A stretch of 64,000 nucleotides of DNA, from contig CATLBH010000001.1 in assembly GCA_949878745.1 (NCBI GenBank), positions 62,001 to 126,000 on the forward strand, in the 5' to 3' direction. The stretch comes from an uncultured Ruminiclostridium sp. Its GTDB lineage: Bacteria; Bacillota; Clostridia; Oscillospirales; Ruminococcaceae. Numbering within the stretch: the first letter of the stretch is position 1; each line of letters starts with the position of its first letter. Positions 1 to 64,000 of the stretch are shown piece after piece. Under the pieces are notes generated by a model. The model searched no databases, was not told the origin of the DNA, and was given only the letters and a program-made list of their open reading frames with translations. Made by a program: the position numbers and the translations under genes.

Positions 1-375
1 CCTTCGGGGTTATCCCCGAACGGTAAAGGTTTTTTACAGCCCTTTTTTACACAACTTTAACAAAAATATTGTATCATATTTTGTTTTTTTAGGCAATACT
101 TTTTCCTTCCCCTAAAAAATTTTTTCTTGACCAGAATTTTATTCCGATACATAGTCACGCCTCTGATTTTCCACGCAAAGCATTTCCCCCTCTAAAAAAA
201 TCCCCGCCTGAAACATAAATTGTTTTCGGCGGGAGCATAAACGGATATTTACAAAACAAAAAAATCGGTTTACATAATGTAAAATCGGTATACCGTCATA
301 TAAAAAATGAATGCTGTTTTTTCTTCGAGAAAAATAATTTTTTTGTGCAAATTGACCAATCGGCACAAATATTTA
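1..375. other. Intergenic region at the window edge
   Basis: No convincing gene is seen here. It opens with a short hairpin (TTCGGGG / CCCCGAA, about 3-20), probably the tail of a unit outside the window. A small palindrome, TTTACATAATGTAAA, lies at about 269-283 and could be a protein-binding site, but nothing links it to a gene. The rest is AT-rich and lies downstream of the leftward nucleoside phosphorylase gene. Confidence 0.4.
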
Positions 376-1152
376 TCACTGTTTTATGTGTTTTATTTTC
401 AATCCCAGTTCAAAGGCCAAAAGGGCAATTTTGCTTTTCTCGTCAAGTCTGACATCTCCCGATATGCTTCTGGGCTGCCATTCCGAGTGGTCAAGGTTGT
501 CTCCGGCGTAAAAGAATTGAAAAAACTCGGTTTTGCGAAAATCACACAGCGCCTGCATACCCGCGCACTCCATTTCCACACACACGGCACCCTGTTCCTT
601 CCTTCTTCTCACCTTCCCTGGGGTTTCTCTGTAACAGGCGTCGTTTGTCCAAGTGGTTCCTTCCACATAGGGATAATTGAATTCCTTCAAAACCTCCTTG
701 AACAAGTCCCGATATTTTTTGTTTACCTCTATCGTATCCCCCGCGGGAGCGTAGTGGTGGCTCAATCCCTCGTCCCGAAGCGCCATATTGGGAATAATTA
801 TCCCGCAGTCCTCTATGCTTTTATCCAATACCCCGCAGTTGCCCAAAAGAATAAGCCGCTTGCTGCCCATAGCGATAATGTCCTCATACAAAGCGGCACA
901 GGCCGGCTCCCCCACAAACGACTGATAAAGAGCGAAATCCTCGTTTTTGTATCTCACCCTGTACACGGTCACCACTCCGGTAGCGCTGTGGGATTCCCCG
1001 ATAGGCTCCGGTTCAAAGAAATCCAGAAGGCTCCCGAAAAGCTGCCGTGAAAAACAGGAAACCGTTACGTCGGGAAAATCCTTTATCTTTCCCACAATCA
1101 TATCCGGATTTATCACGGCGGATTCCGAGGGGTCAAATTCCTCTAAAAGCAT
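376..1152 (-). CDS. Nucleoside phosphorylase (PNP/UDP phosphorylase family)
   Basis: 258-residue protein of the PNP_UDP_1 fold, which splits purine nucleosides or uridine with phosphate to give a free base and (deoxy)ribose 1-phosphate in the cytoplasm (nucleoside salvage). Visible support: the glycine-rich stretch LLGNCGVLD in the middle and VEMECAGMQALC near residue 195, matching the substrate-binding glutamate/methionine segment of the family. The length is normal. The start is preceded by a GAGAGGTG ribosome-binding site. The gene stands alone, separated from the upstream oxidoreductase gene by a strong terminator. Substrate (uridine or purine nucleosides) cannot be decided from sequence alone. 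Confidence 0.85.
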   Translation of the reverse strand: MLLEEFDPSESAVINPDMIVGKIKDFPDVTVSCFSRQLFGSLLDFFEPEPIGESHSATGVVTVYRVRYKNEDFALYQSFVGEPACAALYEDIIAMGSKRLILLGNCGVLDKSIEDCGIIIPNMALRDEGLSHHYAPAGDTIEVNKKYRDLFKEVLKEFNYPYVEGTTWTNDACYRETPGKVRRRKEQGAVCVEMECAGMQALCDFRKTEFFQFFYAGDNLDHSEWQPRSISGDVRLDEKSKIALLAFELGLKIKHIKQ

Positions 1153-1174
1153 TTAGTTCACCTCTCTCTTTTAT

Positions 1175-1216
1175 AAAAAGCCGCCTTCGCTAAAACAAGC
1201 AAAGGCGGCTTTTAAA
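1175..1216 (-). terminator. Rho-independent terminator of the pyruvate oxidoreductase gene
   Basis: Near-perfect 16-bp stem (AAAAGCCGCCTTCGCT with AGCAAAGGCGGCTTTT) around a short loop, followed by T residues on the minus strand, just after the stop of the leftward oxidoreductase gene. Confidence 0.85.
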
Positions 1217-1247
1217 ACTAAGTCAATGCTCCAAAAGCAAAACCGAA

Positions 1248-4200
1248 TTATTCGGCGGGCTTATAATAATCAACAAGACCAACCAAATCGTCATAGCGCT
1301 TCTTGGAGTTCTCAACGGCCTTATTAAACAGCAATTCGGCCTTGGCGGGATTCTGACGGGCGAGGGAATTGTAACGAACCTCTCTCATCATAAACGCCTT
1401 GTAATCGCCGGTGGGAGCCTTGCAGTCGAGGCTGAAGGGGTTCTTTCCTTCCGCGGCGAGGGCGGGGTTAAATCTGAAGATGTTCCAGTAGCCCGACTCA
1501 ACCGCTTCCTTTTCAACCTGCTGAGCGATGGCGAGACCGCCCTTTATGCCGTGGTTGATACAAGGAGCGTAGCAGATAATCAGGGAAGGACCGTCGTAAG
1601 CTTCCGCTTCGAGAATGGCCTTTAAGCACTGGTTCTTATCCGCGCCCATGGAAACCTGGGCAACGTATACGTAGCCGTACTTCATGGCGATTCCGGCGAG
1701 ATCCTTGTTCTTAATCTCCTTGCCGCCCGCGGCGAACTGAGCGATGGCGCCGATAGGCGTAGCCTTGGAAGCCTGACCGCCGGTGTTGGAGTATACCTCG
1801 GTGTCGAATACCATTATATTGATGTTCCTTCCGCTGGCGAGAACGTGGTCAACACCGCCGTAGCCGATGTCGTAAGCCCAGCCGTCGCCGCCGAAGATCC
1901 AGTTGGACTTCTTGGAAAGGTAATCCTTAAGCTTAAGAACCTCGATCTTGTCCTCGTTGTCGCAGCCGCAGGCTTCGAGAGCAGCAACCAATTCCTTGGT
2001 GGCCTTTGCGTTGGCCGCGCCGTCGTTGGCGGTTTCGAAATACTTGGCGATCTTTTCCTTAACCTCGGGCTTTTCGGCCTTTTCGTCAAGAGCCTTCAAA
2101 TGAGCCTGTGCCCTTGCTCTGAGGGTATCCTGAGCCAGGAACATACCGAAGCCGAATTCCGCGTTATCCTCGAACAGGGAGTTGCCCCAAGCGGGACCCT
2201 TGCCCTCGGCGTTCACGGTGTAGGGAGTGGAAGGCGCGGAGCCGCCCCAAATAGAGGAACAGCCGGTGGCGTTGGCGATATACATTCTGTCGCCGAACAG
2301 CTGAGTAACCAGCTTGGCGTAAGGAGTTTCGCCGCAGCCCGCGCAGGCGCCGGAGAACTCGAGGAGGGGCTGCTTGAACTGGCTGCCCTTAACGGTGCTT
2401 TCCTTGAATTTCTCAAGAACCTCGGGCTTGGACTGGAGCTTGTGAGCGTATGCGAAGCCCTCCTGCTCCTTAAGCTGGCTGTCCAAAGGCTTCATGGCGA
2501 GAGCCTTTGTCTTGGCGGGACAGGTGTTTACACAAGCGCCGCAGCCGGTACAGTCGAGAACGGAGATGGCCATTGTGAACTTATGACCCGCCATACCGGT
2601 AGCGTCCTTGGTCTTCATGGAAGCGGGAGCCTCGGAAGCCTCCTCTTCGGTCATGATAACGGGACGGATAACGGCGTGAGGACATACGAAAGAGCACTGG
2701 TTGCACTGGATACAGTTTTCGGGAATCCATTCGGGAACGTCAACGGCAATACCGCGCTTCTCGAAGGCCGCCGAGCCCTGAGGGAAGGTGCCGTCGGGCA
2801 TGGAGGTGAAGGTGGAAACGGGAAGCTCGTCGCCGCGCTGAGCGTTGCAGGGAGTCTGGATATTGTTGATAAAGGACTCCAGATCCTTTCTTTCGCTAAC
2901 CGCCTTAACCTCGGGGAGACCGCCTTCGCAGTCCGCCCAGGAAGCGGGAACGTCAACCTTTACAACCTCGCCCGCGCCTCTTTCGATAGCGGCGTAGTTC
3001 ATATTGACGATATCGTCGCCCTTCTTGGCGAAGGATTTATAGGCCGCCTTCTTCATGTAGTCGATAGCCTCATCGCCGGAGATAATGTTGGCGATGGAGA
3101 AGAACGCGGACTGGAGCACCGTGTTGGTCTTGTTGCCCAGGCCGATTTCCTTGGCCACCTTAATGGCGTTGATAATGTAGAAATTGATGTTGTTCTTGGC
3201 AATATAAGCCTTTACGGGAGCGGGAAGCTTTTCGTCCAGCTCGTCAACGGTCCACTGACAGTTCAAAAGGAAGCTTCCGCCGGGGATAACGTCCTGTACC
3301 ATATTGTACTTGTCAATATAGCTGGGGTTATGACAGGCTACGAAGTTGGCCTTGTTTACGAAATAGGTGGACTTGATGGGGCTCTTGCCGAAACGGAGGT
3401 GAGAAATTGTTACGCCGCCCGACTTCTTGGAGTCATAGGCGAAATACGCCTGAGCGTACATATCGGTGTGGTCGCCGATGATCTTAATGGAGTTCTTGTT
3501 GGCGCCAACGGTACCGTCGGAGCCGAGACCCCAGAATTTACAGCAGGTAGTGCCCTCGGGAGTCGTGTTGGGATTCTCGGTGATTGGAAGGGACAGGTTG
3601 GTAACGTCGTCCTCGATACCGATGGTGAACTGAGCCTTGCTGTCGTTGTTGTATACCGCGATGATCTGAGCGGGGTTGCAGTCCTTGGAGCCCAGACCGT
3701 AACGGCCGCTGTATACGGGAACGTCGGTGAACTTGCCGGCCTTTCTGAGAGCGGCGACAACGTCAAGATAAAGGGGCTCGCCCAGAGAGCCGGGCTCCTT
3801 GGTTCTGTCAAGCACGCTGATCTTCTTAACGGTGGAGGGGATAGCGTCAACAAACGCGTCGATGCTGAAGGGGCGATAAAGTCTTACCTTTACCAGGCCG
3901 ACCTTCTTGCCCTGTGCCGTAAGATAATCGATGGTTTCCTCAATAGTATCGCATACGGAGCCCATGGCCACGATAACCTGTTCCGCGTCGGGAGCGCCGT
4001 AATAGTTGAAGAGCTTATAATCGGTGCCGATTTCCTTGTTCACCTTGTCCATATACTCGGTGACAATGGCGGGAAGCTCGTTGTAGTAGCTGTTGGAGGC
4101 TTCCTTGGCCTGGAAGAATATGTCAGGGTTCTGAGCCGTGCCGCGAAGGGTGGGATGCTCGGGGTTGAGAGCGCGTCTGCGGAAGTCCGCCAGAGCGTCC

Positions 4201-4790
4201 TGATCGATCATGCCCTTAAGGGTATCGTAATCCCATACCTCGATCTTCTGAATCTCGTGAGAGGTTCTGAAGCCGTCGAAGAAATGCAGGAAAGGAACCT
4301 TGCCCTTGATAGTGGACAGGTGAGCCACGGCGCCCAGATCCATAACCTCCTGAGGGTTGGTGGAGCAGAGCATCGCGTAACCGGTCTGACGGCAAGCGTA
4401 AACGTCGCTGTGGTCGCCGAAAATGGAAAGGGCGTGAGTGGCCAGAGCGCGGGCGGATACATGGATAACGCTGGGGAGCAGCTCGCCGGCGATCTTGTAC
4501 ATATTGGGTATCATCAGGAGAAGACCCTGTGACGCGGTATAAGTGGTCGTAAGAGCGCCCGCCGTAAGGGAGCCGTGAACGGCGCCCGCCGCGCCCGCTT
4601 CGGACTGCATTTCAACAACCTTAACTTCCGTTCCGAAAACGTTCTTTCTTCCGGCGGTAGCCCAGGAGTCGGTAACCTCGGCCATAACGGAAGAGGGGGT
4701 GATGGGGTAAATAGCCGCAACTTCGGTAAACGCGTAGGAAACGTGACCCGCGGCGTTATTACCGTCCATCGTAAGCTTTTGTCTTGCCAT
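1248..4790 (-). CDS. nifJ: Pyruvate:ferredoxin (flavodoxin) oxidoreductase
   Basis: 1180-residue single-chain enzyme that oxidises pyruvate with CoA to acetyl-CoA and CO2 and reduces ferredoxin or flavodoxin, a central step of anaerobic fermentation. All expected parts are visible in order: N-terminal pyrimidine-binding domain beginning with YAFTEVAAIYPITPSS, the CoA/transketolase-C-like domains, the EKR-type linker, two 4Fe-4S motifs (CIQCNQCSFVCPH and CTGCGACVNTCPA, about residues 690-760), and the C-terminal thiamine diphosphate domain with a proximal cluster motif (GACAGCGET) and GDGWAYDIGYGG. The length is the family norm. Start chosen for the AAGGAGG site just upstream. It is a single-gene unit with its own promoter and terminator. 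Confidence 0.97.
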   Translation of the reverse strand: MARQKLTMDGNNAAGHVSYAFTEVAAIYPITPSSVMAEVTDSWATAGRKNVFGTEVKVVEMQSEAGAAGAVHGSLTAGALTTTYTASQGLLLMIPNMYKIAGELLPSVIHVSARALATHALSIFGDHSDVYACRQTGYAMLCSTNPQEVMDLGAVAHLSTIKGKVPFLHFFDGFRTSHEIQKIEVWDYDTLKGMIDQDALADFRRRALNPEHPTLRGTAQNPDIFFQAKEASNSYYNELPAIVTEYMDKVNKEIGTDYKLFNYYGAPDAEQVIVAMGSVCDTIEETIDYLTAQGKKVGLVKVRLYRPFSIDAFVDAIPSTVKKISVLDRTKEPGSLGEPLYLDVVAALRKAGKFTDVPVYSGRYGLGSKDCNPAQIIAVYNNDSKAQFTIGIEDDVTNLSLPITENPNTTPEGTTCCKFWGLGSDGTVGANKNSIKIIGDHTDMYAQAYFAYDSKKSGGVTISHLRFGKSPIKSTYFVNKANFVACHNPSYIDKYNMVQDVIPGGSFLLNCQWTVDELDEKLPAPVKAYIAKNNINFYIINAIKVAKEIGLGNKTNTVLQSAFFSIANIISGDEAIDYMKKAAYKSFAKKGDDIVNMNYAAIERGAGEVVKVDVPASWADCEGGLPEVKAVSERKDLESFINNIQTPCNAQRGDELPVSTFTSMPDGTFPQGSAAFEKRGIAVDVPEWIPENCIQCNQCSFVCPHAVIRPVIMTEEEASEAPASMKTKDATGMAGHKFTMAISVLDCTGCGACVNTCPAKTKALAMKPLDSQLKEQEGFAYAHKLQSKPEVLEKFKESTVKGSQFKQPLLEFSGACAGCGETPYAKLVTQLFGDRMYIANATGCSSIWGGSAPSTPYTVNAEGKGPAWGNSLFEDNAEFGFGMFLAQDTLRARAQAHLKALDEKAEKPEVKEKIAKYFETANDGAANAKATKELVAALEACGCDNEDKIEVLKLKDYLSKKSNWIFGGDGWAYDIGYGGVDHVLASGRNINIMVFDTEVYSNTGGQASKATPIGAIAQFAAGGKEIKNKDLAGIAMKYGYVYVAQVSMGADKNQCLKAILEAEAYDGPSLIICYAPCINHGIKGGLAIAQQVEKEAVESGYWNIFRFNPALAAEGKNPFSLDCKAPTGDYKAFMMREVRYNSLARQNPAKAELLFNKAVENSKKRYDDLVGLVDYYKPAE

Positions 4791-4913
4791 TTGGAATAAT
4801 CCTCCTTCTTTTTTGCATAAACCTTTTATTTACTGTTGATATCAGTTTTCTGAGGGAGCACTGTAAAGACGCCGTCTTCACAAGATATTGCTCCTATTTA
4901 TGCTATCCTACAC

Positions 4914-4942
4914 ATTATAGCACAATTAGTCCGATTTGTAAA
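4914..4942 (-). promoter_or_regulatory. Promoter of the pyruvate oxidoreductase gene
   Basis: On the minus strand, TTTACA (4937-4942) and a perfect TATAAT (4914-4919) are separated by 17 bases. This leaves a leader of roughly 115 bases before the AAGGAGG site and start codon. Confidence 0.7.
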
Positions 4943-4982
4943 CACCTTATATCAGATTTTATAAAGCTTTTTTGTGGCAGGA

Positions 4983-5921
4983 TCAGGCAGCATTTTCCGT
5001 CTTCCTGAAAAAATCCACCTTTCCCCCCTCTATATTAGGCTCTTCAACGGCGGAAAACCCCTCGCCCTCTTCGGAAAAAAGAGTAACAGTACCTCCCGTT
5101 ACCGTAATGCCCTCCGCCGAACTTATACAGTCCTCCGAGGAATCCACCGTTATTTTTCCCCCGCTTATAACCACCTCGCCCTTGTCCTCCTCTTGGGAAT
5201 ATATTCCGTTTTTTCCCGCCGTAAGGGTGACGTTCCCGTCGGTTATGGAGACGGGACCGCCTTTTATTCCGTGACCCACGGCGTTGACCGTTATCGTGCC
5301 GCCGTTAAGGGAAATCCCGCCGCCGCACCTTATTCCCGAGCCGTAGCTTCCGTTGATTTTAAGTACCCCGCTTCCCCCGAAGGTTATATCGGAATTGCTG
5401 TACAGGGCGGCGTCGGGTTCGTTTTCCTCCGCCGACTCGTTTTTCCCCTCGAAGGTGTATTCGGCACAGTCGGAGAAAAAGTTTTCCCTGTCCCCCGCCA
5501 GCTCTATATAAAGGTTTTTCGCTTTATAGCAGTAAACGGCGGCGCCCTCGCTGTTGTACACGTTAAGCCCGTCAAGAATCAGCTTTACGTCCTCGTCGGT
5601 TTCGATATAGACGCAGCCGTCCACGATGTTTCCGCTTAAACGGTATTCCCCGCCCTCGGAAATGGTGAGAATGTTTCCCTCGAACCACGCGCCTTCGCCC
5701 GTTATGTCTATTTCACCGTCTATGTTCACGGTGCAGCTGTTTTTCTCCTCCGTGTCCTTCGCCCGTTCTCCGTTGGTATCGGACAGGGCGCTGACGTTCC
5801 GAGGGGATACGAAGCTTTCCTTTTCCCGCCCCGAGTTATCGGAGCAGCCCGCGAAAAGCGCGGTAACCGTAGTAACAGTCAAGGTTCCCGACAATAAAAA
5901 GTATGTCAATTTCTTAAGCAT
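4983..5921 (-). CDS. Lipoprotein with carbohydrate-binding-type beta repeat domain (DUF4353-like)
   Basis: 312 residues. The N-terminus is a lipoprotein signal peptide with lipobox LFAGC (lipidated Cys26), so it should be anchored outside the cell membrane. After a charged linker the rest is built from repeated short beta-strand turns rich in Gly (GGGISLNGG, GPVSITDGN, SGGKITVDSS), the look of a right-handed beta-helix as in the carbohydrate-binding DUF4353 proteins of Clostridia. I see no catalytic motif. It is followed by other envelope/glycan genes, which fits a surface polysaccharide role, but the ligand is unknown. Confidence 0.65.
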   Translation of the reverse strand: MLKKLTYFLLSGTLTVTTVTALFAGCSDNSGREKESFVSPRNVSALSDTNGERAKDTEEKNSCTVNIDGEIDITGEGAWFEGNILTISEGGEYRLSGNIVDGCVYIETDEDVKLILDGLNVYNSEGAAVYCYKAKNLYIELAGDRENFFSDCAEYTFEGKNESAEENEPDAALYSNSDITFGGSGVLKINGSYGSGIRCGGGISLNGGTITVNAVGHGIKGGPVSITDGNVTLTAGKNGIYSQEEDKGEVVISGGKITVDSSEDCISSAEGITVTGGTVTLFSEEGEGFSAVEEPNIEGGKVDFFRKTENAA

Positions 5922-6048
5922 ATTACACCTCTGTTCAAACAGACCGTCTTTTTTGTTTAAGTTATTTTAACCTTTTATTGTGACGTTGCTGTGAAAGCAA
6001 AACAACGTTTGCGGGAAAAATCAATTCATAACGTATCTTCGTGTATCT

Positions 6049-7125
6049 TCAGTTAAAGGCAAGCTCCGTAACCTTCCATTCCTCACCAAGCTTTACCAAA
6101 TAGACGGTGTAGTCTGCGGGAGAGTGAAGCTCTCCGTTTTCGGAGGAGCTTACGCCGTACAGAACGTGGTCGTACTTCACCTTTACCGAGGTGCAGTTTT
6201 CATCGTAAAAAACCGGATTCCCCGTTTCGGTATCGAGAAAGGCGTAATCTGTGTGCCAGTTGTGCCAGAAGTTCTCATAGCCCTCCAGTTCCGCGTAAAA
6301 AGGCATATCGGGAGCCAGAAACTCCGAAACGGCGCTTAAATATCCGTCGTTTACCACATATTTGGAATAGGCGGTTGAAAAATCCAGAGCAAGCTTTGAA
6401 AGTTCGGAATTTTCCTTGCTAAAGAGGGAAAAAACTCCGTCCTTAAGCTCAAGGGCGTTCCCCTCTCGGTCATAGGCGGTGAATTCCGCTTCGCCGATAA
6501 ATCCCCCCACAGTGTAGGTCAAATCCCGGGGCGGCTCCTTAAGAAATCCCCGAAAATGTTCGCTTTCGGGATAAATTTCGCCTTCTTCTGTCACATATTC
6601 ATTGGAAACCATTATCCCGTTGCAGAACACTCTCGCGCTGTCAGGCGCAGTGACCGAATAAGTATGGGCGGGTATTTCTCCGAAAGTGATTTTCCCCGCC
6701 TCATACTCGTAAAAGCCGTAACCTAAGCTTCTGTTTGTTTTGAGCACTTCCGCCTCGGCTATTGTCCCCCCGTCGGCTCTTATGCCATAAACGATCCTGT
6801 CCTCGGTGCTTTTTTTGCCGTTTCGGACGTATGTTATTTCCCCTTGGACAAGCTTGTCGAAATAGGCTTTCACGGCGCTTTCGTCCTCAAATTCGTTAAG
6901 CTTCGCCCCGAGATTTTTCATAAGAACGTTTTTGTCTTTTTTAAATTCCTCCGTCAGCGCTTTTATCGGTATTTCGGGGTCGCTTTTCTCATAGGCGGAA
7001 AGGGCGTCCCAGAGCAAAACCAGTCCTATGACTATCGACGCGGCCAAAAGCGTTGTAAGCGAAGCGTAAACGGCTCGAAACACCTTTGTACCAGTTTTTG
7101 TTTTTTTAACCGTCTTTTTTTTCAT
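6049..7125 (-). CDS. Membrane-anchored protein of unknown function
   Basis: 358 residues. A very basic N-terminus (MKKKTVKKTKTGTK) is followed by one membrane segment at about residues 18-42, leaving a large extracytoplasmic domain of mixed alpha/beta character with no motif I recognise. The last 120 residues have the look of an NTF2-like domain (charged helices then strands ending in EEWKVTEL), but this is only an impression. It lies between a NAGPA-type glycosidase gene and a surface lipoprotein gene in the same direction, so a cell-envelope role is plausible. Confidence 0.6.
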   Translation of the reverse strand: MKKKTVKKTKTGTKVFRAVYASLTTLLAASIVIGLVLLWDALSAYEKSDPEIPIKALTEEFKKDKNVLMKNLGAKLNEFEDESAVKAYFDKLVQGEITYVRNGKKSTEDRIVYGIRADGGTIAEAEVLKTNRSLGYGFYEYEAGKITFGEIPAHTYSVTAPDSARVFCNGIMVSNEYVTEEGEIYPESEHFRGFLKEPPRDLTYTVGGFIGEAEFTAYDREGNALELKDGVFSLFSKENSELSKLALDFSTAYSKYVVNDGYLSAVSEFLAPDMPFYAELEGYENFWHNWHTDYAFLDTETGNPVFYDENCTSVKVKYDHVLYGVSSSENGELHSPADYTVYLVKLGEEWKVTELAFN

Positions 7126-7153
7126 TATGTACTTTACCTTATACCAATTTTAA

Positions 7154-7179
7154 GAAACCATTCCTATTGGAACACTTTT
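7154..7179. repeat. Short Q-family element (26 bp), flanked by TAA
   Basis: Short element beginning GAAACCATTCCTATTGG and ending CACTTTT, flanked on both sides by TAA (7151-7153 and 7180-7182). Its sequence matches the right end of the longer Q-family elements at 13256-13381 and 16336-16669. It lies 3 bases beyond the stop-codon side of the leftward glycosidase gene. Confidence 0.55.
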
Positions 7180-7185
7180 TAATGG

Positions 7186-8361
7186 TTATTCCTTTACCAG
7201 AAAGGCGGTGCACATTTTTCTCAGTCCGATAAGGCTGGCGTTGGAATTGATATGCTCGCCCTTATAAAGCATACTGGTGGAGGAGCCGCCGTCCAGATTG
7301 TAGGCGTTTACCGCCTCGAATTTGAGCATTACGTCCTGAACGTCCACCAGGCTTGCCCCAAGACTTCCCGTCTGTCTCCCGTCGATAACCAGAAGGAGCA
7401 TTGCGCCGTCCGCTCTCTGACCGATGGCGGTTCGGGGGTTGAGCCCGCCGCCGCTGCCCAAGGATTCGGTGGGTACGCCGTTCACTATAAGGGTGGGGCC
7501 GTACTTCGCTGCGTCGGTAACCCCCATTTCGATGGCTTTTCCTATGGAAAAGGTGCCGACTATCAACTTCCCTTCCTCGGTTATGGCGCAGCATTCCCAG
7601 CTTGTGCTCAGATCGCCGCCCCACAGCACCTCGCCTTGGGACATTACGATTCCGTAAGGCTCCCCGCCCGTTCCGTGACCCGGGCGGTCGTCCCAGCCCC
7701 CTCCGTTTACGGCGGCTATCACGTTGTCGTAGCTTTCGTAAATTTCGTTTATGGTCTTTCCGTATTTATCCGCCCCGAATTCCCCCGAAACTCCCACAAA
7801 CACCCTTGTGGGATCATAGACGATCATCATTTTCCCGCGGAAGGCGGAGCCCGACACGTCCACGATATCTATCCCGTCGCCGTCGGGATCCTTTTCAAGA
7901 CCGTCGGTTCCGGGAATAAGCTCTTTTTCGTCGGCGCCGTCGGCGGAAATAGGCTCTTTTCCGCTCTCCGTCTCATCGTTCCCGCCGCCTATCACCACAA
8001 GCTCGGTATCGGTTATTTCGTCGGTAGTCCTAATGGCGTTGGCGGCCATTATTTCGTTCACCTTTTCCTCCCCGAGAAAAGTGGTGGCGAGAAACTGCGC
8101 CGCGCTAGTCTCCATCATGGATACCACGAAAAGGTCGCGGGCTTTCACGGAGGGTCCGAATTCAACTATCATAAGTGCCCCCAAAAATCCCCCCACGGCC
8201 AGAAACACAAAGGTGAAGGAAACGAGAAAAAAGCGGAAAACAACGCGCCTGACGGCTTTTTTACGCCTCTTTTTCTTTTTCATTTTTTCTTTCGGGTCTT
8301 CGGGCGCAAGCTCCACCCGCTGTTTGGCAACGGTTACGTTTTCACAATCGTTAATAAGCAT
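7186..8361 (-). CDS. Phosphodiester glycosidase (NAGPA-domain) membrane protein
   Basis: 391 residues: a long basic cytoplasmic N-terminus, one membrane segment (about residues 38-66), a variable acidic linker, then a C-terminal NAGPA domain (about residues 170-391). Diagnostic pieces are AAVNGGGWDD, NPRTAIGQRADG, LLVIDGRQ and NLDGGSSTSML, the conserved core of phosphodiester alpha-N-acetylglucosaminidase-like proteins. In bacteria these act outside the cell on glycan phosphodiesters, for instance in exopolysaccharide or wall polymer processing. The GT2-GtrA glycosyltransferase gene upstream ends only 24 bases away, so the two probably form an operon. Confidence 0.85.
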   Translation of the reverse strand: MLINDCENVTVAKQRVELAPEDPKEKMKKKKRRKKAVRRVVFRFFLVSFTFVFLAVGGFLGALMIVEFGPSVKARDLFVVSMMETSAAQFLATTFLGEEKVNEIMAANAIRTTDEITDTELVVIGGGNDETESGKEPISADGADEKELIPGTDGLEKDPDGDGIDIVDVSGSAFRGKMMIVYDPTRVFVGVSGEFGADKYGKTINEIYESYDNVIAAVNGGGWDDRPGHGTGGEPYGIVMSQGEVLWGGDLSTSWECCAITEEGKLIVGTFSIGKAIEMGVTDAAKYGPTLIVNGVPTESLGSGGGLNPRTAIGQRADGAMLLLVIDGRQTGSLGASLVDVQDVMLKFEAVNAYNLDGGSSTSMLYKGEHINSNASLIGLRKMCTAFLVKE

Positions 8362-8385
8362 TTTATCACCTGTTATTTTGCCTAA

Positions 8386-9468
8386 TTAAATATTATTATC
8401 ATTTTTATTTTCGGAGTTAAACACCCATTCACGCTGAGCCACAAAGCAGAGAAAAAACAGAAGGGTATCCACCGCCATTTTGAAAAGGGTGGAAAGTATG
8501 CTCCGTCCCGCGCCCGACAGGGCGGTGAGCAGGTAGACCAGGCCGTAGGACAGACCCGCCTGACATACGGAAAGGACACAGTACTTTATAATGGAGGGCT
8601 TAAGGCGGCTTGTGCTTTTGAACACCTTTCGCCTGTTTATTGTAAAGTTCACCGCCGCGGAAATGATTCTCGCCAAAGCGGTGGCGGCGAATATTCTCAC
8701 GCCTTCGTCCAGCTTTTCGGGAAGCAGCAGGTTGAACAGCGTAAAGGCGATAAGATCCACCGCCGAAGCCAAAAGAGAGCTGAAAAGGTATTTCAGTATC
8801 ACCGCGTATATTTTCAGCGAATCTCTTATCGGCCTGAAATGGGTGCCGGAATTGTTGTCGGAATAAATGGTACGAATGGGCAGCTCTCTGAATTTGAGGC
8901 CGTTTTCCTTCATTGCCAGCAGCATATTGGTCTCGTACTCAAATCGGTCGCCACTCACCTTTATCAGCGCGGGGAGGTAGGAGGAGGGCAGGGCTCTCAG
9001 CCCCGTCTGGGTGTCCGTTATTTTTATTCCGCACAAAAAGCGGAAGGTAAAGGAGGTCATATTGTTTCCGAAACGACTTTTCGGGGGGATTTCCTTTCCC
9101 TTAAAGCTTCTGGCGCCGAACACCGCCGTTCCCGTTCTCAGCATTTCGGAGCAGCAGCTTTTTATATCCTCCGCCCGATGCTGCATATCGTCGTCGGTGG
9201 TAACCAGACCCTTTTTATAAGGTCGGTTTTTCAGGAAAAAATCGAAGCCCGTTTTCAGCGCCTTTCCCTTTCCCATATTTTTTTCATGGGATATCAGTCG
9301 GACAAATGGCATTTCCTTCACTTTTTCAAATATTTCCGCGCTTTTCTCTTTTTCGCTTCCGTCGTTTATCACAATGATATCGTCAAATCCCGCCTCGTTC
9401 AGCGCCCGTACCGCCGTTATCAGCTTTTCGGAGGGGTTATAGCTGGGCAGGATCACCGAAACGTCCAT
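8386..9468 (-). CDS. Glycosyltransferase family 2 fused to a GtrA-like membrane domain
   Basis: 360 residues with two parts. Residues 1 to about 210 are a GT2 catalytic domain (VSVILPSYNP at the start, VINDGSEKEK, VTTDDDMQHRAED as the metal-binding region). Residues about 220-350 hold four hydrophobic segments typical of GtrA, a family linked to transfer of lipid-linked sugars across the membrane. The likely job is to make or move a polyprenyl-phosphate sugar for cell-surface glycan modification. The next gene downstream is the NAGPA glycosidase. Confidence 0.85.
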   Translation of the reverse strand: MDVSVILPSYNPSEKLITAVRALNEAGFDDIIVINDGSEKEKSAEIFEKVKEMPFVRLISHEKNMGKGKALKTGFDFFLKNRPYKKGLVTTDDDMQHRAEDIKSCCSEMLRTGTAVFGARSFKGKEIPPKSRFGNNMTSFTFRFLCGIKITDTQTGLRALPSSYLPALIKVSGDRFEYETNMLLAMKENGLKFRELPIRTIYSDNNSGTHFRPIRDSLKIYAVILKYLFSSLLASAVDLIAFTLFNLLLPEKLDEGVRIFAATALARIISAAVNFTINRRKVFKSTSRLKPSIIKYCVLSVCQAGLSYGLVYLLTALSGAGRSILSTLFKMAVDTLLFFLCFVAQREWVFNSENKNDNNI

Positions 9469-9498
9469 TTTGAATTCTTCCCCCGTTTATATGTTTAT

Positions 9499-9636
9499 GG
9501 AACCGCTGATTGTGTTACGCTACGCTTTATACCAATCCCTTTTTAAACTGACGTAATACCCACAGTTTAAAAAGGGATTGCACCCGAAACACTAATCCAC
9601 CAGTTTAAAGAGGGATTAGTATTAATCAGCGGTTCC
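9499..9636. repeat. P-family element with a nested hairpin element
   Basis: Inverted ends GGAACCGCTGATT (9499-9511) and AATCAGCGGTTCC (9624-9636), flanked by TTTAT on both sides. A complete TNA double-hairpin element (9530-9621) sits inside. Removing it together with one TTA copy restores a simple 43-bp hairpin of the P family, so the double-hairpin element is the later arrival. Confidence 0.7.
9530..9621 (+). repeat. TNA double-hairpin element, copy A (nested)
   Basis: Ends TACCAATC and GATTAGTA, flanked by TTA on both sides (9527-9529, 9622-9624). Hairpin 1 is a perfect 18-bp stem (CAATCCCTTTTTAAACTG, 9533-9550, with its complement 9563-9580). Then comes the conserved linker CACCCGAAACACTAATC and a short hairpin 2. 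Inserted inside a P-family element. Confidence 0.75.
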
Positions 9637-9750
9637 TTTATTTTATATAAAAAATTATAGCATATATCCTTAGGAAATGCAATGACAAAAGGGTTACAAT
9701 TTTTGGATATTTCGGGGGGATTTATTTTTTTGGGGCACTTAACGGACTCA

Positions 9751-9800
9751 TACTAATCTTTGGTCAGATTATAGACAAAAAAATGTTGACCAAAGATTAG
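9751..9800 (-). repeat. TNA element, solo hairpin 2, copy L
   Basis: Only the second hairpin of the family is present: TACTAATCTTTGGTCA pairs with TGACCAAAGATTAG around the conserved loop that reads TTTTGTCTATAATC on the minus strand. TCA precedes it; the far end (TA) is missing where a Q-family fragment begins. Confidence 0.6.
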
Positions 9801-9826
9801 GGAACCATTCCTATGGGAACAGTTTT
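9801..9826. repeat. Short Q-family element abutting a stop codon
   Basis: GGAACCATTCCTATGGGAACAG followed by a T run; a close match to the short Q element at 7154. Its right edge touches the TTA that is the stop codon (TAA on the minus strand) of the AraC-family gene. Confidence 0.5.
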
Positions 9827-10744
9827 TTAATTTCCACGCTTTTTTCTGTACTCTCCGGGGGTTATGCCGAAGCGTTTTTTGAACCTTCGGTTAAAATAGG
9901 AAAGATTTTCAAAGCCGCATTCCGAGGCAATGTTAAGAATGTTTTCGCCGGAGGCTAAAAGCAGCTTCGCCGCGGTATCCAAGCGGTAATTGTTCAAGTA
10001 TTCCACAAAGGAAAGTCCCATGGTTTCCTTAAAAAATCTCATAAAATACGACTTGCTGTAAAAGCAGCGGCGGGATATTTCCTCTATGGAAATTTGTTTC
10101 TGATAATTTTCCTCGATATAGGAAAGAATAATCTTAAGCTTTTGCAAAGAGCGCTCGTTTGTCTTTTTTTCCTCTCCCGTCCCTCCTTCGGTGAGCAAAA
10201 GATACATTATCTGAAAAAGACAGCCCTTTACCGCCAGCTGATAGCCGTTTTTCCTTTCGCCGCAAAGCTTGTCCAAACGGGCGACCAGGCGGGAGATTTC
10301 CCCGTAGCAGGGGATACGGCTTTCGATAAGAGGGGCGATGGGGATTTCCCCGCCGCAGATAGGGTCGATGTAGTTTTTTCGGCATACGTCTTCTCCCGCC
10401 GAGTATAAAAGGGAGGACTTGAAGATAATGTTTTCGTACTCCATTGAGGCTCCGCTTTTCTGTCCGATGGAGTGAAGCTTTCCCGAGGGGACGAACACCA
10501 TATCCCCCGCCTTTACCTCGTATTCCATAAGATCCACGCTTACCGTCCCCTCACCCTTTTTGACGATTATAAACTCCGCTTCCTCGTGCCAATGTATTTT
10601 TACGGAGGAAAAATCCAGCGGTATGGTGCAGATATAGGTGTTGTAGGGAAAATCGTCGGGGGTGTGCTTTTTATGTTCCCGATAGCTTCCGTAGGGAATT
10701 TTACCCGTATTCGCCGTTTGCTCCCTATTCTCAATATTCTTCAT
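9827..10744 (-). CDS. AraC-family transcriptional regulator with cupin sensor domain
   Basis: 305 residues from the start chosen here (MKNIENREQ, with GGAGG six bases upstream); an earlier in-frame ATG would add a hydrophobic stretch with no ribosome-binding site. An N-terminal AraC-type cupin (about residues 45-130; HWHEEAEFIIVKKGEG and VFVPSGKLHS) probably binds a small ligand such as a sugar. A C-terminal pair of helix-turn-helix motifs (about 205-300) ends with FENLSYFNRRFKKRFGITP, the AraC signature. It lies back to back with the glycogen phosphorylase gene, whose control it might share, but no operator is recognisable. Confidence 0.88.
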   Translation of the reverse strand: MKNIENREQTANTGKIPYGSYREHKKHTPDDFPYNTYICTIPLDFSSVKIHWHEEAEFIIVKKGEGTVSVDLMEYEVKAGDMVFVPSGKLHSIGQKSGASMEYENIIFKSSLLYSAGEDVCRKNYIDPICGGEIPIAPLIESRIPCYGEISRLVARLDKLCGERKNGYQLAVKGCLFQIMYLLLTEGGTGEEKKTNERSLQKLKIILSYIEENYQKQISIEEISRRCFYSKSYFMRFFKETMGLSFVEYLNNYRLDTAAKLLLASGENILNIASECGFENLSYFNRRFKKRFGITPGEYRKKRGN

Positions 10745-10987
10745 ATGCGCCTCCGGAAAAAGATAGTATAGTGCAAATAAATGGCAGGATAATGCAAGAA
10801 ATAAAAGAAATTTGATATTATAATGAATGCAGAAATAAACGAATAGTATCAGCGGCATAATACTGATTTATCATTGAAGGTGTACAAAAATTCTTCGCAA
10901 GAACCATATATCGAAGTTTTTGACGGAATTTTTGTACACTTTCAAATGGGAATCAATACAAAAGCCGAACGAAAGGAAGGTCTTAAT

Positions 10988-13240
10988 ATGAACGTTTCCG
11001 AACTTACAAGGGCAAAATACGGAAAGGATATCTCTTCCTGCACCTATGAAGAGATTTATTACGCGCTTCTCGACGAGGTGCAGCGCCTTTCCTCGGCCAA
11101 AAAGCGCCCCGAATCCAAGAAAAAGCTTTATTATTTTTCTGCGGAGTTTCTTATAGGAAAGCTTCTCTCCAACAACCTGATAAATTTGGGGCTGTACGAC
11201 GAGGTGAAAAAACAGCTTGAGGAATGCGGAAAGGATATTTGCGCCGTTGAAGAGATCGAGAACGAGCCTTCTTTGGGCAACGGCGGGTTGGGAAGGCTGG
11301 CCGCCTGTTTTCTCGACTCGATAGCCACCCTCGGGCTTAACGGCGACGGAGTTGGCCTTAAATATCATTTCGGACTGTTCAGACAGGTGTTCAAGGACAA
11401 CAGGCAGACCGCGGTTCCCGACAAATGGCTCACCGACGACAGCTGGCTTATCAAGACGGACAAGACCTATCCCGTCAGATTCAAAAAAGGGATTGTTACC
11501 GCCAGAATGTACGATATCAACGTTACGGGATATGACAGCACCACTAATAAGCTTCATCTCTTCGACATTGACACCGCCGACGAATCCATAGTGAAGGACG
11601 GAATCGATTTTGACAAGGAGCTTTTCGAAAAAAACCTTACGCTGTTCCTTTACCCCGACGACAGCGACGACGCGGGACGTATGCTCAGAATATACCAGCA
11701 ATACTTTATGGTTTCGGCGGGAGCGCAGCTGCTTCTCGAGGAATGTACCGCCAAGGGGTGCAAACTTTACGATCTGGCGGATTACGCGGTGATACAGATA
11801 AACGACACCCACCCCACAATGGTGATCCCGGAGCTTATAAGGCTTCTCACGGAAAGAGGGTTGGAAACGGACGAGGCTATAGAAGCAGTTAGCAAGGCCT
11901 GTGCCTATACCAATCACACCATATTGGCGGAGGCTCTCGAAAAGTGGCCCATAAGCTATCTTAAACAGGTAGTGCCACAGCTTATGCCCATTATAGAGGT
12001 ATTGGACAACAAGGTGAGAAGGAAGTACGACGACAAGTCCCTTTACATCATCGACAAAGACGAGCGCGTTCATATGGCCCATATGGATATCCATTACAGC
12101 ATAAGCGTAAACGGCGTGGCCTCTCTTCACACCGACATACTGAAGCAGGAGGAGCTGAAGGGCTTCTACAGCATTTACCCCGAAAAATTCAACAACAAGA
12201 CAAACGGCATCACCTTCAGGAGATGGCTTCTCCACTGTAACCCCGAACTTTCCGCTTTGATATCCTCCCTTATAGGGGACGGGTATAAAAAGGACGCTTC
12301 GGAGCTTAAAAAGCTTTTGGAATTCAAAAAGGACGCGGAGGTTCTAAATAGGCTATTGGAGATCAAGAGCCTGAAAAAAAGGCAGCTTAAGGAGCATCTT
12401 CTTTCCGCCAAGAACATTGAGATAGACGAAAACTCCATATTCGACATTCAGGTAAAGCGTCTTCACGAATATAAGCGCCAGCAGCTCAACGCGCTTTATA
12501 TCATTCACAAGTACCTTGAAATAAAAGGCGGAAAAAAGCCCTCAAAGCCGATCACCGCCATTTTCGGCGCAAAGGCGGCTCCCGCTTATGTGATAGCACA
12601 GGATATAATACACCTTATACTGTGTTTAAGCGAGCTTATCAACGGCGATTCGGAGGTCAGCCCCTATCTTAAGGTGGTAATGGTGGAAAACTACAATGTC
12701 ACGGAGGCGGAAAAGCTTATACCCGCCTGCGACATATCGGAGCAGATTTCCTTGGCCTCAAAGGAAGCCAGCGGTACGGGCAATATGAAGTTTATGCTCA
12801 ACGGCGCGGTAACCTTGGGAACCGAGGACGGAGCCAACGTGGAGATACACGAGCTTGTGGGCGAAGACAGCGTTTATATTTTCGGCGAGAAGAGCGAAAC
12901 CGTGGTGGAGCGCTATAAGAAGGGCAGCTATAAGTCCAAGGAGTATTATGAGGAAAACAAGGCCATAAAAGAGGCGGTGGACTTCATCACGGGGGAGGAG
13001 CTTATGGAAATAGGCTGCGCCGAGTGTCTTGAACGGCTTTCAAAGGAGCTTATAGGCAAAGACTGGTTTATGACCTTCCCGGATTTTGACGAATATGTTA
13101 AGACAAGGGAAAAGGCTTATAAGGACTATGAAAACAGGTCGGAATGGGCGGAAAAAATGCTGGTAAATATCGCTATGGCGGGGTATTTTTCTTCGGATCG
13201 TACTATCGAGGAGTATAACAGGGATATCTGGAAGCTCTGA
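10988..13240 (+). CDS. glgP: Glycogen/alpha-glucan phosphorylase
   Basis: 750 residues; pyridoxal phosphate enzyme that releases glucose 1-phosphate from glycogen or maltodextrin. Key marks: [16 protein letters not shown] in the N-terminal half, [21 protein letters not shown], and the cofactor site [15 protein letters not shown], whose lysine after NM forms the Schiff base. Slightly shorter than the usual 790-830 residues, with a shortened N-terminus. Start at MNVSEL chosen for GAAAGGAAGG seven bases upstream; the in-frame ATG 38 codons earlier lacks one. It stands alone and ends in its own terminator, with a Q-family repeat inserted between stop and terminator. Confidence 0.96.
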
Positions 13241-13255
13241 TTGTATTTTTATTTA

Positions 13256-13381
13256 GAAAGTGTTCCAATAGGAATGGTGTGCGGATTTTCGAGCATTTTT
13301 TGTTGATGACAAGGATTTTTAACGCAGTCAGCGGCAAAATATGCCGAAAAGACGTGCGCCAATTCCTATTGGAACAGTTTC
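13256..13381. repeat. Q-family element, flanked by TTA
   Basis: Ends GAAAGTGTTCCAATAGGAAT and ATTCCTATTGGAACAGTTTC form long inverted repeats; TTA lies on both sides (13253-13255, 13382-13384). The interior (GTGTGCGGATTTTCGAGC ... GGCAAAATATGCCG) is shared with the longer copy at 16336-16669 but lacks two segments of it. The element separates the glycogen phosphorylase stop from its terminator. Confidence 0.65.
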
Positions 13382-13398
13382 TTAATTATTTATAAATT

Positions 13399-13430
13399 AC
13401 CCTCTCCGAGGATTTTCGGGGAGGGTTTTT
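13399..13430 (+). terminator. Terminator after glycogen phosphorylase
   Basis: Stem ACCCTCTCCGA with TCGGGGAGGGT followed by TTTTT, on the plus strand. Confidence 0.75.
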
Positions 13431-13457
13431 GTGTGGGGAGAAATGGGGCGGAATTAG

Positions 13458-13618
13458 GGAACCACTGATTAAATCGGATGCGCGCATCTTGCTTGCATAT
13501 TTTCCGTCAGATTGCACAACTTCTCCTTGACGGGCGCTAGCCCGCCTGCGTCGAATTTGTACAATCTGACGAAAAATCTGCCGCGCAATATACACACACC
13601 GATTTAATCAGCGGTTCC
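13458..13618. repeat. P-family palindromic element, 161 bp
   Basis: Ends GGAACCACTGATT and AATCAGCGGTTCC, flanked by a 4-bp repeat TTAG on both sides. The inside holds nested inverted repeats (AAATCGG/CCGATTT; GTCAGATTG with CAATCTGAC; GGGCGCTAGCCC), so one strand could fold almost end to end. The reverse complement occurs nearly unchanged and at the same length at 28377-28537. The short open frames on it are by-products of the repeat. Confidence 0.8.
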
Positions 13619-13635
13619 TTAGTTTTGGGTTATGT

Positions 13636-14152
13636 GAGGGATTGGCGGCGCAGCCGCGAACGGAGCGGGAGCGGAGTGAGCCGACGCGGAGCCGAAGGCG
13701 GAGCGGCGACAAATTTTCCGTTAGGAAAATTTGGGCTGCGCCCCCTGCTGTTGGGCAGTTTTGGCGTAGGAGTAGTTTTTACTGATGGGGCGGGTTGTTG
13801 AGGGGGATAGGCAAAGTACAAACAAAGTCTTTATGGGTAGGCAGTTATTGGCAATAATTGATAGGATATCAACTTAAACAGACGAAAAAGGTTTTATGGG
13901 AGCAGTTATATAAAAGAAACAGACTAAGAGTAAAACACAACATACGATAATAGCAATCGTCGGAACACATTTTATCCGAGTGAAACCTATAGTGACAATA
14001 AAACGCCCAGAGGGGGGGAAGGAAGGGATTCACCTTAAGAATCCCGCGGGCGCGGCCCCGCACGGCTCGTGCATTAAATAAGACATTGCAAAAGGGAATC
14101 GACTTTCGATAAGAACCTCCCCCTGCGGTAAGCAGTTCTCACATCAAATCTC
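13636..14152 (+). repeat. R-family composite non-coding repeat, short copy
   Basis: Matches 46590-47240 over most of its length. The left part is a GC-rich module bounded by GGCGCAGCC and GGGCTGCGCC with an inner hairpin AAATTTTCC-GTTA-GGAAAATTT. Then an AT-rich middle, a G-run block (CCAGAGGGGGGG), and an end with TTTCGATAAGAACC and a purine-rich tail. Unlike the copy at 46.6 kb it lacks the central GGTGAAACC...AACAGGCT module. No open frame looks real. It fills the gap before the cyclase gene. Confidence 0.65.
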
Positions 14153-14160
14153 CCCCGCCT

Positions 14161-16092
14161 TTATTTAAGATCAAGCTTTTTCCTAACCCTCTTACTCTGA
14201 TACATATTATCATCGGCTTCTTTCATCATGGCGGAGTAATTTTTTCCCTTTTCGGTTTCGCTTATCCCGAAGGAAAATCTTACGGGGACGGCTTCGCCTT
14301 TTTCAACCTCCACGGTTGTGGCGTTTCTTATTTCCTTAAGGTGATCTATGTCGTCAAAGAGAGCCTCTCTGTTGTCATAGCCGTAGATAAACAGAACGAA
14401 TTCGTCGCCGCCGAGCCTGGCGGAAACCTTTTCGCAGGTTCCAAAGTTTCTTATTATGTCGGCGATTCCCTGAAGGTACAGGTCGCCCGCCTTGTGGCCG
14501 CGGCTGTCGTTTATCTGTTTAAGGCCGTCCGCGTCTATCATTATAATTGCGCCCTCGCCCAATTCCTTAGTATGGGCTTTATCGAGAGATTCCCTCACTC
14601 TGCTTTCAAAGCCGCGCCTGTTGTAAAGCTTGGTAAGGATATCTATGTCGCGTTCGCATTCCAGCTGTTTTCTCGTGCGCACTTCCTCGGTTATGTCGAT
14701 GATTATGCCCATGACGCCGTTTTTTACGGTAAGCTCTTCGTATTTTATGTATCTTCCGTCACAGGTTCCGTCGTCCACACGGTAAATTTCTTCCCCGTCG
14801 ACGTCCGTTTTTTGAACGTGTTCCTTAAAATAGCGTCTGAAGCTCGCGCAATCGGAGCGGAGGACTCTGTCCTCTTCTTTACCTATACCCAGTATTTTGG
14901 AGGTTTTATCGGTAAAGCGGACGGTTTTCATATTTTCGTTGTACTCGTAGACGCCGATTTGCATATTCGCCTTGTCAAGAATATAGGAGATTTTATCGGT
15001 GCTTGAGAAAAGGGTTTTTATCATGGTGTTGATATGATCGCTAAGCTCGGAGAACTCAAGACAGGTTCTCACGTCAGCCGCACGATCGAGGTTTCCATCG
15101 GCAATCTCTTTAAGCTCGCTGTTCAGTTCCTTTATACCGCTGATGATTATTCTGTTAAGGTACATTGACACCGTTTTTACCAGAAAAAACGATATCAGCG
15201 CTATGCCCAGCGCCAAAATAAGAGTCGTCGTAACCACATTGCGGTACATGGAGCCGTTTGTGATGATCCTTCCAAGAATGTATTCCGATTCGAATACGGT
15301 AAACACGCAAAAGCAGCTTTTTCCGTTGACGGAGGCGTAAAAGGAGCTGGTACCCAAGTGTATTTTTTCGGTTGGTATACCTATATCCGAAAGGTTTTTT
15401 CCGATATTTTCCCTTGTGGTGGAGCCGCGTATGGTTCCGCTTTCAATTTCCGCGGCGTAAAGAGCCACAGTGCTGTTGGCTCTCAGAAGGGTAAAAATGT
15501 AGGACAGCTCGTTTTTTTCGGTTGCCTTCAATACGCGCTCGGGTCTCATTCCCACCTGAACGAAAAATTTTCCGTTACGGCTCCAGACGGCGGAATACTG
15601 AACCATTTCTTGTGTGGCGGTGTTGGGCATAACATCCTGACACAGCTTCGCGCTTTTGTCATCCAGCATTTTGGCGAAAAAGCCAATCTGTTCCCCGTCG
15701 TTTACGCTCATATTGTAATACTGCGGGTGGGTGCCGTTATAGATAACACCCTTTTCGTTAAAAAGGTGTATCTCGTCCACGTCGCAGAATTCGGCTATCT
15801 TTTTCAGCTCGTCAATGTCGTCCAATACCGAAGGGTCGTTTTGTATTATATAGGCGATGGCTTCGGCGCTGTGAAGACACATACGGCTGTAGTCCGCCTT
15901 CACCGACTCCAGTTCGGCGCGGTTTTCGGACAAAAGCTGCCGAACCTGGCTGAAAACGCTTTCTGAGCTGATTACCGTCTGACGCTGCTCGTTACAGACT
16001 TGCAGCACAACGGAGGTTATAAGTATCAGCGCCGCAATTAAAGCGGTTATCCGCATCAGATACCTAACCGTTATTGTTTTTATATCCCGCAT
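14161..16092 (-). CDS. Diguanylate cyclase with extracellular Cache-type sensor, HAMP, PAS and GGDEF domains
   Basis: 643 residues. A first membrane segment (about residues 12-30), an extracytoplasmic sensor region to about 285 (Cache-like), a second membrane segment (LILALGIALISFFLVKTV), a HAMP-like linker (about 325-375), a PAS region, and a C-terminal GGDEF domain (about 475-640). The active-site loop is intact (ARLGGDEFVLF), as is DADGLKQINDSRGHKAGD, so it should make cyclic di-GMP from two GTP. There is no EAL domain. Transcribed away from a hybrid histidine kinase with the same sensor plan; both have consensus promoters in the shared gap. I saw no c-di-GMP riboswitch nearby. Confidence 0.93.
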   Translation of the reverse strand: MRDIKTITVRYLMRITALIAALILITSVVLQVCNEQRQTVISSESVFSQVRQLLSENRAELESVKADYSRMCLHSAEAIAYIIQNDPSVLDDIDELKKIAEFCDVDEIHLFNEKGVIYNGTHPQYYNMSVNDGEQIGFFAKMLDDKSAKLCQDVMPNTATQEMVQYSAVWSRNGKFFVQVGMRPERVLKATEKNELSYIFTLLRANSTVALYAAEIESGTIRGSTTRENIGKNLSDIGIPTEKIHLGTSSFYASVNGKSCFCVFTVFESEYILGRIITNGSMYRNVVTTTLILALGIALISFFLVKTVSMYLNRIIISGIKELNSELKEIADGNLDRAADVRTCLEFSELSDHINTMIKTLFSSTDKISYILDKANMQIGVYEYNENMKTVRFTDKTSKILGIGKEEDRVLRSDCASFRRYFKEHVQKTDVDGEEIYRVDDGTCDGRYIKYEELTVKNGVMGIIIDITEEVRTRKQLECERDIDILTKLYNRRGFESRVRESLDKAHTKELGEGAIIMIDADGLKQINDSRGHKAGDLYLQGIADIIRNFGTCEKVSARLGGDEFVLFIYGYDNREALFDDIDHLKEIRNATTVEVEKGEAVPVRFSFGISETEKGKNYSAMMKEADDNMYQSKRVRKKLDLK

Positions 16093-16142
16093 TAACTTTT
16101 ATCTCCCGTTTTTTCCCCAAAAATTTTACTCAAACGCTAAAC

Positions 16143-16171
16143 ATTATAACACAAAAAGTCAAATATGTCAA
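16143..16171 (-). promoter_or_regulatory. Consensus promoter for the diguanylate cyclase gene
   Basis: Minus strand TTGACA (16166-16171), 17-base spacer, TATAAT (16143-16148): a perfect sigma-A promoter about 50 bases upstream of the start codon. Confidence 0.8.
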
Positions 16172-16260
16172 ATTTTATAATCTTCGTTTTTTTGACTTTT
16201 TCCTTTCGGTTTTCCGGTTCGCGGAGCGACAAAAAAATAAGGGTATGAAAAACAACGGTA

Positions 16261-16289
16261 TTGACAAAAGCCGCGGGGTACGCTATAAT
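16261..16289 (+). promoter_or_regulatory. Consensus promoter facing the hybrid kinase gene
   Basis: TTGACA (16261-16266), 17-base spacer, TATAAT (16284-16289), perfect on the plus strand. It is about 430 bases from the kinase start; 334 of these are a Q-family element, so the promoter was probably near the gene before the insertion. A nine-codon open frame follows at 16300 but is unlikely to matter. Confidence 0.75.
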
Positions 16290-16335
16290 ATATTACATAT
16301 GAGAAGAGTTAAGAAACTTGATTTTTAAAAAATAA

Positions 16336-16669
16336 GAAACTGTTTCAATAGGAATGGTGTGCGGATTTTCGAGCATATTTTGTTGATGACAAGGCAAAAA
16401 TCCGCAGGCGGGCAGCTTACGCGATAAGCCCGTCAAGGATTTTTAACACACGATGTGCACACCAATCCCTTTTTAAACTGACGTAATACCCACAGTTTAA
16501 AAAGGGATTGCACCCGAAACACTAATCCAACAGTTTAAAGAGGGAGTAGTATTAGTCATTTGCCCAAAGTCGGCGCAAGGATGCGCCGACTACAAAGCAA
16601 ATTACAAAACGAAAGTCAGCGGCAAAATATGCCGAAAAGACGTGCGCCTATTCTTATTGGAACAGTTTC
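16336..16669. repeat. Q-family element, long copy, flanked by TAA
   Basis: Ends GAAACTGTTTCAATAGGAAT and TTCTTATTGGAACAGTTTC; TAA on both sides (16333-16335, 16670-16672). It contains the same core as 13256-13381, an extra hairpin (AGTCGGCGCA with TGCGCCGACT) and a nested TNA double-hairpin element (16460-16551). Confidence 0.7.
16460..16551 (+). repeat. TNA double-hairpin element, copy B (nested)
   Basis: Almost the same sequence as copy A: stem CAATCCCTTTTTAAACTG with its perfect complement, linker CACCCGAAACACTAATC, short second hairpin. The outer ends are worn (CACCAATC, GAGTAGTA) and no clear target duplication remains. Confidence 0.7.
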
Positions 16670-16720
16670 TAAATCCGACGTTTCCCGATATGCCGCCAAC
16701 TGCAAAGGAGTTACTTTGAA

Positions 16721-19324
16721 ATGAATAAAAAGAGCAAAACCAAATTATTTCTTATAATGAGTTTCGTTGTAATGATCGGTTTTTTTGTGGGCACAATGTC
16801 CGTTTTCTCCGTAACGGTGAGCAAAAAAAACAACGAAGTCATTTCAAAAATGGGCAACGTTTATACCTCCGGAATGAGCAGCGAAATCGCAAGGCATTTC
16901 GAGTCCATTATAAACCTTCAGATCGAAAAGGCCGCGACTATTCTTTCCTCGGTACCCGACGATTCCGCAGAATACAGCGAGGAAATGGTAAAGGCTCTTG
17001 AGAAGGAGGGAAGAGATCACGGATATAATTATTTCGCCCTTATGGATTCGGAAGGGAATTTCGAGACAATCTACGGAGATGAGATTGATATTATCGATCC
17101 GGATCCTTTTATAAAATCCATGAACGACGACGAGAAAAAGGTCGCCATAGCCAAAAAAATTTCCGATGATAGCACCGACAACACCGGAGATATTATCGCC
17201 TTGGGCGTTTCTTGCTCTTATCCAATGAAGAGCGGAAAGAGAAGCACCGCGATAGTTATAGGCATACCCATTTCCGATCTCAGTCTTCCGCTGGCGCTGG
17301 ACATGGACAATACCATACTCGTTTATTCCCACGTTATACGCATTGACGGCAGCTTTATCATACGCAGCGAGGATATTTCCGAAAACAATTATTTCGACCG
17401 CATGAGAAGCACCTATCACGACGTTGACGGAGGGGACATCGAGGATTACATAAACGTTCTTTGCTCCCATATGAACAGAAACGAGGATTTTTTCCAGAAT
17501 TTCTATATGAACAAAGGCTCGGGCACGGTGAATTCAGAAAACGAAAAATGCGCGCTTTTCTGTACACGGCTCACCAATTCCGAATGGTACCTTATCACGG
17601 TTATGCCCTACGGCAGCATAAACGAGATCATAAACGAGTCCAACAGCTTTCAGCAGAGAATGTACGCTCTTACCGTGTTTATAATGCTGGCGGTTATTAT
17701 CGTTATCTTTATCCTATATTTCAGAATGACATGGCGGCAGATGACGGAGATGGACGTGGCGCGTAAGGAGGCCGTGAAGGCCAACAAGGCAAAGAGCGAG
17801 TTCCTTTCCAATATGAGTCACGATATCAGAACGCCAATGAACGCGATAGTCGGCATGACCGCCATTGCGGCGACGCATTTGGACGATCGGCAGCAAATTC
17901 AAACCTGTCTTAAGAAAATATCCCTTTCCAGCAAGCATCTTCTCGGACTTATAAACGACATACTGGATATGTCCAAGATAGAAAGCGGAAAAATGACCCT
18001 CAATATGGATATGATATCCCTCCGTGAGGTTATGGAGAGCATAGTAAGCATAGTTCAGCCCCAGGTAAAAGCGAAAAAGCAGAATTTTGAGGTTTCCATA
18101 CACGACATCAAGTGCGAAAACGTATACTGCGACAGCGTAAGGCTGAACCAGGTGATACTCAATCTCATGTCCAACGCGGTCAAATTCACCCACGACGGCG
18201 GAGAAATACATACCGTTCTTTATCAGGAGGATTCCGACAGGGGCGATGACTATATAAGAGTTCACTTTATCGTTAAGGACAACGGAATAGGAATGTCGCC
18301 GGAATTCAAGGAAAAGATTTTTGAATCCTTCGTCCGCGAGGACAACAAGAGAGTTCATACCACGGAAGGCTCAGGACTGGGCATGGCGATCACCAAATAT
18401 ATCGTCGACGCCATGAACGGCACCATAGAGGTAGACAGCGAACAGGGCAAGGGCTCCGAGTTCCGCATAACCATAGATATGGAAAAGGCGTCGGAAAGCG
18501 AGGAGGAGATGGTTCTCCCCAACTGGAAAATGTTGGTGGTGGACGACGACAAGCTGCTTTGCGAAAACGCGGTTAACTCACTTAAGGAAATAGGCGTGGA
18601 CGCGGACTGGAGCCTTAACGCGGAGAAGGCTCTGGAAATGATAAGCGAAATGAATAAAAAGCGCACGCCTTACGAGGTTATACTCATAGACTGGAAGCTT
18701 CCCGGAATGGACGGCATAGAAGCCACAAAGGTGATCAGGAAGGAAATGAACAGCAACATACCCATCATTCTTATTTCCGCCTATGACTGGAGCGAAATAG
18801 AGGCCGACGCGCGGGAGGCGGGAGTAACCGGCTTCATCTCAAAGCCGCTGTTCAAATCCACTTTATATCACGGACTCAGGCAATTCAGCGGAGAAAAGCG
18901 CAACCATACCGAGGAAGAGGTTCGGGAGGAGCATAAGCTGGAAAATATAAAGGTGCTTCTGGCGGAGGACAACGACCTTAACTGGGAGATCGCTTATGAG
19001 CTGCTGTCTCCCATGGGATTGGAGCTCGAACACGCGGAAAACGGAAAGATATGCGTGGAAATGTTTGAAAAGTCGTCTGTCGGATATTATTCGGCGATAC
19101 TTATGGATATAAGAATGCCCGTTATGTCGGGTCTTGAGGCTTCGGAGGCGATAAGGAAGCTGGATCGCCCCGACGCGGACATACCCATTATCGCCATGAC
19201 CGCCGACGCTTTCACCGAGGACAGACAGAAGTGTCTCAACGCGGGAATGAACGCTCATATAGCCAAGCCCATAGACGTTAAAGAGGTTGAGCGTATGTTA
19301 GAGAAGTTTGTGAGACCGAACTAA
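16721..19324 (+). CDS. Hybrid sensor histidine kinase with two receiver domains
   Basis: 867 residues. Membrane segment at about 10-32, extracytoplasmic sensor (probably dCache) to about 315, second membrane segment (LTVFIMLAVIIVIFILYF), then HisKA with phospho-accepting His367 (SHDIRTPMN), an ATPase domain with N box (NLMSNAVKF), G1 (KDNGIGMS) and G2 (GSGLGMAI), then two receivers: REC1 with Asp657 (LIDWKLPGMDG) and REC2 with Asp796 (LMDIRMPVMSG). There is no output domain and no separate Hpt, so the downstream partner is elsewhere. The sensor layout resembles the divergently transcribed diguanylate cyclase, hinting at a joint signal. Its last 27 bases overlap the convergent next gene. Confidence 0.94.
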   Translation: MNKKSKTKLFLIMSFVVMIGFFVGTMSVFSVTVSKKNNEVISKMGNVYTSGMSSEIARHFESIINLQIEKAATILSSVPDDSAEYSEEMVKALEKEGRDHGYNYFALMDSEGNFETIYGDEIDIIDPDPFIKSMNDDEKKVAIAKKISDDSTDNTGDIIALGVSCSYPMKSGKRSTAIVIGIPISDLSLPLALDMDNTILVYSHVIRIDGSFIIRSEDISENNYFDRMRSTYHDVDGGDIEDYINVLCSHMNRNEDFFQNFYMNKGSGTVNSENEKCALFCTRLTNSEWYLITVMPYGSINEIINESNSFQQRMYALTVFIMLAVIIVIFILYFRMTWRQMTEMDVARKEAVKANKAKSEFLSNMSHDIRTPMNAIVGMTAIAATHLDDRQQIQTCLKKISLSSKHLLGLINDILDMSKIESGKMTLNMDMISLREVMESIVSIVQPQVKAKKQNFEVSIHDIKCENVYCDSVRLNQVILNLMSNAVKFTHDGGEIHTVLYQEDSDRGDDYIRVHFIVKDNGIGMSPEFKEKIFESFVREDNKRVHTTEGSGLGMAITKYIVDAMNGTIEVDSEQGKGSEFRITIDMEKASESEEEMVLPNWKMLVVDDDKLLCENAVNSLKEIGVDADWSLNAEKALEMISEMNKKRTPYEVILIDWKLPGMDGIEATKVIRKEMNSNIPIILISAYDWSEIEADAREAGVTGFISKPLFKSTLYHGLRQFSGEKRNHTEEEVREEHKLENIKVLLAEDNDLNWEIAYELLSPMGLELEHAENGKICVEMFEKSSVGYYSAILMDIRMPVMSGLEASEAIRKLDRPDADIPIIAMTADAFTEDRQKCLNAGMNAHIAKPIDVKEVERMLEKFVRPN

Positions 19325-19858
19325 AGGATCCCTGTAATCAAAAACAGGCGGTTTTCCCTTATCGCACAGCGGGGGAAGGCCGCTTTTTTGATTTGTTCCG
19401 TTTATATCGATTTCGTATAGGCGCTGAGGGGGCTGTTGAGGGGAGTGGGGGGAAGAGGAATTTTTTGCGGTCTTTCCGCCCTCTTTTTTAGCGTTTTTTC
19501 CGCCTTCGCAACTTTCACGGCGAGCTTTTTCCTCGGCTTTTCTTTTTTGGGCGGAGGCGCAGGCTTCGAGCCTTTTACGGCGGCGTTCCTCTTCCTTGTC
19601 GATCTGTTTCTTCATTACGCTGAAAACGATTTTGGCGGCGCCTTTAAGATTGTTTTCCTTTTTCCCTTCAAAGGCGTAGGCGAAAAGGGCGCGGAAAAGC
19701 TCGCCCGCTTCCTTGTCGCTTTCGAGACAGCTTATGTATTCGCCCCATTCCTTGTATACGGTAAAGGCAAAGGGGGAGGATTCCTCGGAGGTGAGGGCTT
19801 CTTCGCCGATTGCTTCGGCGGCGGGTGAGGCAGAGAGTTCGGCTTTTGTTGTTGTCAT
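19298..19858 (-). CDS. DUF6291-like protein of unknown function
   Basis: 186 residues. Residues about 30-110 (FTVYKEWGEYISCLESD through VFSVMKKQIDKEEERR) match my recollection of the DUF6291 domain seen in phage and mobile-element proteins of Firmicutes; then comes a highly basic, low-complexity tail. A good AAAGGAG site lies eight bases before the ATG. The 3' end overlaps the hybrid kinase gene on the other strand by 27 bases. A link to phage remnants is possible but no other phage gene is near. Confidence 0.65.
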   Translation of the reverse strand: MTTTKAELSASPAAEAIGEEALTSEESSPFAFTVYKEWGEYISCLESDKEAGELFRALFAYAFEGKKENNLKGAAKIVFSVMKKQIDKEEERRRKRLEACASAQKRKAEEKARRESCEGGKNAKKEGGKTAKNSSSPHSPQQPPQRLYEIDINGTNQKSGLPPLCDKGKPPVFDYRDPLVRSHKLL

Positions 19859-19888
19859 AAAAATTCTCCTTTCGGTTTCGTTAAATTA

Positions 19889-19993
19889 TACTAATCTTTA
19901 ATCATATAGTAGACGAAGTCGGAAATATAATTAAAGATTACACCCGAAACACTAATCTTTGGTCAACATTTTTAATCTGACCAAAGATTAGTA
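19889..19993 (+). repeat. TNA double-hairpin element, copy C
   Basis: Ends TACTAATC and GATTAGTA with TTA on both sides (19886-19888, 19994-19996). Hairpin 1 arms AATCTTTAATCATAT / ATATAATTAAAGATT (one mismatch), conserved linker, hairpin 2 arms CTAATCTTTGGTCA / TGACCAAAGATTAG (perfect). It lies between two divergent genes; the rest of this gap holds only the pyrB promoter. Confidence 0.75.
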
Positions 19994-20106
19994 TTATACT
20001 TATATAAGGCAGGATAGCGCGAAATTAAAGCAACTTAATTGATCCTAAAGTATAATTATATTATACACGCCCGAAAATAAAATGTCAAGAGGTTTTTATA
20101 AAAATA

Positions 20107-20134
20107 TTGAAAAAAAATTTTTTTGTGTTATAAT
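20107..20134 (+). promoter_or_regulatory. Probable pyrB promoter
   Basis: TTGAAA (20107-20112), 16-base spacer, TATAAT (20129-20134), followed by a short leader with AAAGGAGG before the ATG at 20165. No attenuator or PyrR site is visible. Confidence 0.6.
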
Positions 20135-20164
20135 TATAACAGTCAAAAAAAGGAGGCTGCGTTT

Positions 20165-21250
20165 ATGGCAAAAAACACTTTTCCTCATTTAATCGATCTG
20201 GACAGCTATCCCGTTTCGGCCTGGAACAGTATCACCGCTCTCGGGCTGGACATCAAGAGAAACCCGCATATTTACGTGGGGGCCTGTAACGGGAAAATAA
20301 TGGGCACGCTTTTCTATGAGCCCTCCACCCGCACACAGATGAGCTTTCAGAGCGCGATGCTAAGGCTCGGCGGCGGAATAGTCGGCTTTGACAATCCTCT
20401 TAATTCCTCGGTGGCAAAGGGGGAATCCATAAGGGATACCACGAAAATTGCCAGCAGCTATTCGGACATTATCGTTATGCGGCACCCGCTGGAAGGCTCG
20501 GTAAAGGCGGCCGCGCTCACGGCGGACTGTCCCGTAATAAACGCGGGGGACGGGGGACATCTTCACCCCACTCAGACGCTCACCGATTTAATCACCTTAA
20601 GAGCGGAAAAGGGAACGCTCGGTGGGCTTACGGTGGGATTCTGCGGTGATTTGAAGAACGGAAGGACGGTACATTCGCTTTTAAAGGCGCTTTGCTGTTA
20701 CGAAAACAATAAATTCGTGCTTATTTCCACGGACGAGCTTAAGGTTCCCACCTATATAAAGGACAGGATATCGGCGGCTGGGAAGGAATATAAAGAGGTT
20801 AACTCTCTTGAGGAGGCCATACCGGAGCTGGACGTGCTTTATATGACGAGGATACAGAGGGAAAGGTTTTCGGATCCTTCGGAGTATGAAAAGCAGAAGC
20901 ATATTTTCAGGCTGGACATAAAAAAAATGAGGGCGGCAAGAAAGGATATGATAGTGCTCCACCCGCTGCCCAGAGTCGACGAGATAGCGGTGGAGGTGGA
21001 TAACGACCCTCGGGCGCTTTATTTCAAGCAGGCCAATTACGGTATGTATGTGAGAATGTCGCTTATACTGTCGGTGCTTAACGACGATATAAAAACGGCT
21101 CCGCTGCTGACGGGGGAGGTTATGCCAAAGGTGTGCTGCAAAAACCTGAAATGTATTACGGCCGGCGAGGAGAATTTACCCCACAGCTTCAGGAATCACG
21201 GAGGGGTGTTGGAGTGCGAGTACTGTGATGAAAGGCTGCTTTTGGAGTGA
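20165..21250 (+). CDS. pyrB: Aspartate carbamoyltransferase with a PyrI-like zinc-binding tail
   Basis: 361 residues; condenses carbamoyl phosphate and aspartate in pyrimidine synthesis. The carbamoyl-phosphate motif YEPSTRTQMSF and the HPLPRVDE loop are intact. The usual catalytic chain is about 305-310 residues; this one runs on with a zinc ribbon C-x4-C-x20-C-x2-C (Cys325, 330, 351, 354), the pattern of the C-terminal domain of the regulatory chain PyrI, without PyrI's allosteric nucleotide domain. In the E. coli enzyme that zinc domain contacts the catalytic chain, so here it may stabilise the oligomer in cis. Start chosen for AAAGGAGG. No other pyr gene lies in the window. Confidence 0.93.
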   Translation: MAKNTFPHLIDLDSYPVSAWNSITALGLDIKRNPHIYVGACNGKIMGTLFYEPSTRTQMSFQSAMLRLGGGIVGFDNPLNSSVAKGESIRDTTKIASSYSDIIVMRHPLEGSVKAAALTADCPVINAGDGGHLHPTQTLTDLITLRAEKGTLGGLTVGFCGDLKNGRTVHSLLKALCCYENNKFVLISTDELKVPTYIKDRISAAGKEYKEVNSLEEAIPELDVLYMTRIQRERFSDPSEYEKQKHIFRLDIKKMRAARKDMIVLHPLPRVDEIAVEVDNDPRALYFKQANYGMYVRMSLILSVLNDDIKTAPLLTGEVMPKVCCKNLKCITAGEENLPHSFRNHGGVLECEYCDERLLLE

Positions 21251-21301
21251 TACTGATCTTTGGTCGGATTATAGACAAAAAATGTCGATGAAAGATTAGT
21301 A
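21251..21301 (-). repeat. TNA element, solo hairpin 2, copy M, at the pyrB stop codon
   Basis: TACTGATCTTTGGTC...AAAGATTAGTA with loop reading TTTTTGTCTATAATCC on the minus strand. Flanked by TGA on both sides; the left TGA is the pyrB stop codon itself. Confidence 0.65.
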
Positions 21302-21330
21302 TGAAACTTCGAAAAGCTCAGGAAATTAAT

Positions 21331-21367
21331 AAAAACCGTGACCCGAAAAGACGGGGCACGGTTTTTG
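21331..21367. terminator. Bidirectional terminator between pyrB and the small-protein cluster
   Basis: Stem AAAAACCGTGACCCG with CGGGGCACGGTTTTT (one mismatch), A-run on one side and T-run on the other, so it can end transcripts from both convergent units. Confidence 0.75.
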
Positions 21368-21478
21368 CTTTCAATATGAATGACCCGATTTTTAATCGAG
21401 CTTATGGCGTAAACCCGATTAAAAATCGTTTGAATAACTCCGAAAACACGTTGGGGCGTTATTCGTAGCGGCAGTACG

Positions 21479-21604
21479 TCAGTCTTCGGCGTTCTGCTTC
21501 TTCTTGTTCTGCTGATTCTGCTGGTTCTGGTTCTGCTGGTTTTGCTGATTCTGTTTATTCTGACCCTGCTTGTTATTTTGCTGCTGATTCTTGTTATTAT
21601 TCAT
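21479..21604 (-). CDS. 41-residue Asn/Gln-rich small protein
   Basis: Begins MNNNKNQQQNNKQGQNKQ; 32 of the 41 residues are Asn or Gln, ending KKKQNAED. A strong GGAGG site sits six bases before the ATG, which argues for a real gene despite the low complexity. It is the last gene of a leftward cluster of small unknown proteins. Such compositions occur in small spore proteins (for example gamma-type SASP) of Firmicutes; that link is an inference from composition only, as no SASP signature is visible. Confidence 0.6.
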   Translation of the reverse strand: MNNNKNQQQNNKQGQNKQNQQNQQNQNQQNQQNKKKQNAED

Positions 21605-21706
21605 TGTAGTCCTCCAAAAAGAAGTGGTTTTGAACGGCGTATGCCGTTCCTTTACGTTACCCCCTTTTTCGGGGGCGCAGTAATATTTTTACCCAATTGT
21701 CGGAAA

Positions 21707-21835
21707 CTATGCAAAAAGAATATAAATCAGAGCAAAAATCAGTCCTTTGTCGGAGTTTTCCCGAATCAGCACCAGCAGTAACACGGCTATAAGCCTTTTG
21801 TCGTTGTCCGCCATAAGGCGCATAAGTTCGTTCAA
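21707..21835 (-). CDS. 42-residue hydrophobic peptide, TTG start, translationally coupled
   Basis: Reads MNELMRLMADNDKRL followed by two hydrophobic runs (IAVLLLVLI and GLIFALIYILFA) split by a charged RENSDK, so a small membrane or amphipathic peptide. The TTG start overlaps the stop of the preceding gene (TTGA), and GGAG lies eight bases upstream within that gene, the normal arrangement for coupled translation. Too short for usual gene finders. Two hairpins (GCGCCCCC/GGGGG and AACGGC/GCCGTT) lie between it and the next gene. Confidence 0.6.
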   Translation of the reverse strand: MNELMRLMADNDKRLIAVLLLVLIRENSDKGLIFALIYILFA

Positions 21836-22401
21836 CGCTGCTGCTCCGCCCTTCTTTTCCGACAGTTTGGGCAGTTGCATTGATTTTTGTTGTGTTCGTT
21901 TATATAGCGGTTGAAATTTGGGGGAGTGTTTTGATTAGCGCACGGAGGGTTCTGACGGGTTATTGAGCGCTCTCGGTTCCCTTCCCGTTTCTCGGAGGGT
22001 TCCATGGTTTTTTTTACCTCCGATATGTCGATTATACTATCCTTGTCCGACAGATTTAAGCATTCGTCGGAGCATGACCCGCAGCCTTCCTCAGGAGCTT
22101 GCGGTTCGGAATATACGGTCATTTCTTCTTTAAGCTTTTCCGCTTCGGCCTTTTCGGCGGCTATACGTTCGACTTCGGCTTGTTCGGCGGCTTTGCGTTC
22201 GGCTTCGACTTGTTCGGCGGCTTTGCGCTCGGCTTCGGCTTGTTCGGCGGCTTTGCGTTCGGCTTCGGCTTGTTCCATTTCCTTCGCCTTTTCAAATTGG
22301 GAGGCAACAGACCTTTTCGCCATTTCAAGCGCTTCCTTTATGTAAGCCTGCTGCCGTTTTTCAAGCTCGCTCTGACTGATATTGCTTTTTTTCCATTCCA
22401 T
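21832..22401 (-). CDS. Coiled-coil protein with Cys-rich tail, unknown function
   Basis: 189 residues. After a short head the protein has an alanine/glutamate-rich run with four or five repeats of AEAERKAAEQ (about residues 45-90), which should form a long charged helix. The C-terminal part is Asn/Pro-rich and ends with CNCPNCRKRR, and there is a CGSCSDEC stretch in the middle, so metal binding or disulphide cross-linking is possible. It lies 11 bases after the previous gene and overlaps the next one. Cys-rich, low-complexity proteins of this sort occur in spore coats, but I do not recognise the family. Confidence 0.6.
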   Translation of the reverse strand: MEWKKSNISQSELEKRQQAYIKEALEMAKRSVASQFEKAKEMEQAEAERKAAEQAEAERKAAEQVEAERKAAEQAEVERIAAEKAEAEKLKEEMTVYSEPQAPEEGCGSCSDECLNLSDKDSIIDISEVKKTMEPSEKREGNRERSITRQNPPCANQNTPPNFNRYINEHNKNQCNCPNCRKRRAEQQR

Positions 22402-22412
22402 ATGTTACCCTC

Positions 22413-22748
22413 CTAAAAAAGTCCGTCCATTATACCGCTCTCCTTAAGCAGCGGCAAAAGATTTATTATTTTCATCAGCTTTAACGCGCTGTCCACCTTT
22501 TTTCGGTTTTCGGGGCGAAGGTGCGGCTTAAGCGCCATCAGAAGCCTGGTGTTATTGTCGTCGGCGCCGTTCATGCTTGACATAATCTCGCCCAGCTTCA
22601 TTATCGCTTCAAGATCAATGCCGCCGAAAATATCATCCTGCCGCTCCCGATCGTTTTCCGAGGATCCGTTCGTCTCCTTTCCGTCTTTGGCGTCATTGGC
22701 GTCGAGAAGCTGTTCAAACAGCTTTGCCAACAGATCCTCGTTTGACAT
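22413..22748 (-). CDS. Conserved small protein of unknown function
   Basis: 111 residues. Acidic linker region in the middle (SSENDRERQDD) and a conserved-looking C-terminal half: LLMALKPHLRPENRKKVDSALK followed by MKIINLLPLLKESGI. I have an impression of similar uncharacterised Clostridia proteins but cannot name a family. It is the second gene of the leftward cluster, 15 bases after the first; a GGAGGG site precedes the start. Confidence 0.6.
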   Translation of the reverse strand: MSNEDLLAKLFEQLLDANDAKDGKETNGSSENDRERQDDIFGGIDLEAIMKLGEIMSSMNGADDNNTRLLMALKPHLRPENRKKVDSALKLMKIINLLPLLKESGIMDGLF

Positions 22749-22763
22749 CTTTTTTACCCTCCT

Positions 22764-22997
22764 TTATTGTCGATCCTTCATATTTTTCATAAATTTTGCC
22801 GCTTCGGGGGAATTTAACAGCTTATCCTTTACTGCCCGATTGTTCATTACGCTTTTCAGTCTGTCTGCATCTTCTTTTTTCATATTGACGAGCATTTCGT
22901 CAACGTTGCCTGATTCCAGAGAGCTTTTGAGCTTTTCCGTAGAGATTCCGAGCTTTTGACTTGCCAGCTCTATCATTTTTTCCATGCTGCTGTTCAT
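22764..22997 (-). CDS. Small helical protein, first gene of an unknown cluster
   Basis: 77 residues, charged and probably all-helical (MIELASQKLGISTEKL ... SPEAAKFMKNMKDRQ). No family recognised. A GAAAGGAG site lies seven bases upstream of the ATG, and a candidate sporulation-type promoter lies just before it. It starts a five-gene leftward run ending at 21479. Confidence 0.6.
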   Translation of the reverse strand: MNSSMEKMIELASQKLGISTEKLKSSLESGNVDEMLVNMKKEDADRLKSVMNNRAVKDKLLNSPEAAKFMKNMKDRQ

Positions 22998-23023
22998 AAA
23001 CGGCTCCTTTCAATTCTTCTACT

Positions 23024-23050
23024 AATGTATGATAGAATTTTAATATTTAT
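23024..23050 (-). promoter_or_regulatory. Candidate sigma-E-type (mother-cell) promoter
   Basis: On the minus strand ATA (23048-23050), 16 bases, CATACATT (23024-23031). This agrees with the Bacillus sigma-E pattern ATA-N16-18-cATAcanT and sits about 27 bases before the first ATG of the cluster. No sigma-A promoter of similar quality is visible. It is a short motif, so chance remains possible. Confidence 0.45.
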
Positions 23051-23153
23051 TCTGAAATTGTTTATTGCTTTTCACAGTTGACAATCCTCGGGTTGTTTGT
23101 TATAATAAGAAAAAATGTCACTTTTCCAGGAAAGGAATAAAGGCGGATCATAT

Positions 23154-23627
23154 ATGAAAATAGTCGTTATAGCGGATACACATAAATGCTTTGAAAAATA
23201 TAACGAAGTCGTGGAAGCCAACCCGGCGGATTATTATATTCATCTCGGAGACGGCGTTAACGAGTTTGCCGACGTGGCCAAGGCACACCCGGATAAGGAG
23301 TTTGTTTTCGTAAAAGGAGAGTGCGATTTTTGCAGTGCTTCGTCCAAACAGCTTCTTAAGGTGGGAAAATGCCGTATTTTCTGCGCTCATGGTCATGAGC
23401 AAAATGTTACCTCGGGATTGGACGAAATAGTTGCGGAAGCCAAATCGGCCGAGTGCAACATACTTTTGTACGGACACACGCACATGTACAAAACGGAGAA
23501 AATCAACGGAATATACGTTATGAATCCGGGAAGCCTGGGAACGCCCAGGGGAAAGAACGCGCCATCCTTCGGTATACTTGAGATAAGCGCCGACGGAAAC
23601 GTGGGTATGAAGATCGTGGCGTATTGA
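23154..23627 (+). CDS. YfcE/MJ0936-type metallophosphodiesterase
   Basis: 157 residues; calcineurin-like phosphoesterase of the small YfcE family, which hydrolyses phosphodiester bonds with two metal ions. Metal ligands are visible in order: ADTH (residue 7-10), HLGDG, KGECD (in place of the more common GNCD), CAHGHEQ and YGHTHMYK, then MNPGS. Start at MKIVVIADTH chosen because it opens directly with the first beta strand and the domain begins there; an in-frame ATG 13 codons earlier lacks good support. The flavoprotein gene follows at a 68-base gap. Confidence 0.88.
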   Translation: MKIVVIADTHKCFEKYNEVVEANPADYYIHLGDGVNEFADVAKAHPDKEFVFVKGECDFCSASSKQLLKVGKCRIFCAHGHEQNVTSGLDEIVAEAKSAECNILLYGHTHMYKTEKINGIYVMNPGSLGTPRGKNAPSFGILEISADGNVGMKIVAY

Positions 23628-23695
23628 CGGGATTTGCTCCCATATACCAATATATGTGGGAACGCCCGAAAACTCCACAGAAAGGACGACGGAAA

Positions 23696-24136
23696 ATGGA
23701 AAAAAATATTTCGGAGACTGCCGAAAGCATAATGCGGGAGCGTTTCGGAAAGGATTCGCTAATTGCTCTCGCCACCGTAAGCGGAGATAAGCCTTTTGTC
23801 CGCGCAGTTAACTCGTATTATGAGGACGGGTGTTTTTATGTGATAACTTATGGGCTTTCGGATAAAATGAGACATATCGGGGAGAATCCGTGCGTGAGCA
23901 TCTGCGGCGACTGGTTCACCGGTCAGGGGCGGGGTGAAAACTTGGGATATATACTGGCCGAGGAAAACAGGGAGATTGCGGAAAAGCTTAAGAAGGCGTT
24001 TTCGGGGTGGTATAATAACGGGCATATTGACGAAAAGGACTTTAATACCTGTATTTTGAGGATAAGGCTCGAGAGAGGGGTTTTGTTCAGCGGGGGAGTT
24101 AGGTATGAGGTGGATTTTGAGGAGAATAAAGGTTAA
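23696..24136 (+). CDS. Pyridoxamine 5'-phosphate oxidase-related flavin-binding protein
   Basis: 146 residues of the split beta-barrel FMN-binding fold. The N-terminal half (SLIALATVSGDKPFVRAVN, SYYEDGCFYVIT, SDKMRHIGENPCVSICGDW) has the family layout; such proteins are general flavin or haem reductases more often than true PNPOx. Start at MEKNISETAE chosen for AAAGGACG upstream. A short Q-family element begins immediately after its TAA stop, and a terminator follows. Confidence 0.82.
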   Translation: MEKNISETAESIMRERFGKDSLIALATVSGDKPFVRAVNSYYEDGCFYVITYGLSDKMRHIGENPCVSICGDWFTGQGRGENLGYILAEENREIAEKLKKAFSGWYNNGHIDEKDFNTCILRIRLERGVLFSGGVRYEVDFEENKG

Positions 24137-24160
24137 GAAACTGTTCCAATAGGAAGTTTA
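24137..24160. repeat. Short Q-family element at a stop codon
   Basis: GAAACTGTTCCAATAGG...GTTTA flanked by TAA on both sides; the left TAA (24134-24136) is the stop codon of the flavoprotein gene. It looks like a solo or deleted copy of the Q family. Confidence 0.55.
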
Positions 24161-24166
24161 TAAATT

Positions 24167-24200
24167 AAGGGACGCGGCAAAAGGTCGCGTCCTTTAAATT
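24167..24200 (+). terminator. Terminator after the flavoprotein gene
   Basis: Stem AAGGGACGCG with CGCGTCCTTT and a short loop, then an AT-rich tract. Confidence 0.7.
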
Positions 24201-24325
24201 TGTTTGCGTTTTTCGATAGGATATTGTTCATAATAATTTCAAATTATACACTAAATTATCCTTTTTTTTAATTTGAAAATAGTATCAAGTACTCCGTAAA
24301 AGTGCTCCCAAAAAATAAAAATGTC

Positions 24326-24374
24326 TTGACTTTTGTATGAAATCGTACTATAATATTATCGTACGATTTCATAC
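24326..24374 (+). promoter_or_regulatory. marR promoter with overlapping perfect inverted-repeat operator
   Basis: TTGACT (24326-24331), 17-base spacer, TATAAT (24349-24354). A 14-bp arm GTATGAAATCGTAC (24335-24348) fills most of the spacer, and its exact complement GTACGATTTCATAC (24361-24374) covers the start region, so a bound dimer or dimer pair would block RNA polymerase. Each arm is also partly palindromic (GTAC at its inner end). This is the layout of an autoregulated MarR operator. Confidence 0.8.
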
Positions 24375-24405
24375 TTTTTATTTTACCGTAAAAAAGGAGC
24401 GCTCT

Positions 24406-24852
24406 ATGACCGAAATAAACAAAAAAACAGATCTTTTAAATAAACGCTATAATTATCTCACTATGGAAACCGAGGCCGCCTATCATGACGCTTCGCTTAA
24501 ATTAGGTCTTTCGGACAGCGTTTCGCTTATTTTATACACGCTCTGTAACCATGAGGGCGAATGCCTGTTGGGAGACATTTGCCGATTGGCGGGTATGAGG
24601 AAGCAGACTTTGAATTCCGCGATACGAAAGCTTGAAGCGGAGGGGACGGTTTATATGAAGGCGGCGGACGGAAAGAAAAAATACGTCTGCCTTACCGAAA
24701 AAGGCAAAGTGCTCAGCGAAAAAACCGTTTTAAAGCTCATTCGGATTGAAAACGAGATACTTGAAAGTTGGACGGAGGAAGAAAGGGAGCTTTATGTCAA
24801 GCTGGCGGAAAAGTACCTTAAAAGCTTTAGGGAAAAAATAAAAAATTTATAA
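24406..24852 (+). CDS. MarR-family transcriptional regulator
   Basis: 148 residues with a central winged helix-turn-helix (EGECLLGDICRLAGMRKQTLNSAIRKLEAEGTVY), wing (DGKKKYVCLTEKGK) and flanking dimerisation helices. Start chosen for AAAAAGGAGC just before the ATG; the in-frame ATG further up lies inside the promoter. A MATE exporter gene follows at 23 bases, so it most likely represses itself and the exporter through the inverted repeat upstream and lets go when a drug or metabolite binds. Confidence 0.9.
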   Translation: MTEINKKTDLLNKRYNYLTMETEAAYHDASLKLGLSDSVSLILYTLCNHEGECLLGDICRLAGMRKQTLNSAIRKLEAEGTVYMKAADGKKKYVCLTEKGKVLSEKTVLKLIRIENEILESWTEEERELYVKLAEKYLKSFREKIKNL

Positions 24853-24875
24853 TTTGTATGGAAGGAGAACGGAAA

Positions 24876-26207
24876 ATGAATATATCTCTTTCGGAACATT
24901 TCGGATACAGAAAGCTGGCGCGTTTTACCCTGCCATCGGTGGGAATGATGATTATGACCTCGGTTTACGGGGTTGTGGACGGATATTTTGTGTCAAATTA
25001 TGTGGGGCTTACCCCGTTCGCGGCGGTAAATCTGATAATGCCTTTTCTTATGATTTTAGGCGGAACGGGGTTTATGTTCGGTTCGGGGGGAAGCGCTCTT
25101 ATCGCCAAAACGCTTGGCGAGGGAAAAAGGGAGTTGGCAAACCGGACTTTTTCACTTCTGGTATACTCCGCCGCCGCTCTGGGGGTAATATTCGCCGTTT
25201 TCGGGACGGCGGCTTTAATACCCGTTTCCCGACTTCTGGGAGCGGAAGGGGAGCTGCTGGAAAATTGCGTAAGATACGGGAGAATATACCTTGCCGCAAT
25301 GCCTTTCTACCTTCTCGAATACACGTTTCAGAGTTTTTTTATAGCCGCCGAAAAGCCGCGCATGGGACTTTTGGTAACCGTTGCGGCGGGGGTGACCAAT
25401 ATAGCGCTGGACGCTTTGTTTGTGGCGGTATTTGAATGGGGGCTGGAAGGGGCGGCTCTGGCCACGGCTGTCAGCATTGCCGTGGGGGGAGGAATACCCC
25501 TTATTTACTTTTCCCGTAAAAACACGAGCCTTTTCAGGCTGGGGAAAACCCGCTTTGACGGAAAAGCCCTTCTCAAAACCTGTACCAACGGTTCCTCGGA
25601 GCTTATGAGCAACATATCCATGTCAATAGTCAATATGCTTTATAATTTTCAGCTTAACAGGTATGCGGGGGAAAACGGCATTGCGGCATTCGGTGTGATG
25701 ATGTATGTCAATCTTGTTTTTTTGGCGGTATTTATAGGATACTCCGCGGGAACGGCGCCTATCGTAAGCTATCATTACGGCGCGAAAAACAAAGGCGAAC
25801 TGAAGAGCCTTTTGAAAAAAAGCGCGGTGATAATATGGATAAGCTCCGCTTTTATGATAATAACGGCTCAGTTTCTGGCGTATCCTTTGGCCAAAATATT
25901 TGTGGGGTACGACGAAACGCTTATGGAGCTTACTCTCGGCGGATTCCGTATTTTTTCCGTGTCGTTTCTTTTCGCGGGAACGGCTATTTTCGGATCGTCT
26001 TTCTTTACCGCTCTTAACGACGGACTTACCTCGGCTCTTATTTCTTTTTTGCGCACTCTGGTGTTTCAGGCGGCGGCGGTGATGATACTTCCCGTTTTCT
26101 TTGATGTGGACGGGGTGTGGTTTTCCGTTGCGGCGGCGGAATTTACGGCGGCGGTAATGACGCTGATGTTTGTTTTCGGGAAAAAGAAAAAAAACGGTTA
26201 TTTGTAA
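24876..26207 (+). CDS. MATE-family multidrug/metabolite exporter
   Basis: 443 residues with about twelve membrane segments in two similar halves; cation-coupled export of drugs or metabolites. The N-terminus (FTLPSVGMMIMTSVYGVVDGYFV) and the NISMSIVNMLYNFQLNRY region fit the DinF/NorM-type family. The start is set at MNISLSEHF, eight bases after AAGGAG; the ATG six codons earlier overlaps that site. Controlled together with the upstream MarR gene. Confidence 0.9.
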   Translation: MNISLSEHFGYRKLARFTLPSVGMMIMTSVYGVVDGYFVSNYVGLTPFAAVNLIMPFLMILGGTGFMFGSGGSALIAKTLGEGKRELANRTFSLLVYSAAALGVIFAVFGTAALIPVSRLLGAEGELLENCVRYGRIYLAAMPFYLLEYTFQSFFIAAEKPRMGLLVTVAAGVTNIALDALFVAVFEWGLEGAALATAVSIAVGGGIPLIYFSRKNTSLFRLGKTRFDGKALLKTCTNGSSELMSNISMSIVNMLYNFQLNRYAGENGIAAFGVMMYVNLVFLAVFIGYSAGTAPIVSYHYGAKNKGELKSLLKKSAVIIWISSAFMIITAQFLAYPLAKIFVGYDETLMELTLGGFRIFSVSFLFAGTAIFGSSFFTALNDGLTSALISFLRTLVFQAAAVMILPVFFDVDGVWFSVAAAEFTAAVMTLMFVFGKKKKNGYL

Positions 26208-26261
26208 GATTTTCAAAAACAGTAACACAAACTACGCTTTTCGAATAAACTGTGGTAAATG

Positions 26262-26316
26262 CGCAATACGGGGTACGGAAATCAAGCTTGCGGCTTGATT
26301 AAAAGTAGGTATTGCG
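26262..26316. other. Nested hairpin in the leader of a small membrane-protein gene
   Basis: Outer stem CGCAATAC / GTATTGCG encloses an inner stem ATCAAGC / GCTTGAT. It ends 24 bases before the ATG of the 53-residue protein, next to its ribosome-binding site, so it could act as a leader structure. No known riboswitch is recognised. Confidence 0.4.
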
Positions 26317-26340
26317 GAAAGGCGCGGAAGGGGTGATTGT

Positions 26341-26502
26341 ATGAGGGGCGGCAAATGCGGGAAGGGAAAAGGAAAACTGGCTCTGATAGCTTTTGTTATG
26401 GCTCTTATATGCTTTTGCTTTCTTTCCGCGAAAATTATGCTTGTGGTTTTGGCGGTGTCGCTTATAGCGGCGGGGATTTGGCTGCTGAAATGCGGGTGTT
26501 AA
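26341..26502 (+). CDS. 53-residue Cys-containing membrane protein
   Basis: Begins MRGGKCGKGKGK, then two hydrophobic segments (LALIAFVMALICFCFLSA and LVVLAVSLIAAGIWLL) and ends KCGC. The positive N-terminus and hydrophobic hairpin suggest a small inner-membrane protein. AAGGGGTG lies upstream of the ATG at fair spacing. No family recognised. spoVM lies about 210 bases downstream in the same direction, with repeats between. Confidence 0.55.
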   Translation: MRGGKCGKGKGKLALIAFVMALICFCFLSAKIMLVVLAVSLIAAGIWLLKCGC

Positions 26503-26525
26503 CGCTGTTTTCGGGTTGGCTTTAA

Positions 26526-26580
26526 TACTATTTTCAAATTAAAAAGATTGCAAAATTTAGTGGATAATTTGAAATTAGTA
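26526..26580. repeat. TNA element, single-hairpin variant
   Basis: TACTATTTTCAAATTA pairs with TAATTTGAAATTAGTA apart from one mismatch; flanked by TAA on both sides (26523-26525, 26581-26583). It has the family's ends and target duplication but a stem sequence seen nowhere else in the window and no central linker. Confidence 0.55.
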
Positions 26581-26616
26581 TAAGGACACGAATAAGCAAC
26601 TTTGAAAACAGGATAA

Positions 26617-26698
26617 TACTAATCTGTGGGATTAGTGTTTCGGGTGTAATCTTTAATCATATTTCCGACTTCGTCTACAATACGATTAAAGATTAGTA
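26617..26698 (-). repeat. TNA double-hairpin element, copy D
   Basis: Reverse orientation. Hairpin 1 uses CTTTAATCGTATT / AATATGATTAAAG with the GTAGACGAAGTCGG loop, then the linker; hairpin 2 is cut down to ACTAATC-CCACA-GATTAGT. Flanks TAA / CAA. It sits only 18 bases before the spoVM start codon. Confidence 0.7.
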
Positions 26699-26716
26699 CA
26701 AGAAAGTGAGGTACAT

Positions 26717-26800
26717 ATGAAGATCGTTGTGGTGAAGAGTCCGAAATTTCTGGCGGGGTTTTTAAGACTGTTTTTCGGAATAAAAAAAACACAGAGCTGA
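26717..26800 (+). CDS. spoVM: Stage V sporulation protein M (SpoVM), 27 residues
   Basis: A 27-residue amphipathic peptide starting MKIVVVKSPKFLAGF and continuing LRLFFGIKK. It matches the Bacillus SpoVM plan: MKxYxIKLPKFLGGxVRAMLG, including the helix-breaking proline (Pro9) and the basic face. SpoVM binds the convex forespore membrane and anchors SpoIVA to begin coat assembly. A GTGAGGT site precedes the ATG and a terminator follows the stop. Easily missed by annotation because of its size. It is the best evidence in the window that the organism forms endospores. Confidence 0.85.
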   Translation: MKIVVVKSPKFLAGFLRLFFGIKKTQS

Positions 26801-26806
26801 AAAAAC

Positions 26807-26848
26807 AAAAGGATTCGGAGAAGCCGAGGCTTTTCCGAATCCTTTTTG
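26807..26848. terminator. Terminator after spoVM (bidirectional)
   Basis: Stem AAAAGGATTCGGA with TCCGAATCCTTTT, T-run on both strands; it separates spoVM from the convergent anti-sigma gene. Confidence 0.85.
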
Positions 26849-26863
26849 CTTACCCTATAAAGG

Positions 26864-27781
26864 TCAGTTTATTTCAATGGCTTCCGCGGCGACGCCGATA
26901 ATCTCTTTTTTGTCCGCTCCGTCGCTGTTTTTAAGAGAAAAGGCGTATTTTCCGTTTTCCCAGCGAACCTCGTATATGACCTTGTCGCCGTTTTGCTGAG
27001 CGTACAGCACGGCGCTTGCGTCGGAATAATTTCTGATTTCCTCCCGCGCCGCGGTACCGTCGTTTTGGGCGGAGGCGCCGGAATCCTCGCCGAGATTCCA
27101 AACGGCGAAGGAATAATGACGCCCTTCATAAACAAACTCCCCCGTCAGCGCGTTTTCGGAGGCGTCGTTGGAAACGCCGTATGTCAGGACTTGGGCGTTT
27201 TCGGGCGCGTTAAAGGAAGGCTCCGAGGGAGATTCGGCGACCGTATCCTCCGTATACTCCTCAAACGCCATGTCAAAGTCCTTTTCGGCGGTCGGTTGGG
27301 TTATTAGCGTGTCTTCAAGGACATACTCTCCTTCGGTTTCCAAGTTGTCGGCGAATTCGGCGAATTTTCCTTCCTCGCCGCCGGCATTTGCCTCCAAAGA
27401 GAGTGAGCAGTCTTCGGGAGCTTGCTCGCAGGCTTCGATTTGGGCTTCGTTTTCGTTTTGGATAAATCCCGTCAGTGCGGTGGTGAGAACGGCGGCGTCG
27501 TTTACCGACGCGTTGATTTCCATACCCGCGTTTTCCGCGTTATTATGCGCTTCTTCCGTAAAGCTGACGGTATTCTTTATTTCCATACGAAGCAAAAAGG
27601 CGGCTGCCGCCACAAGGCAAACACAAGCGGCCGTGGAAACGGCGGGCTTTATATATCTCAAGGCCTTAAATTTTGTGCCGTTAAGTTCGGCTTTTTTCAG
27701 AATATTTTCATACATTCTCTTTTCGGCGTCTTTTTCGGGTTCTATCCCGTCAATGGCGCCGACTATTCTTTCGTCGGTCAC
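26864..27781 (-). CDS. Probable membrane anti-sigma factor
   Basis: 305 residues. A cytoplasmic N-terminus of about 45 residues, one membrane segment (VSTAACVCLVAAAAFLL), a long acidic low-complexity stretch outside, and a folded C-terminal domain (about residues 205-305) with beta strands such as YEVRWENGKYAFSL. Its ATG overlaps the stop of the sigma-factor gene, the standard arrangement for an ECF sigma and its regulator. I see no zinc-binding HxxxCxxC motif, so it is not a ZAS-type factor; assignment rests on context and topology. Confidence 0.6.
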   Translation of the reverse strand: MTDERIVGAIDGIEPEKDAEKRMYENILKKAELNGTKFKALRYIKPAVSTAACVCLVAAAAFLLRMEIKNTVSFTEEAHNNAENAGMEINASVNDAAVLTTALTGFIQNENEAQIEACEQAPEDCSLSLEANAGGEEGKFAEFADNLETEGEYVLEDTLITQPTAEKDFDMAFEEYTEDTVAESPSEPSFNAPENAQVLTYGVSNDASENALTGEFVYEGRHYSFAVWNLGEDSGASAQNDGTAAREEIRNYSDASAVLYAQQNGDKVIYEVRWENGKYAFSLKNSDGADKKEIIGVAAEAIEIN

Positions 27782-28272
27782 TTCTGTTCACCTCCTATCT
27801 TTATTTTAAGCATTTCTCTTGCTTCCCGCATATGGTTTCTTACCGTGGAAGAGGGTTTACGCAGGATTTTGGCTATTTCCTCGGTTTTGTATCCCATATA
27901 ATAGTATAAATAAATCACGTCCTTATATTTTGGGGGCAGCTTCATTACCTCTCTTAGGGTTTCGTCGATTCCGAAGGAGCAGTCGGCGCTTATTTCTTCG
28001 CAGCCGTCAAGGGAGACTACGCTTTTGTGCCATTTGCTCTTAAGCTTATCCTTACATAAATTCATGGCGGTCACGGAGAGCCACTTTTTTTCGTGTTCTT
28101 CCCCGTTAAAGGTATATTTTCCCCCGAGAACCTTGACGAACACGTCTTCGGTACAGTCCTCGGAGTCAAAGCTGTTTTTCATATATATAAAACAAACGCG
28201 GTAAACGAATTTGTAATATTTTAAATAAAAGGCTTCAAAATCCTCGTCGGGTCGGATATAGGAGTCTGACAT
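27778..28272 (-). CDS. ECF-type RNA polymerase sigma factor
   Basis: 164 residues with region 2 (FEAFYLKYYKFVYRVCFIYMKNSFDSEDCTEDVFVKVL) and region 4 (LPPKYKDVIYLYYYMGYKTEEIAKILRKPSSTVRNHMREAREML). It directs polymerase to stress promoters when released by its anti-sigma partner, encoded immediately downstream with a 4-base overlap (ATGA). An AAAGGAG site precedes the start. No clear autoregulatory promoter could be picked out by eye. Confidence 0.92.
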   Translation of the reverse strand: MSDSYIRPDEDFEAFYLKYYKFVYRVCFIYMKNSFDSEDCTEDVFVKVLGGKYTFNGEEHEKKWLSVTAMNLCKDKLKSKWHKSVVSLDGCEEISADCSFGIDETLREVMKLPPKYKDVIYLYYYMGYKTEEIAKILRKPSSTVRNHMREAREMLKIKIGGEQK

Positions 28273-28376
28273 ACGAGATTTTCTCCTTTCATAAATATAA
28301 CGATTTAGGACACGCTTTTGTCGGTGTTTTTAAAAAAATTTTCCTGTTGAATAAACCCGCGAATAAAAATATTTCA

Positions 28377-28537
28377 GGAACCGCTGATTAAAGCGGTGTG
28401 TGTATATTGCGCGGCAGATTTTTCGTCAGATTGTACAAATTCGACGCAGGCGGGCTAGCGCCCGTCAAGGAGAAGTTGTGCAATCTGACGGAAAATATGC
28501 AAGCAAGATGCGCGCATCCGATTTAATCAGTGGTTCC
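28377..28537. repeat. P-family palindromic element, 161 bp, at the rsgA stop codon
   Basis: Near-exact reverse complement of 13458-13618. Flanked by TTCA on both sides (28373-28376, 28538-28541); the right copy contains the TCA that is the rsgA stop codon (TGA on the minus strand). Confidence 0.8.
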
Positions 28538-28538
28538 T

Positions 28539-29417
28539 TCAGTATTCTCTTTCTTTTTTCAGCGCCTCTTCATATATCCTGCAATAGCTTTCGTGTCTTG
28601 AAAGGGCTATTCTTCCGTTTTTTACCGCTTCTCTCACCGCACAGCTTTCCTCTTTTATATGGGAGCAGTTTTTAAAGCGGCATTTGTCGGTGTATTCACG
28701 GAATTCGCGGAAGCAGCCCGCCACCTCTTCGGAAGGAATGGCTCCGTATCGGCTTACCTCCACGGTGGAAAAGCCGGGGGTGTCGGCTATATAGGTGTTT
28801 TCGCCGAGGTTGTAAAGCCTTACCTCGCGGGTGGTGTGCTTCCCTCTGCCCAGCTTTTTGCTTATTTCCGAGGTTTTGTGCTCGGCGGAGGGGGCGATGT
28901 ATTTCATAAGGCTGGATTTTCCCACTCCGGTGTTTCCTATGAGGGCGGAGGTTTTGCCCTTAAGATAATCCCTCAGCTCCTCGGAGCCGAAGCCCTCCCG
29001 ATTGTCCACCAAAAAGGTTTTGCAGCCTATGTTTGAATATATTTCGGCGTATTTTTCCGCCTTGGCCAGATCGATTTTGGTGAAGGCGAATACGGTTTCG
29101 ATACTTTTGCTTTCAAAAACCGCCGTCAGCTTGTCCAGAACGAAGAGATTGGGTGGCGGCTCGCAGGAGGAAACCACGAGAACCATTATGTCGATATTGG
29201 CCAGGGGGGGACGTATTATTTCGTTCTTTCTTTCCAGAACGTCGGTTATTACCGTTTCCGCGTTATCCTCAAAGAGGAGGTTAACGTAATCGCCGGTAAC
29301 CGGCTTTATTCCGTTAAGGCGAAAAACGCCTCTCGATTTGGCCTGTACGGTGCCCGACGGGGTTTCCACGGCGTAGAGGCCGCCGCTGACGGTTACGATT
29401 CTGTTTTCGTTTGTCAA
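28539..29417 (-). CDS. rsgA: Ribosome small subunit-dependent GTPase A
   Basis: 292 residues; circularly permuted GTPase that checks late 30S assembly. N-terminal OB-fold (VQAKSRGVFRLNGIKPVTGDYV), then permuted G motifs: FTKIDL (G4), then GNTGVGKSSLM (G1), RHTTREV-type switch (KHTTREVRL), DTPGFS (G3), and a C-terminal zinc site (CRFKNCSHIKEESCAV). Length is normal. It is the last gene of the leftward operon that includes prkC and stp, as in many Firmicutes; rpe and thiN, often next, are absent here. Confidence 0.95.
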   Translation of the reverse strand: MTNENRIVTVSGGLYAVETPSGTVQAKSRGVFRLNGIKPVTGDYVNLLFEDNAETVITDVLERKNEIIRPPLANIDIMVLVVSSCEPPPNLFVLDKLTAVFESKSIETVFAFTKIDLAKAEKYAEIYSNIGCKTFLVDNREGFGSEELRDYLKGKTSALIGNTGVGKSSLMKYIAPSAEHKTSEISKKLGRGKHTTREVRLYNLGENTYIADTPGFSTVEVSRYGAIPSEEVAGCFREFREYTDKCRFKNCSHIKEESCAVREAVKNGRIALSRHESYCRIYEEALKKEREY

Positions 29418-29440
29418 GGTTTTTCTCCTTTTTCGGTTTT

Positions 29441-29481
29441 GTAACAGGGGAAGCCCCGAAAGAAAGGGCTTCCCCTGTTAC
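29441..29481 (-). other. Perfect 16-bp hairpin between prkC and rsgA
   Basis: GTAACAGGGGAAGCCC and its exact complement around a 9-base loop. It has no T-run, so it is more likely an RNA processing or stabilising hairpin, or a weak attenuator, than a full terminator. Confidence 0.5.
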
Positions 29482-29508
29482 GATAAGAAGATTTGTTTTA
29501 TTGTCCCG

Positions 29509-31788
29509 TTATAAAGCGCCTATTCCTTGATCCGCTTCGGTTTGAGGCAGGGTAAGCTCCGCGGACGACGTTTCGGAATCGGAATCGAAATCAAAGGGAT
29601 CGGGAGACGAGGTTGAAGCGCTTTCCTGAGTGGTGGTCTGTGCGGATTCGGCCTGAAGCTCCTTAAAGACGTTTTCGTTAAAGGTCTTGGGCTGTTTTTC
29701 CACCGGCTCGGTATCGAAGTTCACTTCAAGCTCTATAAGCGTTTTGCTCTTTCCGGTAGCGGTATTTTCCACCACGATGCCGTAGCTGTGAACGCCGGTT
29801 CCCGTAATTTGCCAGTTTATCTGTTTGCTTAAGGAAATATCCCTTGTTTCGGTGAGCTCCTCCTGCAATACCCCGTCGATATAATATTTGAATATATATT
29901 CGCCGCTGGCGCTTTCGTTTATGCTTAAGTCGATGCTGCTGGATTTCTGGGGGGTTTCGCCGTTGCATACGTAAATGGTGACTACGGTGTTTTTCTCGAC
30001 TTTTTCGTTGGGCTCTATGCTCTGGCTTATAACTCTTCCTTTTTCAACGGTTCCGTCCTCGCTGGGGATATATTCGAAGAGGGGGACTAAGTCGTTGCGT
30101 TCCGCGTTTTGTTTGGCGGTGGCTTCGGTAAGGTTTTTGAAGTTGGGAACCACGGTAAGTGTGGGAGAGGGACCCTGACTGACGAAAATCACGACCTTTG
30201 TGCCCACCTCCGCTCTTGTTCTCGCGGGGGGTTCTGTCTTTATGACGCAGTCGCGGGCGATATCGTCGTTCACCACGGATACTATTTCGGTTTTGAAGCC
30301 GCGCACCTCAAGCTGGGTTTTCGCTTCGTTTTTGGGGCGGGAGGTGAAGTCGTCTATTTCCTCCATTTTGGGGCCGAGGCTTATGGTGACGGTTATCTGC
30401 TGAGTTATTTTTATGGTGGAACCCGCGCCTACGCTCTGATATATTATTTCTCCCTCGGGGGCGCTGTCGTTCTCTCTTGTGAGCTGGAAACGGTAGATAT
30501 TTCCGTACTCGCTTCTCAGCTCGTCCTCGGTAAGTCCCACAAAAAGAGGAACTGTAACTTCCTCGATATTGGTGTTTTCCTGTGTGGGCACGGTGTCCAC
30601 CACGACTTTGTACACCACGAAGGCCGCCACGATAACGAACACGGCGGTAACGGCGAACAGCACCGACAGCAGAGGAGAACGTCTGGGGGCTACCTCGTCG
30701 TCGTACTCTTCACCGTATTCCTCCTGTTCTTCCTCCTCTTCGATATCGGGCTTAAGAGCATATCCTCTCCTTGCCGCAGGCGAGGAAGAGGAAGAGGAAG
30801 CGGCAGCGGGGGCGGGGGCGGATTTACGTCCGCCGTTTTTTCCCATGTCGGGGGAAGGGGTTTTTGAACCTTTGGGGCTTTTTTTCGCCGGCTCGGTCAC
30901 CTTGTCGAAATACTTGGTGGTGCCGTCAGTGGAAAAATATTTATACTCGAAGACGATACTGGGATTCTGTTTGAATTCCTCTATGTCCTTCATCATTTCT
31001 CCCGCAGTCTGATAACGCTTTGAAGGCTCCTTCTGCATTGCCTTTTCGGTTATTTCCTCCAGACCCTCGGGTATTGAATTGTTGATGTCGGACATTTTTT
31101 TCGCGCTTGTCTGCATATGCATCAGGGCTATCGCCACGGGGCTGTCTCCGTCGAATGGCTTTTTGCCGGTAAGCATTTCGTACATCATAATGCCTATGGA
31201 ATAGATATCGCTTCTTTCGTCGGTGACGTCGCCCCTCGCCTGTTCGGGGCTTATATAATGTACGGAGCCTATGGCTTTTTCGGACATGGTTTTGTCGGTC
31301 TCGCGGTTGAAGCGGGCGATACCGAAATCCATGACCTTTATGGTGCCGTCCGATAAAAGCATCACGTTCTGGGGCTTTATGTCGCGGTGGACAATTCCTC
31401 TGTCGTGGGCGTGCTGAAGAGCCTTAAGTATCTGCATGGTAAAGTGCACCACGTCCTTCCACTTAAGAACTCCCTGTTTTGAGATATACTCGGAGAGGTT
31501 GATCCCGTCGATATATTCCATCACGATAAACTGAAGCTTTTCGGTAAAGCCCACATCGTAAATTTTGACTATATTGGGGTGAGACAGAAGGGCGATGGCT
31601 TTTGACTCGTTTCTGAATCGGCGCATAAAGTCCTCGCTGGCCGCAAACTCGGTTTTTAGTATTTTAACGGCCACCACTCTGTCCTCGGTTATATCTCTGG
31701 CCTTGTATATGTCCGCCATTCCGCCGACGCCGATAAGCTCGAGAAGCTCGTATCTTCCGTCAAGCTTTTTTCCGATATTACTGTCCAT
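29509..31788 (-). CDS. prkC: PASTA-domain Ser/Thr protein kinase
   Basis: 759 residues. Kinase domain about 1-275 with GVGGMADIYKA glycine loop, VAVKILK lysine, HRDIKPQNV catalytic loop and DFGIAR; a proline/serine-rich linker; a single membrane segment at about 375-400 (LFAVTAVFVIVAAFVVYKV); three extracellular PASTA repeats (about 410-610) that sense muropeptides; then a C-terminal Ig-like region and a Ser/Thr-rich tail. It works with the PP2C phosphatase encoded upstream to control wall growth, and in spore formers germination. A TNA hairpin element lies between the two genes. Confidence 0.96.
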   Translation of the reverse strand: MDSNIGKKLDGRYELLELIGVGGMADIYKARDITEDRVVAVKILKTEFAASEDFMRRFRNESKAIALLSHPNIVKIYDVGFTEKLQFIVMEYIDGINLSEYISKQGVLKWKDVVHFTMQILKALQHAHDRGIVHRDIKPQNVMLLSDGTIKVMDFGIARFNRETDKTMSEKAIGSVHYISPEQARGDVTDERSDIYSIGIMMYEMLTGKKPFDGDSPVAIALMHMQTSAKKMSDINNSIPEGLEEITEKAMQKEPSKRYQTAGEMMKDIEEFKQNPSIVFEYKYFSTDGTTKYFDKVTEPAKKSPKGSKTPSPDMGKNGGRKSAPAPAAASSSSSSPAARRGYALKPDIEEEEEQEEYGEEYDDEVAPRRSPLLSVLFAVTAVFVIVAAFVVYKVVVDTVPTQENTNIEEVTVPLFVGLTEDELRSEYGNIYRFQLTRENDSAPEGEIIYQSVGAGSTIKITQQITVTISLGPKMEEIDDFTSRPKNEAKTQLEVRGFKTEIVSVVNDDIARDCVIKTEPPARTRAEVGTKVVIFVSQGPSPTLTVVPNFKNLTEATAKQNAERNDLVPLFEYIPSEDGTVEKGRVISQSIEPNEKVEKNTVVTIYVCNGETPQKSSSIDLSINESASGEYIFKYYIDGVLQEELTETRDISLSKQINWQITGTGVHSYGIVVENTATGKSKTLIELEVNFDTEPVEKQPKTFNENVFKELQAESAQTTTQESASTSSPDPFDFDSDSETSSAELTLPQTEADQGIGAL

Positions 31789-31829
31789 AATATATCCGCC
31801 ATTTCTCCACGCTTAATTTTTTTGCGTTA

Positions 31830-31941
31830 TACTAATCTTTAATCATATTGTAGACGAAGTCGGAAATATGATTAAAGATTACACCCGAAACACTAATCTT
31901 TGGTCAACATTTTTTGTGTGTAATCCGACCAAAGATTAGTA
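31830..31941 (+). repeat. TNA double-hairpin element, copy E
   Basis: Ends TACTAATC / GATTAGTA, TTA on both sides (31827-31829, 31942-31944). Hairpin 1 AATCTTTAATCATATT with AATATGATTAAAGATT (perfect 16 bp), linker, hairpin 2 CTAATCTTTGGTC / GACCAAAGATTAG. It interrupts the stp-prkC junction of the operon. Confidence 0.78.
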
Positions 31942-31999
31942 TTATTTTCCCTGCGCGGACGGGAAAAATATGTATATATTTTTGTTATATTTTCGGTAT

Positions 32000-32734
32000 T
32001 TAATATTTTAAAACCGCCACTGTCGCGTTATCACGCCCGCCGTTGGCCAAAGCGTAGTCTATAAGCATATCGCAGCACTTGTTTATCGGGTTGCTCACAA
32101 TAATACCCGCTATCTCCGAATCGTCACCGTAGGAATGAAGGCCGTCGGAGCACAAAAGGAGTATGTTTCCTTCTTCAAGATCAATCTCAAAATAATCGGG
32201 GGTTATGTCTCTTGTGGCTCCCACCGCTCTGGTAAGGCGGCTTCTGTAGGGGTGAGTTCGGCTTTCCTCCTCGGTAATCCTGCCCAGTTCCAGAAGGCGG
32301 CGCACCTCGGTGTGATCCTTTGTCACCTGCTGCATGCTTTCGCCGAATATTCTGTAGCAGCGGCTGTCCCCCACGTTTATTATATAGGCTCTTTCGGCGT
32401 AAACTATCGCGGCGACGCAGGTGGTGCCCATTCCTCTTTTGTCCGGCTCGCTTCGGGCGCGGTCGAAAACAAAGCTGTTGGCGGCGGTGACGGAGGTTAT
32501 CAGGAGGTTTCTGATAAAGTTTCGGTTGCTGCTGGAGCGGAAGCCCTCGGATATTCTGTCGCGCATGGTGTCCAAAGTCATCTGGCTGGCGCAGCTTCCC
32601 GCGTTTTCGCCGCCCATTCCGTCGCACACCACCAGCACGGCGGCTTCCTCGTTTTCGCCTAAATAGCTTGCCCATACCCGATCCTGATTTTCGTTTCGGA
32701 TAAGGCCTATATCGGTTTTGGAATAAAATTTCAT
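32000..32734 (-). CDS. stp: PP2C-type Ser/Thr protein phosphatase
   Basis: 244 residues; metal-dependent phosphatase that reverses the action of the PASTA kinase. Metal-binding motifs are intact: DGMGGENAG, GDSRCYRI, CSDGLHSYGD and GGRDNATV at the end. Length is typical of the Stp1/PrpC group. An AAGGAG site precedes the ATG. It lies between rlmN and prkC as in most Firmicutes. Confidence 0.95.
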   Translation of the reverse strand: MKFYSKTDIGLIRNENQDRVWASYLGENEEAAVLVVCDGMGGENAGSCASQMTLDTMRDRISEGFRSSSNRNFIRNLLITSVTAANSFVFDRARSEPDKRGMGTTCVAAIVYAERAYIINVGDSRCYRIFGESMQQVTKDHTEVRRLLELGRITEEESRTHPYRSRLTRAVGATRDITPDYFEIDLEEGNILLLCSDGLHSYGDDSEIAGIIVSNPINKCCDMLIDYALANGGRDNATVAVLKY

Positions 32735-32788
32735 TTTATATCTAAACTCCTTAGTGAGATGTTGACTTGATATTATTCATCTAAATAT

Positions 32789-33814
32789 TTAAATATTGTC
32801 TCTTCTGAGCTGTCCGCAGGCGGCTTCTATATCCGCTCCCAAGGTTCTTCTCACGGTAGCGTTAAGCCCGCCTTTAACAAGAGCCTGTTGAAAAGCGGAA
32901 ACAAAGCCGCTTTTTTTATAGCCGCCCTCTCTTATTTCGTTTATGGGAATAAGATTCACGTGACATACGCCCAAAGGCTTAAGGAGAGCTATAAGCTCCC
33001 GCGCAGTCTCCATATCGTCGTTAACGTCCTTTATAAGGCTGAACTCAAAGCTTATTCTTCTTCCCGTGACCTTAAAATAATCGCCGCAGGCCTTAATAAG
33101 CTCTTTTACGGGATATTTAAGATTTATCGGCATTATCGCGGAGCGCTTTTCGTCGGTGGGGGCGTGAAGGGATACCGACAGGGTGAGGGGAAGCTTAAGC
33201 TCCGCCAAGGCGTAAATTTTATCCGCCAGTCCGCAGGTGGAGAGAGAAACGTGTCTCAGGCTCATATTCCTTCCGTCCTTATGGGAGAGAATATTAAGGA
33301 ATTTCACCGTGTTGTCGAAATTGTCCAGCGGCTCGCCGATACCCATCAGTACCACGGAATCTATTTTTCTTCCGCTGTCACGCTCGGTTTCGTATATCTG
33401 AAGCAGAATTTCCGAGGGCAGAAGGTTTCGCGCAAATCCCGCCTTTGTGGAAGCGCAGAATTTACAGCCCATTTTGCAGCCCGCCTGAGTGGAAAGACAA
33501 ACGCTGTTTCCGTGATGATATTCCATCAGGACGGTTTCCACCTTATTGCCGTCGGGCAGCATATATAAGTATTTTACAGTATTATCTATGGAAGATACAA
33601 GTCTTTTTTGAATTTTCGTTGAATTTATATAAAACTTTTCCACAAGCAGCGCTTTTGTTTGTGCGGAAATATTGGTCATTTCCTCAAAGCTTCTCGCTTT
33701 TTTGCAATGGAGCCATTGAAATACCTGCAAGGCGCGGTACTTTTTTTCACCGTTTTGTAATAATTTGTCCTGAAGCTCCTCTAAGGTCAACGATAAAATA
33801 TCTGTTTTTTCCAA
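32789..33814 (-). CDS. rlmN: Dual-specificity 23S rRNA/tRNA adenine C2-methyltransferase
   Basis: 341 residues; radical SAM enzyme that methylates A2503 of 23S rRNA and A37 of some tRNAs. The cluster motif CKMGCKFC is present, with GIGEPLDNFDN after it, and the mechanistic cysteines (LSTCGLADKI and the C-terminal AACGQLRRD) are in place. It starts two bases after the rsmB stop, so the two are read together. Confidence 0.96.
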   Translation of the reverse strand: MEKTDILSLTLEELQDKLLQNGEKKYRALQVFQWLHCKKARSFEEMTNISAQTKALLVEKFYINSTKIQKRLVSSIDNTVKYLYMLPDGNKVETVLMEYHHGNSVCLSTQAGCKMGCKFCASTKAGFARNLLPSEILLQIYETERDSGRKIDSVVLMGIGEPLDNFDNTVKFLNILSHKDGRNMSLRHVSLSTCGLADKIYALAELKLPLTLSVSLHAPTDEKRSAIMPINLKYPVKELIKACGDYFKVTGRRISFEFSLIKDVNDDMETARELIALLKPLGVCHVNLIPINEIREGGYKKSGFVSAFQQALVKGGLNATVRRTLGADIEAACGQLRRDNI

Positions 33815-33816
33815 TT

Positions 33817-35121
33817 TTATTTAACTCTCCTGAGCGTAGCCGCAAAAAATCCGTCACCGCCCGTTACGGTGGGCAGAAAGGTTCTCATACATACGTCCTC
33901 CACCCCCGCGACGTTTATGGGAACCACTACGGGAGCGAAGCCCGGATTCCTGCTCAGAAAGGCCTCCACCACCTTTTCGTTCTCGTCGGTGTTAAGGGTG
34001 CAGGTGGAATAAATGAGCGTTCCGCCCACCTTAACGTATTTTGAAGCGGTTTCCATTATATGCTGCTGAAGTATCGGAAGATCCTCGAGGTTTTTCATTT
34101 CCTTGTACTTTATTTCGGGTTTTCTTCTGATAACGCCCAAACCGGAGCATACCGTGTCGCAAAGCACCTTGTCGGCGGGGGGAATGTTTTCGTTATAGCT
34201 GGTGGCGTCGTTTACGGCGGCGGTGACTATGGATAGACCTAGTCTTCTGGCTCCCTCGTTTATCATGGAAACTTTTCCGTCGTACAGGTCGAAGCTGTAT
34301 ATTTTTCCCCGATTCGACATCATTTCGCCCATGGTGAAGGTTTTTCCGCCGGGAGCGGCGCATACGTCGATAACGGTTTCGTTGAATACGGGTCTCGCCA
34401 CCTTGCAGCACAGCTGGGAGGAAATGTCCTGAACGTGAAAAAGGCCTTTTCGGTAGGCGTTGGTGGCTTCCACGCCGTGAATCCGTCCTATTTCCAGACA
34501 ATCGTCCAGAAGGGCGTTTTTCTTGGCCTCTATCTTTTCCTTGGCGAATTCGGCTATAAGCTCGTCGGCGGTGCATTTAAGGGTATTCACCTTTACGAAG
34601 AGGGGGGGCCTTCCAAAGCTGTCCTTCAAAAGCTCGGCGGTCTTTTCCTCCCCGAACATTCCCGTCCATTTTTTAACCAGCCATTTGGGGCAGGAGTATT
34701 CTATCGACATCTTTGCCGCGCCCTCAAGGTCTTTATAATCGATCTTTTTTCCTTCGCGGATAAAGTTTCTCAAAATTCCGTTAACAAAGCCTTTTCTGCT
34801 TTCCTTTGCCAGCTCGGTGCATTCGTTCACCGCCGCGCTTTCGGGAACGGCGGTGTATAAAAGCTGATAAAGCCCCATTCGGAGAAGCTGTAGCACGTCA
34901 ACGTCTATTTTATCGAACTCGGTGGAGGAATAAAGCCTTATTATGTAATCCAGGGTCATTCGCCTTTCTATAACCCCGTAAAAGAGCATTGCGGCAAAGG
35001 CCTTGTCCCGATTTGAGAGCCTTTCCGAATTAAAGGTGTTGTCCAGCACTATGTTTGAGTAAGCGCCGTTTTGCTCCATTTTAATAAGCAGCTCCAGAAC
35101 TACCTGTCTCGATGTCTTCAT
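33817..35121 (-). CDS. rsmB: 16S rRNA (cytosine-967-C5)-methyltransferase
   Basis: 434 residues: N-terminal NusB-like RNA-binding domain (about 1-135), then a SAM-dependent methyltransferase with CAAPGGKTFTMGEMM, FDLYDGKV, the catalytic PADKVLCDTVCSGLG and the second cysteine STCTLNTDENEKVV. Length is normal. Part of the leftward operon; the zinc peptidase gene lies upstream. Confidence 0.96.
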   Translation of the reverse strand: MKTSRQVVLELLIKMEQNGAYSNIVLDNTFNSERLSNRDKAFAAMLFYGVIERRMTLDYIIRLYSSTEFDKIDVDVLQLLRMGLYQLLYTAVPESAAVNECTELAKESRKGFVNGILRNFIREGKKIDYKDLEGAAKMSIEYSCPKWLVKKWTGMFGEEKTAELLKDSFGRPPLFVKVNTLKCTADELIAEFAKEKIEAKKNALLDDCLEIGRIHGVEATNAYRKGLFHVQDISSQLCCKVARPVFNETVIDVCAAPGGKTFTMGEMMSNRGKIYSFDLYDGKVSMINEGARRLGLSIVTAAVNDATSYNENIPPADKVLCDTVCSGLGVIRRKPEIKYKEMKNLEDLPILQQHIMETASKYVKVGGTLIYSTCTLNTDENEKVVEAFLSRNPGFAPVVVPINVAGVEDVCMRTFLPTVTGGDGFFAATLRRVK

Positions 35122-35233
35122 AAAGTTTTATTCCTTTCCCTTTTTGGGTAAATGTGATGTCGCTTTGCTGTTTATTATATTTTACCTCGGTTTCTCCGCG
35201 AAAAATGCCGTAATTTGTAAGCCGCAAGGGTAA

Positions 35234-35935
35234 TCAGTCTCGCCGTCTTCCGTTGGCTATTATCAGAAGTCTTAAAAGCTGAGTTACCGCCACCATAAGA
35301 CCCGCAATATAGGTCATAGCCGCGGCGGACAGGGTTTTTCTCGCCCCCTCCATTTCGTCGCGCTCCAAAAGAAACTGAGAATCGATGACGTTCAGCGCCC
35401 TTCGGCTGGCGTTAAACTCCACGGGGAGGGTGAGAAGCTGAAAGAGCACAACGAGGGCGAACAGGATAACGCCTATTTCCAAAAGAAAGGGCATACCGAA
35501 GAACATTCCGATAAAGAAAAACAGTATCCATGACTTGGAGCCGAACTGAGCCACGGGCACGAAAAGGGAGCGTATTTTTATGGGGATATATCCGGTATTG
35601 TGCTGAACCGCGTGTCCCACCTCGTGGGCGGCAACTCCCACGGCGGCGACAGAGGAGCTGAAAAAGGTGGAATCGGAAAGAGCCACGACGTTTTTTCGGG
35701 GATCGTAGTGATCGCTTAACATTCCGTTTATATGAACCACGGTCACTCCGTAAAGGCCGTAGCTGTCGAGAATCTGTCTCGCTATGACGTTGGCGGGAAC
35801 GCCGCTTTTTGAATTCACCTTACTGTATTTTTTAAAGGTGGAGTTCACCAGCGCCTGCATGGCGTAGGAAAAAATCACCGCCGCTATCATGAGAAAATAA
35901 GCGAATCCGGGATTGCGATAAAAGAATTCAAGCAT
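35234..35935 (-). CDS. Zinc metallopeptidase, YugP family
   Basis: 233 residues, membrane protein with four hydrophobic segments and the zinc motif AAHEVGHAVQH (HExxH) at about residue 115; a third ligand probably follows in the NASRRAL region. YugP-type proteins are putative membrane proteases. This gene is often found next to fmt and rsmB in Clostridia. The upstream ribosome-binding sequence AATAGGAAAGGAATGG resembles an end of the Q-family repeats. Confidence 0.88.
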   Translation of the reverse strand: MLEFFYRNPGFAYFLMIAAVIFSYAMQALVNSTFKKYSKVNSKSGVPANVIARQILDSYGLYGVTVVHINGMLSDHYDPRKNVVALSDSTFFSSSVAAVGVAAHEVGHAVQHNTGYIPIKIRSLFVPVAQFGSKSWILFFFIGMFFGMPFLLEIGVILFALVVLFQLLTLPVEFNASRRALNVIDSQFLLERDEMEGARKTLSAAAMTYIAGLMVAVTQLLRLLIIANGRRRD

Positions 35936-35999
35936 TTATAACCATTCCTTTCCTATTGAGGAAGTGTTTGTGCCGAAGGCGCAAACGCGACGGGTTTGA

Positions 36000-36091
36000 T
36001 ACTAATCCCTTTTAAAACTGTTGGATTAGTGTTTTGGGTGCAATCCCTTTTTAAACTGTGGGTATTACGTCAGTTTAAAAAGGAATTGGTA
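36000..36091 (-). repeat. TNA double-hairpin element, copy F
   Basis: Reverse orientation, flanked by TGA on both sides (35997-35999, 36092-36094). Stem 1 is the AATCCCTTTTTAAACTG type; linker reads TGCACCCAAAACACTAATCC on the minus strand; hairpin 2 is ACTAATCC(AACAGTTTTAAAA)GGGATTAGT. It lies between fmt and the peptidase gene. Confidence 0.75.
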
Positions 36092-36150
36092 TGAAAAATC
36101 GAAGATTTTTCAAACTTGTGACCATTCCTTTCCCATTGCGCTGCGGGTTA

Positions 36151-37086
36151 TTACCCTAATACGGTTCCGGCTTCAACCCTTCTGCCCCTTAATAAATCGG
36201 TATCACGCATTCTTTTTCCGCCCTCGGGCTGAATTTCAGCCAGCCTGAGTGCCCCCTCGCCACAAGCGACACACAGACCTTCTCCCTCAATAACCGTTCC
36301 CGGCTTCGCGCCGCTTTTGGTATCAAGCTTTTCCGCGAAATAAACCTTAAGTCTTTTTCCGGCTATAAAAGTAAAGGCGCAGGGGGAGGGCGACAGGCCT
36401 CTTATCATATTGTAAAGCGCGTCGGCGGACTTTGTAAAGTCTATCAGGCAGTCCTCTTTCAGTATTCTTTCCGCATAACAGGTATTTATATCCGTTTGGG
36501 GCGTTCTGGGAGCAATTCCCTTTTCAATTTGAGACAGGGTTTCCACTATAAGCCTTGCCCCCGTCTCCGCGAGACGGTCGTGCAGCTCGCCCGCAGTCAT
36601 TTTTGGGGGTATTTCAACCGTTTCTTTCAATATCATATCTCCGGTATCCAGACCCTCCGCCATATACATGGTGGTGATTCCCGTTTCCGTTTCCCCGTCC
36701 ATTATCACCCTTTGTATGGGCGCGGCGCCACGATATTTCGGGAGCAGCGAGGCGTGAACGTTGACACAGCCGTATTCGGGGAGGTCAAGAATGTTTTTCG
36801 GCAAAATCTGTCCGTAAGCCACCACCACTATACAGTCGGGGGCAAGGGATTTCAGGGTCTCAAAGGCCTTTTCCCCTTCCTCTCCTTTTCTGAGGGAAAG
36901 TGGCTGATACACCTCGATTCCTTTTTCTTCGGCGTATTCCTTTACGGGAGGCATTTGAAGCTTGTGTCCCCTGTTTTTCGGCTTGTCGGGCTGTGTAAAG
37001 ACCGCTTTTATATTATGTCCCGCATTCACAAGCGCTTCCAGACAGGAAACGGCGATTTCCGGGGTGCCCATAAAAACAATGTTCAT
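36151..37086 (-). CDS. fmt: Methionyl-tRNA formyltransferase
   Basis: 311 residues; formylates initiator Met-tRNA. Catalytic core is visible (VNVHASLLPKYRGAAPIQ with the Asn-His pair, and GITTMYMAEGLDTGD with the catalytic Asp), followed by the smaller C-terminal OB domain. Length is normal. Directly after def in the operon, as usual. Confidence 0.97.
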   Translation of the reverse strand: MNIVFMGTPEIAVSCLEALVNAGHNIKAVFTQPDKPKNRGHKLQMPPVKEYAEEKGIEVYQPLSLRKGEEGEKAFETLKSLAPDCIVVVAYGQILPKNILDLPEYGCVNVHASLLPKYRGAAPIQRVIMDGETETGITTMYMAEGLDTGDMILKETVEIPPKMTAGELHDRLAETGARLIVETLSQIEKGIAPRTPQTDINTCYAERILKEDCLIDFTKSADALYNMIRGLSPSPCAFTFIAGKRLKVYFAEKLDTKSGAKPGTVIEGEGLCVACGEGALRLAEIQPEGGKRMRDTDLLRGRRVEAGTVLG

Positions 37087-37160
37087 ACGGAGTTTTCCTT
37101 TCGGTTAAGTCCAAAGACAGGTTATGACAGGTTCTTACAATATTCGGCGGGAATACGGAA

Positions 37161-37622
37161 TCAATCGTCGCTGCCTTCCACCATTTCGTCCGCCAGATCG
37201 GTAAAGATTATTCCGTTAAGGTGGTCTATTTCGTGGCAGAACGCACGGGCTAAAAGATCGGTGCCTTCAAGCTTTATTTCTTTTCCGTAGCGGTTTTTGG
37301 CCGTGATCTTAACCTTGGCGGGTCTTTCCACATAGCCCCACAGGTCGGGGGAGGAGAGACAGCCCTCTTTTTCCCTCTGTTTTCCCTTAGCCGCAGTGAT
37401 AACGGGGTTTATAAGCTCTATTCTACCGTCTCCCACGTCTATCACCACCACTCTTTTGAGAATGCCCACCTGGGGGGCGGCAAGACCCACTCCGTTGGCG
37501 GCGGTCATCGTCTCGTACATATCGTCCAGCAGCACCCAGAGACGGTCGTCGAAAACGGTGACCTCCCTGCACTTCTTTCTGAGAATATCGTCTCCGAATT
37601 TTACTATATTTCTCTTAGCCAT
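37161..37622 (-). CDS. def: Peptide deformylase
   Basis: 153 residues; metal enzyme that removes the formyl group from new proteins. The three family motifs are present: [15 protein letters not shown] and HEIDHLNG. Length is normal for the short type. Lies between priA and fmt. Confidence 0.97.
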
Positions 37623-37682
37623 ATATACTTTTCCTTTCTTTTCCGTTAAATTATATACTGTATTTATTATATTTAAGTATTT

Positions 37683-40133
37683 TCACATTACTTCCCCGTT
37701 TATATCCGCGTAAAAGCTTACGAAGGCGAAGGCGGGATCGCCGTATGCCGATATAAGGGCGTCGGAAAGGATTCTTTTGAATTGCCCGTTAAAGCGGCAT
37801 TTTATCACAAGCTTGTGTCTGTACCGCCCCGCCATCATTCCCGTACCCATTTTAGTGGGGCCGAGGGCGCGGATAGGCACCGTGCCCGATTCACGGGACA
37901 GTCTTTCACGAAAAATCGCCAGAAAGCGCGCGGCGGCTTTTTCCGAATAATCCGGCCTTAAGGCGCTGAAGCCTATAAGGCAGATGTCGCAGAAGGGGGG
38001 GAACAGAAGGGCTTTTCTTATTTCTATTTCCTGAGCGTAAAAGCCGTCGTAATCCTGTCTTGCCGCAAGCTGTAAAACATAGTGGTCGGGGGAATAGGTC
38101 TGTAAATAGGCTCTTCCCTTTTTCCCGCCACGCCCGGAGCGCCCCACAACCTGTGTTATCAGGGAAAAGGTGCGCTCGTAGCCCAGATAATCGCCCGCGT
38201 ACAGCGCTTTATCTATTTGAAGCACTCCCACAAGAGTGACGTTTTCGAAGTCAAGTCCCTTGGCTATCATCTGGGTTCCCACCATGATGTCGTATTCTCC
38301 CCGCCCGAACTCGGCAAAGCGGTCGGCAAAGGCGTTTTTGCTCATGGTGGTGTCCGCGTCCATACGAAGCACGCGGGCTTTCGGAAAATATTGACGTATC
38401 TCGTCCTCTATCCTCTGGGTGCCCGTGCCTTTCTGGGAAATGTAGGCGCTGCCGCATTTCGGGCAAAGGTCGGGGGTTTTCACCGTATAGCCGCAGTAGT
38501 GGCAGCAAAGGGAATCGTTTATCTTATGATAAGTAAGGGGGAGATCGCAGTTGGGGCACTTCATGGTTTCCCCGCACTTTATACAGCTTAAATTGGTATA
38601 ATAGCCCCGTCTGTTTAAAAGGAGCAGGGTCTGTTCCCCCTTATTCAGGTTAAGCTCGATTTCGTGGAGCAGAGCCATACTGAAATTTCCGCGGTTTCCA
38701 TTTTCGTATTCCGCTTTCATATCTATTGTGTACACTTCGGGAAGGTCGGATTTGTTGAATCTTTCTTCCAATCTTACCAGGGTGTATTTTCCGATTTCGG
38801 CGTTATAGCTGCTGTCAAGGGAGGGGGTGGCGGAGGCCAGAAGGAGAAGGGCGTTATGAGCGAAGGCTCTTTGCTTGGCCACGCTTCTGGCGTGATAGCG
38901 GGGGGAACGGTCGGATTTATAGGTGTGCTCCCCTTCCTCGTCGATAACGATTATCCCTATATTTTTTAGGGGGGCAAATACCCCGCTTCGGGTTCCTATG
39001 ACTATTTTCGCTTCGCCGCTGTCTATTCTCTTATACTCGTCGGCTCTTTGCCCCATGGAAAGGCTGCTGTGTATTATTGCCACGGTACTGCCGAAAAGGG
39101 AGCGGAAGCTGCCCACCATCTGGGGGGTAAGGGATATTTCGGGAACCAGCATAAGCGCCGTCTTGCCTTTTTTTACGGCTTCGTCAATAAGCTTTATAAA
39201 AACCGAGGTTTTTCCGCTTCCCGTAACCCCGTGAAGCAGAGCGCAGGCGGGTTTGTTTCCGTTCATAAGACCCGACAGGGTAAGGAAGGCCTTTTGCTGC
39301 TTTTCCGAAAGGATTATTTCGGAGGGGTTTTTTTCCGCCGTGTATTTGGCGGTTTCCGCTCTTGAGAGGGTGTATTCGTATTCCTCGAATATTCCGTTTT
39401 TTACGAGATTTTTTATTACAACGGAGGTGACGGAGCAAATGTAGCACAGTTCCTTTACGGAGGCGGACTCGTATTGCTCCACCGTTTCCGTGACCTTTTT
39501 TTGTTTGGGGGTGAGGTTTTTGTATTTGGGGCTGTCCGCGTAGCCCTCCGCGAAGCGCACCATACGCTCGGTTTCGTCGCCGACGCGGCGCTTCATTACC
39601 TCCGCGCTTTTCAGTGCTCCCGAATTTTTAAGCCCCGCCAGAGACGCTTCGCCCTCGGGAAGAGCCGCGGCGTCGTTTATTGCCGAGGAAAGGCGGTTGG
39701 CGGTTTTGGCCGCCTTAAGCCTGTCAAAAAGCCTTTTTTCCGATTCTTTAAGGGCGTTGTACTGTCCCTCGGATAATTCCTTAAGCTCATATTCCTCTTT
39801 TACACTGAAATTAAGACCCGGGGGGAGGATTGTTCTTATTGCGTCAAAATAGGTACAAAAGGTGTTTTCCTTTAGCCAGACCGCAAGGTGAAGCTGTTCG
39901 GGGTTCATGGAGACTCCCCCCGCGGAAATACCCGCCAAGGGCTTCAGCTTTTGGGGGTCGCAGGGCTTTTCCTCCAGCCCGAAGATTATGGCAATCCTTT
40001 TTCGGTTCCCCTTTCCGAAGGGCACCAGAACGGGCTGACCCACAAAAACCTTTCCCTCGAGAGTCGGAGGGACAATGTAATCGTAAATTCGGTCAAAGGG
40101 GTAAAGACACTTGTCCACCGCCACAGAAGCCAC
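37683..40133 (-). CDS. priA: Primosomal replication restart helicase PriA
   Basis: 816 residues. N-terminal DNA-binding domain, Walker A GVTGSGKTSVF, Walker B VIDEEGEHTYK (DEEG in place of the common DEEH), the zinc-binding set CIKCGETMKCPNCDLPL ... CCHYCG ... LCPKCGS, and the C-terminal helicase half (ILVGTQM-type MVGTQMIAKGLDF, VVGRSGRGGKKG). It reloads the replisome at broken forks. In many Firmicutes rpoZ and coaBC lie between gmk and priA; here only 56 bases separate them. Confidence 0.97.
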   Translation of the reverse strand: MASVAVDKCLYPFDRIYDYIVPPTLEGKVFVGQPVLVPFGKGNRKRIAIIFGLEEKPCDPQKLKPLAGISAGGVSMNPEQLHLAVWLKENTFCTYFDAIRTILPPGLNFSVKEEYELKELSEGQYNALKESEKRLFDRLKAAKTANRLSSAINDAAALPEGEASLAGLKNSGALKSAEVMKRRVGDETERMVRFAEGYADSPKYKNLTPKQKKVTETVEQYESASVKELCYICSVTSVVIKNLVKNGIFEEYEYTLSRAETAKYTAEKNPSEIILSEKQQKAFLTLSGLMNGNKPACALLHGVTGSGKTSVFIKLIDEAVKKGKTALMLVPEISLTPQMVGSFRSLFGSTVAIIHSSLSMGQRADEYKRIDSGEAKIVIGTRSGVFAPLKNIGIIVIDEEGEHTYKSDRSPRYHARSVAKQRAFAHNALLLLASATPSLDSSYNAEIGKYTLVRLEERFNKSDLPEVYTIDMKAEYENGNRGNFSMALLHEIELNLNKGEQTLLLLNRRGYYTNLSCIKCGETMKCPNCDLPLTYHKINDSLCCHYCGYTVKTPDLCPKCGSAYISQKGTGTQRIEDEIRQYFPKARVLRMDADTTMSKNAFADRFAEFGRGEYDIMVGTQMIAKGLDFENVTLVGVLQIDKALYAGDYLGYERTFSLITQVVGRSGRGGKKGRAYLQTYSPDHYVLQLAARQDYDGFYAQEIEIRKALLFPPFCDICLIGFSALRPDYSEKAAARFLAIFRERLSRESGTVPIRALGPTKMGTGMMAGRYRHKLVIKCRFNGQFKRILSDALISAYGDPAFAFVSFYADINGEVM

Positions 40134-40189
40134 TAAATTAACACTTTCCGTTTCGCAGTTCCCCCTTTTCTTTTTACGTTCGGTATATT

Positions 40190-40798
40190 TTATAGGCTTT
40201 TATTCAATTTGGATATAATCTCCTTGTTTCTTCCGGTTCTGAAGCCCTCCGCCTTGACTATGGAAACGAAGTCGTTCACCGCCGCGTCAAGCTCGCCGTT
40301 GACTATGACGTAGTCGTAATCGTAAGCGGTGGAAATTTCGGTTTCCGCCTGTTTAAGGCGTTTTTGTATGGTTTCCTCGTCCTCGGTTCCTCTTTTGTGA
40401 AGGCGGCGGGAAAGCTCCTCCATAGAGGGGGGAAGAATAAATATAAGAACGGCTTCGGGGAGCATTTTCTTTACGTTGGCCGCGCCCTCAGTTTCTATTT
40501 TCAAAACCACGTTTTTTCCGTCGGCGAGAACCTCTTCCACCGTCTGTTTGGGAGTGCCGTAATAATTGCCGCAGTATTCGGTGTGTTCCAGCAGCTCACC
40601 GGCGCTTATCATTTTTTCGAATTCCTCACGGGTTTTGAAGTAATAGCTTATACCCTCGGTTTCGCCAGCTCTTATGACTCTGGTGGTGGCGGATACGGAG
40701 TATGTAAGGTTGATGTCCTTGGACAAGGCCCTTTCCAGTATCGAGTCCTTTCCGCAACCGGCGGGGGCGGATACCACAAACAATATACCCTTGCTCAT
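40190..40798 (-). CDS. gmk: Guanylate kinase
   Basis: 202 residues; phosphorylates GMP to GDP. P-loop APAGCGKDSI, GMP-binding TRVIRAGETEGISYYFKT and YCGNYYGTPKQTV, and the lid region RLHKRGTEDEETIQKRL are all present. The P-loop reads GKDS, as in some other Clostridia, in place of the classical GK[ST]. Lies between remA and priA. Confidence 0.95.
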   Translation of the reverse strand: MSKGILFVVSAPAGCGKDSILERALSKDINLTYSVSATTRVIRAGETEGISYYFKTREEFEKMISAGELLEHTEYCGNYYGTPKQTVEEVLADGKNVVLKIETEGAANVKKMLPEAVLIFILPPSMEELSRRLHKRGTEDEETIQKRLKQAETEISTAYDYDYVIVNGELDAAVNDFVSIVKAEGFRTGRNKEIISKLNKSL

Positions 40799-40839
40799 TT
40801 ATATTTCTGTGTCCTTTCTTATTTTCGCGTCTTTATTTT

Positions 40840-41112
40840 TTATTCCGTCTCGGATTCGGCGGCGGATTCGCTTTCCGTGATTTTGGCGCCGATTTTTCCG
40901 AGCCTGTCCGGCGTTTTGGCGGAGAGAACCACGTGGCCGCTGTCCATTATGAATACCGATCTGGTTTTTTTTCCGCAGGTGGCGTCCACGGCGAGGTTTT
41001 TTTCCCGCGCGGCGGAGACTATTCTTTTGGTGGGAGCCGCTTCCGCGCTTACCAATGCTATTACTCTGTCGGAATTGATCATATTTCCAAAGCCTATGTC
41101 CAGAAGGTGCAT
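40840..41112 (-). CDS. remA: RemA/DUF370 family regulator
   Basis: 90 residues from the start chosen here (MHLLDIGFGNMINSDRV, with GGAGG seven bases upstream); the longer reading frame runs back into the promoter. The core GNMINSDRVIALVSAEAAPTKR fits the RemA family, which in Bacillus binds DNA in ring-shaped assemblies and switches on matrix operons. Compared with Bacillus RemA there is a short acidic extension at the C-terminus. First gene of the housekeeping operon. Confidence 0.9.
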   Translation of the reverse strand: MHLLDIGFGNMINSDRVIALVSAEAAPTKRIVSAAREKNLAVDATCGKKTRSVFIMDSGHVVLSAKTPDRLGKIGAKITESESAAESETE

Positions 41113-41185
41113 TTTTTCCTCCGTTTGGGTGGTGGGGGTTGTTTTTTTGGGGCGCAAAAAGTGCGCTGATATAGTATTAAATATT

Positions 41186-41214
41186 ATTATAGCACTTTTT
41201 TGTTTAAAAATCAA
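41186..41214 (-). promoter_or_regulatory. Promoter of the remA-gmk-priA operon
   Basis: Minus strand TTGATT (41209-41214), 17-base spacer, TATAAT (41186-41191), about 70 bases before the remA start. A second, weaker promoter-like pair (TTGATT-16-TATAAT, 41247-41274) faces the other way. Confidence 0.7.
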
Positions 41215-41285
41215 CTTGTATGGTGGGGGTGTTTTTTGAAAATTGCTTGATTTTTTTTGAAAATACGGTATAATAAGTTTATGTT

Positions 41286-41700
41286 TATATTTTATCGAAG
41301 GGCGATTTCCTTTTTATAATGTTTTATTTATTGCACTGCCGTGTGGGGGGGAAGTTTTGCTTGCCGCAAGGGAGAAGGGTTCTTATCGAAGGTCGATTTC
41401 TTTTTTATAATGCTTTTTTATTACATTGCCGTGTTGGGCCGCTCCCGCGGGGGGCTTAAGGTGACACCAAAGGGGGGGGAGATGGTGAACAGGCTACGCA
41501 ATGTATACTTTTGGTATAATGGGCGCTTGTTTTTATCGAAAGTATACGGGTTCGGCGTAGCCTGTCCCCCACTCTCCCCCCCTTAGGTTTCACCTTAAGA
41601 ATCCCTTCCTTCCCCCCCTCTGGATGTTTTATTGTCAGTAGGCCTTTCACTCGCATAAAAAGCTGTTCCGATGATTGCTATTCTCGTGTGTTTTGTTTTT
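41286..41700 (-). repeat. R-family composite repeat, inverted partial copy
   Basis: Reverse complement of the right two-thirds of 46590-47240: the TTATCGAAGGTCGATTTC end (present twice here, from about 41288 and from about 41392), the CGCGGGGGGCTTAAGGTGACA block, a central hairpin opening with AACAGGCTACGC and closing with GCGTAGCCTGT, and the CTCCCCCCCTTAGGTTTCACC block. In the 46.6-kb copy the same hairpin is CTCCGC/GCGGAG, so the pairing is kept although the bases changed. No gene is seen in it. Confidence 0.65.
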
Positions 41701-41728
41701 TCTTAACTTTTTTCATTAAGGGTATAAT

Positions 41729-42090
41729 ATGCCTAATGTAAAGCCGGTATCCGATTTAAGGAACTATGATGAGGTTCTTCGGGAGGTTTCGGAGGGGGAG
41801 GCGGTTTTTCTTACGCGAAAGGGGAGGGTGTGCTTTGTGATTGAGGATATTGGGGAATATGAGAGGCGGTAGGCGGCTATCAAATTGATTTCTAATACTA
41901 TTTGCAAATTATTTATAGACAAAATAAAATTTGGAATGATTTGCAAATAGTGCTTTGGGTGTGATTTTTAATCAATCTGTTTGTCAACAGATTGATTAAA
42001 AATCAGTATAAGCTGTGGGAAAGTGAGGAATCGGTTAGGAAAATGGGGTGGATTAGTCAGGCGGAGGTTGAGAGGGAGCTTGAATTGTGA
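41729..42090 (+). pseudogene. Phd/YefM-type antitoxin, broken by a stop codon and a hairpin element
   Basis: The frame starts MPNVKPVSDLRNYDEVL, typical of Phd/YefM antitoxins, and stops at TAG after 47 codons (41870-41872). Reading through gives AAIKLIS, then the TNA element copy G (41896-42008), and then in frame KLWESEESVRKMGWIS and a tail ending ERELEL. Removing the 113-bp element plus one TAA duplication leaves exactly 82 codons with one internal TAG (probably from CAG, Gln). No toxin gene is adjacent. An AAGGG site precedes the start. Confidence 0.8.
41896..42008 (-). repeat. TNA double-hairpin element, copy G, inside an antitoxin gene
   Basis: TAA on both sides (41893-41895, 42009-42011). 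Read on the minus strand: hairpin 1 is a perfect 19-bp stem TGATTTTTAATCAATCTGT with its complement around a TGACAA loop, linker CACCCAAAGCACTA, and hairpin 2 ACTATTTGCAAAT / ATTTGCAAATAGT around a loop with TTTTGTCTATAAAT. The stems share almost nothing with other copies, while linker, loop and ends do. Confidence 0.78.
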
Positions 42091-42103
42091 TTTTTGGGGG
42101 TTA

Positions 42104-42156
42104 TACTAATCTTTAATATTGCAGACTAATTTCTATAATATGACCAAAGATTAGTA
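42104..42156 (+). repeat. TNA element, fused single-hairpin derivative, copy H, at the mntP stop
   Basis: Left arm TACTAATCTTTAATAT comes from hairpin 1, right arm TGACCAAAGATTAGTA from hairpin 2, so the middle was deleted. TTA on both sides (42101-42103, 42157-42159); the right TTA is the stop codon (TAA) of the leftward mntP gene. Confidence 0.65.
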
Positions 42157-42750
42157 TTAGCCGCCGAAAAACATATGCTCGATAAAGACCTTAATTCCTA
42201 TTCCCACTAAAATCAGGCCGCCGAAAATTTCCGCTTTGCTGCCCAGAAGCTGGCCGAACTTTTTGCCGGAAAAAACGCCGGCGAGGCTTATTGCGAAAGT
42301 AATTATGCCTATCAGGAGGACGGCTGTCAGGATATTGACGTTTGGGAGGGCGGCGAAGCTTACGCCTACTATCAGGGCGTCTATGCTTGTGGCTATCGAT
42401 TGTACCATAAGCGCTCCGAAGGAGAGCTTGAAGGGCTTTTCTTCGCTTGCGCCGACGGTTTTTTTGCTTTCCTTAAGCTCCTTTATTCCGTCGAATATCA
42501 TTTTTCCGCCGATAAAGCCGAGGAATATCAGGGCGATGTAGTGATCAAACTCGCTTATGACGGATTCGAAGGCAGTGCCCAAAAAATAACCGATGGTGGG
42601 CATTAAGGCTTGAAACAGGCCGAAGGAAAAGGCGATAGATAAGGCGGCCTTGGGGCTGCTTTTTTTCATGGTCAAGCCGTTGCCTATGGAGACCGCGAAA
42701 GCGTCCATGGCAAGTCCCACCGAAAGAAGGATCAATTCGATAAGTCCCAT
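42157..42750 (-). CDS. mntP: Manganese efflux pump MntP
   Basis: 197 residues, six membrane segments in two similar halves, with the family motifs LSVGLAMDAFAVSIGNG at the N-terminus and SIATSIDALIVGVSFA in the second half; the paired aspartates are the metal path. It exports Mn2+ to prevent overload. No yybP-ykoY manganese riboswitch is seen in the short upstream gap. Its stop codon coincides with a repeat element's target duplication. Confidence 0.93.
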   Translation of the reverse strand: MGLIELILLSVGLAMDAFAVSIGNGLTMKKSSPKAALSIAFSFGLFQALMPTIGYFLGTAFESVISEFDHYIALIFLGFIGGKMIFDGIKELKESKKTVGASEEKPFKLSFGALMVQSIATSIDALIVGVSFAALPNVNILTAVLLIGIITFAISLAGVFSGKKFGQLLGSKAEIFGGLILVGIGIKVFIEHMFFGG

Positions 42751-42844
42751 TTTTATGACCGTTCCTTTCCTTTTGAGGAAGTGTTTGAAAATCGAAGATT
42801 TTTCAAACTTTATCTCTTTAATGCTAATAATTTACCAGTTCCGT

Positions 42845-43756
42845 TTAATCCGGTCGCCCAGTTGCCCCTTTCCATTGGCGGAAAAACTCGGTAAAGGTCG
42901 AATACCGTTCGTGCTTGGCGGGACTTACGGCCTTGGCCGCGACTCTGTAGCTTTCTTCGTTTAACTGCCAACGGGCAAGCGAACAGGGGAGAAAACGATT
43001 GTTACTGTACCTTTGACGGATTTCTTCATCGGAAAAGTTTCCGAAAAACTCAAAGATCAGTGCCCCCAAAGTGAAAATATTAGTCCGTTCGTCGATTTCG
43101 CCGCCTTCCGTGTATTCTTCGGGGGCCTTCAATCTCTTTGTACCGAACCATTGTTCGCCTTTATCGTTGACAACGGGAGCTTTTCTGAAAAAGTCAATGT
43201 CGCAGACGGTGGTTTTGTCCGTTAAAAAATCGTACATAATGCTCCCGTCATAAAAATCAACGGCAACATACCCCTTTCGATTTACGTTTTCCAAAAAAGA
43301 AAACAAAACGTCTACCGCTTTCAGCTTTTTGGCGTGGTCAAGGTCTTTAAATCTATCCTTGGGGCTTTTAAGAGCCGTATCCTTTCGGTATTTTTCAAAA
43401 TTCCAATGGTCAAATAAGCATTCGCCCTCAGCCCATTCAAACACCGCAACATAAAATTGATTGTAATCGTATTCCTCGATAATTTTAATCAAATTGGGGT
43501 GGGATAAATCATAATACAGATGGACGGCTTCTTTAAGAATCTCCACGGATTCCTTCGGGGAAACCTCGGCTTCAATTGTATTTACTCCCGCGATTTTACA
43601 AAAATACTTTTTTTCGCCGTCCTCCATACCTAAGCAAATGCAGCCGGAGCCGGTTTCGTCCACGACCCAAAAGGCCGTGCCGTATTTTTTCAGCCATGTA
43701 AAATCCTGCGTTTCCTTAAGTCTGAATTCGACGGAATCAAGCTTGTTGATTATCAT
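42845..43756 (-). CDS. Divergent protein-kinase-like protein
   Basis: 303 residues with the outline of a Ser/Thr kinase: FWVVDETGSGCICLG in place of the glycine loop, KKYFCKIAG (candidate ATP-binding Lys), LSHPNLIKIIEEY, a catalytic-loop equivalent YVAVDFYDGSIMY (HRD reduced to VAVD, Asn replaced by Ser), CDIDFF where DFG is expected, and LKAPEEYTEGGEIDERTNIFTLGALIFEF like the APE-to-F helix region. Activity is possible because the Lys and both Asp remain, but it is atypical. No membrane segment and no PASTA. Substrate unknown; the next gene downstream is mntP. Confidence 0.75.
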   Translation of the reverse strand: MIINKLDSVEFRLKETQDFTWLKKYGTAFWVVDETGSGCICLGMEDGEKKYFCKIAGVNTIEAEVSPKESVEILKEAVHLYYDLSHPNLIKIIEEYDYNQFYVAVFEWAEGECLFDHWNFEKYRKDTALKSPKDRFKDLDHAKKLKAVDVLFSFLENVNRKGYVAVDFYDGSIMYDFLTDKTTVCDIDFFRKAPVVNDKGEQWFGTKRLKAPEEYTEGGEIDERTNIFTLGALIFEFFGNFSDEEIRQRYSNNRFLPCSLARWQLNEESYRVAAKAVSPAKHERYSTFTEFFRQWKGATGRPD

Positions 43757-43792
43757 TTTGTTCTCCCTAAATTTTTGCGCAAGCTGCGAAAG

Positions 43793-44932
43793 CTAAGAAT
43801 TTTGCGTAAGCTGAGCAAGCCTTTCGGAATACTCCCTTCTGAATTCCTCAAAGGTTCCCGAATCAAGGTTTTCTCTGATTTTTTCAAGGAGGGTGTTGTA
43901 AAAATAAAGGTTGTGCTGCACCGCAAGCCGTCCCGCAAGCTGTTCTCCGCACTTGAACAGGTGCCTTATATAGGAACGGGAGAAGTTGCGGCAGGTGGGG
44001 CAGTCGCAGTGTTCGTCGAGAGGCTTGTCGTCCAGGGTGTAGCAGCTGTTGTTCATATGGGTTATGCCGTTCCATGTGAATACGGTGGCGTGGCGGGCGT
44101 TGCGGCTGGGCATTACGCAGTCGAACATATCTATTCCTCTGGCCACCGCTTCGATTATGTTTGAGGGGGTACCCACGCCCATAAGGTATCGGGGCTTGTT
44201 TACGGGCATATGCTCGGTAAGTATGTCCAGAATATGGTACATAACCTCCGTAGGCTCTCCCACCGCAAGGCCGCCCACCGCATAGCCGTCCATATCCAGC
44301 TCGGAGATGTCCTTCATATGCTGAATTCTCAGATCGTCATAAGTGCCCCCCTGATTTATGCCGAAAAGAAGCTGGCTTCTGTTTATGGTTCCCTCAAGGG
44401 AATTCAGCCTTTCCATTTCGGCCTTGCACCTTTGCAGCCAGCGAGTGGTGCGGTTTATGGAATTTATCACGTATTCCCGCGGGGAGGGGTTTTCTATGCA
44501 CTCGTCAAAGGCCATGGCGATGGTGGAGGCCAGATGGGACTGGATTTGCATGCTTTCCTCGGGTCCCATAAATATCTTTCGGCCGTCGATATGGCTGTTG
44601 AAGTACACGCCCTCTTCTTTGATTTTACGCAGCTTGGACAGAGAAAATACCTGAAATCCTCCGCTGTCGGTGAGAATGGGACTTTGCCAGTTCATAAATT
44701 TGTGGAGTCCGCCCATTTTGTATATCACCTCGTCGGTGGGTCGAAGGTGCAAGTGATAGGTATTGCACAGTTCCACCTGACATTTAAGCTCCTTCAGCTC
44801 GGGGGAGGAGATTCCGCCCTTTATCGCGGCGGAGGTGCCAACGTTCATAAAAAAGGGACTTTGGATTACGCCGTGGACGGTGGTGAGCTCGCCGCGGCGG
44901 GCTTTGTTTTCGGTTTTTATAAGCTTGAACAT
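43793..44932 (-). CDS. tgt: tRNA-guanine transglycosylase
   Basis: 379 residues; swaps the wobble guanine (G34) of tRNAs with GUN anticodons for the queuosine precursor preQ1. TDSGGFQVFSL (nucleophile region), FDCVMPSRNARHA, and the zinc site CDCPTCRNFSRSYIRHLF with the later His are all present. Length is normal. Separated from queA by a NUDIX gene in the same direction. Confidence 0.97.
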   Translation of the reverse strand: MFKLIKTENKARRGELTTVHGVIQSPFFMNVGTSAAIKGGISSPELKELKCQVELCNTYHLHLRPTDEVIYKMGGLHKFMNWQSPILTDSGGFQVFSLSKLRKIKEEGVYFNSHIDGRKIFMGPEESMQIQSHLASTIAMAFDECIENPSPREYVINSINRTTRWLQRCKAEMERLNSLEGTINRSQLLFGINQGGTYDDLRIQHMKDISELDMDGYAVGGLAVGEPTEVMYHILDILTEHMPVNKPRYLMGVGTPSNIIEAVARGIDMFDCVMPSRNARHATVFTWNGITHMNNSCYTLDDKPLDEHCDCPTCRNFSRSYIRHLFKCGEQLAGRLAVQHNLYFYNTLLEKIRENLDSGTFEEFRREYSERLAQLTQNS

Positions 44933-44939
44933 TTTGTGT

Positions 44940-45440
44940 TTATTCCTTTTGATTATTTTTTTTAAATCCTTCCTCCACCGTCACGATATGAGTTATGCCG
45001 TCTGGTATGCAAAGCGCCTTTTCGGACAGCCAAATAGGATATATCTCCTTATCGGCGCAGAATTCCTTATCCGCCAGATCGACAAGGCACAATTCGGCTT
45101 CGTTTCCGTCGCACCTTTCGGCGGAAAAGTCTATTTCTTCAAAGGGGAAGTGCTTTACAAGCCAATAGAAGGCGAGCTCGTGAAAATCGGTGCCGCCGTC
45201 GTTGAAAAAGTTTTCCTGAACAAAGGCCAATCGGTCAAGCTCGGCTTTTACGCCGGTTTCTTCGCGGATTTCTCTCAAAAGGGCCTGTTGGGAGGATTCG
45301 CCGAAGTGGGGGCGGCCGCCGACGGTGTAATACCAATTGAAGCGTTTGTTGTGGACCATAAGGAGCTTGGTGCCGGTTATGATCAGAGCGCCGACGCGGT
45401 AATTGAAGGTGCCTTGGGGGGTTTTGAAGGTGGTGTCCAT
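44940..45440 (-). CDS. NUDIX hydrolase
   Basis: 166 residues. A complete Nudix box, GRPHFGESSQQALLREI followed by REETGV, at about residues 47-69, which binds Mg2+ for cleaving nucleoside diphosphate compounds. Substrate cannot be told. It sits between tgt and queA (gaps of 7 and 16 bases), so it is co-transcribed with the queuosine genes; whether it serves that pathway is unknown. Confidence 0.92.
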   Translation of the reverse strand: MDTTFKTPQGTFNYRVGALIITGTKLLMVHNKRFNWYYTVGGRPHFGESSQQALLREIREETGVKAELDRLAFVQENFFNDGGTDFHELAFYWLVKHFPFEEIDFSAERCDGNEAELCLVDLADKEFCADKEIYPIWLSEKALCIPDGITHIVTVEEGFKKNNQKE

Positions 45441-45456
45441 TTTGGTTTTCCTTTCA

Positions 45457-46476
45457 CTATAGTATAATCATCGCGTCGCCGAAGCTGAAAAATCTGTAGC
45501 GTTCGCGGATGGCTTCTTGGTATGCCGAAAGGGTTTTTTCTCTGCCCAGAAAGGCGCTGACCAACATTATAAGGGTGCTTTCGGGGAGGTGGAAGTTGGT
45601 TATTAAGCCGTCGATTACCTTGAATTTATAGCCTGGGTAAATGAAGATTCCCGTGTCGGCGCTGCAGGCCTTAATCCCGCCCGATTGGGCGGCGGATTCG
45701 AGGGTTCGGCAGCTGGTGGTGCCTACGGAGATTACACGGCCGCCGTTTTGCTTGCACAGGTTTATTTTGTCGGCGGTTTCTTTTGGGATCGAATAATGCT
45801 CCACGTGCATTTTGTGGTCGAGGATATTGTCTTCTTTTACGGGGCGGAAGGTGCCCAAGCCCACGTGGAGGGTAACGTAGGCGGTATCCACGCCTTTTTC
45901 CTTAAGGCTTTCAAAGACGTTTTCGGTAAAATGAAGTCCCGCCGTGGGGGCGGCGGCGGAGCCTTCCTCGCGGCAGTAGACGGTGTTGTATCTGTCCTTT
46001 TCCTTAAGCTTTTCTTTGATATAGGGGGGGAGGGGCGTTTGACCGATTCTGTCCAATACCTCGAAAAAATTGCCTCTGCAATTAAACTTTACTATACGGT
46101 TTCCGCCCTCTGCAACGTCAAGTATACGGGCGGAAAGCTCTTCGGAAAACTTTACCTCTGTTCCGACTTTCAGGCGGCGGCCGGGGCGAACCATTACCTC
46201 CCATTTATCCGCTTCGATTTGCTTTAGGAGAAGGAATTCCACATTTACGCCGGTGGAGGGCTTTACGCCGTAGATGCGGGCGGGGAAAACCTTCGAATCG
46301 TTTAATACCAGCAAGTCGCCTTTTTTAAGGTATCGGCATATATTGTAAAAGCGGTCGTGGATTATGCCGCCGGTTTCACGGTCTATTTTCATAAGCCTTG
46401 AACTGTCTCTCGGCTCTATGGGAGTCTGGGCTATCAGCTCCTCGGGAAGGTTGTAGTAGAAATCGGATTTTTGCAC
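45457..46476 (-). CDS. queA: S-adenosylmethionine:tRNA ribosyltransferase-isomerase
   Basis: 339 residues; adds the epoxycyclopentane unit from SAM to preQ1-tRNA. Motifs [51 protein letters not shown] and [18 protein letters not shown] are all present. Length is normal. First gene of the queA-NUDIX-tgt run; no preQ1 riboswitch seen upstream, only R-family repeat DNA. Confidence 0.97.
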
Positions 46477-46589
46477 GGGGTTCTTTTCCTCCTGAATTTA
46501 CTGCTGAATTGTTGCTAAAAGATAATTATAGCATATTTTTTTGGGGGTATCAATAGTCAATAATAAACAAATTTATTGTGGGTGGGGGA

Positions 46590-47240
46590 GATTGGCGGCG
46601 CAGCCGCGAACGGAGCGGGAGCGGAGTGCGCCGACGCGGAGCGAATGCGGAGCGGCGACAAATTTTCCGTTAGGAAAATTTGGGCTGCGCCCCCTGCTGT
46701 TGGGTAGTTTTGGCGTAGGAGTAGGCTTTACTGATGGGGTGGGCTGCGGAGGGGGATTGGCAAGATAGAAACAAAGTTTTTCACGGGTACGCAATCATCG
46801 GCAATAACTGATGGGACAACAACATTATTGGGAGAAAAGGGTTTTATGGGAGCGGTTATATAAAGGAAACAAGCTAAGAGTAAAAAAATATACGATAATG
46901 GCAATCATCGGAACAACATTTTATGCGAGTGAAACCTATATTGACAATAAAACACCCAGAGGGGGGGTAAGGAAGGGATTCTTAAGGTGAAACCTAAGGG
47001 GGGGAGAGTGGGGAACAGGCTCCGCCGATTATGCAATTTCAAGACAAAACGGTAAACATTTTTATTAAAACAACATTGCGGAGTCTGTATTGCGGAGTCT
47101 GTTCACCTTCTCCCCCCTTTGGTGTCACCTTAAGCCCCCCGCGGGAGCGGCTCTGCACGGCTTGTGCATTAAATAAAGGATTGTAAAAAGGAATCGACCT
47201 TCGATAAGAACCTTCCCCCCCTTGCGGCAAGCAAAACTTA
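46590..47240 (+). repeat. R-family composite non-coding repeat, full copy
   Basis: Left module as at 13636 (GGCGCAGCC ... GGGCTGCGCC with AAATTTTCC hairpin), AT-rich middle, CCAGAGGGGGGG block, then the central module: GGTGAAACCTAAGGGGGGG, AACAGGCTCCGC ... GCGGAGTCTGTT, TCTCCCCCCTTTGGTGTCACC, and finally ATCGACCTTCGATAAGAACC with a CTTGCGGCAAGC tail. No believable open frame. It ends just upstream of the lysine riboswitch promoter. Confidence 0.65.
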
Positions 47241-47253
47241 TTTATCTCCCCTC

Positions 47254-47282
47254 TTGACAAACGCCGTCCGTTGTGATATGAT
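47254..47282 (+). promoter_or_regulatory. Promoter of the lysine/DAP operon
   Basis: TTGACA (47254-47259), 17-base spacer, TATGAT (47277-47282), a few bases before the riboswitch begins. Confidence 0.8.
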
Positions 47283-47288
47283 TTATTT

Positions 47289-47520
47289 TGGATAGAGGCG
47301 CGGTCTTGATCAGTACTTTTCGCGTTAACGGGTCTGTACGCGGCGGAAAGGAAAGGCAATGCCGCCGAAAAAGCGGCTGACAGACACGGTTCGCTTTTGG
47401 CTTCGGCGCCGAACAGGGTCGAGGCTGTCATCGCTGCGCAGGGCGCGGATGGAGAGCTATCGGCAATATTGCCCTATGATATGTTTTCTTTATCCGACCC
47501 ACCGCGAGTCGGTTTTTTTA
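47289..47520 (+). ncRNA. Lysine riboswitch (L box) with terminator
   Basis: Conserved L-box pieces in order: GGATAGAGGCGCGG, GATCAGTA, GGAAAGG, AATGCCGCCGAA with the following GCGGCTGACAG, and a closing Rho-independent terminator CCGACCCACCGCGAGTCGG plus a T7 run at 47494-47519. Binding of lysine should favour the terminator and switch off asd-dapA-dapB. The gene order behind it confirms the call. Confidence 0.93.
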
Positions 47521-47583
47521 TTGCTCCCGAAAAAATAAAAAAATTGATATAAGCAATAGGCTGAAAAAGGAAGGAATACGGCT

Positions 47584-48663
47584 ATGAAAAATTATAAGGT
47601 AGGCATAATAGGCGCCACGGGAATGGTAGGACAGCGTTTCGCGCTTCTTCTGGAAAATCACCCTTGGTTCAAGGTTACGGCGCTGGCCGCTTCTCCCCGT
47701 TCGGCGGGAAAGACCTATAAGGAAGCGGTGGGGGAAAGATGGCTGCTGGATAAGCCTATGCCCGAGTCTATGAAGGACATTGTTGTAATGGACGCCACGG
47801 CGGATATTGAAATAATAGCTTCGGCCGTGGATTTTGTTTTCTGCGCCGTGGATATGAAGAAAGACGAGATAAAGGCTTTGGAAGAGGCTTACGCGAAGCA
47901 CGAGTGCCCCGTTATGTCCAACAATTCCGCAAACCGCTTTACCGACGACGTGCCCATGATAATTCCGGAAATAAACGACGGGCATATGGAGATAGTTCAG
48001 GCGCAGAAAAAGCGTTTGGGAACCGAAAGGGGCTTTATTTCGGTAAAGTCCAACTGCTCCATACAAAGCTATGTGCCCGCGCTGAGTCCCCTCAGAAAAT
48101 TCGGGATAAAGAACGTGCTCGCCTGTACCTATCAGGCAATTTCGGGGGCGGGAAAGACTTTTGAAACCTGGCCCGAAATGGTGGATAACCTTATACCCTA
48201 TATCGGCGGGGAGGAAGAAAAATCGGAACAGGAGCCCCTTAAGGTATGGGGCAGAATCGAGAGAGACAAGATCGTAAAGGCGGAAAACCCGCTTATCACC
48301 ACTCAGTGTCTGAGAGTTCCCGTATCGGACGGACACTTCGCGGCGGTGTTTGTTAATTTCGAAAACAAGCCCTCGAAAGAGGAGATACTCAATATCTGGA
48401 AGGAATTCGGCGGCGCGCCTCAGGCGCTTAAGCTGCCCTCCGCCCCCAAGCAGTTCATACACTATTTTGAAGAGGACAATATGCCCCAAACCAAGCTCCA
48501 CCGCAATCTGGAAAACGGTATGGCGGTGAGCGTGGGAAGGCTGAGAGAGGACAGCATTTTTGACTATAAATTTGTATGTCTTTCCCACAATACGCTGAGG
48601 GGCGCCGCGGGCGGCGGGGTTCTGATGGCGGAGCTGTATGCCGCCAAGGGATATTTTGACTGA
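47584..48663 (+). CDS. asd: Aspartate-semialdehyde dehydrogenase
   Basis: 359 residues; reduces aspartyl phosphate to the semialdehyde for lysine, threonine and methionine. N-terminal NADP site GIIGATGMVGQRFALLL, catalytic cysteine in KSNCSIQSYVPAL, and RVPVSDGHFAAV near the C-terminal third. The length matches the archaeal/fungal-like Asd subfamily (about 350-365) rather than the E. coli type. First gene behind the lysine riboswitch; AAAGGAAGG upstream of the ATG. Confidence 0.96.
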   Translation: MKNYKVGIIGATGMVGQRFALLLENHPWFKVTALAASPRSAGKTYKEAVGERWLLDKPMPESMKDIVVMDATADIEIIASAVDFVFCAVDMKKDEIKALEEAYAKHECPVMSNNSANRFTDDVPMIIPEINDGHMEIVQAQKKRLGTERGFISVKSNCSIQSYVPALSPLRKFGIKNVLACTYQAISGAGKTFETWPEMVDNLIPYIGGEEEKSEQEPLKVWGRIERDKIVKAENPLITTQCLRVPVSDGHFAAVFVNFENKPSKEEILNIWKEFGGAPQALKLPSAPKQFIHYFEEDNMPQTKLHRNLENGMAVSVGRLREDSIFDYKFVCLSHNTLRGAAGGGVLMAELYAAKGYFD

Positions 48664-48666
48664 TTA

Positions 48667-48769
48667 TACCAATCTTTAATCAAGTTGTAGACTTGATTAA
48701 AGATTGCACCCCAAACACTAATCCTTGATCCTCCTTTTTACTTGTCTATAATTCGATCAAAGATTAGTA
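48667..48769 (+). repeat. TNA double-hairpin element, copy I, inside the lysine operon
   Basis: TTA before, TTG after. Hairpin 1 is a perfect 16-bp stem CAATCTTTAATCAAGT / ACTTGATTAAAGATTG with loop TGTAG; linker CACCCCAAACACTAATC; hairpin 2 arms end in TTGATC / GATCAA with a loop containing TTGTCTATAATTC. Begins three bases after the asd stop and ends 22 bases before dapA. Confidence 0.78.
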
Positions 48770-48791
48770 TTGAACAGAAGGAGAAGCTCAT

Positions 48792-49679
48792 ATGAGTGAC
48801 AATACCATATTTACCGGAGCGGGAGTGGCGATAGTTACCCCCTTTAACAAGGACGGCTCGGTCAGCTTCGATAAGCTGGGAGAGCTTATTGAGACACAGA
48901 TAGCGGAGGGAATCGACGCGCTGATTGTATGCGGCACCACAGGCGAATCCTCCACCCTTACCGACGAAGAGCATATCGAATGTATCAGATACGCCGTGGA
49001 AAAGACCCGCGGGAGGATTCCCGTTATCGCGGGAACGGGCAGCAACGATACCGCCTATGCAAAAGAAATGTCAATGGACGCGGAAAAGGCGGGGGCGGAC
49101 GCTTTGCTTCTGGTTACTCCCTATTACAACAAGACCTCTCAGAGGGGGCTTGTGGCGCACTTTACCGCCATCGCCGACTCGGTGAATATTCCCGTAATAC
49201 TTTATAACGTGCCCTCAAGAACGGGGTGTAAAATAGAAATTTCCACCTATAAGGAATTGGCGAAGCACAGAAACATTCGGGCGACTAAGGAGGCCTGCGG
49301 CGACATAAGCTTTGTGGCGCGGCTGGCGGCGGAAACCGACCTGGACATATATTCGGGAAACGACGACCAGACGGTGCCCGTTATGTCCTTGGGAGGCAAG
49401 GGAGTTATCTCGGTGGCTTCCAACATCATTCCGAAGGAAATGCACGAAATGGCGTATTACGCTTTAAAGGGGGATTTCGGGAAGGCGGCTCAAATGCAGC
49501 TGAAATATCTCGGACTTATGAACGCGCTGTTTTGCGACGTTAATCCCATTCCCGTAAAGGAGGCTATGAACCTTATGGGAATGGACGTGGGAAAATGCAG
49601 ACTTCCTCTGGTAAGTCCGGAGGAGAGCAAGGTAGAGCTTTTAAGAAACGAGCTTGAAAGATTCGGGCTTTTAAAATAA
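48792..49679 (+). CDS. dapA: 4-hydroxy-tetrahydrodipicolinate synthase
   Basis: 295 residues; condenses pyruvate with aspartate semialdehyde. CGTTGESSTLTDEEH, the tyrosine region YNVPSRTGCKIE, and the Schiff-base lysine in RATKEACGD are present. Length is normal. Second gene of the operon; dapB follows after 23 bases. Confidence 0.97.
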   Translation: MSDNTIFTGAGVAIVTPFNKDGSVSFDKLGELIETQIAEGIDALIVCGTTGESSTLTDEEHIECIRYAVEKTRGRIPVIAGTGSNDTAYAKEMSMDAEKAGADALLLVTPYYNKTSQRGLVAHFTAIADSVNIPVILYNVPSRTGCKIEISTYKELAKHRNIRATKEACGDISFVARLAAETDLDIYSGNDDQTVPVMSLGGKGVISVASNIIPKEMHEMAYYALKGDFGKAAQMQLKYLGLMNALFCDVNPIPVKEAMNLMGMDVGKCRLPLVSPEESKVELLRNELERFGLLK

Positions 49680-49702
49680 TTAAATTGAGAGGACGTTAAA
49701 GG

Positions 49703-50455
49703 ATGACCGACATAGCCATCACGGGCGCCTGCGGGAAAATGGGCAGGGTAATCGCGGAGCTTGTAAAAGAGCGGGACGACTGTAGGATAAGCGCGGGGAT
49801 AGATATCAGGGGGGAAAAATACGGCGATTTTCCCGTTGTGGAAAAGGTTTTCGACCTGGCGGAGGTTCCCGGCGTGATAATAGATTTCTCTCACCCTTCG
49901 GCGTTGGAGGATCTTTTATCCTACTGTAAGATGAAAAGCGTTCCTTTGGTTATAGCGACCACGGGATATAACGAAGAGGAGATACAGAAAATAAAATTGG
50001 CTTCGGGGCAGATACCCGTATTTTTCACCTTTAATATGTCTCTAGGTATAAATCTTCTGGCCGATTTGGCCAAGAGGGCGGCGGAGATATTGGGGACGCA
50101 GTTTGACGTGGAGATAGTGGAGAAACACCACAATCTTAAAAAGGACGCTCCCTCGGGTACGGCGCTTATGCTGGCGGAGGCGGTAAACAAGGTTTACGGG
50201 GGCGGAAAAAAATACGTTTACGACCGCCACGGGGTAAGGAAGCCCCGCGACAGGGAGGAAATAGGAATAAGCTCTATCCGTGGGGGCACCATCGTTGGCG
50301 AGCATGACGTTATTTTCGCGGGTCACGACGAGGTGATCACGCTGTCTCATTCGGCTCAGTCGAAAGAGGTTTTCGCGGTGGGTGCGGTGAATGCGGCGAT
50401 GTATCTTAAGGGTTGCTCTGCGGGGCTGTACGATATGTCCGATTTATTGGGATAG
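49703..50455 (+). CDS. dapB: 4-hydroxy-tetrahydrodipicolinate reductase
   Basis: 250 residues. NAD(P) loop TGACGKMGRVIAELV, DFSHPSALEDLL, TTGYNEEE, and the substrate loop VEKHHNLKKDAPSGTA with its catalytic His/Lys. Length is normal. AGAGGACG precedes the ATG. Confidence 0.97.
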   Translation: MTDIAITGACGKMGRVIAELVKERDDCRISAGIDIRGEKYGDFPVVEKVFDLAEVPGVIIDFSHPSALEDLLSYCKMKSVPLVIATTGYNEEEIQKIKLASGQIPVFFTFNMSLGINLLADLAKRAAEILGTQFDVEIVEKHHNLKKDAPSGTALMLAEAVNKVYGGGKKYVYDRHGVRKPRDREEIGISSIRGGTIVGEHDVIFAGHDEVITLSHSAQSKEVFAVGAVNAAMYLKGCSAGLYDMSDLLG

Positions 50456-50463
50456 GATATTAG

Positions 50464-50552
50464 GGGTTCGCTGATTAAAGCGTGGCGTAACACAATCAGC
50501 TCCGTGAGTACGCTGCTTTGAACGGGGCTATTGTGTTTTAATCAGCGGTTCC
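50464..50552. repeat. P-family element downstream of dapB
   Basis: GGGTTCGCTGATTAAAGCG ... AATCAGCGGTTCC, flanked by TTAG on both sides (50460-50463, 50553-50556). Internal arms ACACAATCAG and related segments fold further. The right TTAG is part of the AGGAAAGG leader of the next gene. Confidence 0.7.
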
Positions 50553-50575
50553 TTAGGAAAGGAACGGTCATAAAT

Positions 50576-51016
50576 ATGACGGATATAAAGGTGTTTGAGG
50601 GAATAACCTTCGTTTCCTTCAACGAGAAATTGGGCGAAAGGATTTCCGCGTTCGAGATATTCCGAAAAATAGGGGATAACGGAATCGATATCGATATGAT
50701 ATCCGTGGATTTGGCGGTAAGCGACACGGTGTGCGTGGGGTTCACGCTGGCGGACGACGATCTGGCGAAAATGCTGCCGCTAACAAAGTCCGAAAGCATT
50801 ACCGCGCCCGCCGTTAACTGCGGGAATGTAAAGTTTGTGGTTAAATCGGAGGATATGATTAACTGTCCGGGATTCGCGGCGAGGATTTTTACGGCGCTGG
50901 GAGAGATAGGGTGTGTTCCGCTGATGATAACCACTGCGGTAGATGAAATATCGGTATTGGTTAGGGACAGCGACAGCGCGGACGTGGGGAAGGCGCTTGA
51001 AAAGCTGTTTCGGTAA
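50576..51016 (+). CDS. Stand-alone tandem ACT-domain protein
   Basis: 146 residues forming two ACT-like units (GITFVSFNEKLGERISAFEIF ... and VKFVVKSEDMINCPGFAARIFTALGEIG). They resemble the regulatory C-terminus of aspartokinase without the kinase. ACT domains bind amino acids. Position after asd-dapA-dapB suggests a lysine/DAP-related sensor, perhaps a regulatory partner for an aspartokinase encoded elsewhere (as the short beta subunit is in Bacillus). Start chosen at MTDIKVFEG after AAAGGAACGG. Confidence 0.75.
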   Translation: MTDIKVFEGITFVSFNEKLGERISAFEIFRKIGDNGIDIDMISVDLAVSDTVCVGFTLADDDLAKMLPLTKSESITAPAVNCGNVKFVVKSEDMINCPGFAARIFTALGEIGCVPLMITTAVDEISVLVRDSDSADVGKALEKLFR

Positions 51017-51315
51017 TTAAGGCAATCAAAAAAATAAAACAGGAGCGAAGCGACAAATGTCCTTTCCGCTTCCCTTTCGGAGTCCGAAAGGGAAGTAGGG
51101 GAGTCCGAAGGACAGGGGCGAAGCCACCAAGCGGGATTGTTTATTTGGGAATTCGCTTATGATAAGAATTAGGCGTTTTTATCGGCTGCGGCAGTACTTG
51201 CTCCGCTGCTGCGAAGATTTGTTTTTTCTATTGGGTAAGTGCTTGCCGCAAGGGTATAAGAACCCTTGCGGCAAGCAGTTCTCATAATAGTATAAAATGA
51301 AAGGAAGACGTGAAA
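51017..51315. other. Intergenic region rich in hairpins
   Basis: No gene seen. Two nested stems (CTTCCCTTTCGG / CCGAAAGGGAAG inside TCCTTTCCG / CCGAAGGA at about 51058-51112) and a strong hairpin GCTTGCCGCAAGGG / CCCTTGCGGCAAGC at about 51241-51277. The second resembles the outer end of the R-family repeats. Neither has a T-run; one may still end the lysine operon transcript. Confidence 0.5.
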
Positions 51316-52764
51316 ATGAAGGATAAAGGAAAACAGTATCTTTTTGAGGAGGCTTCCGTCCCGAGATCGGTGCTTACGCTGGCGGTGCCCACCGTTATCA
51401 GCGCGCTGGTTATGGTTATTTACAATCTGGCGGATACTTATTTTGTGGGAATGCTGAACGATCCCATTCAGAACTCCGCCGTTACTCTCGCCGCGCCGAT
51501 TCTTCTCGCCTTTAACGCCATAAACAACCTCTTCGGCGTGGGAAGCTCCAGTATGATGAGCCGCGCTCTGGGGGCGAAGGATTTTGAAACGGTAAGCCAA
51601 AGCTCCGCTTTCGGGTTTTACTGTGCGCTTATAAGCGGAGTGCTGTTTTCCGTTATTTATTCGATATTCAGCGGCTTTTTTCTGAATATGCTGGGGGCGG
51701 ACGCGGATACCGCCTTCGCCACGGGGGAATATCTTAAGTGGACCGTTTCCTTCGGGGCGGCTCCCGCCATTCTGAACGTGGTTATGGCGTATCTGGTGAG
51801 AGCGGAGGGAGCCACGCTTCACGCAAGTATAGGCACTATGAGCGGCTGCGTGCTCAATATGATACTTGACCCGCTGTTCGTGTTGCCTTGGGGGCTTGAT
51901 ATGGGCTCCGCGGGGGCGGGGCTGGCCACATTTATTTCCAACTGCTTCGCACTGGGATATTTCTTCGTGCTTTTGTTTGTAAAAAGGGGGAAAACCTATG
52001 TCTGCATCAGCCCCAAAAAGTTCAGACCCCGCAAAAATATTGTTTTCGGAGTATGCGGGGTAGGTATTCCCGCTTCGATACAGAATCTTCTGAACGTTAC
52101 GGGAATGACGGTGCTCAACAACTTTACCTCCGTTTTCGGCCCCGACGCGGTGGCGGCCATGGGGATAGCCTATAAGGTAAATATGGTGCCGATGAATATT
52201 TCCTGGGGATTTTCACAGGGGGTTATGCCGCTTATCAGCTATAACTACTCCGGCGGAAACCATAAACGAATGAAAAAAAGCATTGTGTTTACCGCAAAGC
52301 TTTCGGAAGGGTTTCTTATTGTAATGTCGGCTTTTCTCTTCGCTTTTTCGGGGAGCATTATAAGAATGTTTATGGACAACGACGCGGTGGTGGGATACGG
52401 AAGCGCTTTTCTTCACGGTATGTGCCTTGGGCTTCCCTTCCTTTGTATGGACTTTCTGGCCGTGAATGTGTTTCAGGCCTGCGGTATGGGGAAAAAATCG
52501 CTGGTTTTCGCGCTGCTCAGAAAAATAGTACTGGAAATTCCGGCGCTTATCGTGCTTAATTCCCTTTTCCCGCTTTACGGACTCGCTTACGCACAGCTCA
52601 CCTCGGAGCTGGTGCTGGCAGCGGCGGCGGTAATAACGCTTTACGGAATGTTCAGACATTTACGTGGAGAGGGGGATAAGGTTACATTGCCGTCGGAAGG
52701 GAATGAAAAGGAAACAAGCGCGGAAACGGAAGCCGAGTCAGTGCCCCCAAAAGAAAATTTATAA
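51316..52764 (+). CDS. MATE-family exporter
   Basis: 482 residues with twelve membrane segments; cation-coupled efflux protein. The N-terminal core (SVLTLAVPTVISALVMVIYNLADTYFVGML) and the mid-protein GVGIPASIQNLLNVTGMTVLNNF repeat of the same pattern are typical of MATE. The C-terminus carries a short acidic tail of about 30 residues. Start at ATG 51316, eight bases after AAGGAAG; a GTG six bases earlier is too close. Not closely similar to the exporter at 24.9 kb by eye. No regulator gene adjacent. Confidence 0.9.
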   Translation: MKDKGKQYLFEEASVPRSVLTLAVPTVISALVMVIYNLADTYFVGMLNDPIQNSAVTLAAPILLAFNAINNLFGVGSSSMMSRALGAKDFETVSQSSAFGFYCALISGVLFSVIYSIFSGFFLNMLGADADTAFATGEYLKWTVSFGAAPAILNVVMAYLVRAEGATLHASIGTMSGCVLNMILDPLFVLPWGLDMGSAGAGLATFISNCFALGYFFVLLFVKRGKTYVCISPKKFRPRKNIVFGVCGVGIPASIQNLLNVTGMTVLNNFTSVFGPDAVAAMGIAYKVNMVPMNISWGFSQGVMPLISYNYSGGNHKRMKKSIVFTAKLSEGFLIVMSAFLFAFSGSIIRMFMDNDAVVGYGSAFLHGMCLGLPFLCMDFLAVNVFQACGMGKKSLVFALLRKIVLEIPALIVLNSLFPLYGLAYAQLTSELVLAAAAVITLYGMFRHLRGEGDKVTLPSEGNEKETSAETEAESVPPKENL

Positions 52765-52848
52765 AAATATTTTTTTATTAATCACTAAAGTTTTTATGAA
52801 AGCTGCCGATATAACAAGTAAGGACAAAAAACCGAAAGGAATGATTAT

Positions 52849-53592
52849 ATGAATCCGATAAACGGCAATTTCTCAACAAGCCGTTACAGCGGCTACGCGG
52901 GAAGAAAAGCGTACAGCTTCAGAAAACAGAGCGAGGTGGACGCGGAAAGTATTTTCAAGCAGGATAAAACGGATAAAACCGATACCGAAAACAATAACAA
53001 GGTGACGGGTCTTTCCAAAAAGGCACAGTCGGTGCTTGACGCGCTGATCGCCAAGTACGGGGAAAACACCAGCTTTATCGTACAGGATTTCAAGAGCGCG
53101 GAGGAAGCCAAGGACATACTGTCCGACAGCAAAAGCGAATTTTCGGTGCTGCTTACCCCCGATGAGCTTGAAAAAATGGCCAACGACAAGGGATATATGA
53201 AGGAAAAGCTTGACGGTATAGACGGCGCAATGCGTATGTCGGAGCAGATAAACGCTCAGTTCGGATTTACCAGCGCGGATAAAAACGCGCTTGTTAAGGG
53301 CGATATATCCAAAATCGGCGTTTCCTTTGACAGCGACGGAAAGATGACCTTGTTCGCCGACCTGGAAAGAACCGTAAAAGCGGGGAATGAAAAGGCCGAG
53401 GCGGCCGCCAAAAAGAGGACTTATCAGAACAGAAACGATAAGAATTCCGGTAACAGCGTAAAGAAAAAGGCCACTATACGCGCGAATTCGGCTGAGGAAA
53501 TGTTGGAAAAGCTTAAGGCGTTCAGCTGGGAAAATGTCGCGGAAACCACGGAAAAAAGAGACAGCTGGGATTTGTGGAATTTTGAGGTTTAA
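52849..53592 (+). CDS. DUF6033-like protein of unknown function
   Basis: 247 residues, soluble, no signal peptide. It begins MNPINGNFSTSRYSGYAG, then a lysine/aspartate linker, a helical part (SKKAQSVLDALIAKYGENTSFIVQDF, LLTPDELEKMANDKGY), a short strand pair (IGVSFDSDGKMTLFADLER) and a basic tail ending NVAETTEKRDSWDLWNFEV. I associate this pattern with DUF6033 but cannot confirm. AAAGGA upstream of the start; a strong terminator follows. Confidence 0.6.
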   Translation: MNPINGNFSTSRYSGYAGRKAYSFRKQSEVDAESIFKQDKTDKTDTENNNKVTGLSKKAQSVLDALIAKYGENTSFIVQDFKSAEEAKDILSDSKSEFSVLLTPDELEKMANDKGYMKEKLDGIDGAMRMSEQINAQFGFTSADKNALVKGDISKIGVSFDSDGKMTLFADLERTVKAGNEKAEAAAKKRTYQNRNDKNSGNSVKKKATIRANSAEEMLEKLKAFSWENVAETTEKRDSWDLWNFEV

Positions 53593-53659
53593 GCGGTTAT
53601 TATAAAAACGCGTCAGAGGATTAGCGTGATACCGCTAACGAAGAATTAAAAATTATGTA

Positions 53660-53698
53660 CCACCCGCAAGGACTTCCTTGCGGGATTGGTGTTTTTTT
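53660..53698 (+). terminator. Terminator after the DUF6033-like gene
   Basis: Perfect stem CCCGCAAGGA / TCCTTGCGGG followed within a few bases by T7. Confidence 0.85.
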
Positions 53699-53796
53699 GC
53701 GGATTTCCCGAGTTCCTCCGCTATGAACGCTTCTCGCATTCGAATGTATAACGGATAATAATTGTATCCCCACAGGTTCGCGAATACTTTTCGGGC

Positions 53797-55776
53797 TTAC
53801 TTGAATATTTTCACACTGTCGCCGGTTTCGCCTATAAAAGCGATATAGCCGTCCGGAGGAAGATCGATGGTGTTAAGTGCATCCTTGATGTGGGTGCTGT
53901 ACAGCAGCTCACGGAACTTGTTGTAGACGAATACGGCAGAGTTGTCGGGACGTTCTGCAACAATACTCTTTCCGCTCATATCTTTCCCGATACGGTACCA
54001 TACGGCTTCACCGCTGTGAAGGGATATCTCGGCGACGTCGGCGGTAAACACCGGAAGGCTGTCCGCACTGCGGCAGCGCGTTCCATCGCTCAGATCAAAG
54101 GAGACTGCCGATATTCCGTCCGCATAGGTTTGCCGGGTGATCTCTATGTCAAACAAATTATTATTTTTGCTGCTCGGTATGGAGGTGAAGAAACCTGCAT
54201 GATCTTCATCGCTCATTTTTTCCGCTTTTGTGATGTCTCTGTTTTTTGCCAGAATATAACCGGGGAATGCCTTGTCTGTCACAACCCGGTAAAACGGAGT
54301 TTCATATTGCTGGGAGGTCTGTTTTTCGTTATATATGACAAATGCTGTCTGCGAAAGCTCGTCCCAGCTTTGCTGTACATCGGGCGAGACGGGATTTTCG
54401 TCCATTTTTTCCCCTGTGTACATACTGTCTGACGTATTTCCAAGTCCCGGATATACGGTGAACATATCCGTTCTGATGTATATTCCGCCGTCCTTTTCCT
54501 CAAAATAAACGATCTCCCTGTCCGAGGTCATCCTGCCGCTGTCGTTTACCTTGACAAAGCCTCCCTCCTCGGTATATCTGTATATTTCGGGTGATGAGTT
54601 GTCTGTGCCTAAGACCTCTTTGTACATGGCGCTATCGTCAAATGTTATCCTGCATATTCCGGTGCCGGAGTCTCCGATGCAGTATAAACCCTCATATTTT
54701 TTATAATTATCGGGTATGACGTCCGTTATTTTCGGCTCGGGAGGGGTCAGATCGCTCACCGCCTTTCCCCGTTCTTCAAGCGCCACGTCCAACAGAGCAG
54801 ACGCCATAAGTCCTGCATATTGGCTGCTGCCGTTTCCGGCAGTCAGTACCGCTGTGCTGATCTGTTCATCGGGGGCGACAAGAAGGCACGAGTTCATATA
54901 CGGCACATCTCCGCCCTTGCCCATGACCTTTATGTTTTCCTTTTCGTATTTGACTTGTTCCACAAAGTCCCAGCCCAGACCGTAGCTTTCGTATTTTTTG
55001 TCATCATTCCAGCGGGTGGACATCTGCGCTTTGGCATTATCCGAAAGAAGAATATCATTCCCCGTAAAGAAAGCGCTGCCGAAATTTGCCACGTCGGAGG
55101 CGGTGGCATAGATGCCGCCCGAACCCGACGCCATTACATAGGGATATTCGATCGGCAGCGAGCCGCGATAGAGAGATACCCGTGATTCGCCCAATTCGCC
55201 CGAATACAGGCTCCATGCCGTTCCGGTATGTTCCGCGCCTATCTTTGACGCTATGTTATTTCTTACATAATCCGTATAGCTCATACCGCTGACATTTTCC
55301 ACAATATGCTCCATGAGGGTAAAGCCCATGTTGTTATAGCAGGCATATTCACCGGGGTCGGATCTCAAACGCTGCTTTGACGCCATATCAAATACATTGT
55401 CATGCACGAAGCCGTCAACATCTTCGTAAAGAGAATGATTTATACACAGCCCCAGAGGTATACCCGATGTGTGGTTCATAAGCATACGCACGGTGATGTC
55501 CTTGTACCGCTCATCATTCATTCTGAAATCGGGGAGATACTTTGTGACAGGAGCGTCAAGTTCGACCTTTCCCTCGTCAACAAGCTGCATAATCGCCAAG
55601 GAAGAATACATTTTGCTTACGGACGCAATGCAATATATCCTTTCCTGCGAAGCGGCTGTTTCGGCTGTAAGCTCCGATTGCACGGGTTCGGCATTTGCCG
55701 CGTTTCCGGCAGGTGCGTATACGGCTCCCGCCACACACAGGGCGGATATTGCCGCAATAATCTTTTTCTTCATCAT
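53797..55776 (-). CDS. Secreted serine hydrolase, class C beta-lactamase fold
   Basis: 659 residues with a Sec signal peptide (IIAAISALCVAGAVYAPAGNA). Catalytic SxxK (SVSKMYSSLAIMQL, Ser-Val-Ser-Lys), YxN (CYNNMGFTLMEHI) and a late KGG-type element (MGKGGDVPY) define a penicillin-binding-protein-like or beta-lactamase/esterase fold (to about residue 355). The remaining 300 residues are an extra beta-rich region. Such proteins act on D-amino-acid peptides or esters outside the cell. It starts 15 bases after the permease gene, so it belongs to the same operon as the ABC exporter. Confidence 0.88.
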   Translation of the reverse strand: MMKKKIIAAISALCVAGAVYAPAGNAANAEPVQSELTAETAASQERIYCIASVSKMYSSLAIMQLVDEGKVELDAPVTKYLPDFRMNDERYKDITVRMLMNHTSGIPLGLCINHSLYEDVDGFVHDNVFDMASKQRLRSDPGEYACYNNMGFTLMEHIVENVSGMSYTDYVRNNIASKIGAEHTGTAWSLYSGELGESRVSLYRGSLPIEYPYVMASGSGGIYATASDVANFGSAFFTGNDILLSDNAKAQMSTRWNDDKKYESYGLGWDFVEQVKYEKENIKVMGKGGDVPYMNSCLLVAPDEQISTAVLTAGNGSSQYAGLMASALLDVALEERGKAVSDLTPPEPKITDVIPDNYKKYEGLYCIGDSGTGICRITFDDSAMYKEVLGTDNSSPEIYRYTEEGGFVKVNDSGRMTSDREIVYFEEKDGGIYIRTDMFTVYPGLGNTSDSMYTGEKMDENPVSPDVQQSWDELSQTAFVIYNEKQTSQQYETPFYRVVTDKAFPGYILAKNRDITKAEKMSDEDHAGFFTSIPSSKNNNLFDIEITRQTYADGISAVSFDLSDGTRCRSADSLPVFTADVAEISLHSGEAVWYRIGKDMSGKSIVAERPDNSAVFVYNKFRELLYSTHIKDALNTIDLPPDGYIAFIGETGDSVKIFK

Positions 55777-55791
55777 TATTCAACCCCACTT

Positions 55792-58302
55792 TCATTCCGT
55801 CATAAGCTCGGTTACGGATATTTTTCTTATTCTGCCCGCGCTGATGTAGGTTACGATCAGGCAGAATAATACAAGCGCTGCCGCCGTACCGATTATCAGC
55901 GTCGGGCTTTCGGGAATCCGTACGCCGAACGCCGCCATCCAAAATGCACGCTGCACCCATACCGACAACACCGCGGCAATGCAGGACGAAATGACCGTTA
56001 CGGGGAGAATACGCAGAGTAAGCTGTATCATAAGCTCCCTTGACGTATAACCCATACTTTTCATGATACCAAATTCCCTGCGCTGTCTTTTTACGGCGGA
56101 TACGGCTATAATGCTCAATATCACCGCTACCACGACGGCAATGAATATCACGGCGCAGAACGAAAACGTCTTTGTAACCGCGGCTATGGGTCCCATCTGG
56201 GATTTTGCAATATCCTTCATGGAGGACATTTCCTTTATCACGAAACGGCTGCTGTTTCCGCTGATGACGGTATCGCCTATTCTGACAGCATAGTCAACGT
56301 CGGTAACGCCGTACTGAGAGATAAGCACCGCCATTTTCTCGTCCGCTTTCGCTCTGATACGCTCCTCAAGACTTCCCTGTGCAGACTGTTCATACGCCGT
56401 GTCCTTTGCGCTTGCACCGTACATAGCGATGAGCTTATCCGTAAAGGCAGGGCGATCCTCCTCGTTTCTGAGAGTTATCTCCACTGTGTTCGGGCGGTCG
56501 TTCGGACGAATGCGCCGGTAACCGTCCTCGGTCATGTAGACGCTCATGCCGCTGTTGTTCATGGCGGTGACAATGCCCGTTATGATATAGTTTTTTTCAC
56601 AAACATCTCCCTTGATGATGATATTGTCGCCTATGTGCCGATTTTCCGTCTCCTCTCTCTTTGCGGATATCATGATCTCGTCGTCGTATTCGGGGAAACG
56701 TCCCGTTTTAAGGTGGATATTATCCGTGAGGGAAAAATCGGCGTAGGAAACGCAGACCGCACCAATCGTACCATAGTTGCTGCCCTTTATTTCCACATAG
56801 TTTTCTGTCGCGCGGGTCAGAAGAACCTTTTCCACTTCGGGGAACTTACGTATCTCATCACAGAATTTTTCCCCGTCCACTCCGCTCATCATAAGGACGC
56901 TTATGTCTGAAAACTCCATTCCCATAACTCCCATAAGCCCGTTATAGCCGCTCTTGAAAAAGTCAAAGGTGTACACACTGAACATTACGGCAACTCCCGC
57001 GGCGATAATACAGACGCCCATGCCTATATTGGAGCGGAGATCGTTAAATACGCCCTTGAAGGCGAGACGGAGGTTTATGCTGCGTTTCATTTTTTCAAGT
57101 GGAAGTATGTTTTTCCCGAAATGATGGGTCTTTATGCCCTTGCGAAACGCCACGACGGGAGGGAGCTTTTTCACCCTCGCCGCCCTTGACAGCGCAAAGA
57201 GAGCGACAAGCGCTATTATCGATATTACCACGATAAAAATGCGGAGAACATCCACATCCGTGTGTACGTCGCGGTTCATCATACCCCTTGTGAGAGTATC
57301 CATGACCGGGGAAAAAGCTGCCGCCGTTATGCCGCCGATGATTGCGCCAACGCCCCCCGTAAGGATATATTCGAAAATGTAGGAAAGAGAAAGCTCGCGG
57401 CTTGTATACCCCAACGCTTCCAGTACCCCTATCTGCACCATTTGTTCTTCAATATCCTTTGATATCTTGTGAAGAATAAGAAAGAGCGCGGATATCATGG
57501 TGACAACGGATAGGAATACGCTCAGATACAGAAAAATATTAAGAAAATTGGTTTCAAGCCGTCTCTCTGTATCCTTATTGAACGCCATTACTATATTTGA
57601 AACATTCTCACTTGATTTTTCGGAGCATTTTTCATAGTATTCCACATGGGAGAATTCCCTTTCCGTGTTAAATGCTATCATGCGATATTCCTTATAAACA
57701 GCGGACAACAGCACCATATCATCATCTGTAATGATACATTTTAACATATTGTCGGAATTATACAGACCCGTGCTGTAAAAACCGGCTACGGTAAAAGGGT
57801 AATCTCTGCCGCCCGAAACAAGAGTAAACGTTTCCCCCGGAGCAAAACCGCCTGTGATCTCAAAATACTGAGGCAGCCATACGGGGTGAGACAGTTTTTC
57901 GATCTCATCATCGGGGAGGGCATTCAGTTTCTTAAAATTTTCCATCTTCCGCTCTGTGCTTTCGGTCGCAAACACCATATTATAGGCGATACTTTCACCC
58001 TTCTTTGATAATGCCGATGCACCAATACCGAGAAGCACACTGCTTTCCCGGACATCGGTTACATTATATTCATCTTCCAGAATATCACGGTATATATCGC
58101 GATATTTGTCAGATTGGAATAACAATGTAAAATCAGCAGAGCCTGTTTCCTCAAAGCAGCGGTCAAACGCGCTGTTTATCTGTGTAATGCTGACGGCAAA
58201 GACCGCCATGAGAAATGCCGTAACAAGAGTGAGAAAAACAATTGCAGCCGCCTCACGCTTGTTTCGCTTCAAATTGAACAATGATAATCTGAATATCTTC
58301 AT
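55792..58302 (-). CDS. FtsX-type ABC transporter permease
   Basis: 836 residues. One N-terminal membrane segment, a large extracytoplasmic domain (about 40-250), three segments, then a second block repeating the plan (about 430-700 outside, three segments at the end): two FtsX/MacB core domains (FLSVVTMISALFLILHKI and IFIAVVVAVILSIIAVSAV). Works with the ATPase encoded three bases upstream. This class exports or senses antimicrobial peptides or moves lipids, driven by shape change rather than a pore. Confidence 0.93.
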   Translation of the reverse strand: MKIFRLSLFNLKRNKREAAAIVFLTLVTAFLMAVFAVSITQINSAFDRCFEETGSADFTLLFQSDKYRDIYRDILEDEYNVTDVRESSVLLGIGASALSKKGESIAYNMVFATESTERKMENFKKLNALPDDEIEKLSHPVWLPQYFEITGGFAPGETFTLVSGGRDYPFTVAGFYSTGLYNSDNMLKCIITDDDMVLLSAVYKEYRMIAFNTEREFSHVEYYEKCSEKSSENVSNIVMAFNKDTERRLETNFLNIFLYLSVFLSVVTMISALFLILHKISKDIEEQMVQIGVLEALGYTSRELSLSYIFEYILTGGVGAIIGGITAAAFSPVMDTLTRGMMNRDVHTDVDVLRIFIVVISIIALVALFALSRAARVKKLPPVVAFRKGIKTHHFGKNILPLEKMKRSINLRLAFKGVFNDLRSNIGMGVCIIAAGVAVMFSVYTFDFFKSGYNGLMGVMGMEFSDISVLMMSGVDGEKFCDEIRKFPEVEKVLLTRATENYVEIKGSNYGTIGAVCVSYADFSLTDNIHLKTGRFPEYDDEIMISAKREETENRHIGDNIIIKGDVCEKNYIITGIVTAMNNSGMSVYMTEDGYRRIRPNDRPNTVEITLRNEEDRPAFTDKLIAMYGASAKDTAYEQSAQGSLEERIRAKADEKMAVLISQYGVTDVDYAVRIGDTVISGNSSRFVIKEMSSMKDIAKSQMGPIAAVTKTFSFCAVIFIAVVVAVILSIIAVSAVKRQRREFGIMKSMGYTSRELMIQLTLRILPVTVISSCIAAVLSVWVQRAFWMAAFGVRIPESPTLIIGTAAALVLFCLIVTYISAGRIRKISVTELMTE

Positions 58303-58305
58303 AAG

Positions 58306-59064
58306 TCACCAGCCCATTTCTTCAAGGAATGCCGTCAGCTTTTCGCGGCGCTCTTTAAGGTCGTCCCCGCCGTATTTCGTCATTTTGTGTTCGCCGACAG
58401 CCTTACCGTCGCGCAGATAGATGACCCGCGTTCCGCGCAGCGCGGTCTTGATATCGTGCGTTACCATAACGATGCTCTGGCCGTTCTCGTGTACCCCGGT
58501 GAAGATGTCAAGAACATCCCTGCCCGATGCGGAGTTGAGCGAACCGGTGGGCTCGTCCGCGAAAAGAATTTTCGGCTCGTTTATCACAGCGCGCACGATT
58601 CCGACACGCTGCGCCTCACCGCCGGAAAGCTGGTTCGGATATTTCTTCTGCATCTCCTCATCAAGCCCGACCTTTGCGAGCAGTTCCTTTACCCTTTTGA
58701 TAAGCTCGGGGGAGTTTTTCTGTACGGCAAACGCGCCCGTCAGCACATTGTCAAGGACACTCTGATTTTCAAGCAGATAAATGCTCTGAAAAACGAATCC
58801 GCAGTTTTTTCTTCTGAACACCGCAAGCTGATCGTTCGTATAGCCCGAAATATCGGCGTCGCCGAAGAACACCTTTCCCAAAGTGGGCTTATCCATTCCC
58901 GAAAGAGCATAGAGCAGGGTGGACTTGCCCGAACCCGAAGCGCCCATGATTACGGTAAAATCGCCCTCCATGATCTCCAGATCGAGGTTCCTGATAACGT
59001 GCTGCTGTGCGGCGCCGTTTGAAAAAGACTTGCAAAGCTTTTCCGTGCGCAAAACAGGGATCAT
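58306..59064 (-). CDS. ABC transporter ATPase, MacB/LolD type
   Basis: 252 residues: Walker A GASGSGKSTLL, signature LSGGEAQRVGIV, Walker B ILFADEPTGSL and H-loop VTHDIKTAL. The start is set at MIPVLRTEKL with AAAGG upstream; a GTG three codons earlier is too close to that site. Partner of the downstream FtsX-type permease. It sits behind an operator-like set of direct repeats, 108 bases after the kinase gene. Confidence 0.95.
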   Translation of the reverse strand: MIPVLRTEKLCKSFSNGAAQQHVIRNLDLEIMEGDFTVIMGASGSGKSTLLYALSGMDKPTLGKVFFGDADISGYTNDQLAVFRRKNCGFVFQSIYLLENQSVLDNVLTGAFAVQKNSPELIKRVKELLAKVGLDEEMQKKYPNQLSGGEAQRVGIVRAVINEPKILFADEPTGSLNSASGRDVLDIFTGVHENGQSIVMVTHDIKTALRGTRVIYLRDGKAVGEHKMTKYGGDDLKERREKLTAFLEEMGW

Positions 59065-59111
59065 ATATAACACTACCTTTCAAATAGATGATTGTTGTAT
59101 CCTATGATAGT

Positions 59112-59171
59112 ATTATACATGATCCCGTTAATAATTTCCTTGTCAAAATCTTGTTAAATTCTTGTCTTTTT
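59112..59171 (-). promoter_or_regulatory. Response-regulator-type promoter with three 11-bp direct repeats
   Basis: On the minus strand a TATAAT (59112-59117) has no matching -35 hexamer at 17 bases. Directly upstream of that position are three direct repeats with 11-base period, read on the plus strand as CTTGTCAAAAT (59139-59149), CTTGTTAAATT (59150-59160) and CTTGTCTTTTT (59161-59171). That is the usual layout of a promoter activated by an OmpR-type regulator, like the one encoded just upstream. Confidence 0.7.
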
Positions 59172-59172
59172 C

Positions 59173-60459
59173 TTAACTGAGCGGAATAAGCAGCGTTACG
59201 CACAGCCCGTTTTCATTCCTGACAGATAGCTCTCCGCCCATTTTATCCATAAGTATCCTTGCGATATACAGACCTAAACCGCTGCCTTCCTTGTCGCCAT
59301 GTTGCTTTCCGCGATAGAATTTGTTGGTGATAAGCTCTATCTCATCTTCGGGAACGCCCGGGCCGCTGTCACCGATCAATACTTCAAGAAAGCTCTCATC
59401 AAGACGGAAATAAATGTCTATGGGAGTACCCGAGTATTTGTAAGAATTGGATATGATATTGCCAATAACCTGCGACAAACGCCGCTTGTCAATATGTACA
59501 ATGACCCGGGGTATTTCTGGTATGCGCACAAGCCCTCTGTCATCATATCCGGAAATGATCTCCGCTATAACGGCGGAATTTTCGTCCGAGCATTTTACCT
59601 TGAATTCGCCCAAGTCCTCCAAAGCCGAAGAAAACAGGTCGCTTACAAGCGCCGCTATTTCATCGGCCCTTTTACAGATATTATTCATCTTCGCGGTCAT
59701 ATCCTCTGTAACCGTTATTTCCCGACCCTCATTTTGAGAGAATACCGCCGCCATCAGCTCAGCTGTGAGTTTAATACCCGTCACGGGCGTTTTCAGGTCG
59801 TGAGAGAGCGACGCGATAAGCTCACGCTCTTTCTTTTGCAGGGAAAGCTCTCTTGCTCCGGACGCTTTCAGCTCCTCCCGCATGATATCAAAGCTCTCCG
59901 AAAAAGCGCCGAACAAATTGCCCTTATCCATTTCAAGAGGTCGGTCAAGGTCGCCTGCCGCCACATAAGACGCAAAATCTTTCATCTTAGCAAAGGGCAG
60001 TATGATCCTTTTGCGGATATACGCCCCGAAAGCCGCCGCACCGCCGATAAGGAAAAAACCGCATACACAGTAAACAGCAATGATATTTGTACGCAGGCGG
60101 TCAAAACGCTTATTGCTGTCTGTGAGTACGACGCTGCCTGTTATCTGATTATTCTCTGTGATATAGGTATAGGGGTAACGCCTTTGCATTGCCGTCTCAA
60201 CGGTTATCGCTTCCGAACGGTCGGAACGGTTATCATAAATAACATTCCCGTTTATGTCAAGTATTACATATTCCCGTTCCGGAGCTGTGTTTTTAGGCGG
60301 CATATTGTCTAAAATCATCTTATGCGCAATCTCATTGAGCAATAGCACATCATAATTATTTTGTGAAAAATTATCTGTGCCGGTGAGCTTCACAACAGCA
60401 AACAGCCCGACAGCGAACAGCAGGACAAGAAGCACCGTAAATCTGTAATATCCCTTCAT
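59173..60459 (-). CDS. Sensor histidine kinase
   Basis: 428 residues from the start MKGYYRFTV, whose ATG overlaps the regulator's stop (ATGA). Two membrane segments (about 8-25 and 120-142) with a small sensor loop of about 95 residues between, HAMP, HisKA with SHDLKTPVTG, and an ATPase domain (NIISNSYKYSG, GDSGPGVPEDE, GSGLGLYIARI). Pairs with the response regulator. The larger sensor loop separates it from the loop-less BceS-type kinases. Confidence 0.94.
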   Translation of the reverse strand: MKGYYRFTVLLVLLFAVGLFAVVKLTGTDNFSQNNYDVLLLNEIAHKMILDNMPPKNTAPEREYVILDINGNVIYDNRSDRSEAITVETAMQRRYPYTYITENNQITGSVVLTDSNKRFDRLRTNIIAVYCVCGFFLIGGAAAFGAYIRKRIILPFAKMKDFASYVAAGDLDRPLEMDKGNLFGAFSESFDIMREELKASGARELSLQKKERELIASLSHDLKTPVTGIKLTAELMAAVFSQNEGREITVTEDMTAKMNNICKRADEIAALVSDLFSSALEDLGEFKVKCSDENSAVIAEIISGYDDRGLVRIPEIPRVIVHIDKRRLSQVIGNIISNSYKYSGTPIDIYFRLDESFLEVLIGDSGPGVPEDEIELITNKFYRGKQHGDKEGSGLGLYIARILMDKMGGELSVRNENGLCVTLLIPLS

Positions 60460-61190
60460 GGCGCCGTCTCTTCCATAATGTAGCCCACACCCCATACGGT
60501 TTTTATGAGCCGTGGTTCTTTGGGGTCGGCTTCGGTCTTTTCACGCAGATGTCGGATATGTACGGCGATCGTACCCTCGTTGATATATTCATCTTCCCAT
60601 ACATCTTTGAGCAGATCGTCCTTTGAAACGATCTTGCCCCTGTTTGTGTAAAGATAATACAGCAGTTTGTATTCCAGTGCTTTGAGGGTGATCTCCCTGC
60701 CGTCTGCAATGATCTTGTGAATATTTGTGTTAAGGTACAATTCACCTGTCAATTTAACAAGACCGTCCTCATTCTGATGATAATTCCGTACAGCGTGCGT
60801 ATTATTATCCCGTGTCCTGTCGTATCTCAAAACGGCAGCTTTCACCTTGGCAAGCAGAACGCTGAGCGTATAGGGCTTTTTGATATAATCATCGCCGCCT
60901 ATGTTCAGCGCGATAAGCACATCGTCATCGCTTGTTCGGGCACTTATGAAGAATATCGGCAGGTCATAGTTTTCCCGTATCTTCCTGCAAAGATCGAAGC
61001 CTGATTTTTCTCCAAGATTGATATCAAGCAAGAGCATTGAAACATCGTGTTTTTCAAGAAAAGCCACCGCATTGGCATAGCTTGTTACATATGAGGTCTT
61101 TACGCCGAACATATTGAAATACTCGGAAGTAGCCGTGGCTATCATTTCATCGTCATCTATCATTAGGACTTTATAGCTTTCCGAATCCAT
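60456..61190 (-). CDS. OmpR-family response regulator
   Basis: 244 residues: receiver (MIDDDEMIATATS, phospho-acceptor in LLLDINLGEKSG, conserved Lys in KKPYTLSVLL) and winged-helix DNA-binding domain (ALEYKLLYYLYTNRGKIVSKDDLL ... TEADPKEPRLIKTVWGVGY). Likely binds the 11-bp direct repeats before the ABC operon. First gene of the unit. Confidence 0.95.
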   Translation of the reverse strand: MDSESYKVLMIDDDEMIATATSEYFNMFGVKTSYVTSYANAVAFLEKHDVSMLLLDINLGEKSGFDLCRKIRENYDLPIFFISARTSDDDVLIALNIGGDDYIKKPYTLSVLLAKVKAAVLRYDRTRDNNTHAVRNYHQNEDGLVKLTGELYLNTNIHKIIADGREITLKALEYKLLYYLYTNRGKIVSKDDLLKDVWEDEYINEGTIAVHIRHLREKTEADPKEPRLIKTVWGVGYIMEETAP

Positions 61191-61247
61191 AACTCATCTC
61201 ACTCACTTATAATATTTGTTGTTGAAATATCATTCTTTTATGTTATT

Positions 61248-61276
61248 ATTATACTAAACCTTGTTTCAAAAGTCAA
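61248..61276 (-). promoter_or_regulatory. Promoter of the two-component genes
   Basis: Minus strand TTGACT (61271-61276), 17-base spacer, TATAAT (61248-61253), about 55 bases before the regulator start. Confidence 0.75.
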
Positions 61277-61431
61277 TCATAAATGTGTTTGGTCACCTGG
61301 TAGTACATAAAAAGGGCTCCATATAATTTCCGGTAAATCGCTCCCGTTATTTCCTTATTTTGGTTATAACGCAAATTTGGAGAGTGTGTCAAGAGCAATG
61401 GCTATATAATAATTTTTAGAACATGTTCTTA

Positions 61432-61520
61432 TACCAATTCATTTTTAAACTGACGTAATACCCACAGTTTAAAAAGGGATTGCCCCCGAAACACTAATCC
61501 AACAGTTTCAAGAGAGATTA
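61432..61520 (+). repeat. TNA double-hairpin element, copy J
   Basis: Worn copy of the A type: TACCAATT start, arms with mismatches (ATTCATTTTTAAACTG / CAGTTTAAAAAGGGAT), linker CCCCCGAAACACTAATC, second hairpin decayed. Its end runs straight into copy K. Confidence 0.65.
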
Positions 61521-61633
61521 TACTAATCTTTAATCATATTGTAAACGAAGTCGGAAATATGATTAAAGATTACACCCGAAATACTAATCTTTGGTCAACA
61601 TTTTTTTGTCTATAATCTGACCAAAGATTAGTA
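61521..61633 (+). repeat. TNA double-hairpin element, copy K, in tandem with J
   Basis: Complete element with TTA on both sides (61518-61520, 61634-61636): AATCTTTAATCATATT / AATATGATTAAAGATT, linker CACCCGAAATACTAATC, CTAATCTTTGGTCA / TGACCAAAGATTAG. Together with J it fills the gap at the right edge of the two-component/ABC cluster. Confidence 0.78.
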
Positions 61634-61647
61634 TTAAATGCCTATAA

Positions 61648-61690
61648 ACGTTATAATAAAACCCGCGCACCTTTACTGATACGCGGGTTA
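61648..61690 (-). terminator. Terminator of the solute-binding protein gene
   Basis: Stem AACCCGCG / CGCGGGTT, followed on the minus strand by TTATTATAA; about 105 bases after the stop of the leftward lipoprotein gene. Confidence 0.6.
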
Positions 61691-61794
61691 TGCTATTCTA
61701 TTCGGCTTTTCGTGATTTATTCGTTAAGGGTATCACTCATTCTCGGACGAGTTTTGTTTTTTATTTAAAAGAGATTATGCCCAGTTATGTCGGA

Positions 61795-63426
61795 TTATGC
61801 GGCGGGTTCTTCCTCGGCGGCGGAGGTTACAACCTCGCCCGCCGCGTTTCTCTTAAGAATATCGCGGTAGGTATCAAGATAACCCTCTACCACAGCGTAC
61901 TTGGATTCGATAAGAGCGGTATAGCTCATATCGCCGAATACGGGGCCGTCCAGCAAAGGCTCGTCGCCCGTCTGGAACAAATTGGATACGTCGCTGCTGA
62001 AGCCGTAGCAGTGGTCGAAGAGAAGCTCGAATCTTGAGCCCTCGGCGCCCTTAAGTTCCATCCACAGGTCGTACTGTTCCTCTGTCCATACTACCTTGTA
62101 CTTTTCTCTTCTCGCCGTGCCGCAGGAAGGGCAGGTATCGAGGCCGGACTCGTTCTCTTCGTCGGTAAAGATATGTCTTCCCTTGTCGTCGTGGCTGTCG
62201 GAGGTGTCGCCGCAGTCGGCGTTGGCGCATTTGGGATAGTAGGTTATGGAATCGTCCAGAGCGTCGGACTTGGCCTTGGCTATGTTTTCTTCGTCGGTTT
62301 CTTCAACGCGGTTAAGCTCGATCCAGTCAAGGGCTCCCTTAACGTTGGGGGCGCCTGAGGGGATAAGGTAGCCGAAGGTGTCAACGCCGTGATAATAGGT
62401 GTCGGAAAGATCGTCGCGGGGGTAAGGAACGAATTTCATTTCGTTTTCAAGCCCCGCCTTGTCCAGCGCTTCCTTTGCCGCGGGATATGTCCAAGAGGGA
62501 TCCATTCCCAAAAACAGGAGATTTCCGTCGACGAAGGCCTGACCGGGGTCTACGTAGCCGTTTGAGGCTCCGTTAGCCTGTTGATCGGCGTTTGCGCCCA
62601 ACAAGCCGTTCTTTCTCATATTTTCCAGCCAGCTCATGCAGCGGGTTATGTTTTCGTTTTTAAGGTTGTTTATGATTTGATCGCCCTGAACGTCGATAAC
62701 CTTTGTACCGGTGGACAGAACGAAGATCATGCCGCCCACGCCGTTATAGCCGATGTGGTTGGGATCCATATCCACCCATTTTTTCAGCAGATCCTCGAAG
62801 GCCTTCCATGTCCATGTATTGTCCTTTACCATCTTCATGGGGTCGGGGATACCCTTTTCCTCGAGAACGCGGTTGTTGTAGTTAAGGGCGAAGTTGGTTT
62901 TATACTGATAGGGTATGTAATAGTGCTTTCCGTTATATACAAACTGTTCGGCTATTTCCTTTACTCCGCTCCAGAGGTCGGAATCCAGATCGATATAGCT
63001 GTCCAGCGGCGTGTACATATTATAGCTCATGGCGTGAGGGAAAGAGCGCCACTCATAGCGCACGATGTCGGGGGAATCGCCTGTGGCGATAAGGGTTCCG
63101 AGGGTCTCGAAATATTCGTCGCCGCTTCCCGTAACTCTCTGCTCGATGGTTCCGCCGTATCTGCTTTCAAAAAGAGCTACCATTTCCGCGTTGTTGGTGA
63201 GTAGATCCTCGTACATAAGCCAGGTGATGGTACCGGTTTCCGCGGTATCGTCAACGGGCGCCGCGGTGGCTTCGGTAAAGCTTTGCTCGGGGGCCTTGGT
63301 AGTAGTGGTCGTCTTATTGCCGCCTGTGTTTCCGCCGCTTCCGTTATCGCCGCCGCAGCCCGCAAGGCTGAGTGTAACAGCTGCCGCCAAAAGAACGGCT
63401 AACGGCTTTCTGTTTTTCTTCATCAT
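61795..63426 (-). CDS. Extracellular solute-binding lipoprotein with an inserted zinc ribbon
   Basis: 543 residues. Lipoprotein signal (LLAAAVTLSLAGCGG), a Thr/Gly-rich linker, then a family-1 type sugar-binding-protein fold (TITWLMYEDLLTNNAEMVALFESRYGG, LIATGDSPDIVRYEW, AFVDGNLLFLGMDPSW). Near residue 400 it has an unusual insert CANADCGDTSDSHDD ... LDTCPSCGTARREKY: a C-x4-C ... C-x2-C zinc-ribbon pattern. No permease genes are in the window. The gene upstream encodes a close paralogue with the same insert, so the pair arose by tandem duplication. Confidence 0.85.
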   Translation of the reverse strand: MMKKNRKPLAVLLAAAVTLSLAGCGGDNGSGGNTGGNKTTTTTKAPEQSFTEATAAPVDDTAETGTITWLMYEDLLTNNAEMVALFESRYGGTIEQRVTGSGDEYFETLGTLIATGDSPDIVRYEWRSFPHAMSYNMYTPLDSYIDLDSDLWSGVKEIAEQFVYNGKHYYIPYQYKTNFALNYNNRVLEEKGIPDPMKMVKDNTWTWKAFEDLLKKWVDMDPNHIGYNGVGGMIFVLSTGTKVIDVQGDQIINNLKNENITRCMSWLENMRKNGLLGANADQQANGASNGYVDPGQAFVDGNLLFLGMDPSWTYPAAKEALDKAGLENEMKFVPYPRDDLSDTYYHGVDTFGYLIPSGAPNVKGALDWIELNRVEETDEENIAKAKSDALDDSITYYPKCANADCGDTSDSHDDKGRHIFTDEENESGLDTCPSCGTARREKYKVVWTEEQYDLWMELKGAEGSRFELLFDHCYGFSSDVSNLFQTGDEPLLDGPVFGDMSYTALIESKYAVVEGYLDTYRDILKRNAAGEVVTSAAEEEPAA

Positions 63427-63534
63427 TTTCCTCCTTCAGGTTGGATTTATCTTATTTATTTTATATAGCTGCCTTTCGGACAGGAATATACTTTAAACGT
63501 TACGAATATGTTCCGTATATATTCCTAAGGTGTT

Positions 63535-64000
63535 CTAAGGCGCGGGAACTTCCTCGGCCGCAGCGGTCACGGTTCCGCCGCCGCTTATCATCAGGTTCCT
63601 GTAAAAATCTATATAGCTCTCCACGCTGTTGTAGAGGGAGTCCACAAGATTAGTATAGCTTCCGTCCTCAAAAACCGGAGCGTCCAGAAGGCTTCCTGTG
63701 CCTATAAGAAGGTTGGACACGTCGTCGTTGAAGCCGTATACGTTGTCGAAAAGCAGGGTGAATCTTCCGTCGGCGCTTTTCATCTCGGTGTACAGGTCGT
63801 ACTGTTCCTCGCTCCATACCACCTTGTATTTTTCCCTCCTGGCTTCTCCGCAGGAGGGACAGAGGGACATTCCGGATGCGTTTTCCTCGTCGGTAAAAAT
63901 GTGCCTTCCCTTTTCGTCATGGCTTAGGGAGGTATCGTTACAGTCGGGGTTGGCGCATTTGGGGTAGTAACCTTTTACGTCGCTTATCGCTTTGGCTCTG
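63535..64000 (-). CDS. Second solute-binding lipoprotein, C-terminal part (cut by window edge)
   Basis: The frame is open to the end of the window, so the first part of the gene lies outside; the ATG at 63870 is internal. The 154 visible codons match the C-terminus of the next gene: CANPDCNDTSLSHDEKG, the CPSCGEARREKYKVVW zinc-ribbon half, EEQYDLYTEMK, LLFDNVYGFNDDVSNLL and a tail ending AAAEEVPAP. Spacing of the cysteines is the same. It is 108 bases upstream of the complete paralogue. Confidence 0.85.
   Translation of the reverse strand, partial: RAKAISDVKGYYPKCANPDCNDTSLSHDEKGRHIFTDEENASGMSLCPSCGEARREKYKVVWSEEQYDLYTEMKSADGRFTLLFDNVYGFNDDVSNLLIGTGSLLDAPVFEDGSYTNLVDSLYNSVESYIDFYRNLMISGGGTVTAAAEEVPAP

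What the first reader, a model, noticed from the sequence alone, without database searches (positions are those of the whole stretch)
9530..61633. Family of double-hairpin elements: 14 copies or derivatives, no transposase
Fourteen intergenic pieces share the ends TACTAATC / GATTAGTA and, when complete, the same plan: hairpin 1, the linker CACCCGAAACACTAATC, hairpin 2. Complete copies: 9530, 16460, 19889, 26617, 31830, 36000, 41896, 48667, 61432, 61521; solo or fused derivatives: 9751, 21251, 26526, 42104. They occur in both orientations, and all but one lie between genes. I know of no named bacterial MITE or REP family with this linker, though I cannot search for one.
Basis: partly seen in the sequence, partly recalled or inferred. 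Interest (0 to 1): 0.85.

Follow-up and report, generated by a model that had tools for sequence, protein, structure and literature searches.

The report
Double-hairpin jumping DNA without genes
About a hundred small gene-less jumping-DNA fragments, each built as two back-to-back hairpins, lie in this gut-type bacterial genome; related genomes hold the enzyme that very probably moves them, and the odd part is that the hairpins keep their shape while their letters change.

Summary
In detail: the 14 pieces are where stated, and the linker occurs 99 times (at most 1 mismatch) in the window's 2.67-Mb draft genome, 0 for the reversed pattern.

They are non-autonomous transposons (MITEs). Identical 3-bp flanks, mostly TNA, occur at 103 of 140 copies (shuffle mean 57, 0 of 5000); a nested insertion shows the 3-bp duplication exactly.

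The missing transposase exists in relatives, not in this draft: a two-ORF IS630-related IS (winged-helix ORFA, DDE_3 ORFB) with TACT/AGTA tips. TAA flanks both sides in the 3 of 7 places with both ends readable. Its left end matches a double-hairpin element of the same genome at 25 of 29 bases, and in G347 a common plain MITE at 28 of 29.

The unusual part: across 17 clusters stems differ widely but stay Watson-Crick paired (450 of 497 pairs, 11 G-T), and each hairpin usually matches itself better than the two ends match each other. In the largest tight subfamily resident copies decay one arm at a time, so pairing seems renewed in spreading lineages. How is not shown.

New variant of a known kind.

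The parts
9530..9621 (+). Complete double-hairpin element, type A; flanks TTA/TTA
9751..9803 (+). Single right-hand hairpin, type B; right tip lost; left flank TCA
16460..16551 (+). Complete element, type A, tips decayed (CACC, GAGTAGTA); flanks GCA/TTA
19889..19993 (+). Complete element, type B; flanks TTA/TTA
21251..21301 (+). Single right-hand hairpin; flanks TGA/TGA, the first TGA being the stop of ORF 20123-21250
26526..26580 (-). Single hairpin of the L120 stem type; flanks TAA/TAA
26617..26698 (-). Complete element, type B left hairpin with a short right hairpin; flanks TAA/CAA
31830..31941 (+). Complete element, type B; flanks TTA/TTA
36000..36091 (-). Complete element, type A, linker CACCCAAAACACTAATC; flanks TGA/TGA
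41896..42008 (-). Complete element of another stem subfamily, linker CACCCAAAGCACTA; flanks TAA/TAA
42104..42156 (+). Hybrid single hairpin: left arm of hairpin 1, right arm of hairpin 2; flanks TTA/TTA
48667..48769 (+). Complete element, linker CACCCCAAACACTAATC; flanks TTA/TTG
61432..61520 (+). Type A element lacking its last three bases, abutted by the next element
61521..61633 (+). Complete element, type B, abutting the former; flanks TTA/TTA

Best explanation
The pieces are MITEs: short transposons without genes, moved by a transposase supplied in trans. The unit runs from TAC to GTA (82-126 bp in copies with clear tips) and duplicates 3 bp of target, usually TNA (shown). The supplier is (inferred) an IS630-related insertion sequence with two overlapping reading frames, seen in related genomes with TACT/AGTA tips and TAA/TAA flanks (shown there). 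The outer arm of each hairpin is the terminal inverted repeat; the inner arm is its complement, so each end is itself a palindrome, and the two palindromes are joined by the linker CACCCNAARCACT. The inner ends have changed tips (CACT..., ...TTACACC), which fits cutting at the outer tips only, so that the pair moves as one unit (inferred). Stem letters changed between subfamilies while pairing was kept (shown). Resident copies of the tightest subfamily lose pairing one arm at a time (shown), so pairing is probably renewed in the lineages that spread, either because foldable copies move better or because one arm is copied from the other (not decided).
For: 3-bp flank identity 103 of 140, shuffle mean 57.0, 0 of 5000; where both flanks are TNA the middle base agrees in 102 of 117. 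Window: 9 of 14 pieces. Nested insertion L265 against un-nested L240: exact 3-bp TAA duplication; L273 and L255 agree with 3 bp though their host copies differ elsewhere. Tip-plus-box pattern TACTNNT-N14-TAGACAAA: 98, 70, 41, 16, 0, 7, 8 in seven element-bearing genomes, reversed pattern 0 in all seven. IS in G001 with that end directly before ORFA; left end 25 of 29 identical to a double-hairpin element end of the same genome, and 28 of 29 for IS against MITE in G347. ORFB: DDE_3 6.3e-23 and NCBIfam IS630 128.6 bits (cut-off 100). Both-ended IS copies L318, L319, L320: TAA/TAA. Distant relatives: Sinorhizobium and Caballeronia copies TTA/TTA.
Against: No such transposase in G000, G008, G015, G034, G061 or G089, although all carry elements or MITEs with these ends; of the four genomes in the 394-genome draw that are rich in the end motif only G347 has the transposase, and five genomes have the transposase with at most one motif. 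ORFA alone scores 52.7 bits, under the NCBIfam cut-off. IS630 is taught as duplicating TA, not TNA. Type A lacks the TAGACAAA box. Left ends of L318 and L320 lack it too. 37 of 140 copies lack identical flanks. No IS copy was seen to move.
Confidence: 0.85

Rival explanations
1. REP/REPIN-like or IS200/IS605-derived (PATE-like) elements, moved as single-stranded hairpins by a Y1 (HUH) transposase.
For: Hairpin pairs, about a hundred copies, mostly intergenic, fold kept while letters change. One Y1 gene exists in the genome.
Against: Target duplications of 3 bp, which Y1 enzymes are not expected to leave (recalled). The single Y1 gene is a 154-aa IS200-type protein with no element in its 3.4-kb locus. 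No GTAG foot (recalled hallmark of REPs) is part of the ends. DDE-type IS with the same tips found.
Confidence: 0.04
2. Regulatory or terminator RNA structures kept by selection on transcripts, with mobility only in the past.
For: Strong folds, pairing kept through change, mostly intergenic.
Against: G-T pairs are 11 of 497 among cluster consensus stems, few for an RNA constraint. All gene arrangements occur: tandem 40, divergent 21, convergent 16 of 86. No Rfam match over gathering score at any element. Present in 5 of 60 relatives only.
Confidence: 0.05
3. Stem matching is only a by-product: template switching at palindromes copies one arm from the other, with no role for the fold in movement.
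For: Nearly pure Watson-Crick matching; one element (L147) has its hairpin-1 loop as the exact reverse complement of another's (L132), as fold-back or inversion between arms would give.
Against: In type B, 31 one-arm changes and 0 compensated in 71 hairpins, so correction is not fast in resident copies; it may still act on sources. Compatible with the best explanation on origin and movement.
Confidence: 0.35

Closest known systems
RUP of Streptococcus pneumoniae, thought to be mobilised by IS630-Spn1 (passage in PMC2229807)
   Same: Short gene-less repeat with inverted ends, tied to an IS630-type IS by shared ends
   Different: RUP targets TA; here 3-bp TNA. No double-hairpin plan is described for it in the passages seen
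IS630 family (NCBIfam NF033545, Pfam DDE_3)
   Same: ORFB passes the NCBIfam cut-off and DDE_3 cut-off
   Different: 3-bp TNA duplication instead of the TA dinucleotide; two reading frames in the copies seen here
Fot group of pogo transposons, eukaryotic IS630-Tc1-mariner relatives with TAA duplications (passages in PMC7386202)
   Same: A TA-type transposase lineage that came to duplicate TAA
   Different: Eukaryotic, not shown to be close in sequence (not tested)
IS1031 subgroup of IS5, target TNA with 3-bp repeat (passage in PMC12016507)
   Same: Target TNA, 3-bp duplication
   Different: Other transposase family and other ends; IS5-like loci in these genomes lacked TACT ends
CIR of Caulobacter (table note in PMC2229807)
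   Same: The 5' and 3' parts each form a long stem-loop
   Different: Different organism and ends; transposase partner not compared here
REPIN/RAYT and PATE elements (recalled)
   Same: Paired hairpins, high copy number
   Different: No RAYT found, duplication present

Membership tests
MITE | Short, no transposase gene, inverted tips | tested here: met
   82-126 bp, TAC...GTA tips
MITE | Target-site duplication | tested here: met
   103 of 140, 0 of 5000 shuffles; nested empty site
MITE | Ends shared with an autonomous element | tested here: met
   In G001 (25 of 29) and G347 (28 of 29, plain MITE); not met within the window's own draft genome
IS630 family (for the partner IS) | IS630-type DDE transposase | tested here: met
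   NF033545 128.6 bits over cut-off 100 for ORFB; ORFA alone 52.7, below
IS630 family (for the partner IS) | TA duplication | tested here: not met
   TAA/TAA in the three both-ended copies; hence called IS630-related, not canonical IS630
REP/REPIN with RAYT | RAYT (Y1) gene beside or with the repeats | tested here: not met
   One IS200-type Y1 gene, no element in its 3.4-kb locus
IS200/IS605-derived (PATE) | No target duplication | tested here: not met
   3-bp duplication
IS1031/IS5 | IS5-type transposase with matching ends | tested here: not met
   DDE_Tnp_4 and DDE_Tnp_1 loci of five genomes have no TACT-type pair of ends
Any Rfam family | Match over the gathering score | tested here: not met
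   Window: only a lysine riboswitch at 47285-47467

The most novel reading that the evidence does not exclude
The hairpins are part of the transposition mechanism of this IS630-related group: the transposase (or the replication fork) handles each end as an extruded DNA hairpin, and each round of movement or fold-back copying restores the match of the arms, so that subfamilies can change their stem letters freely while tip, spacing and fold persist. That would be hairpin-dependent movement by a DDE transposase.
Probability: 0.15. Interest if true: 0.8.

Novelty: new variant of a known kind. Interest (0 to 1): 0.52.

Why it matters
It gives an orphan, highly repeated element a likely partner, and describes a bacterial IS630-related group that duplicates TNA and has spawned many MITE subfamilies (double-hairpin and plain). 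Because subfamilies with different stem letters share one fold, they are a ready natural series for asking what a DDE transposase needs at its ends (tip, box, spacing, fold) and how palindromes keep their arms matched. In draft genomes such copies also sit at contig ends.

Tried and rejected
Led nowhere: DDE_Tnp_4 and DDE_Tnp_1 as partner; viral contigs scanned with the linker (0) and with TNA + tip + box (11 stretches, none looking like an element on inspection); thirteen stretches of G347 of 3.5-8 kb in search of the IS (MITE-type ends but no transposase recognised); comparison of IS5-like loci. The genome-contig hit L046 (Cytophagaceae) has no hairpins and is taken as chance.

Considered and dropped: kissing of loops by TAGACAAA and TTTGTCTA (follows from inverted repeats, proves nothing); fast arm-to-arm correction in resident copies (type B: 31 one-arm changes, 0 compensated, in 34 + 37 hairpins). 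Against a simple picture: within type A, compensated against one-arm changes are 9/6 (G016), 4/4 (G001), 2/2 (G060) and 0/57 (G000, plus 7 changed on both sides and unpaired), same call.

Limits: the rows of A1 were picked partly for good stems, so the figures are favoured; one search uses no stem criterion (129 elements; those with ambiguous tips dropped; one cluster of 3 scores 6 of 15 because of what I read as a one-base bulge). The TSD test kept 140 of 205 linker matches, dropping those without both tips or flanks and doubtful tips; tips there were placed with the help of the stem. An earlier test gave 43 of 59. CM counts are capped at 63 scored candidates a genome and used stricter filters. 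Single hairpins were sought strictly; the window's four are not among the 13.
Full report
WHAT WAS CHECKED. The window is G000:C1:62001-126000 of a 2.67-Mb draft genome in 108 contigs. The linker with at most one mismatch occurs 99 times in the genome, 52 forward and 47 reverse; the reversed pattern gives 0.

DISTRIBUTION. Of 60 genomes, the own one included, 3 have the exact degenerate linker (G000, G001, G016) and 5 have covariance-model matches (also G008 with 37 and G034 with 4); all five are of one genus, and 31 further genomes of that genus and 24 genomes of 24 other genera have none (capped and filtered search). Records of the own genome may be left out there. Viral contigs: 0.

ANATOMY. 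TNA | TAC [hairpin 1] CACCCNAARC [hairpin 2] A | TNA, the last base of the right tip GTA lying outside the stem. In 129 elements found without any stem criterion, 17 sequence clusters appear, several with quite different stems, also within G000. Their consensus stems are Watson-Crick at 450 of 497 positions, G-T at 11, unpaired at 36. On A1, chosen partly for good stems, 95% of 597 cells pair, 109 cells changed on both sides and 4 on one side; sliding the partner by one column drops pairing to 48-50%. In five of the six clusters with three or more members hairpin 1 pairs at 15 of 15 positions while the two outer ends agree at 12-13 of 15; the sixth has 6 against 12, from an apparent bulge; three clusters of two have 13-15 against 9. 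So each hairpin is usually matched to itself better than the two ends are to each other. Six elements folded as DNA have z from -8.9 to -11.4. The hairpin-1 loop of L147 is the exact reverse complement of that of L132.

MOBILITY. Of 140 elements with both tips and flanks, 103 have identical 3-bp flanks; shuffled partners give 57.0 on average, at most 72 in 5000 tries; 2-bp and 4-bp matches are below expectation. By genome: G000 61 of 86, G001 15 of 18, G016 21 of 30 (0 of 5000 each), G060 5 of 5 (1002 of 5000, not significant). With TNA on both sides (117), the middle base agrees in 102. In the window 9 of 14 pieces have identical flanks, one of them duplicating the TGA stop of ORF 20123-21250. 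A nested plain MITE in G347 shows the empty site: L265 reads GGCTATAA[element]TAATAAGTTC, un-nested L240 GGCTATAATAAGTTC; L273 and L255 agree with 3 bp, but their host copies differ elsewhere. A strict search found 13 distinct single hairpins in all loci then held, 7 with identical flanks; shuffled sequence gave 0.

END MOTIF AND PARTNER. Hairpin 1 and the reverse complement of hairpin 2 share the tip TACT and, in many subfamilies, TAGACAAA from position 22. TACTNNT-N14-TAGACAAA occurs 98, 70, 41, 16, 0, 7 and 8 times in G000, G001, G008, G016, G034, G060 and G061, which were chosen as element carriers; reversed pattern 0 in all. In 394 genomes of the order 14 have a match: G000 (98), G347 (59), G089 (8), G015 (6) and ten with one each, no more than the reversed control gives. 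G347, G089, G015 and G061 bear such ends on plain MITEs of about 97-286 bp without the linker. Type A lacks the box.

Fetching ends that looked unpaired led to L293 in G001: TTA|TACTAATTGAATATCAAAATATAGACAAA, then ORFA (171 aa) and, after a run of A, ORFB, broken near its 3' end by one of the MITEs at the contig end. The IS lies in a resolvase-type gene (PF00239). ORFB matches DDE_3 (6.3e-23) and ORFA HTH_33 (8e-10); against the NCBIfam IS630 model ORFB scores 128.6 bits (cut-off 100) and ORFA alone 52.7. Its left end equals that of a double-hairpin element end of G001 at 25 of 29 bases. Of ten element- or MITE-bearing genomes four have an ORFB match: G001, G347 (two), G060 (two, one weak and of another IS630 kind) and a fragment in G016; G000, G008, G015, G034, G061 and G089 have none. 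In G347 the IS begins TACTAAACACCAATTAAACTATAGACAAA (L310) and, in another copy, ends ...GGTGTTTAGTA (L307); a plain MITE beginning TACTAAACACCAATAAAACTATAGACAAA or a near variant makes up 32 of the 41 one-mismatch rows listed for G347, and the two left ends agree at 28 of 29. In G060 the IS ends ...AAAATAGGATTAGTA, like type A right ends.

Of 394 genomes of the order six have the transposase at 1e-20, in seven places. In three places both ends could be read (L318, L319, L320): TACT/AGTA tips and TAA on both sides; the others lack a readable end. Of five left ends read (L293, L310, L318-L320) two have the exact box and one a near box. Among the genomes of this draw the end motif and the transposase go together only in G347: G000, G015 and G089 have the motif without the transposase; G278, G310, G331, G378 and G414 have the transposase with at most one motif. 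More distant plasmid relatives: Sinorhizobium TTA|TACCAACCC...GGGTTGGTA|TTA and Caballeronia TTA|TTCAATTT...AAATTGAA|TTA; an Acidithiobacillus copy was ambiguous and a Gloeocapsopsis copy gave no repeat (2 of 4). So TNA is not peculiar to these gut genomes.

THE OWN GENOME. G000 has one DDE_3 gene (L312), a single-ORF IS630-like gene whose flanks show TIR-like CCAAATAAACCTTGCCAAAA and no TACT tips. Its elements are orphans as far as the draft shows.

HOW IT MOST LIKELY WORKS. The transposase recognises the outer ends, cuts at the tips and joins to TNA (inferred from anatomy and partner). The inner tips are changed, so the pair moves as a unit (inferred). Why each end is a palindrome is open. 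In type B of G000, 34 copies of hairpin 1 and 37 of hairpin 2 show 19 and 12 one-arm changes (13 of these 31 giving G-T) and none compensated; in type A compensated changes are 9 (G016), 4 (G001), 2 (G060) and 0 (G000) against 6, 4, 2 and 57 one-arm ones. This points to pairing being renewed in spreading lineages, by preference for foldable copies or by copying one arm from the other; the data do not separate these. The low share of G-T pairs between clusters speaks for a DNA rather than an RNA constraint, not conclusively.

LITERATURE. PMC10969869, PMC2229807, PMC12016507, PMC8533490 and PMC7386202 were seen as found passages, the rest as listings. PMC8533490 states that IS630-Tc1-mariner members duplicate TA (Sailor: TATA); PMC7386202 reports TAA in Fot. 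Statements on REP, RAYT, PATE and Y1 enzymes are recalled.

VERDICT. A real MITE family, ordinary in kind and odd in build, of an IS630-related, TNA-duplicating IS: new variant of a known kind.

Noticed in passing
window 47285-47467 (+): Lysine riboswitch, 94.9 bits.
   Followed up: no
L312 (G000:C16:51890-52315): A second, single-ORF IS630-like gene in the own genome with different ends; not the partner.
   Followed up: partly
L003 (G000:C18:17485-17841): Single IS200-type Y1 transposase gene in the own genome, no double-hairpin element in its locus.
   Followed up: partly
G016 contigs C10, C16, C42, C64, C136, C153, C163, C165, C166, C190, C192, C193, C196: In the listed rows these 13 contigs have an element within their first 4 bases: near-identical copies break the draft assembly.
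   Followed up: no
L202 (G061:C2), L220, L301: A plain MITE of 152-157 bp with the same end design and no linker; in L202 it sits within a PDDEXK_2 (nuclease-transposase family) gene.
   Followed up: partly
G347 loci L233-L246, L255, L258, L262-L274: At least four subfamilies of plain MITEs with TACT tips in one genome, some nested in each other.
   Followed up: partly
L293 1073-1471 (G001:C52): The IS interrupts a resolvase/serine-recombinase gene (PF00239, 3.9e-19).
   Followed up: no
window 21251-21301: Insertion exactly at a gene's TGA stop codon; the duplication leaves the stop intact.
   Followed up: no
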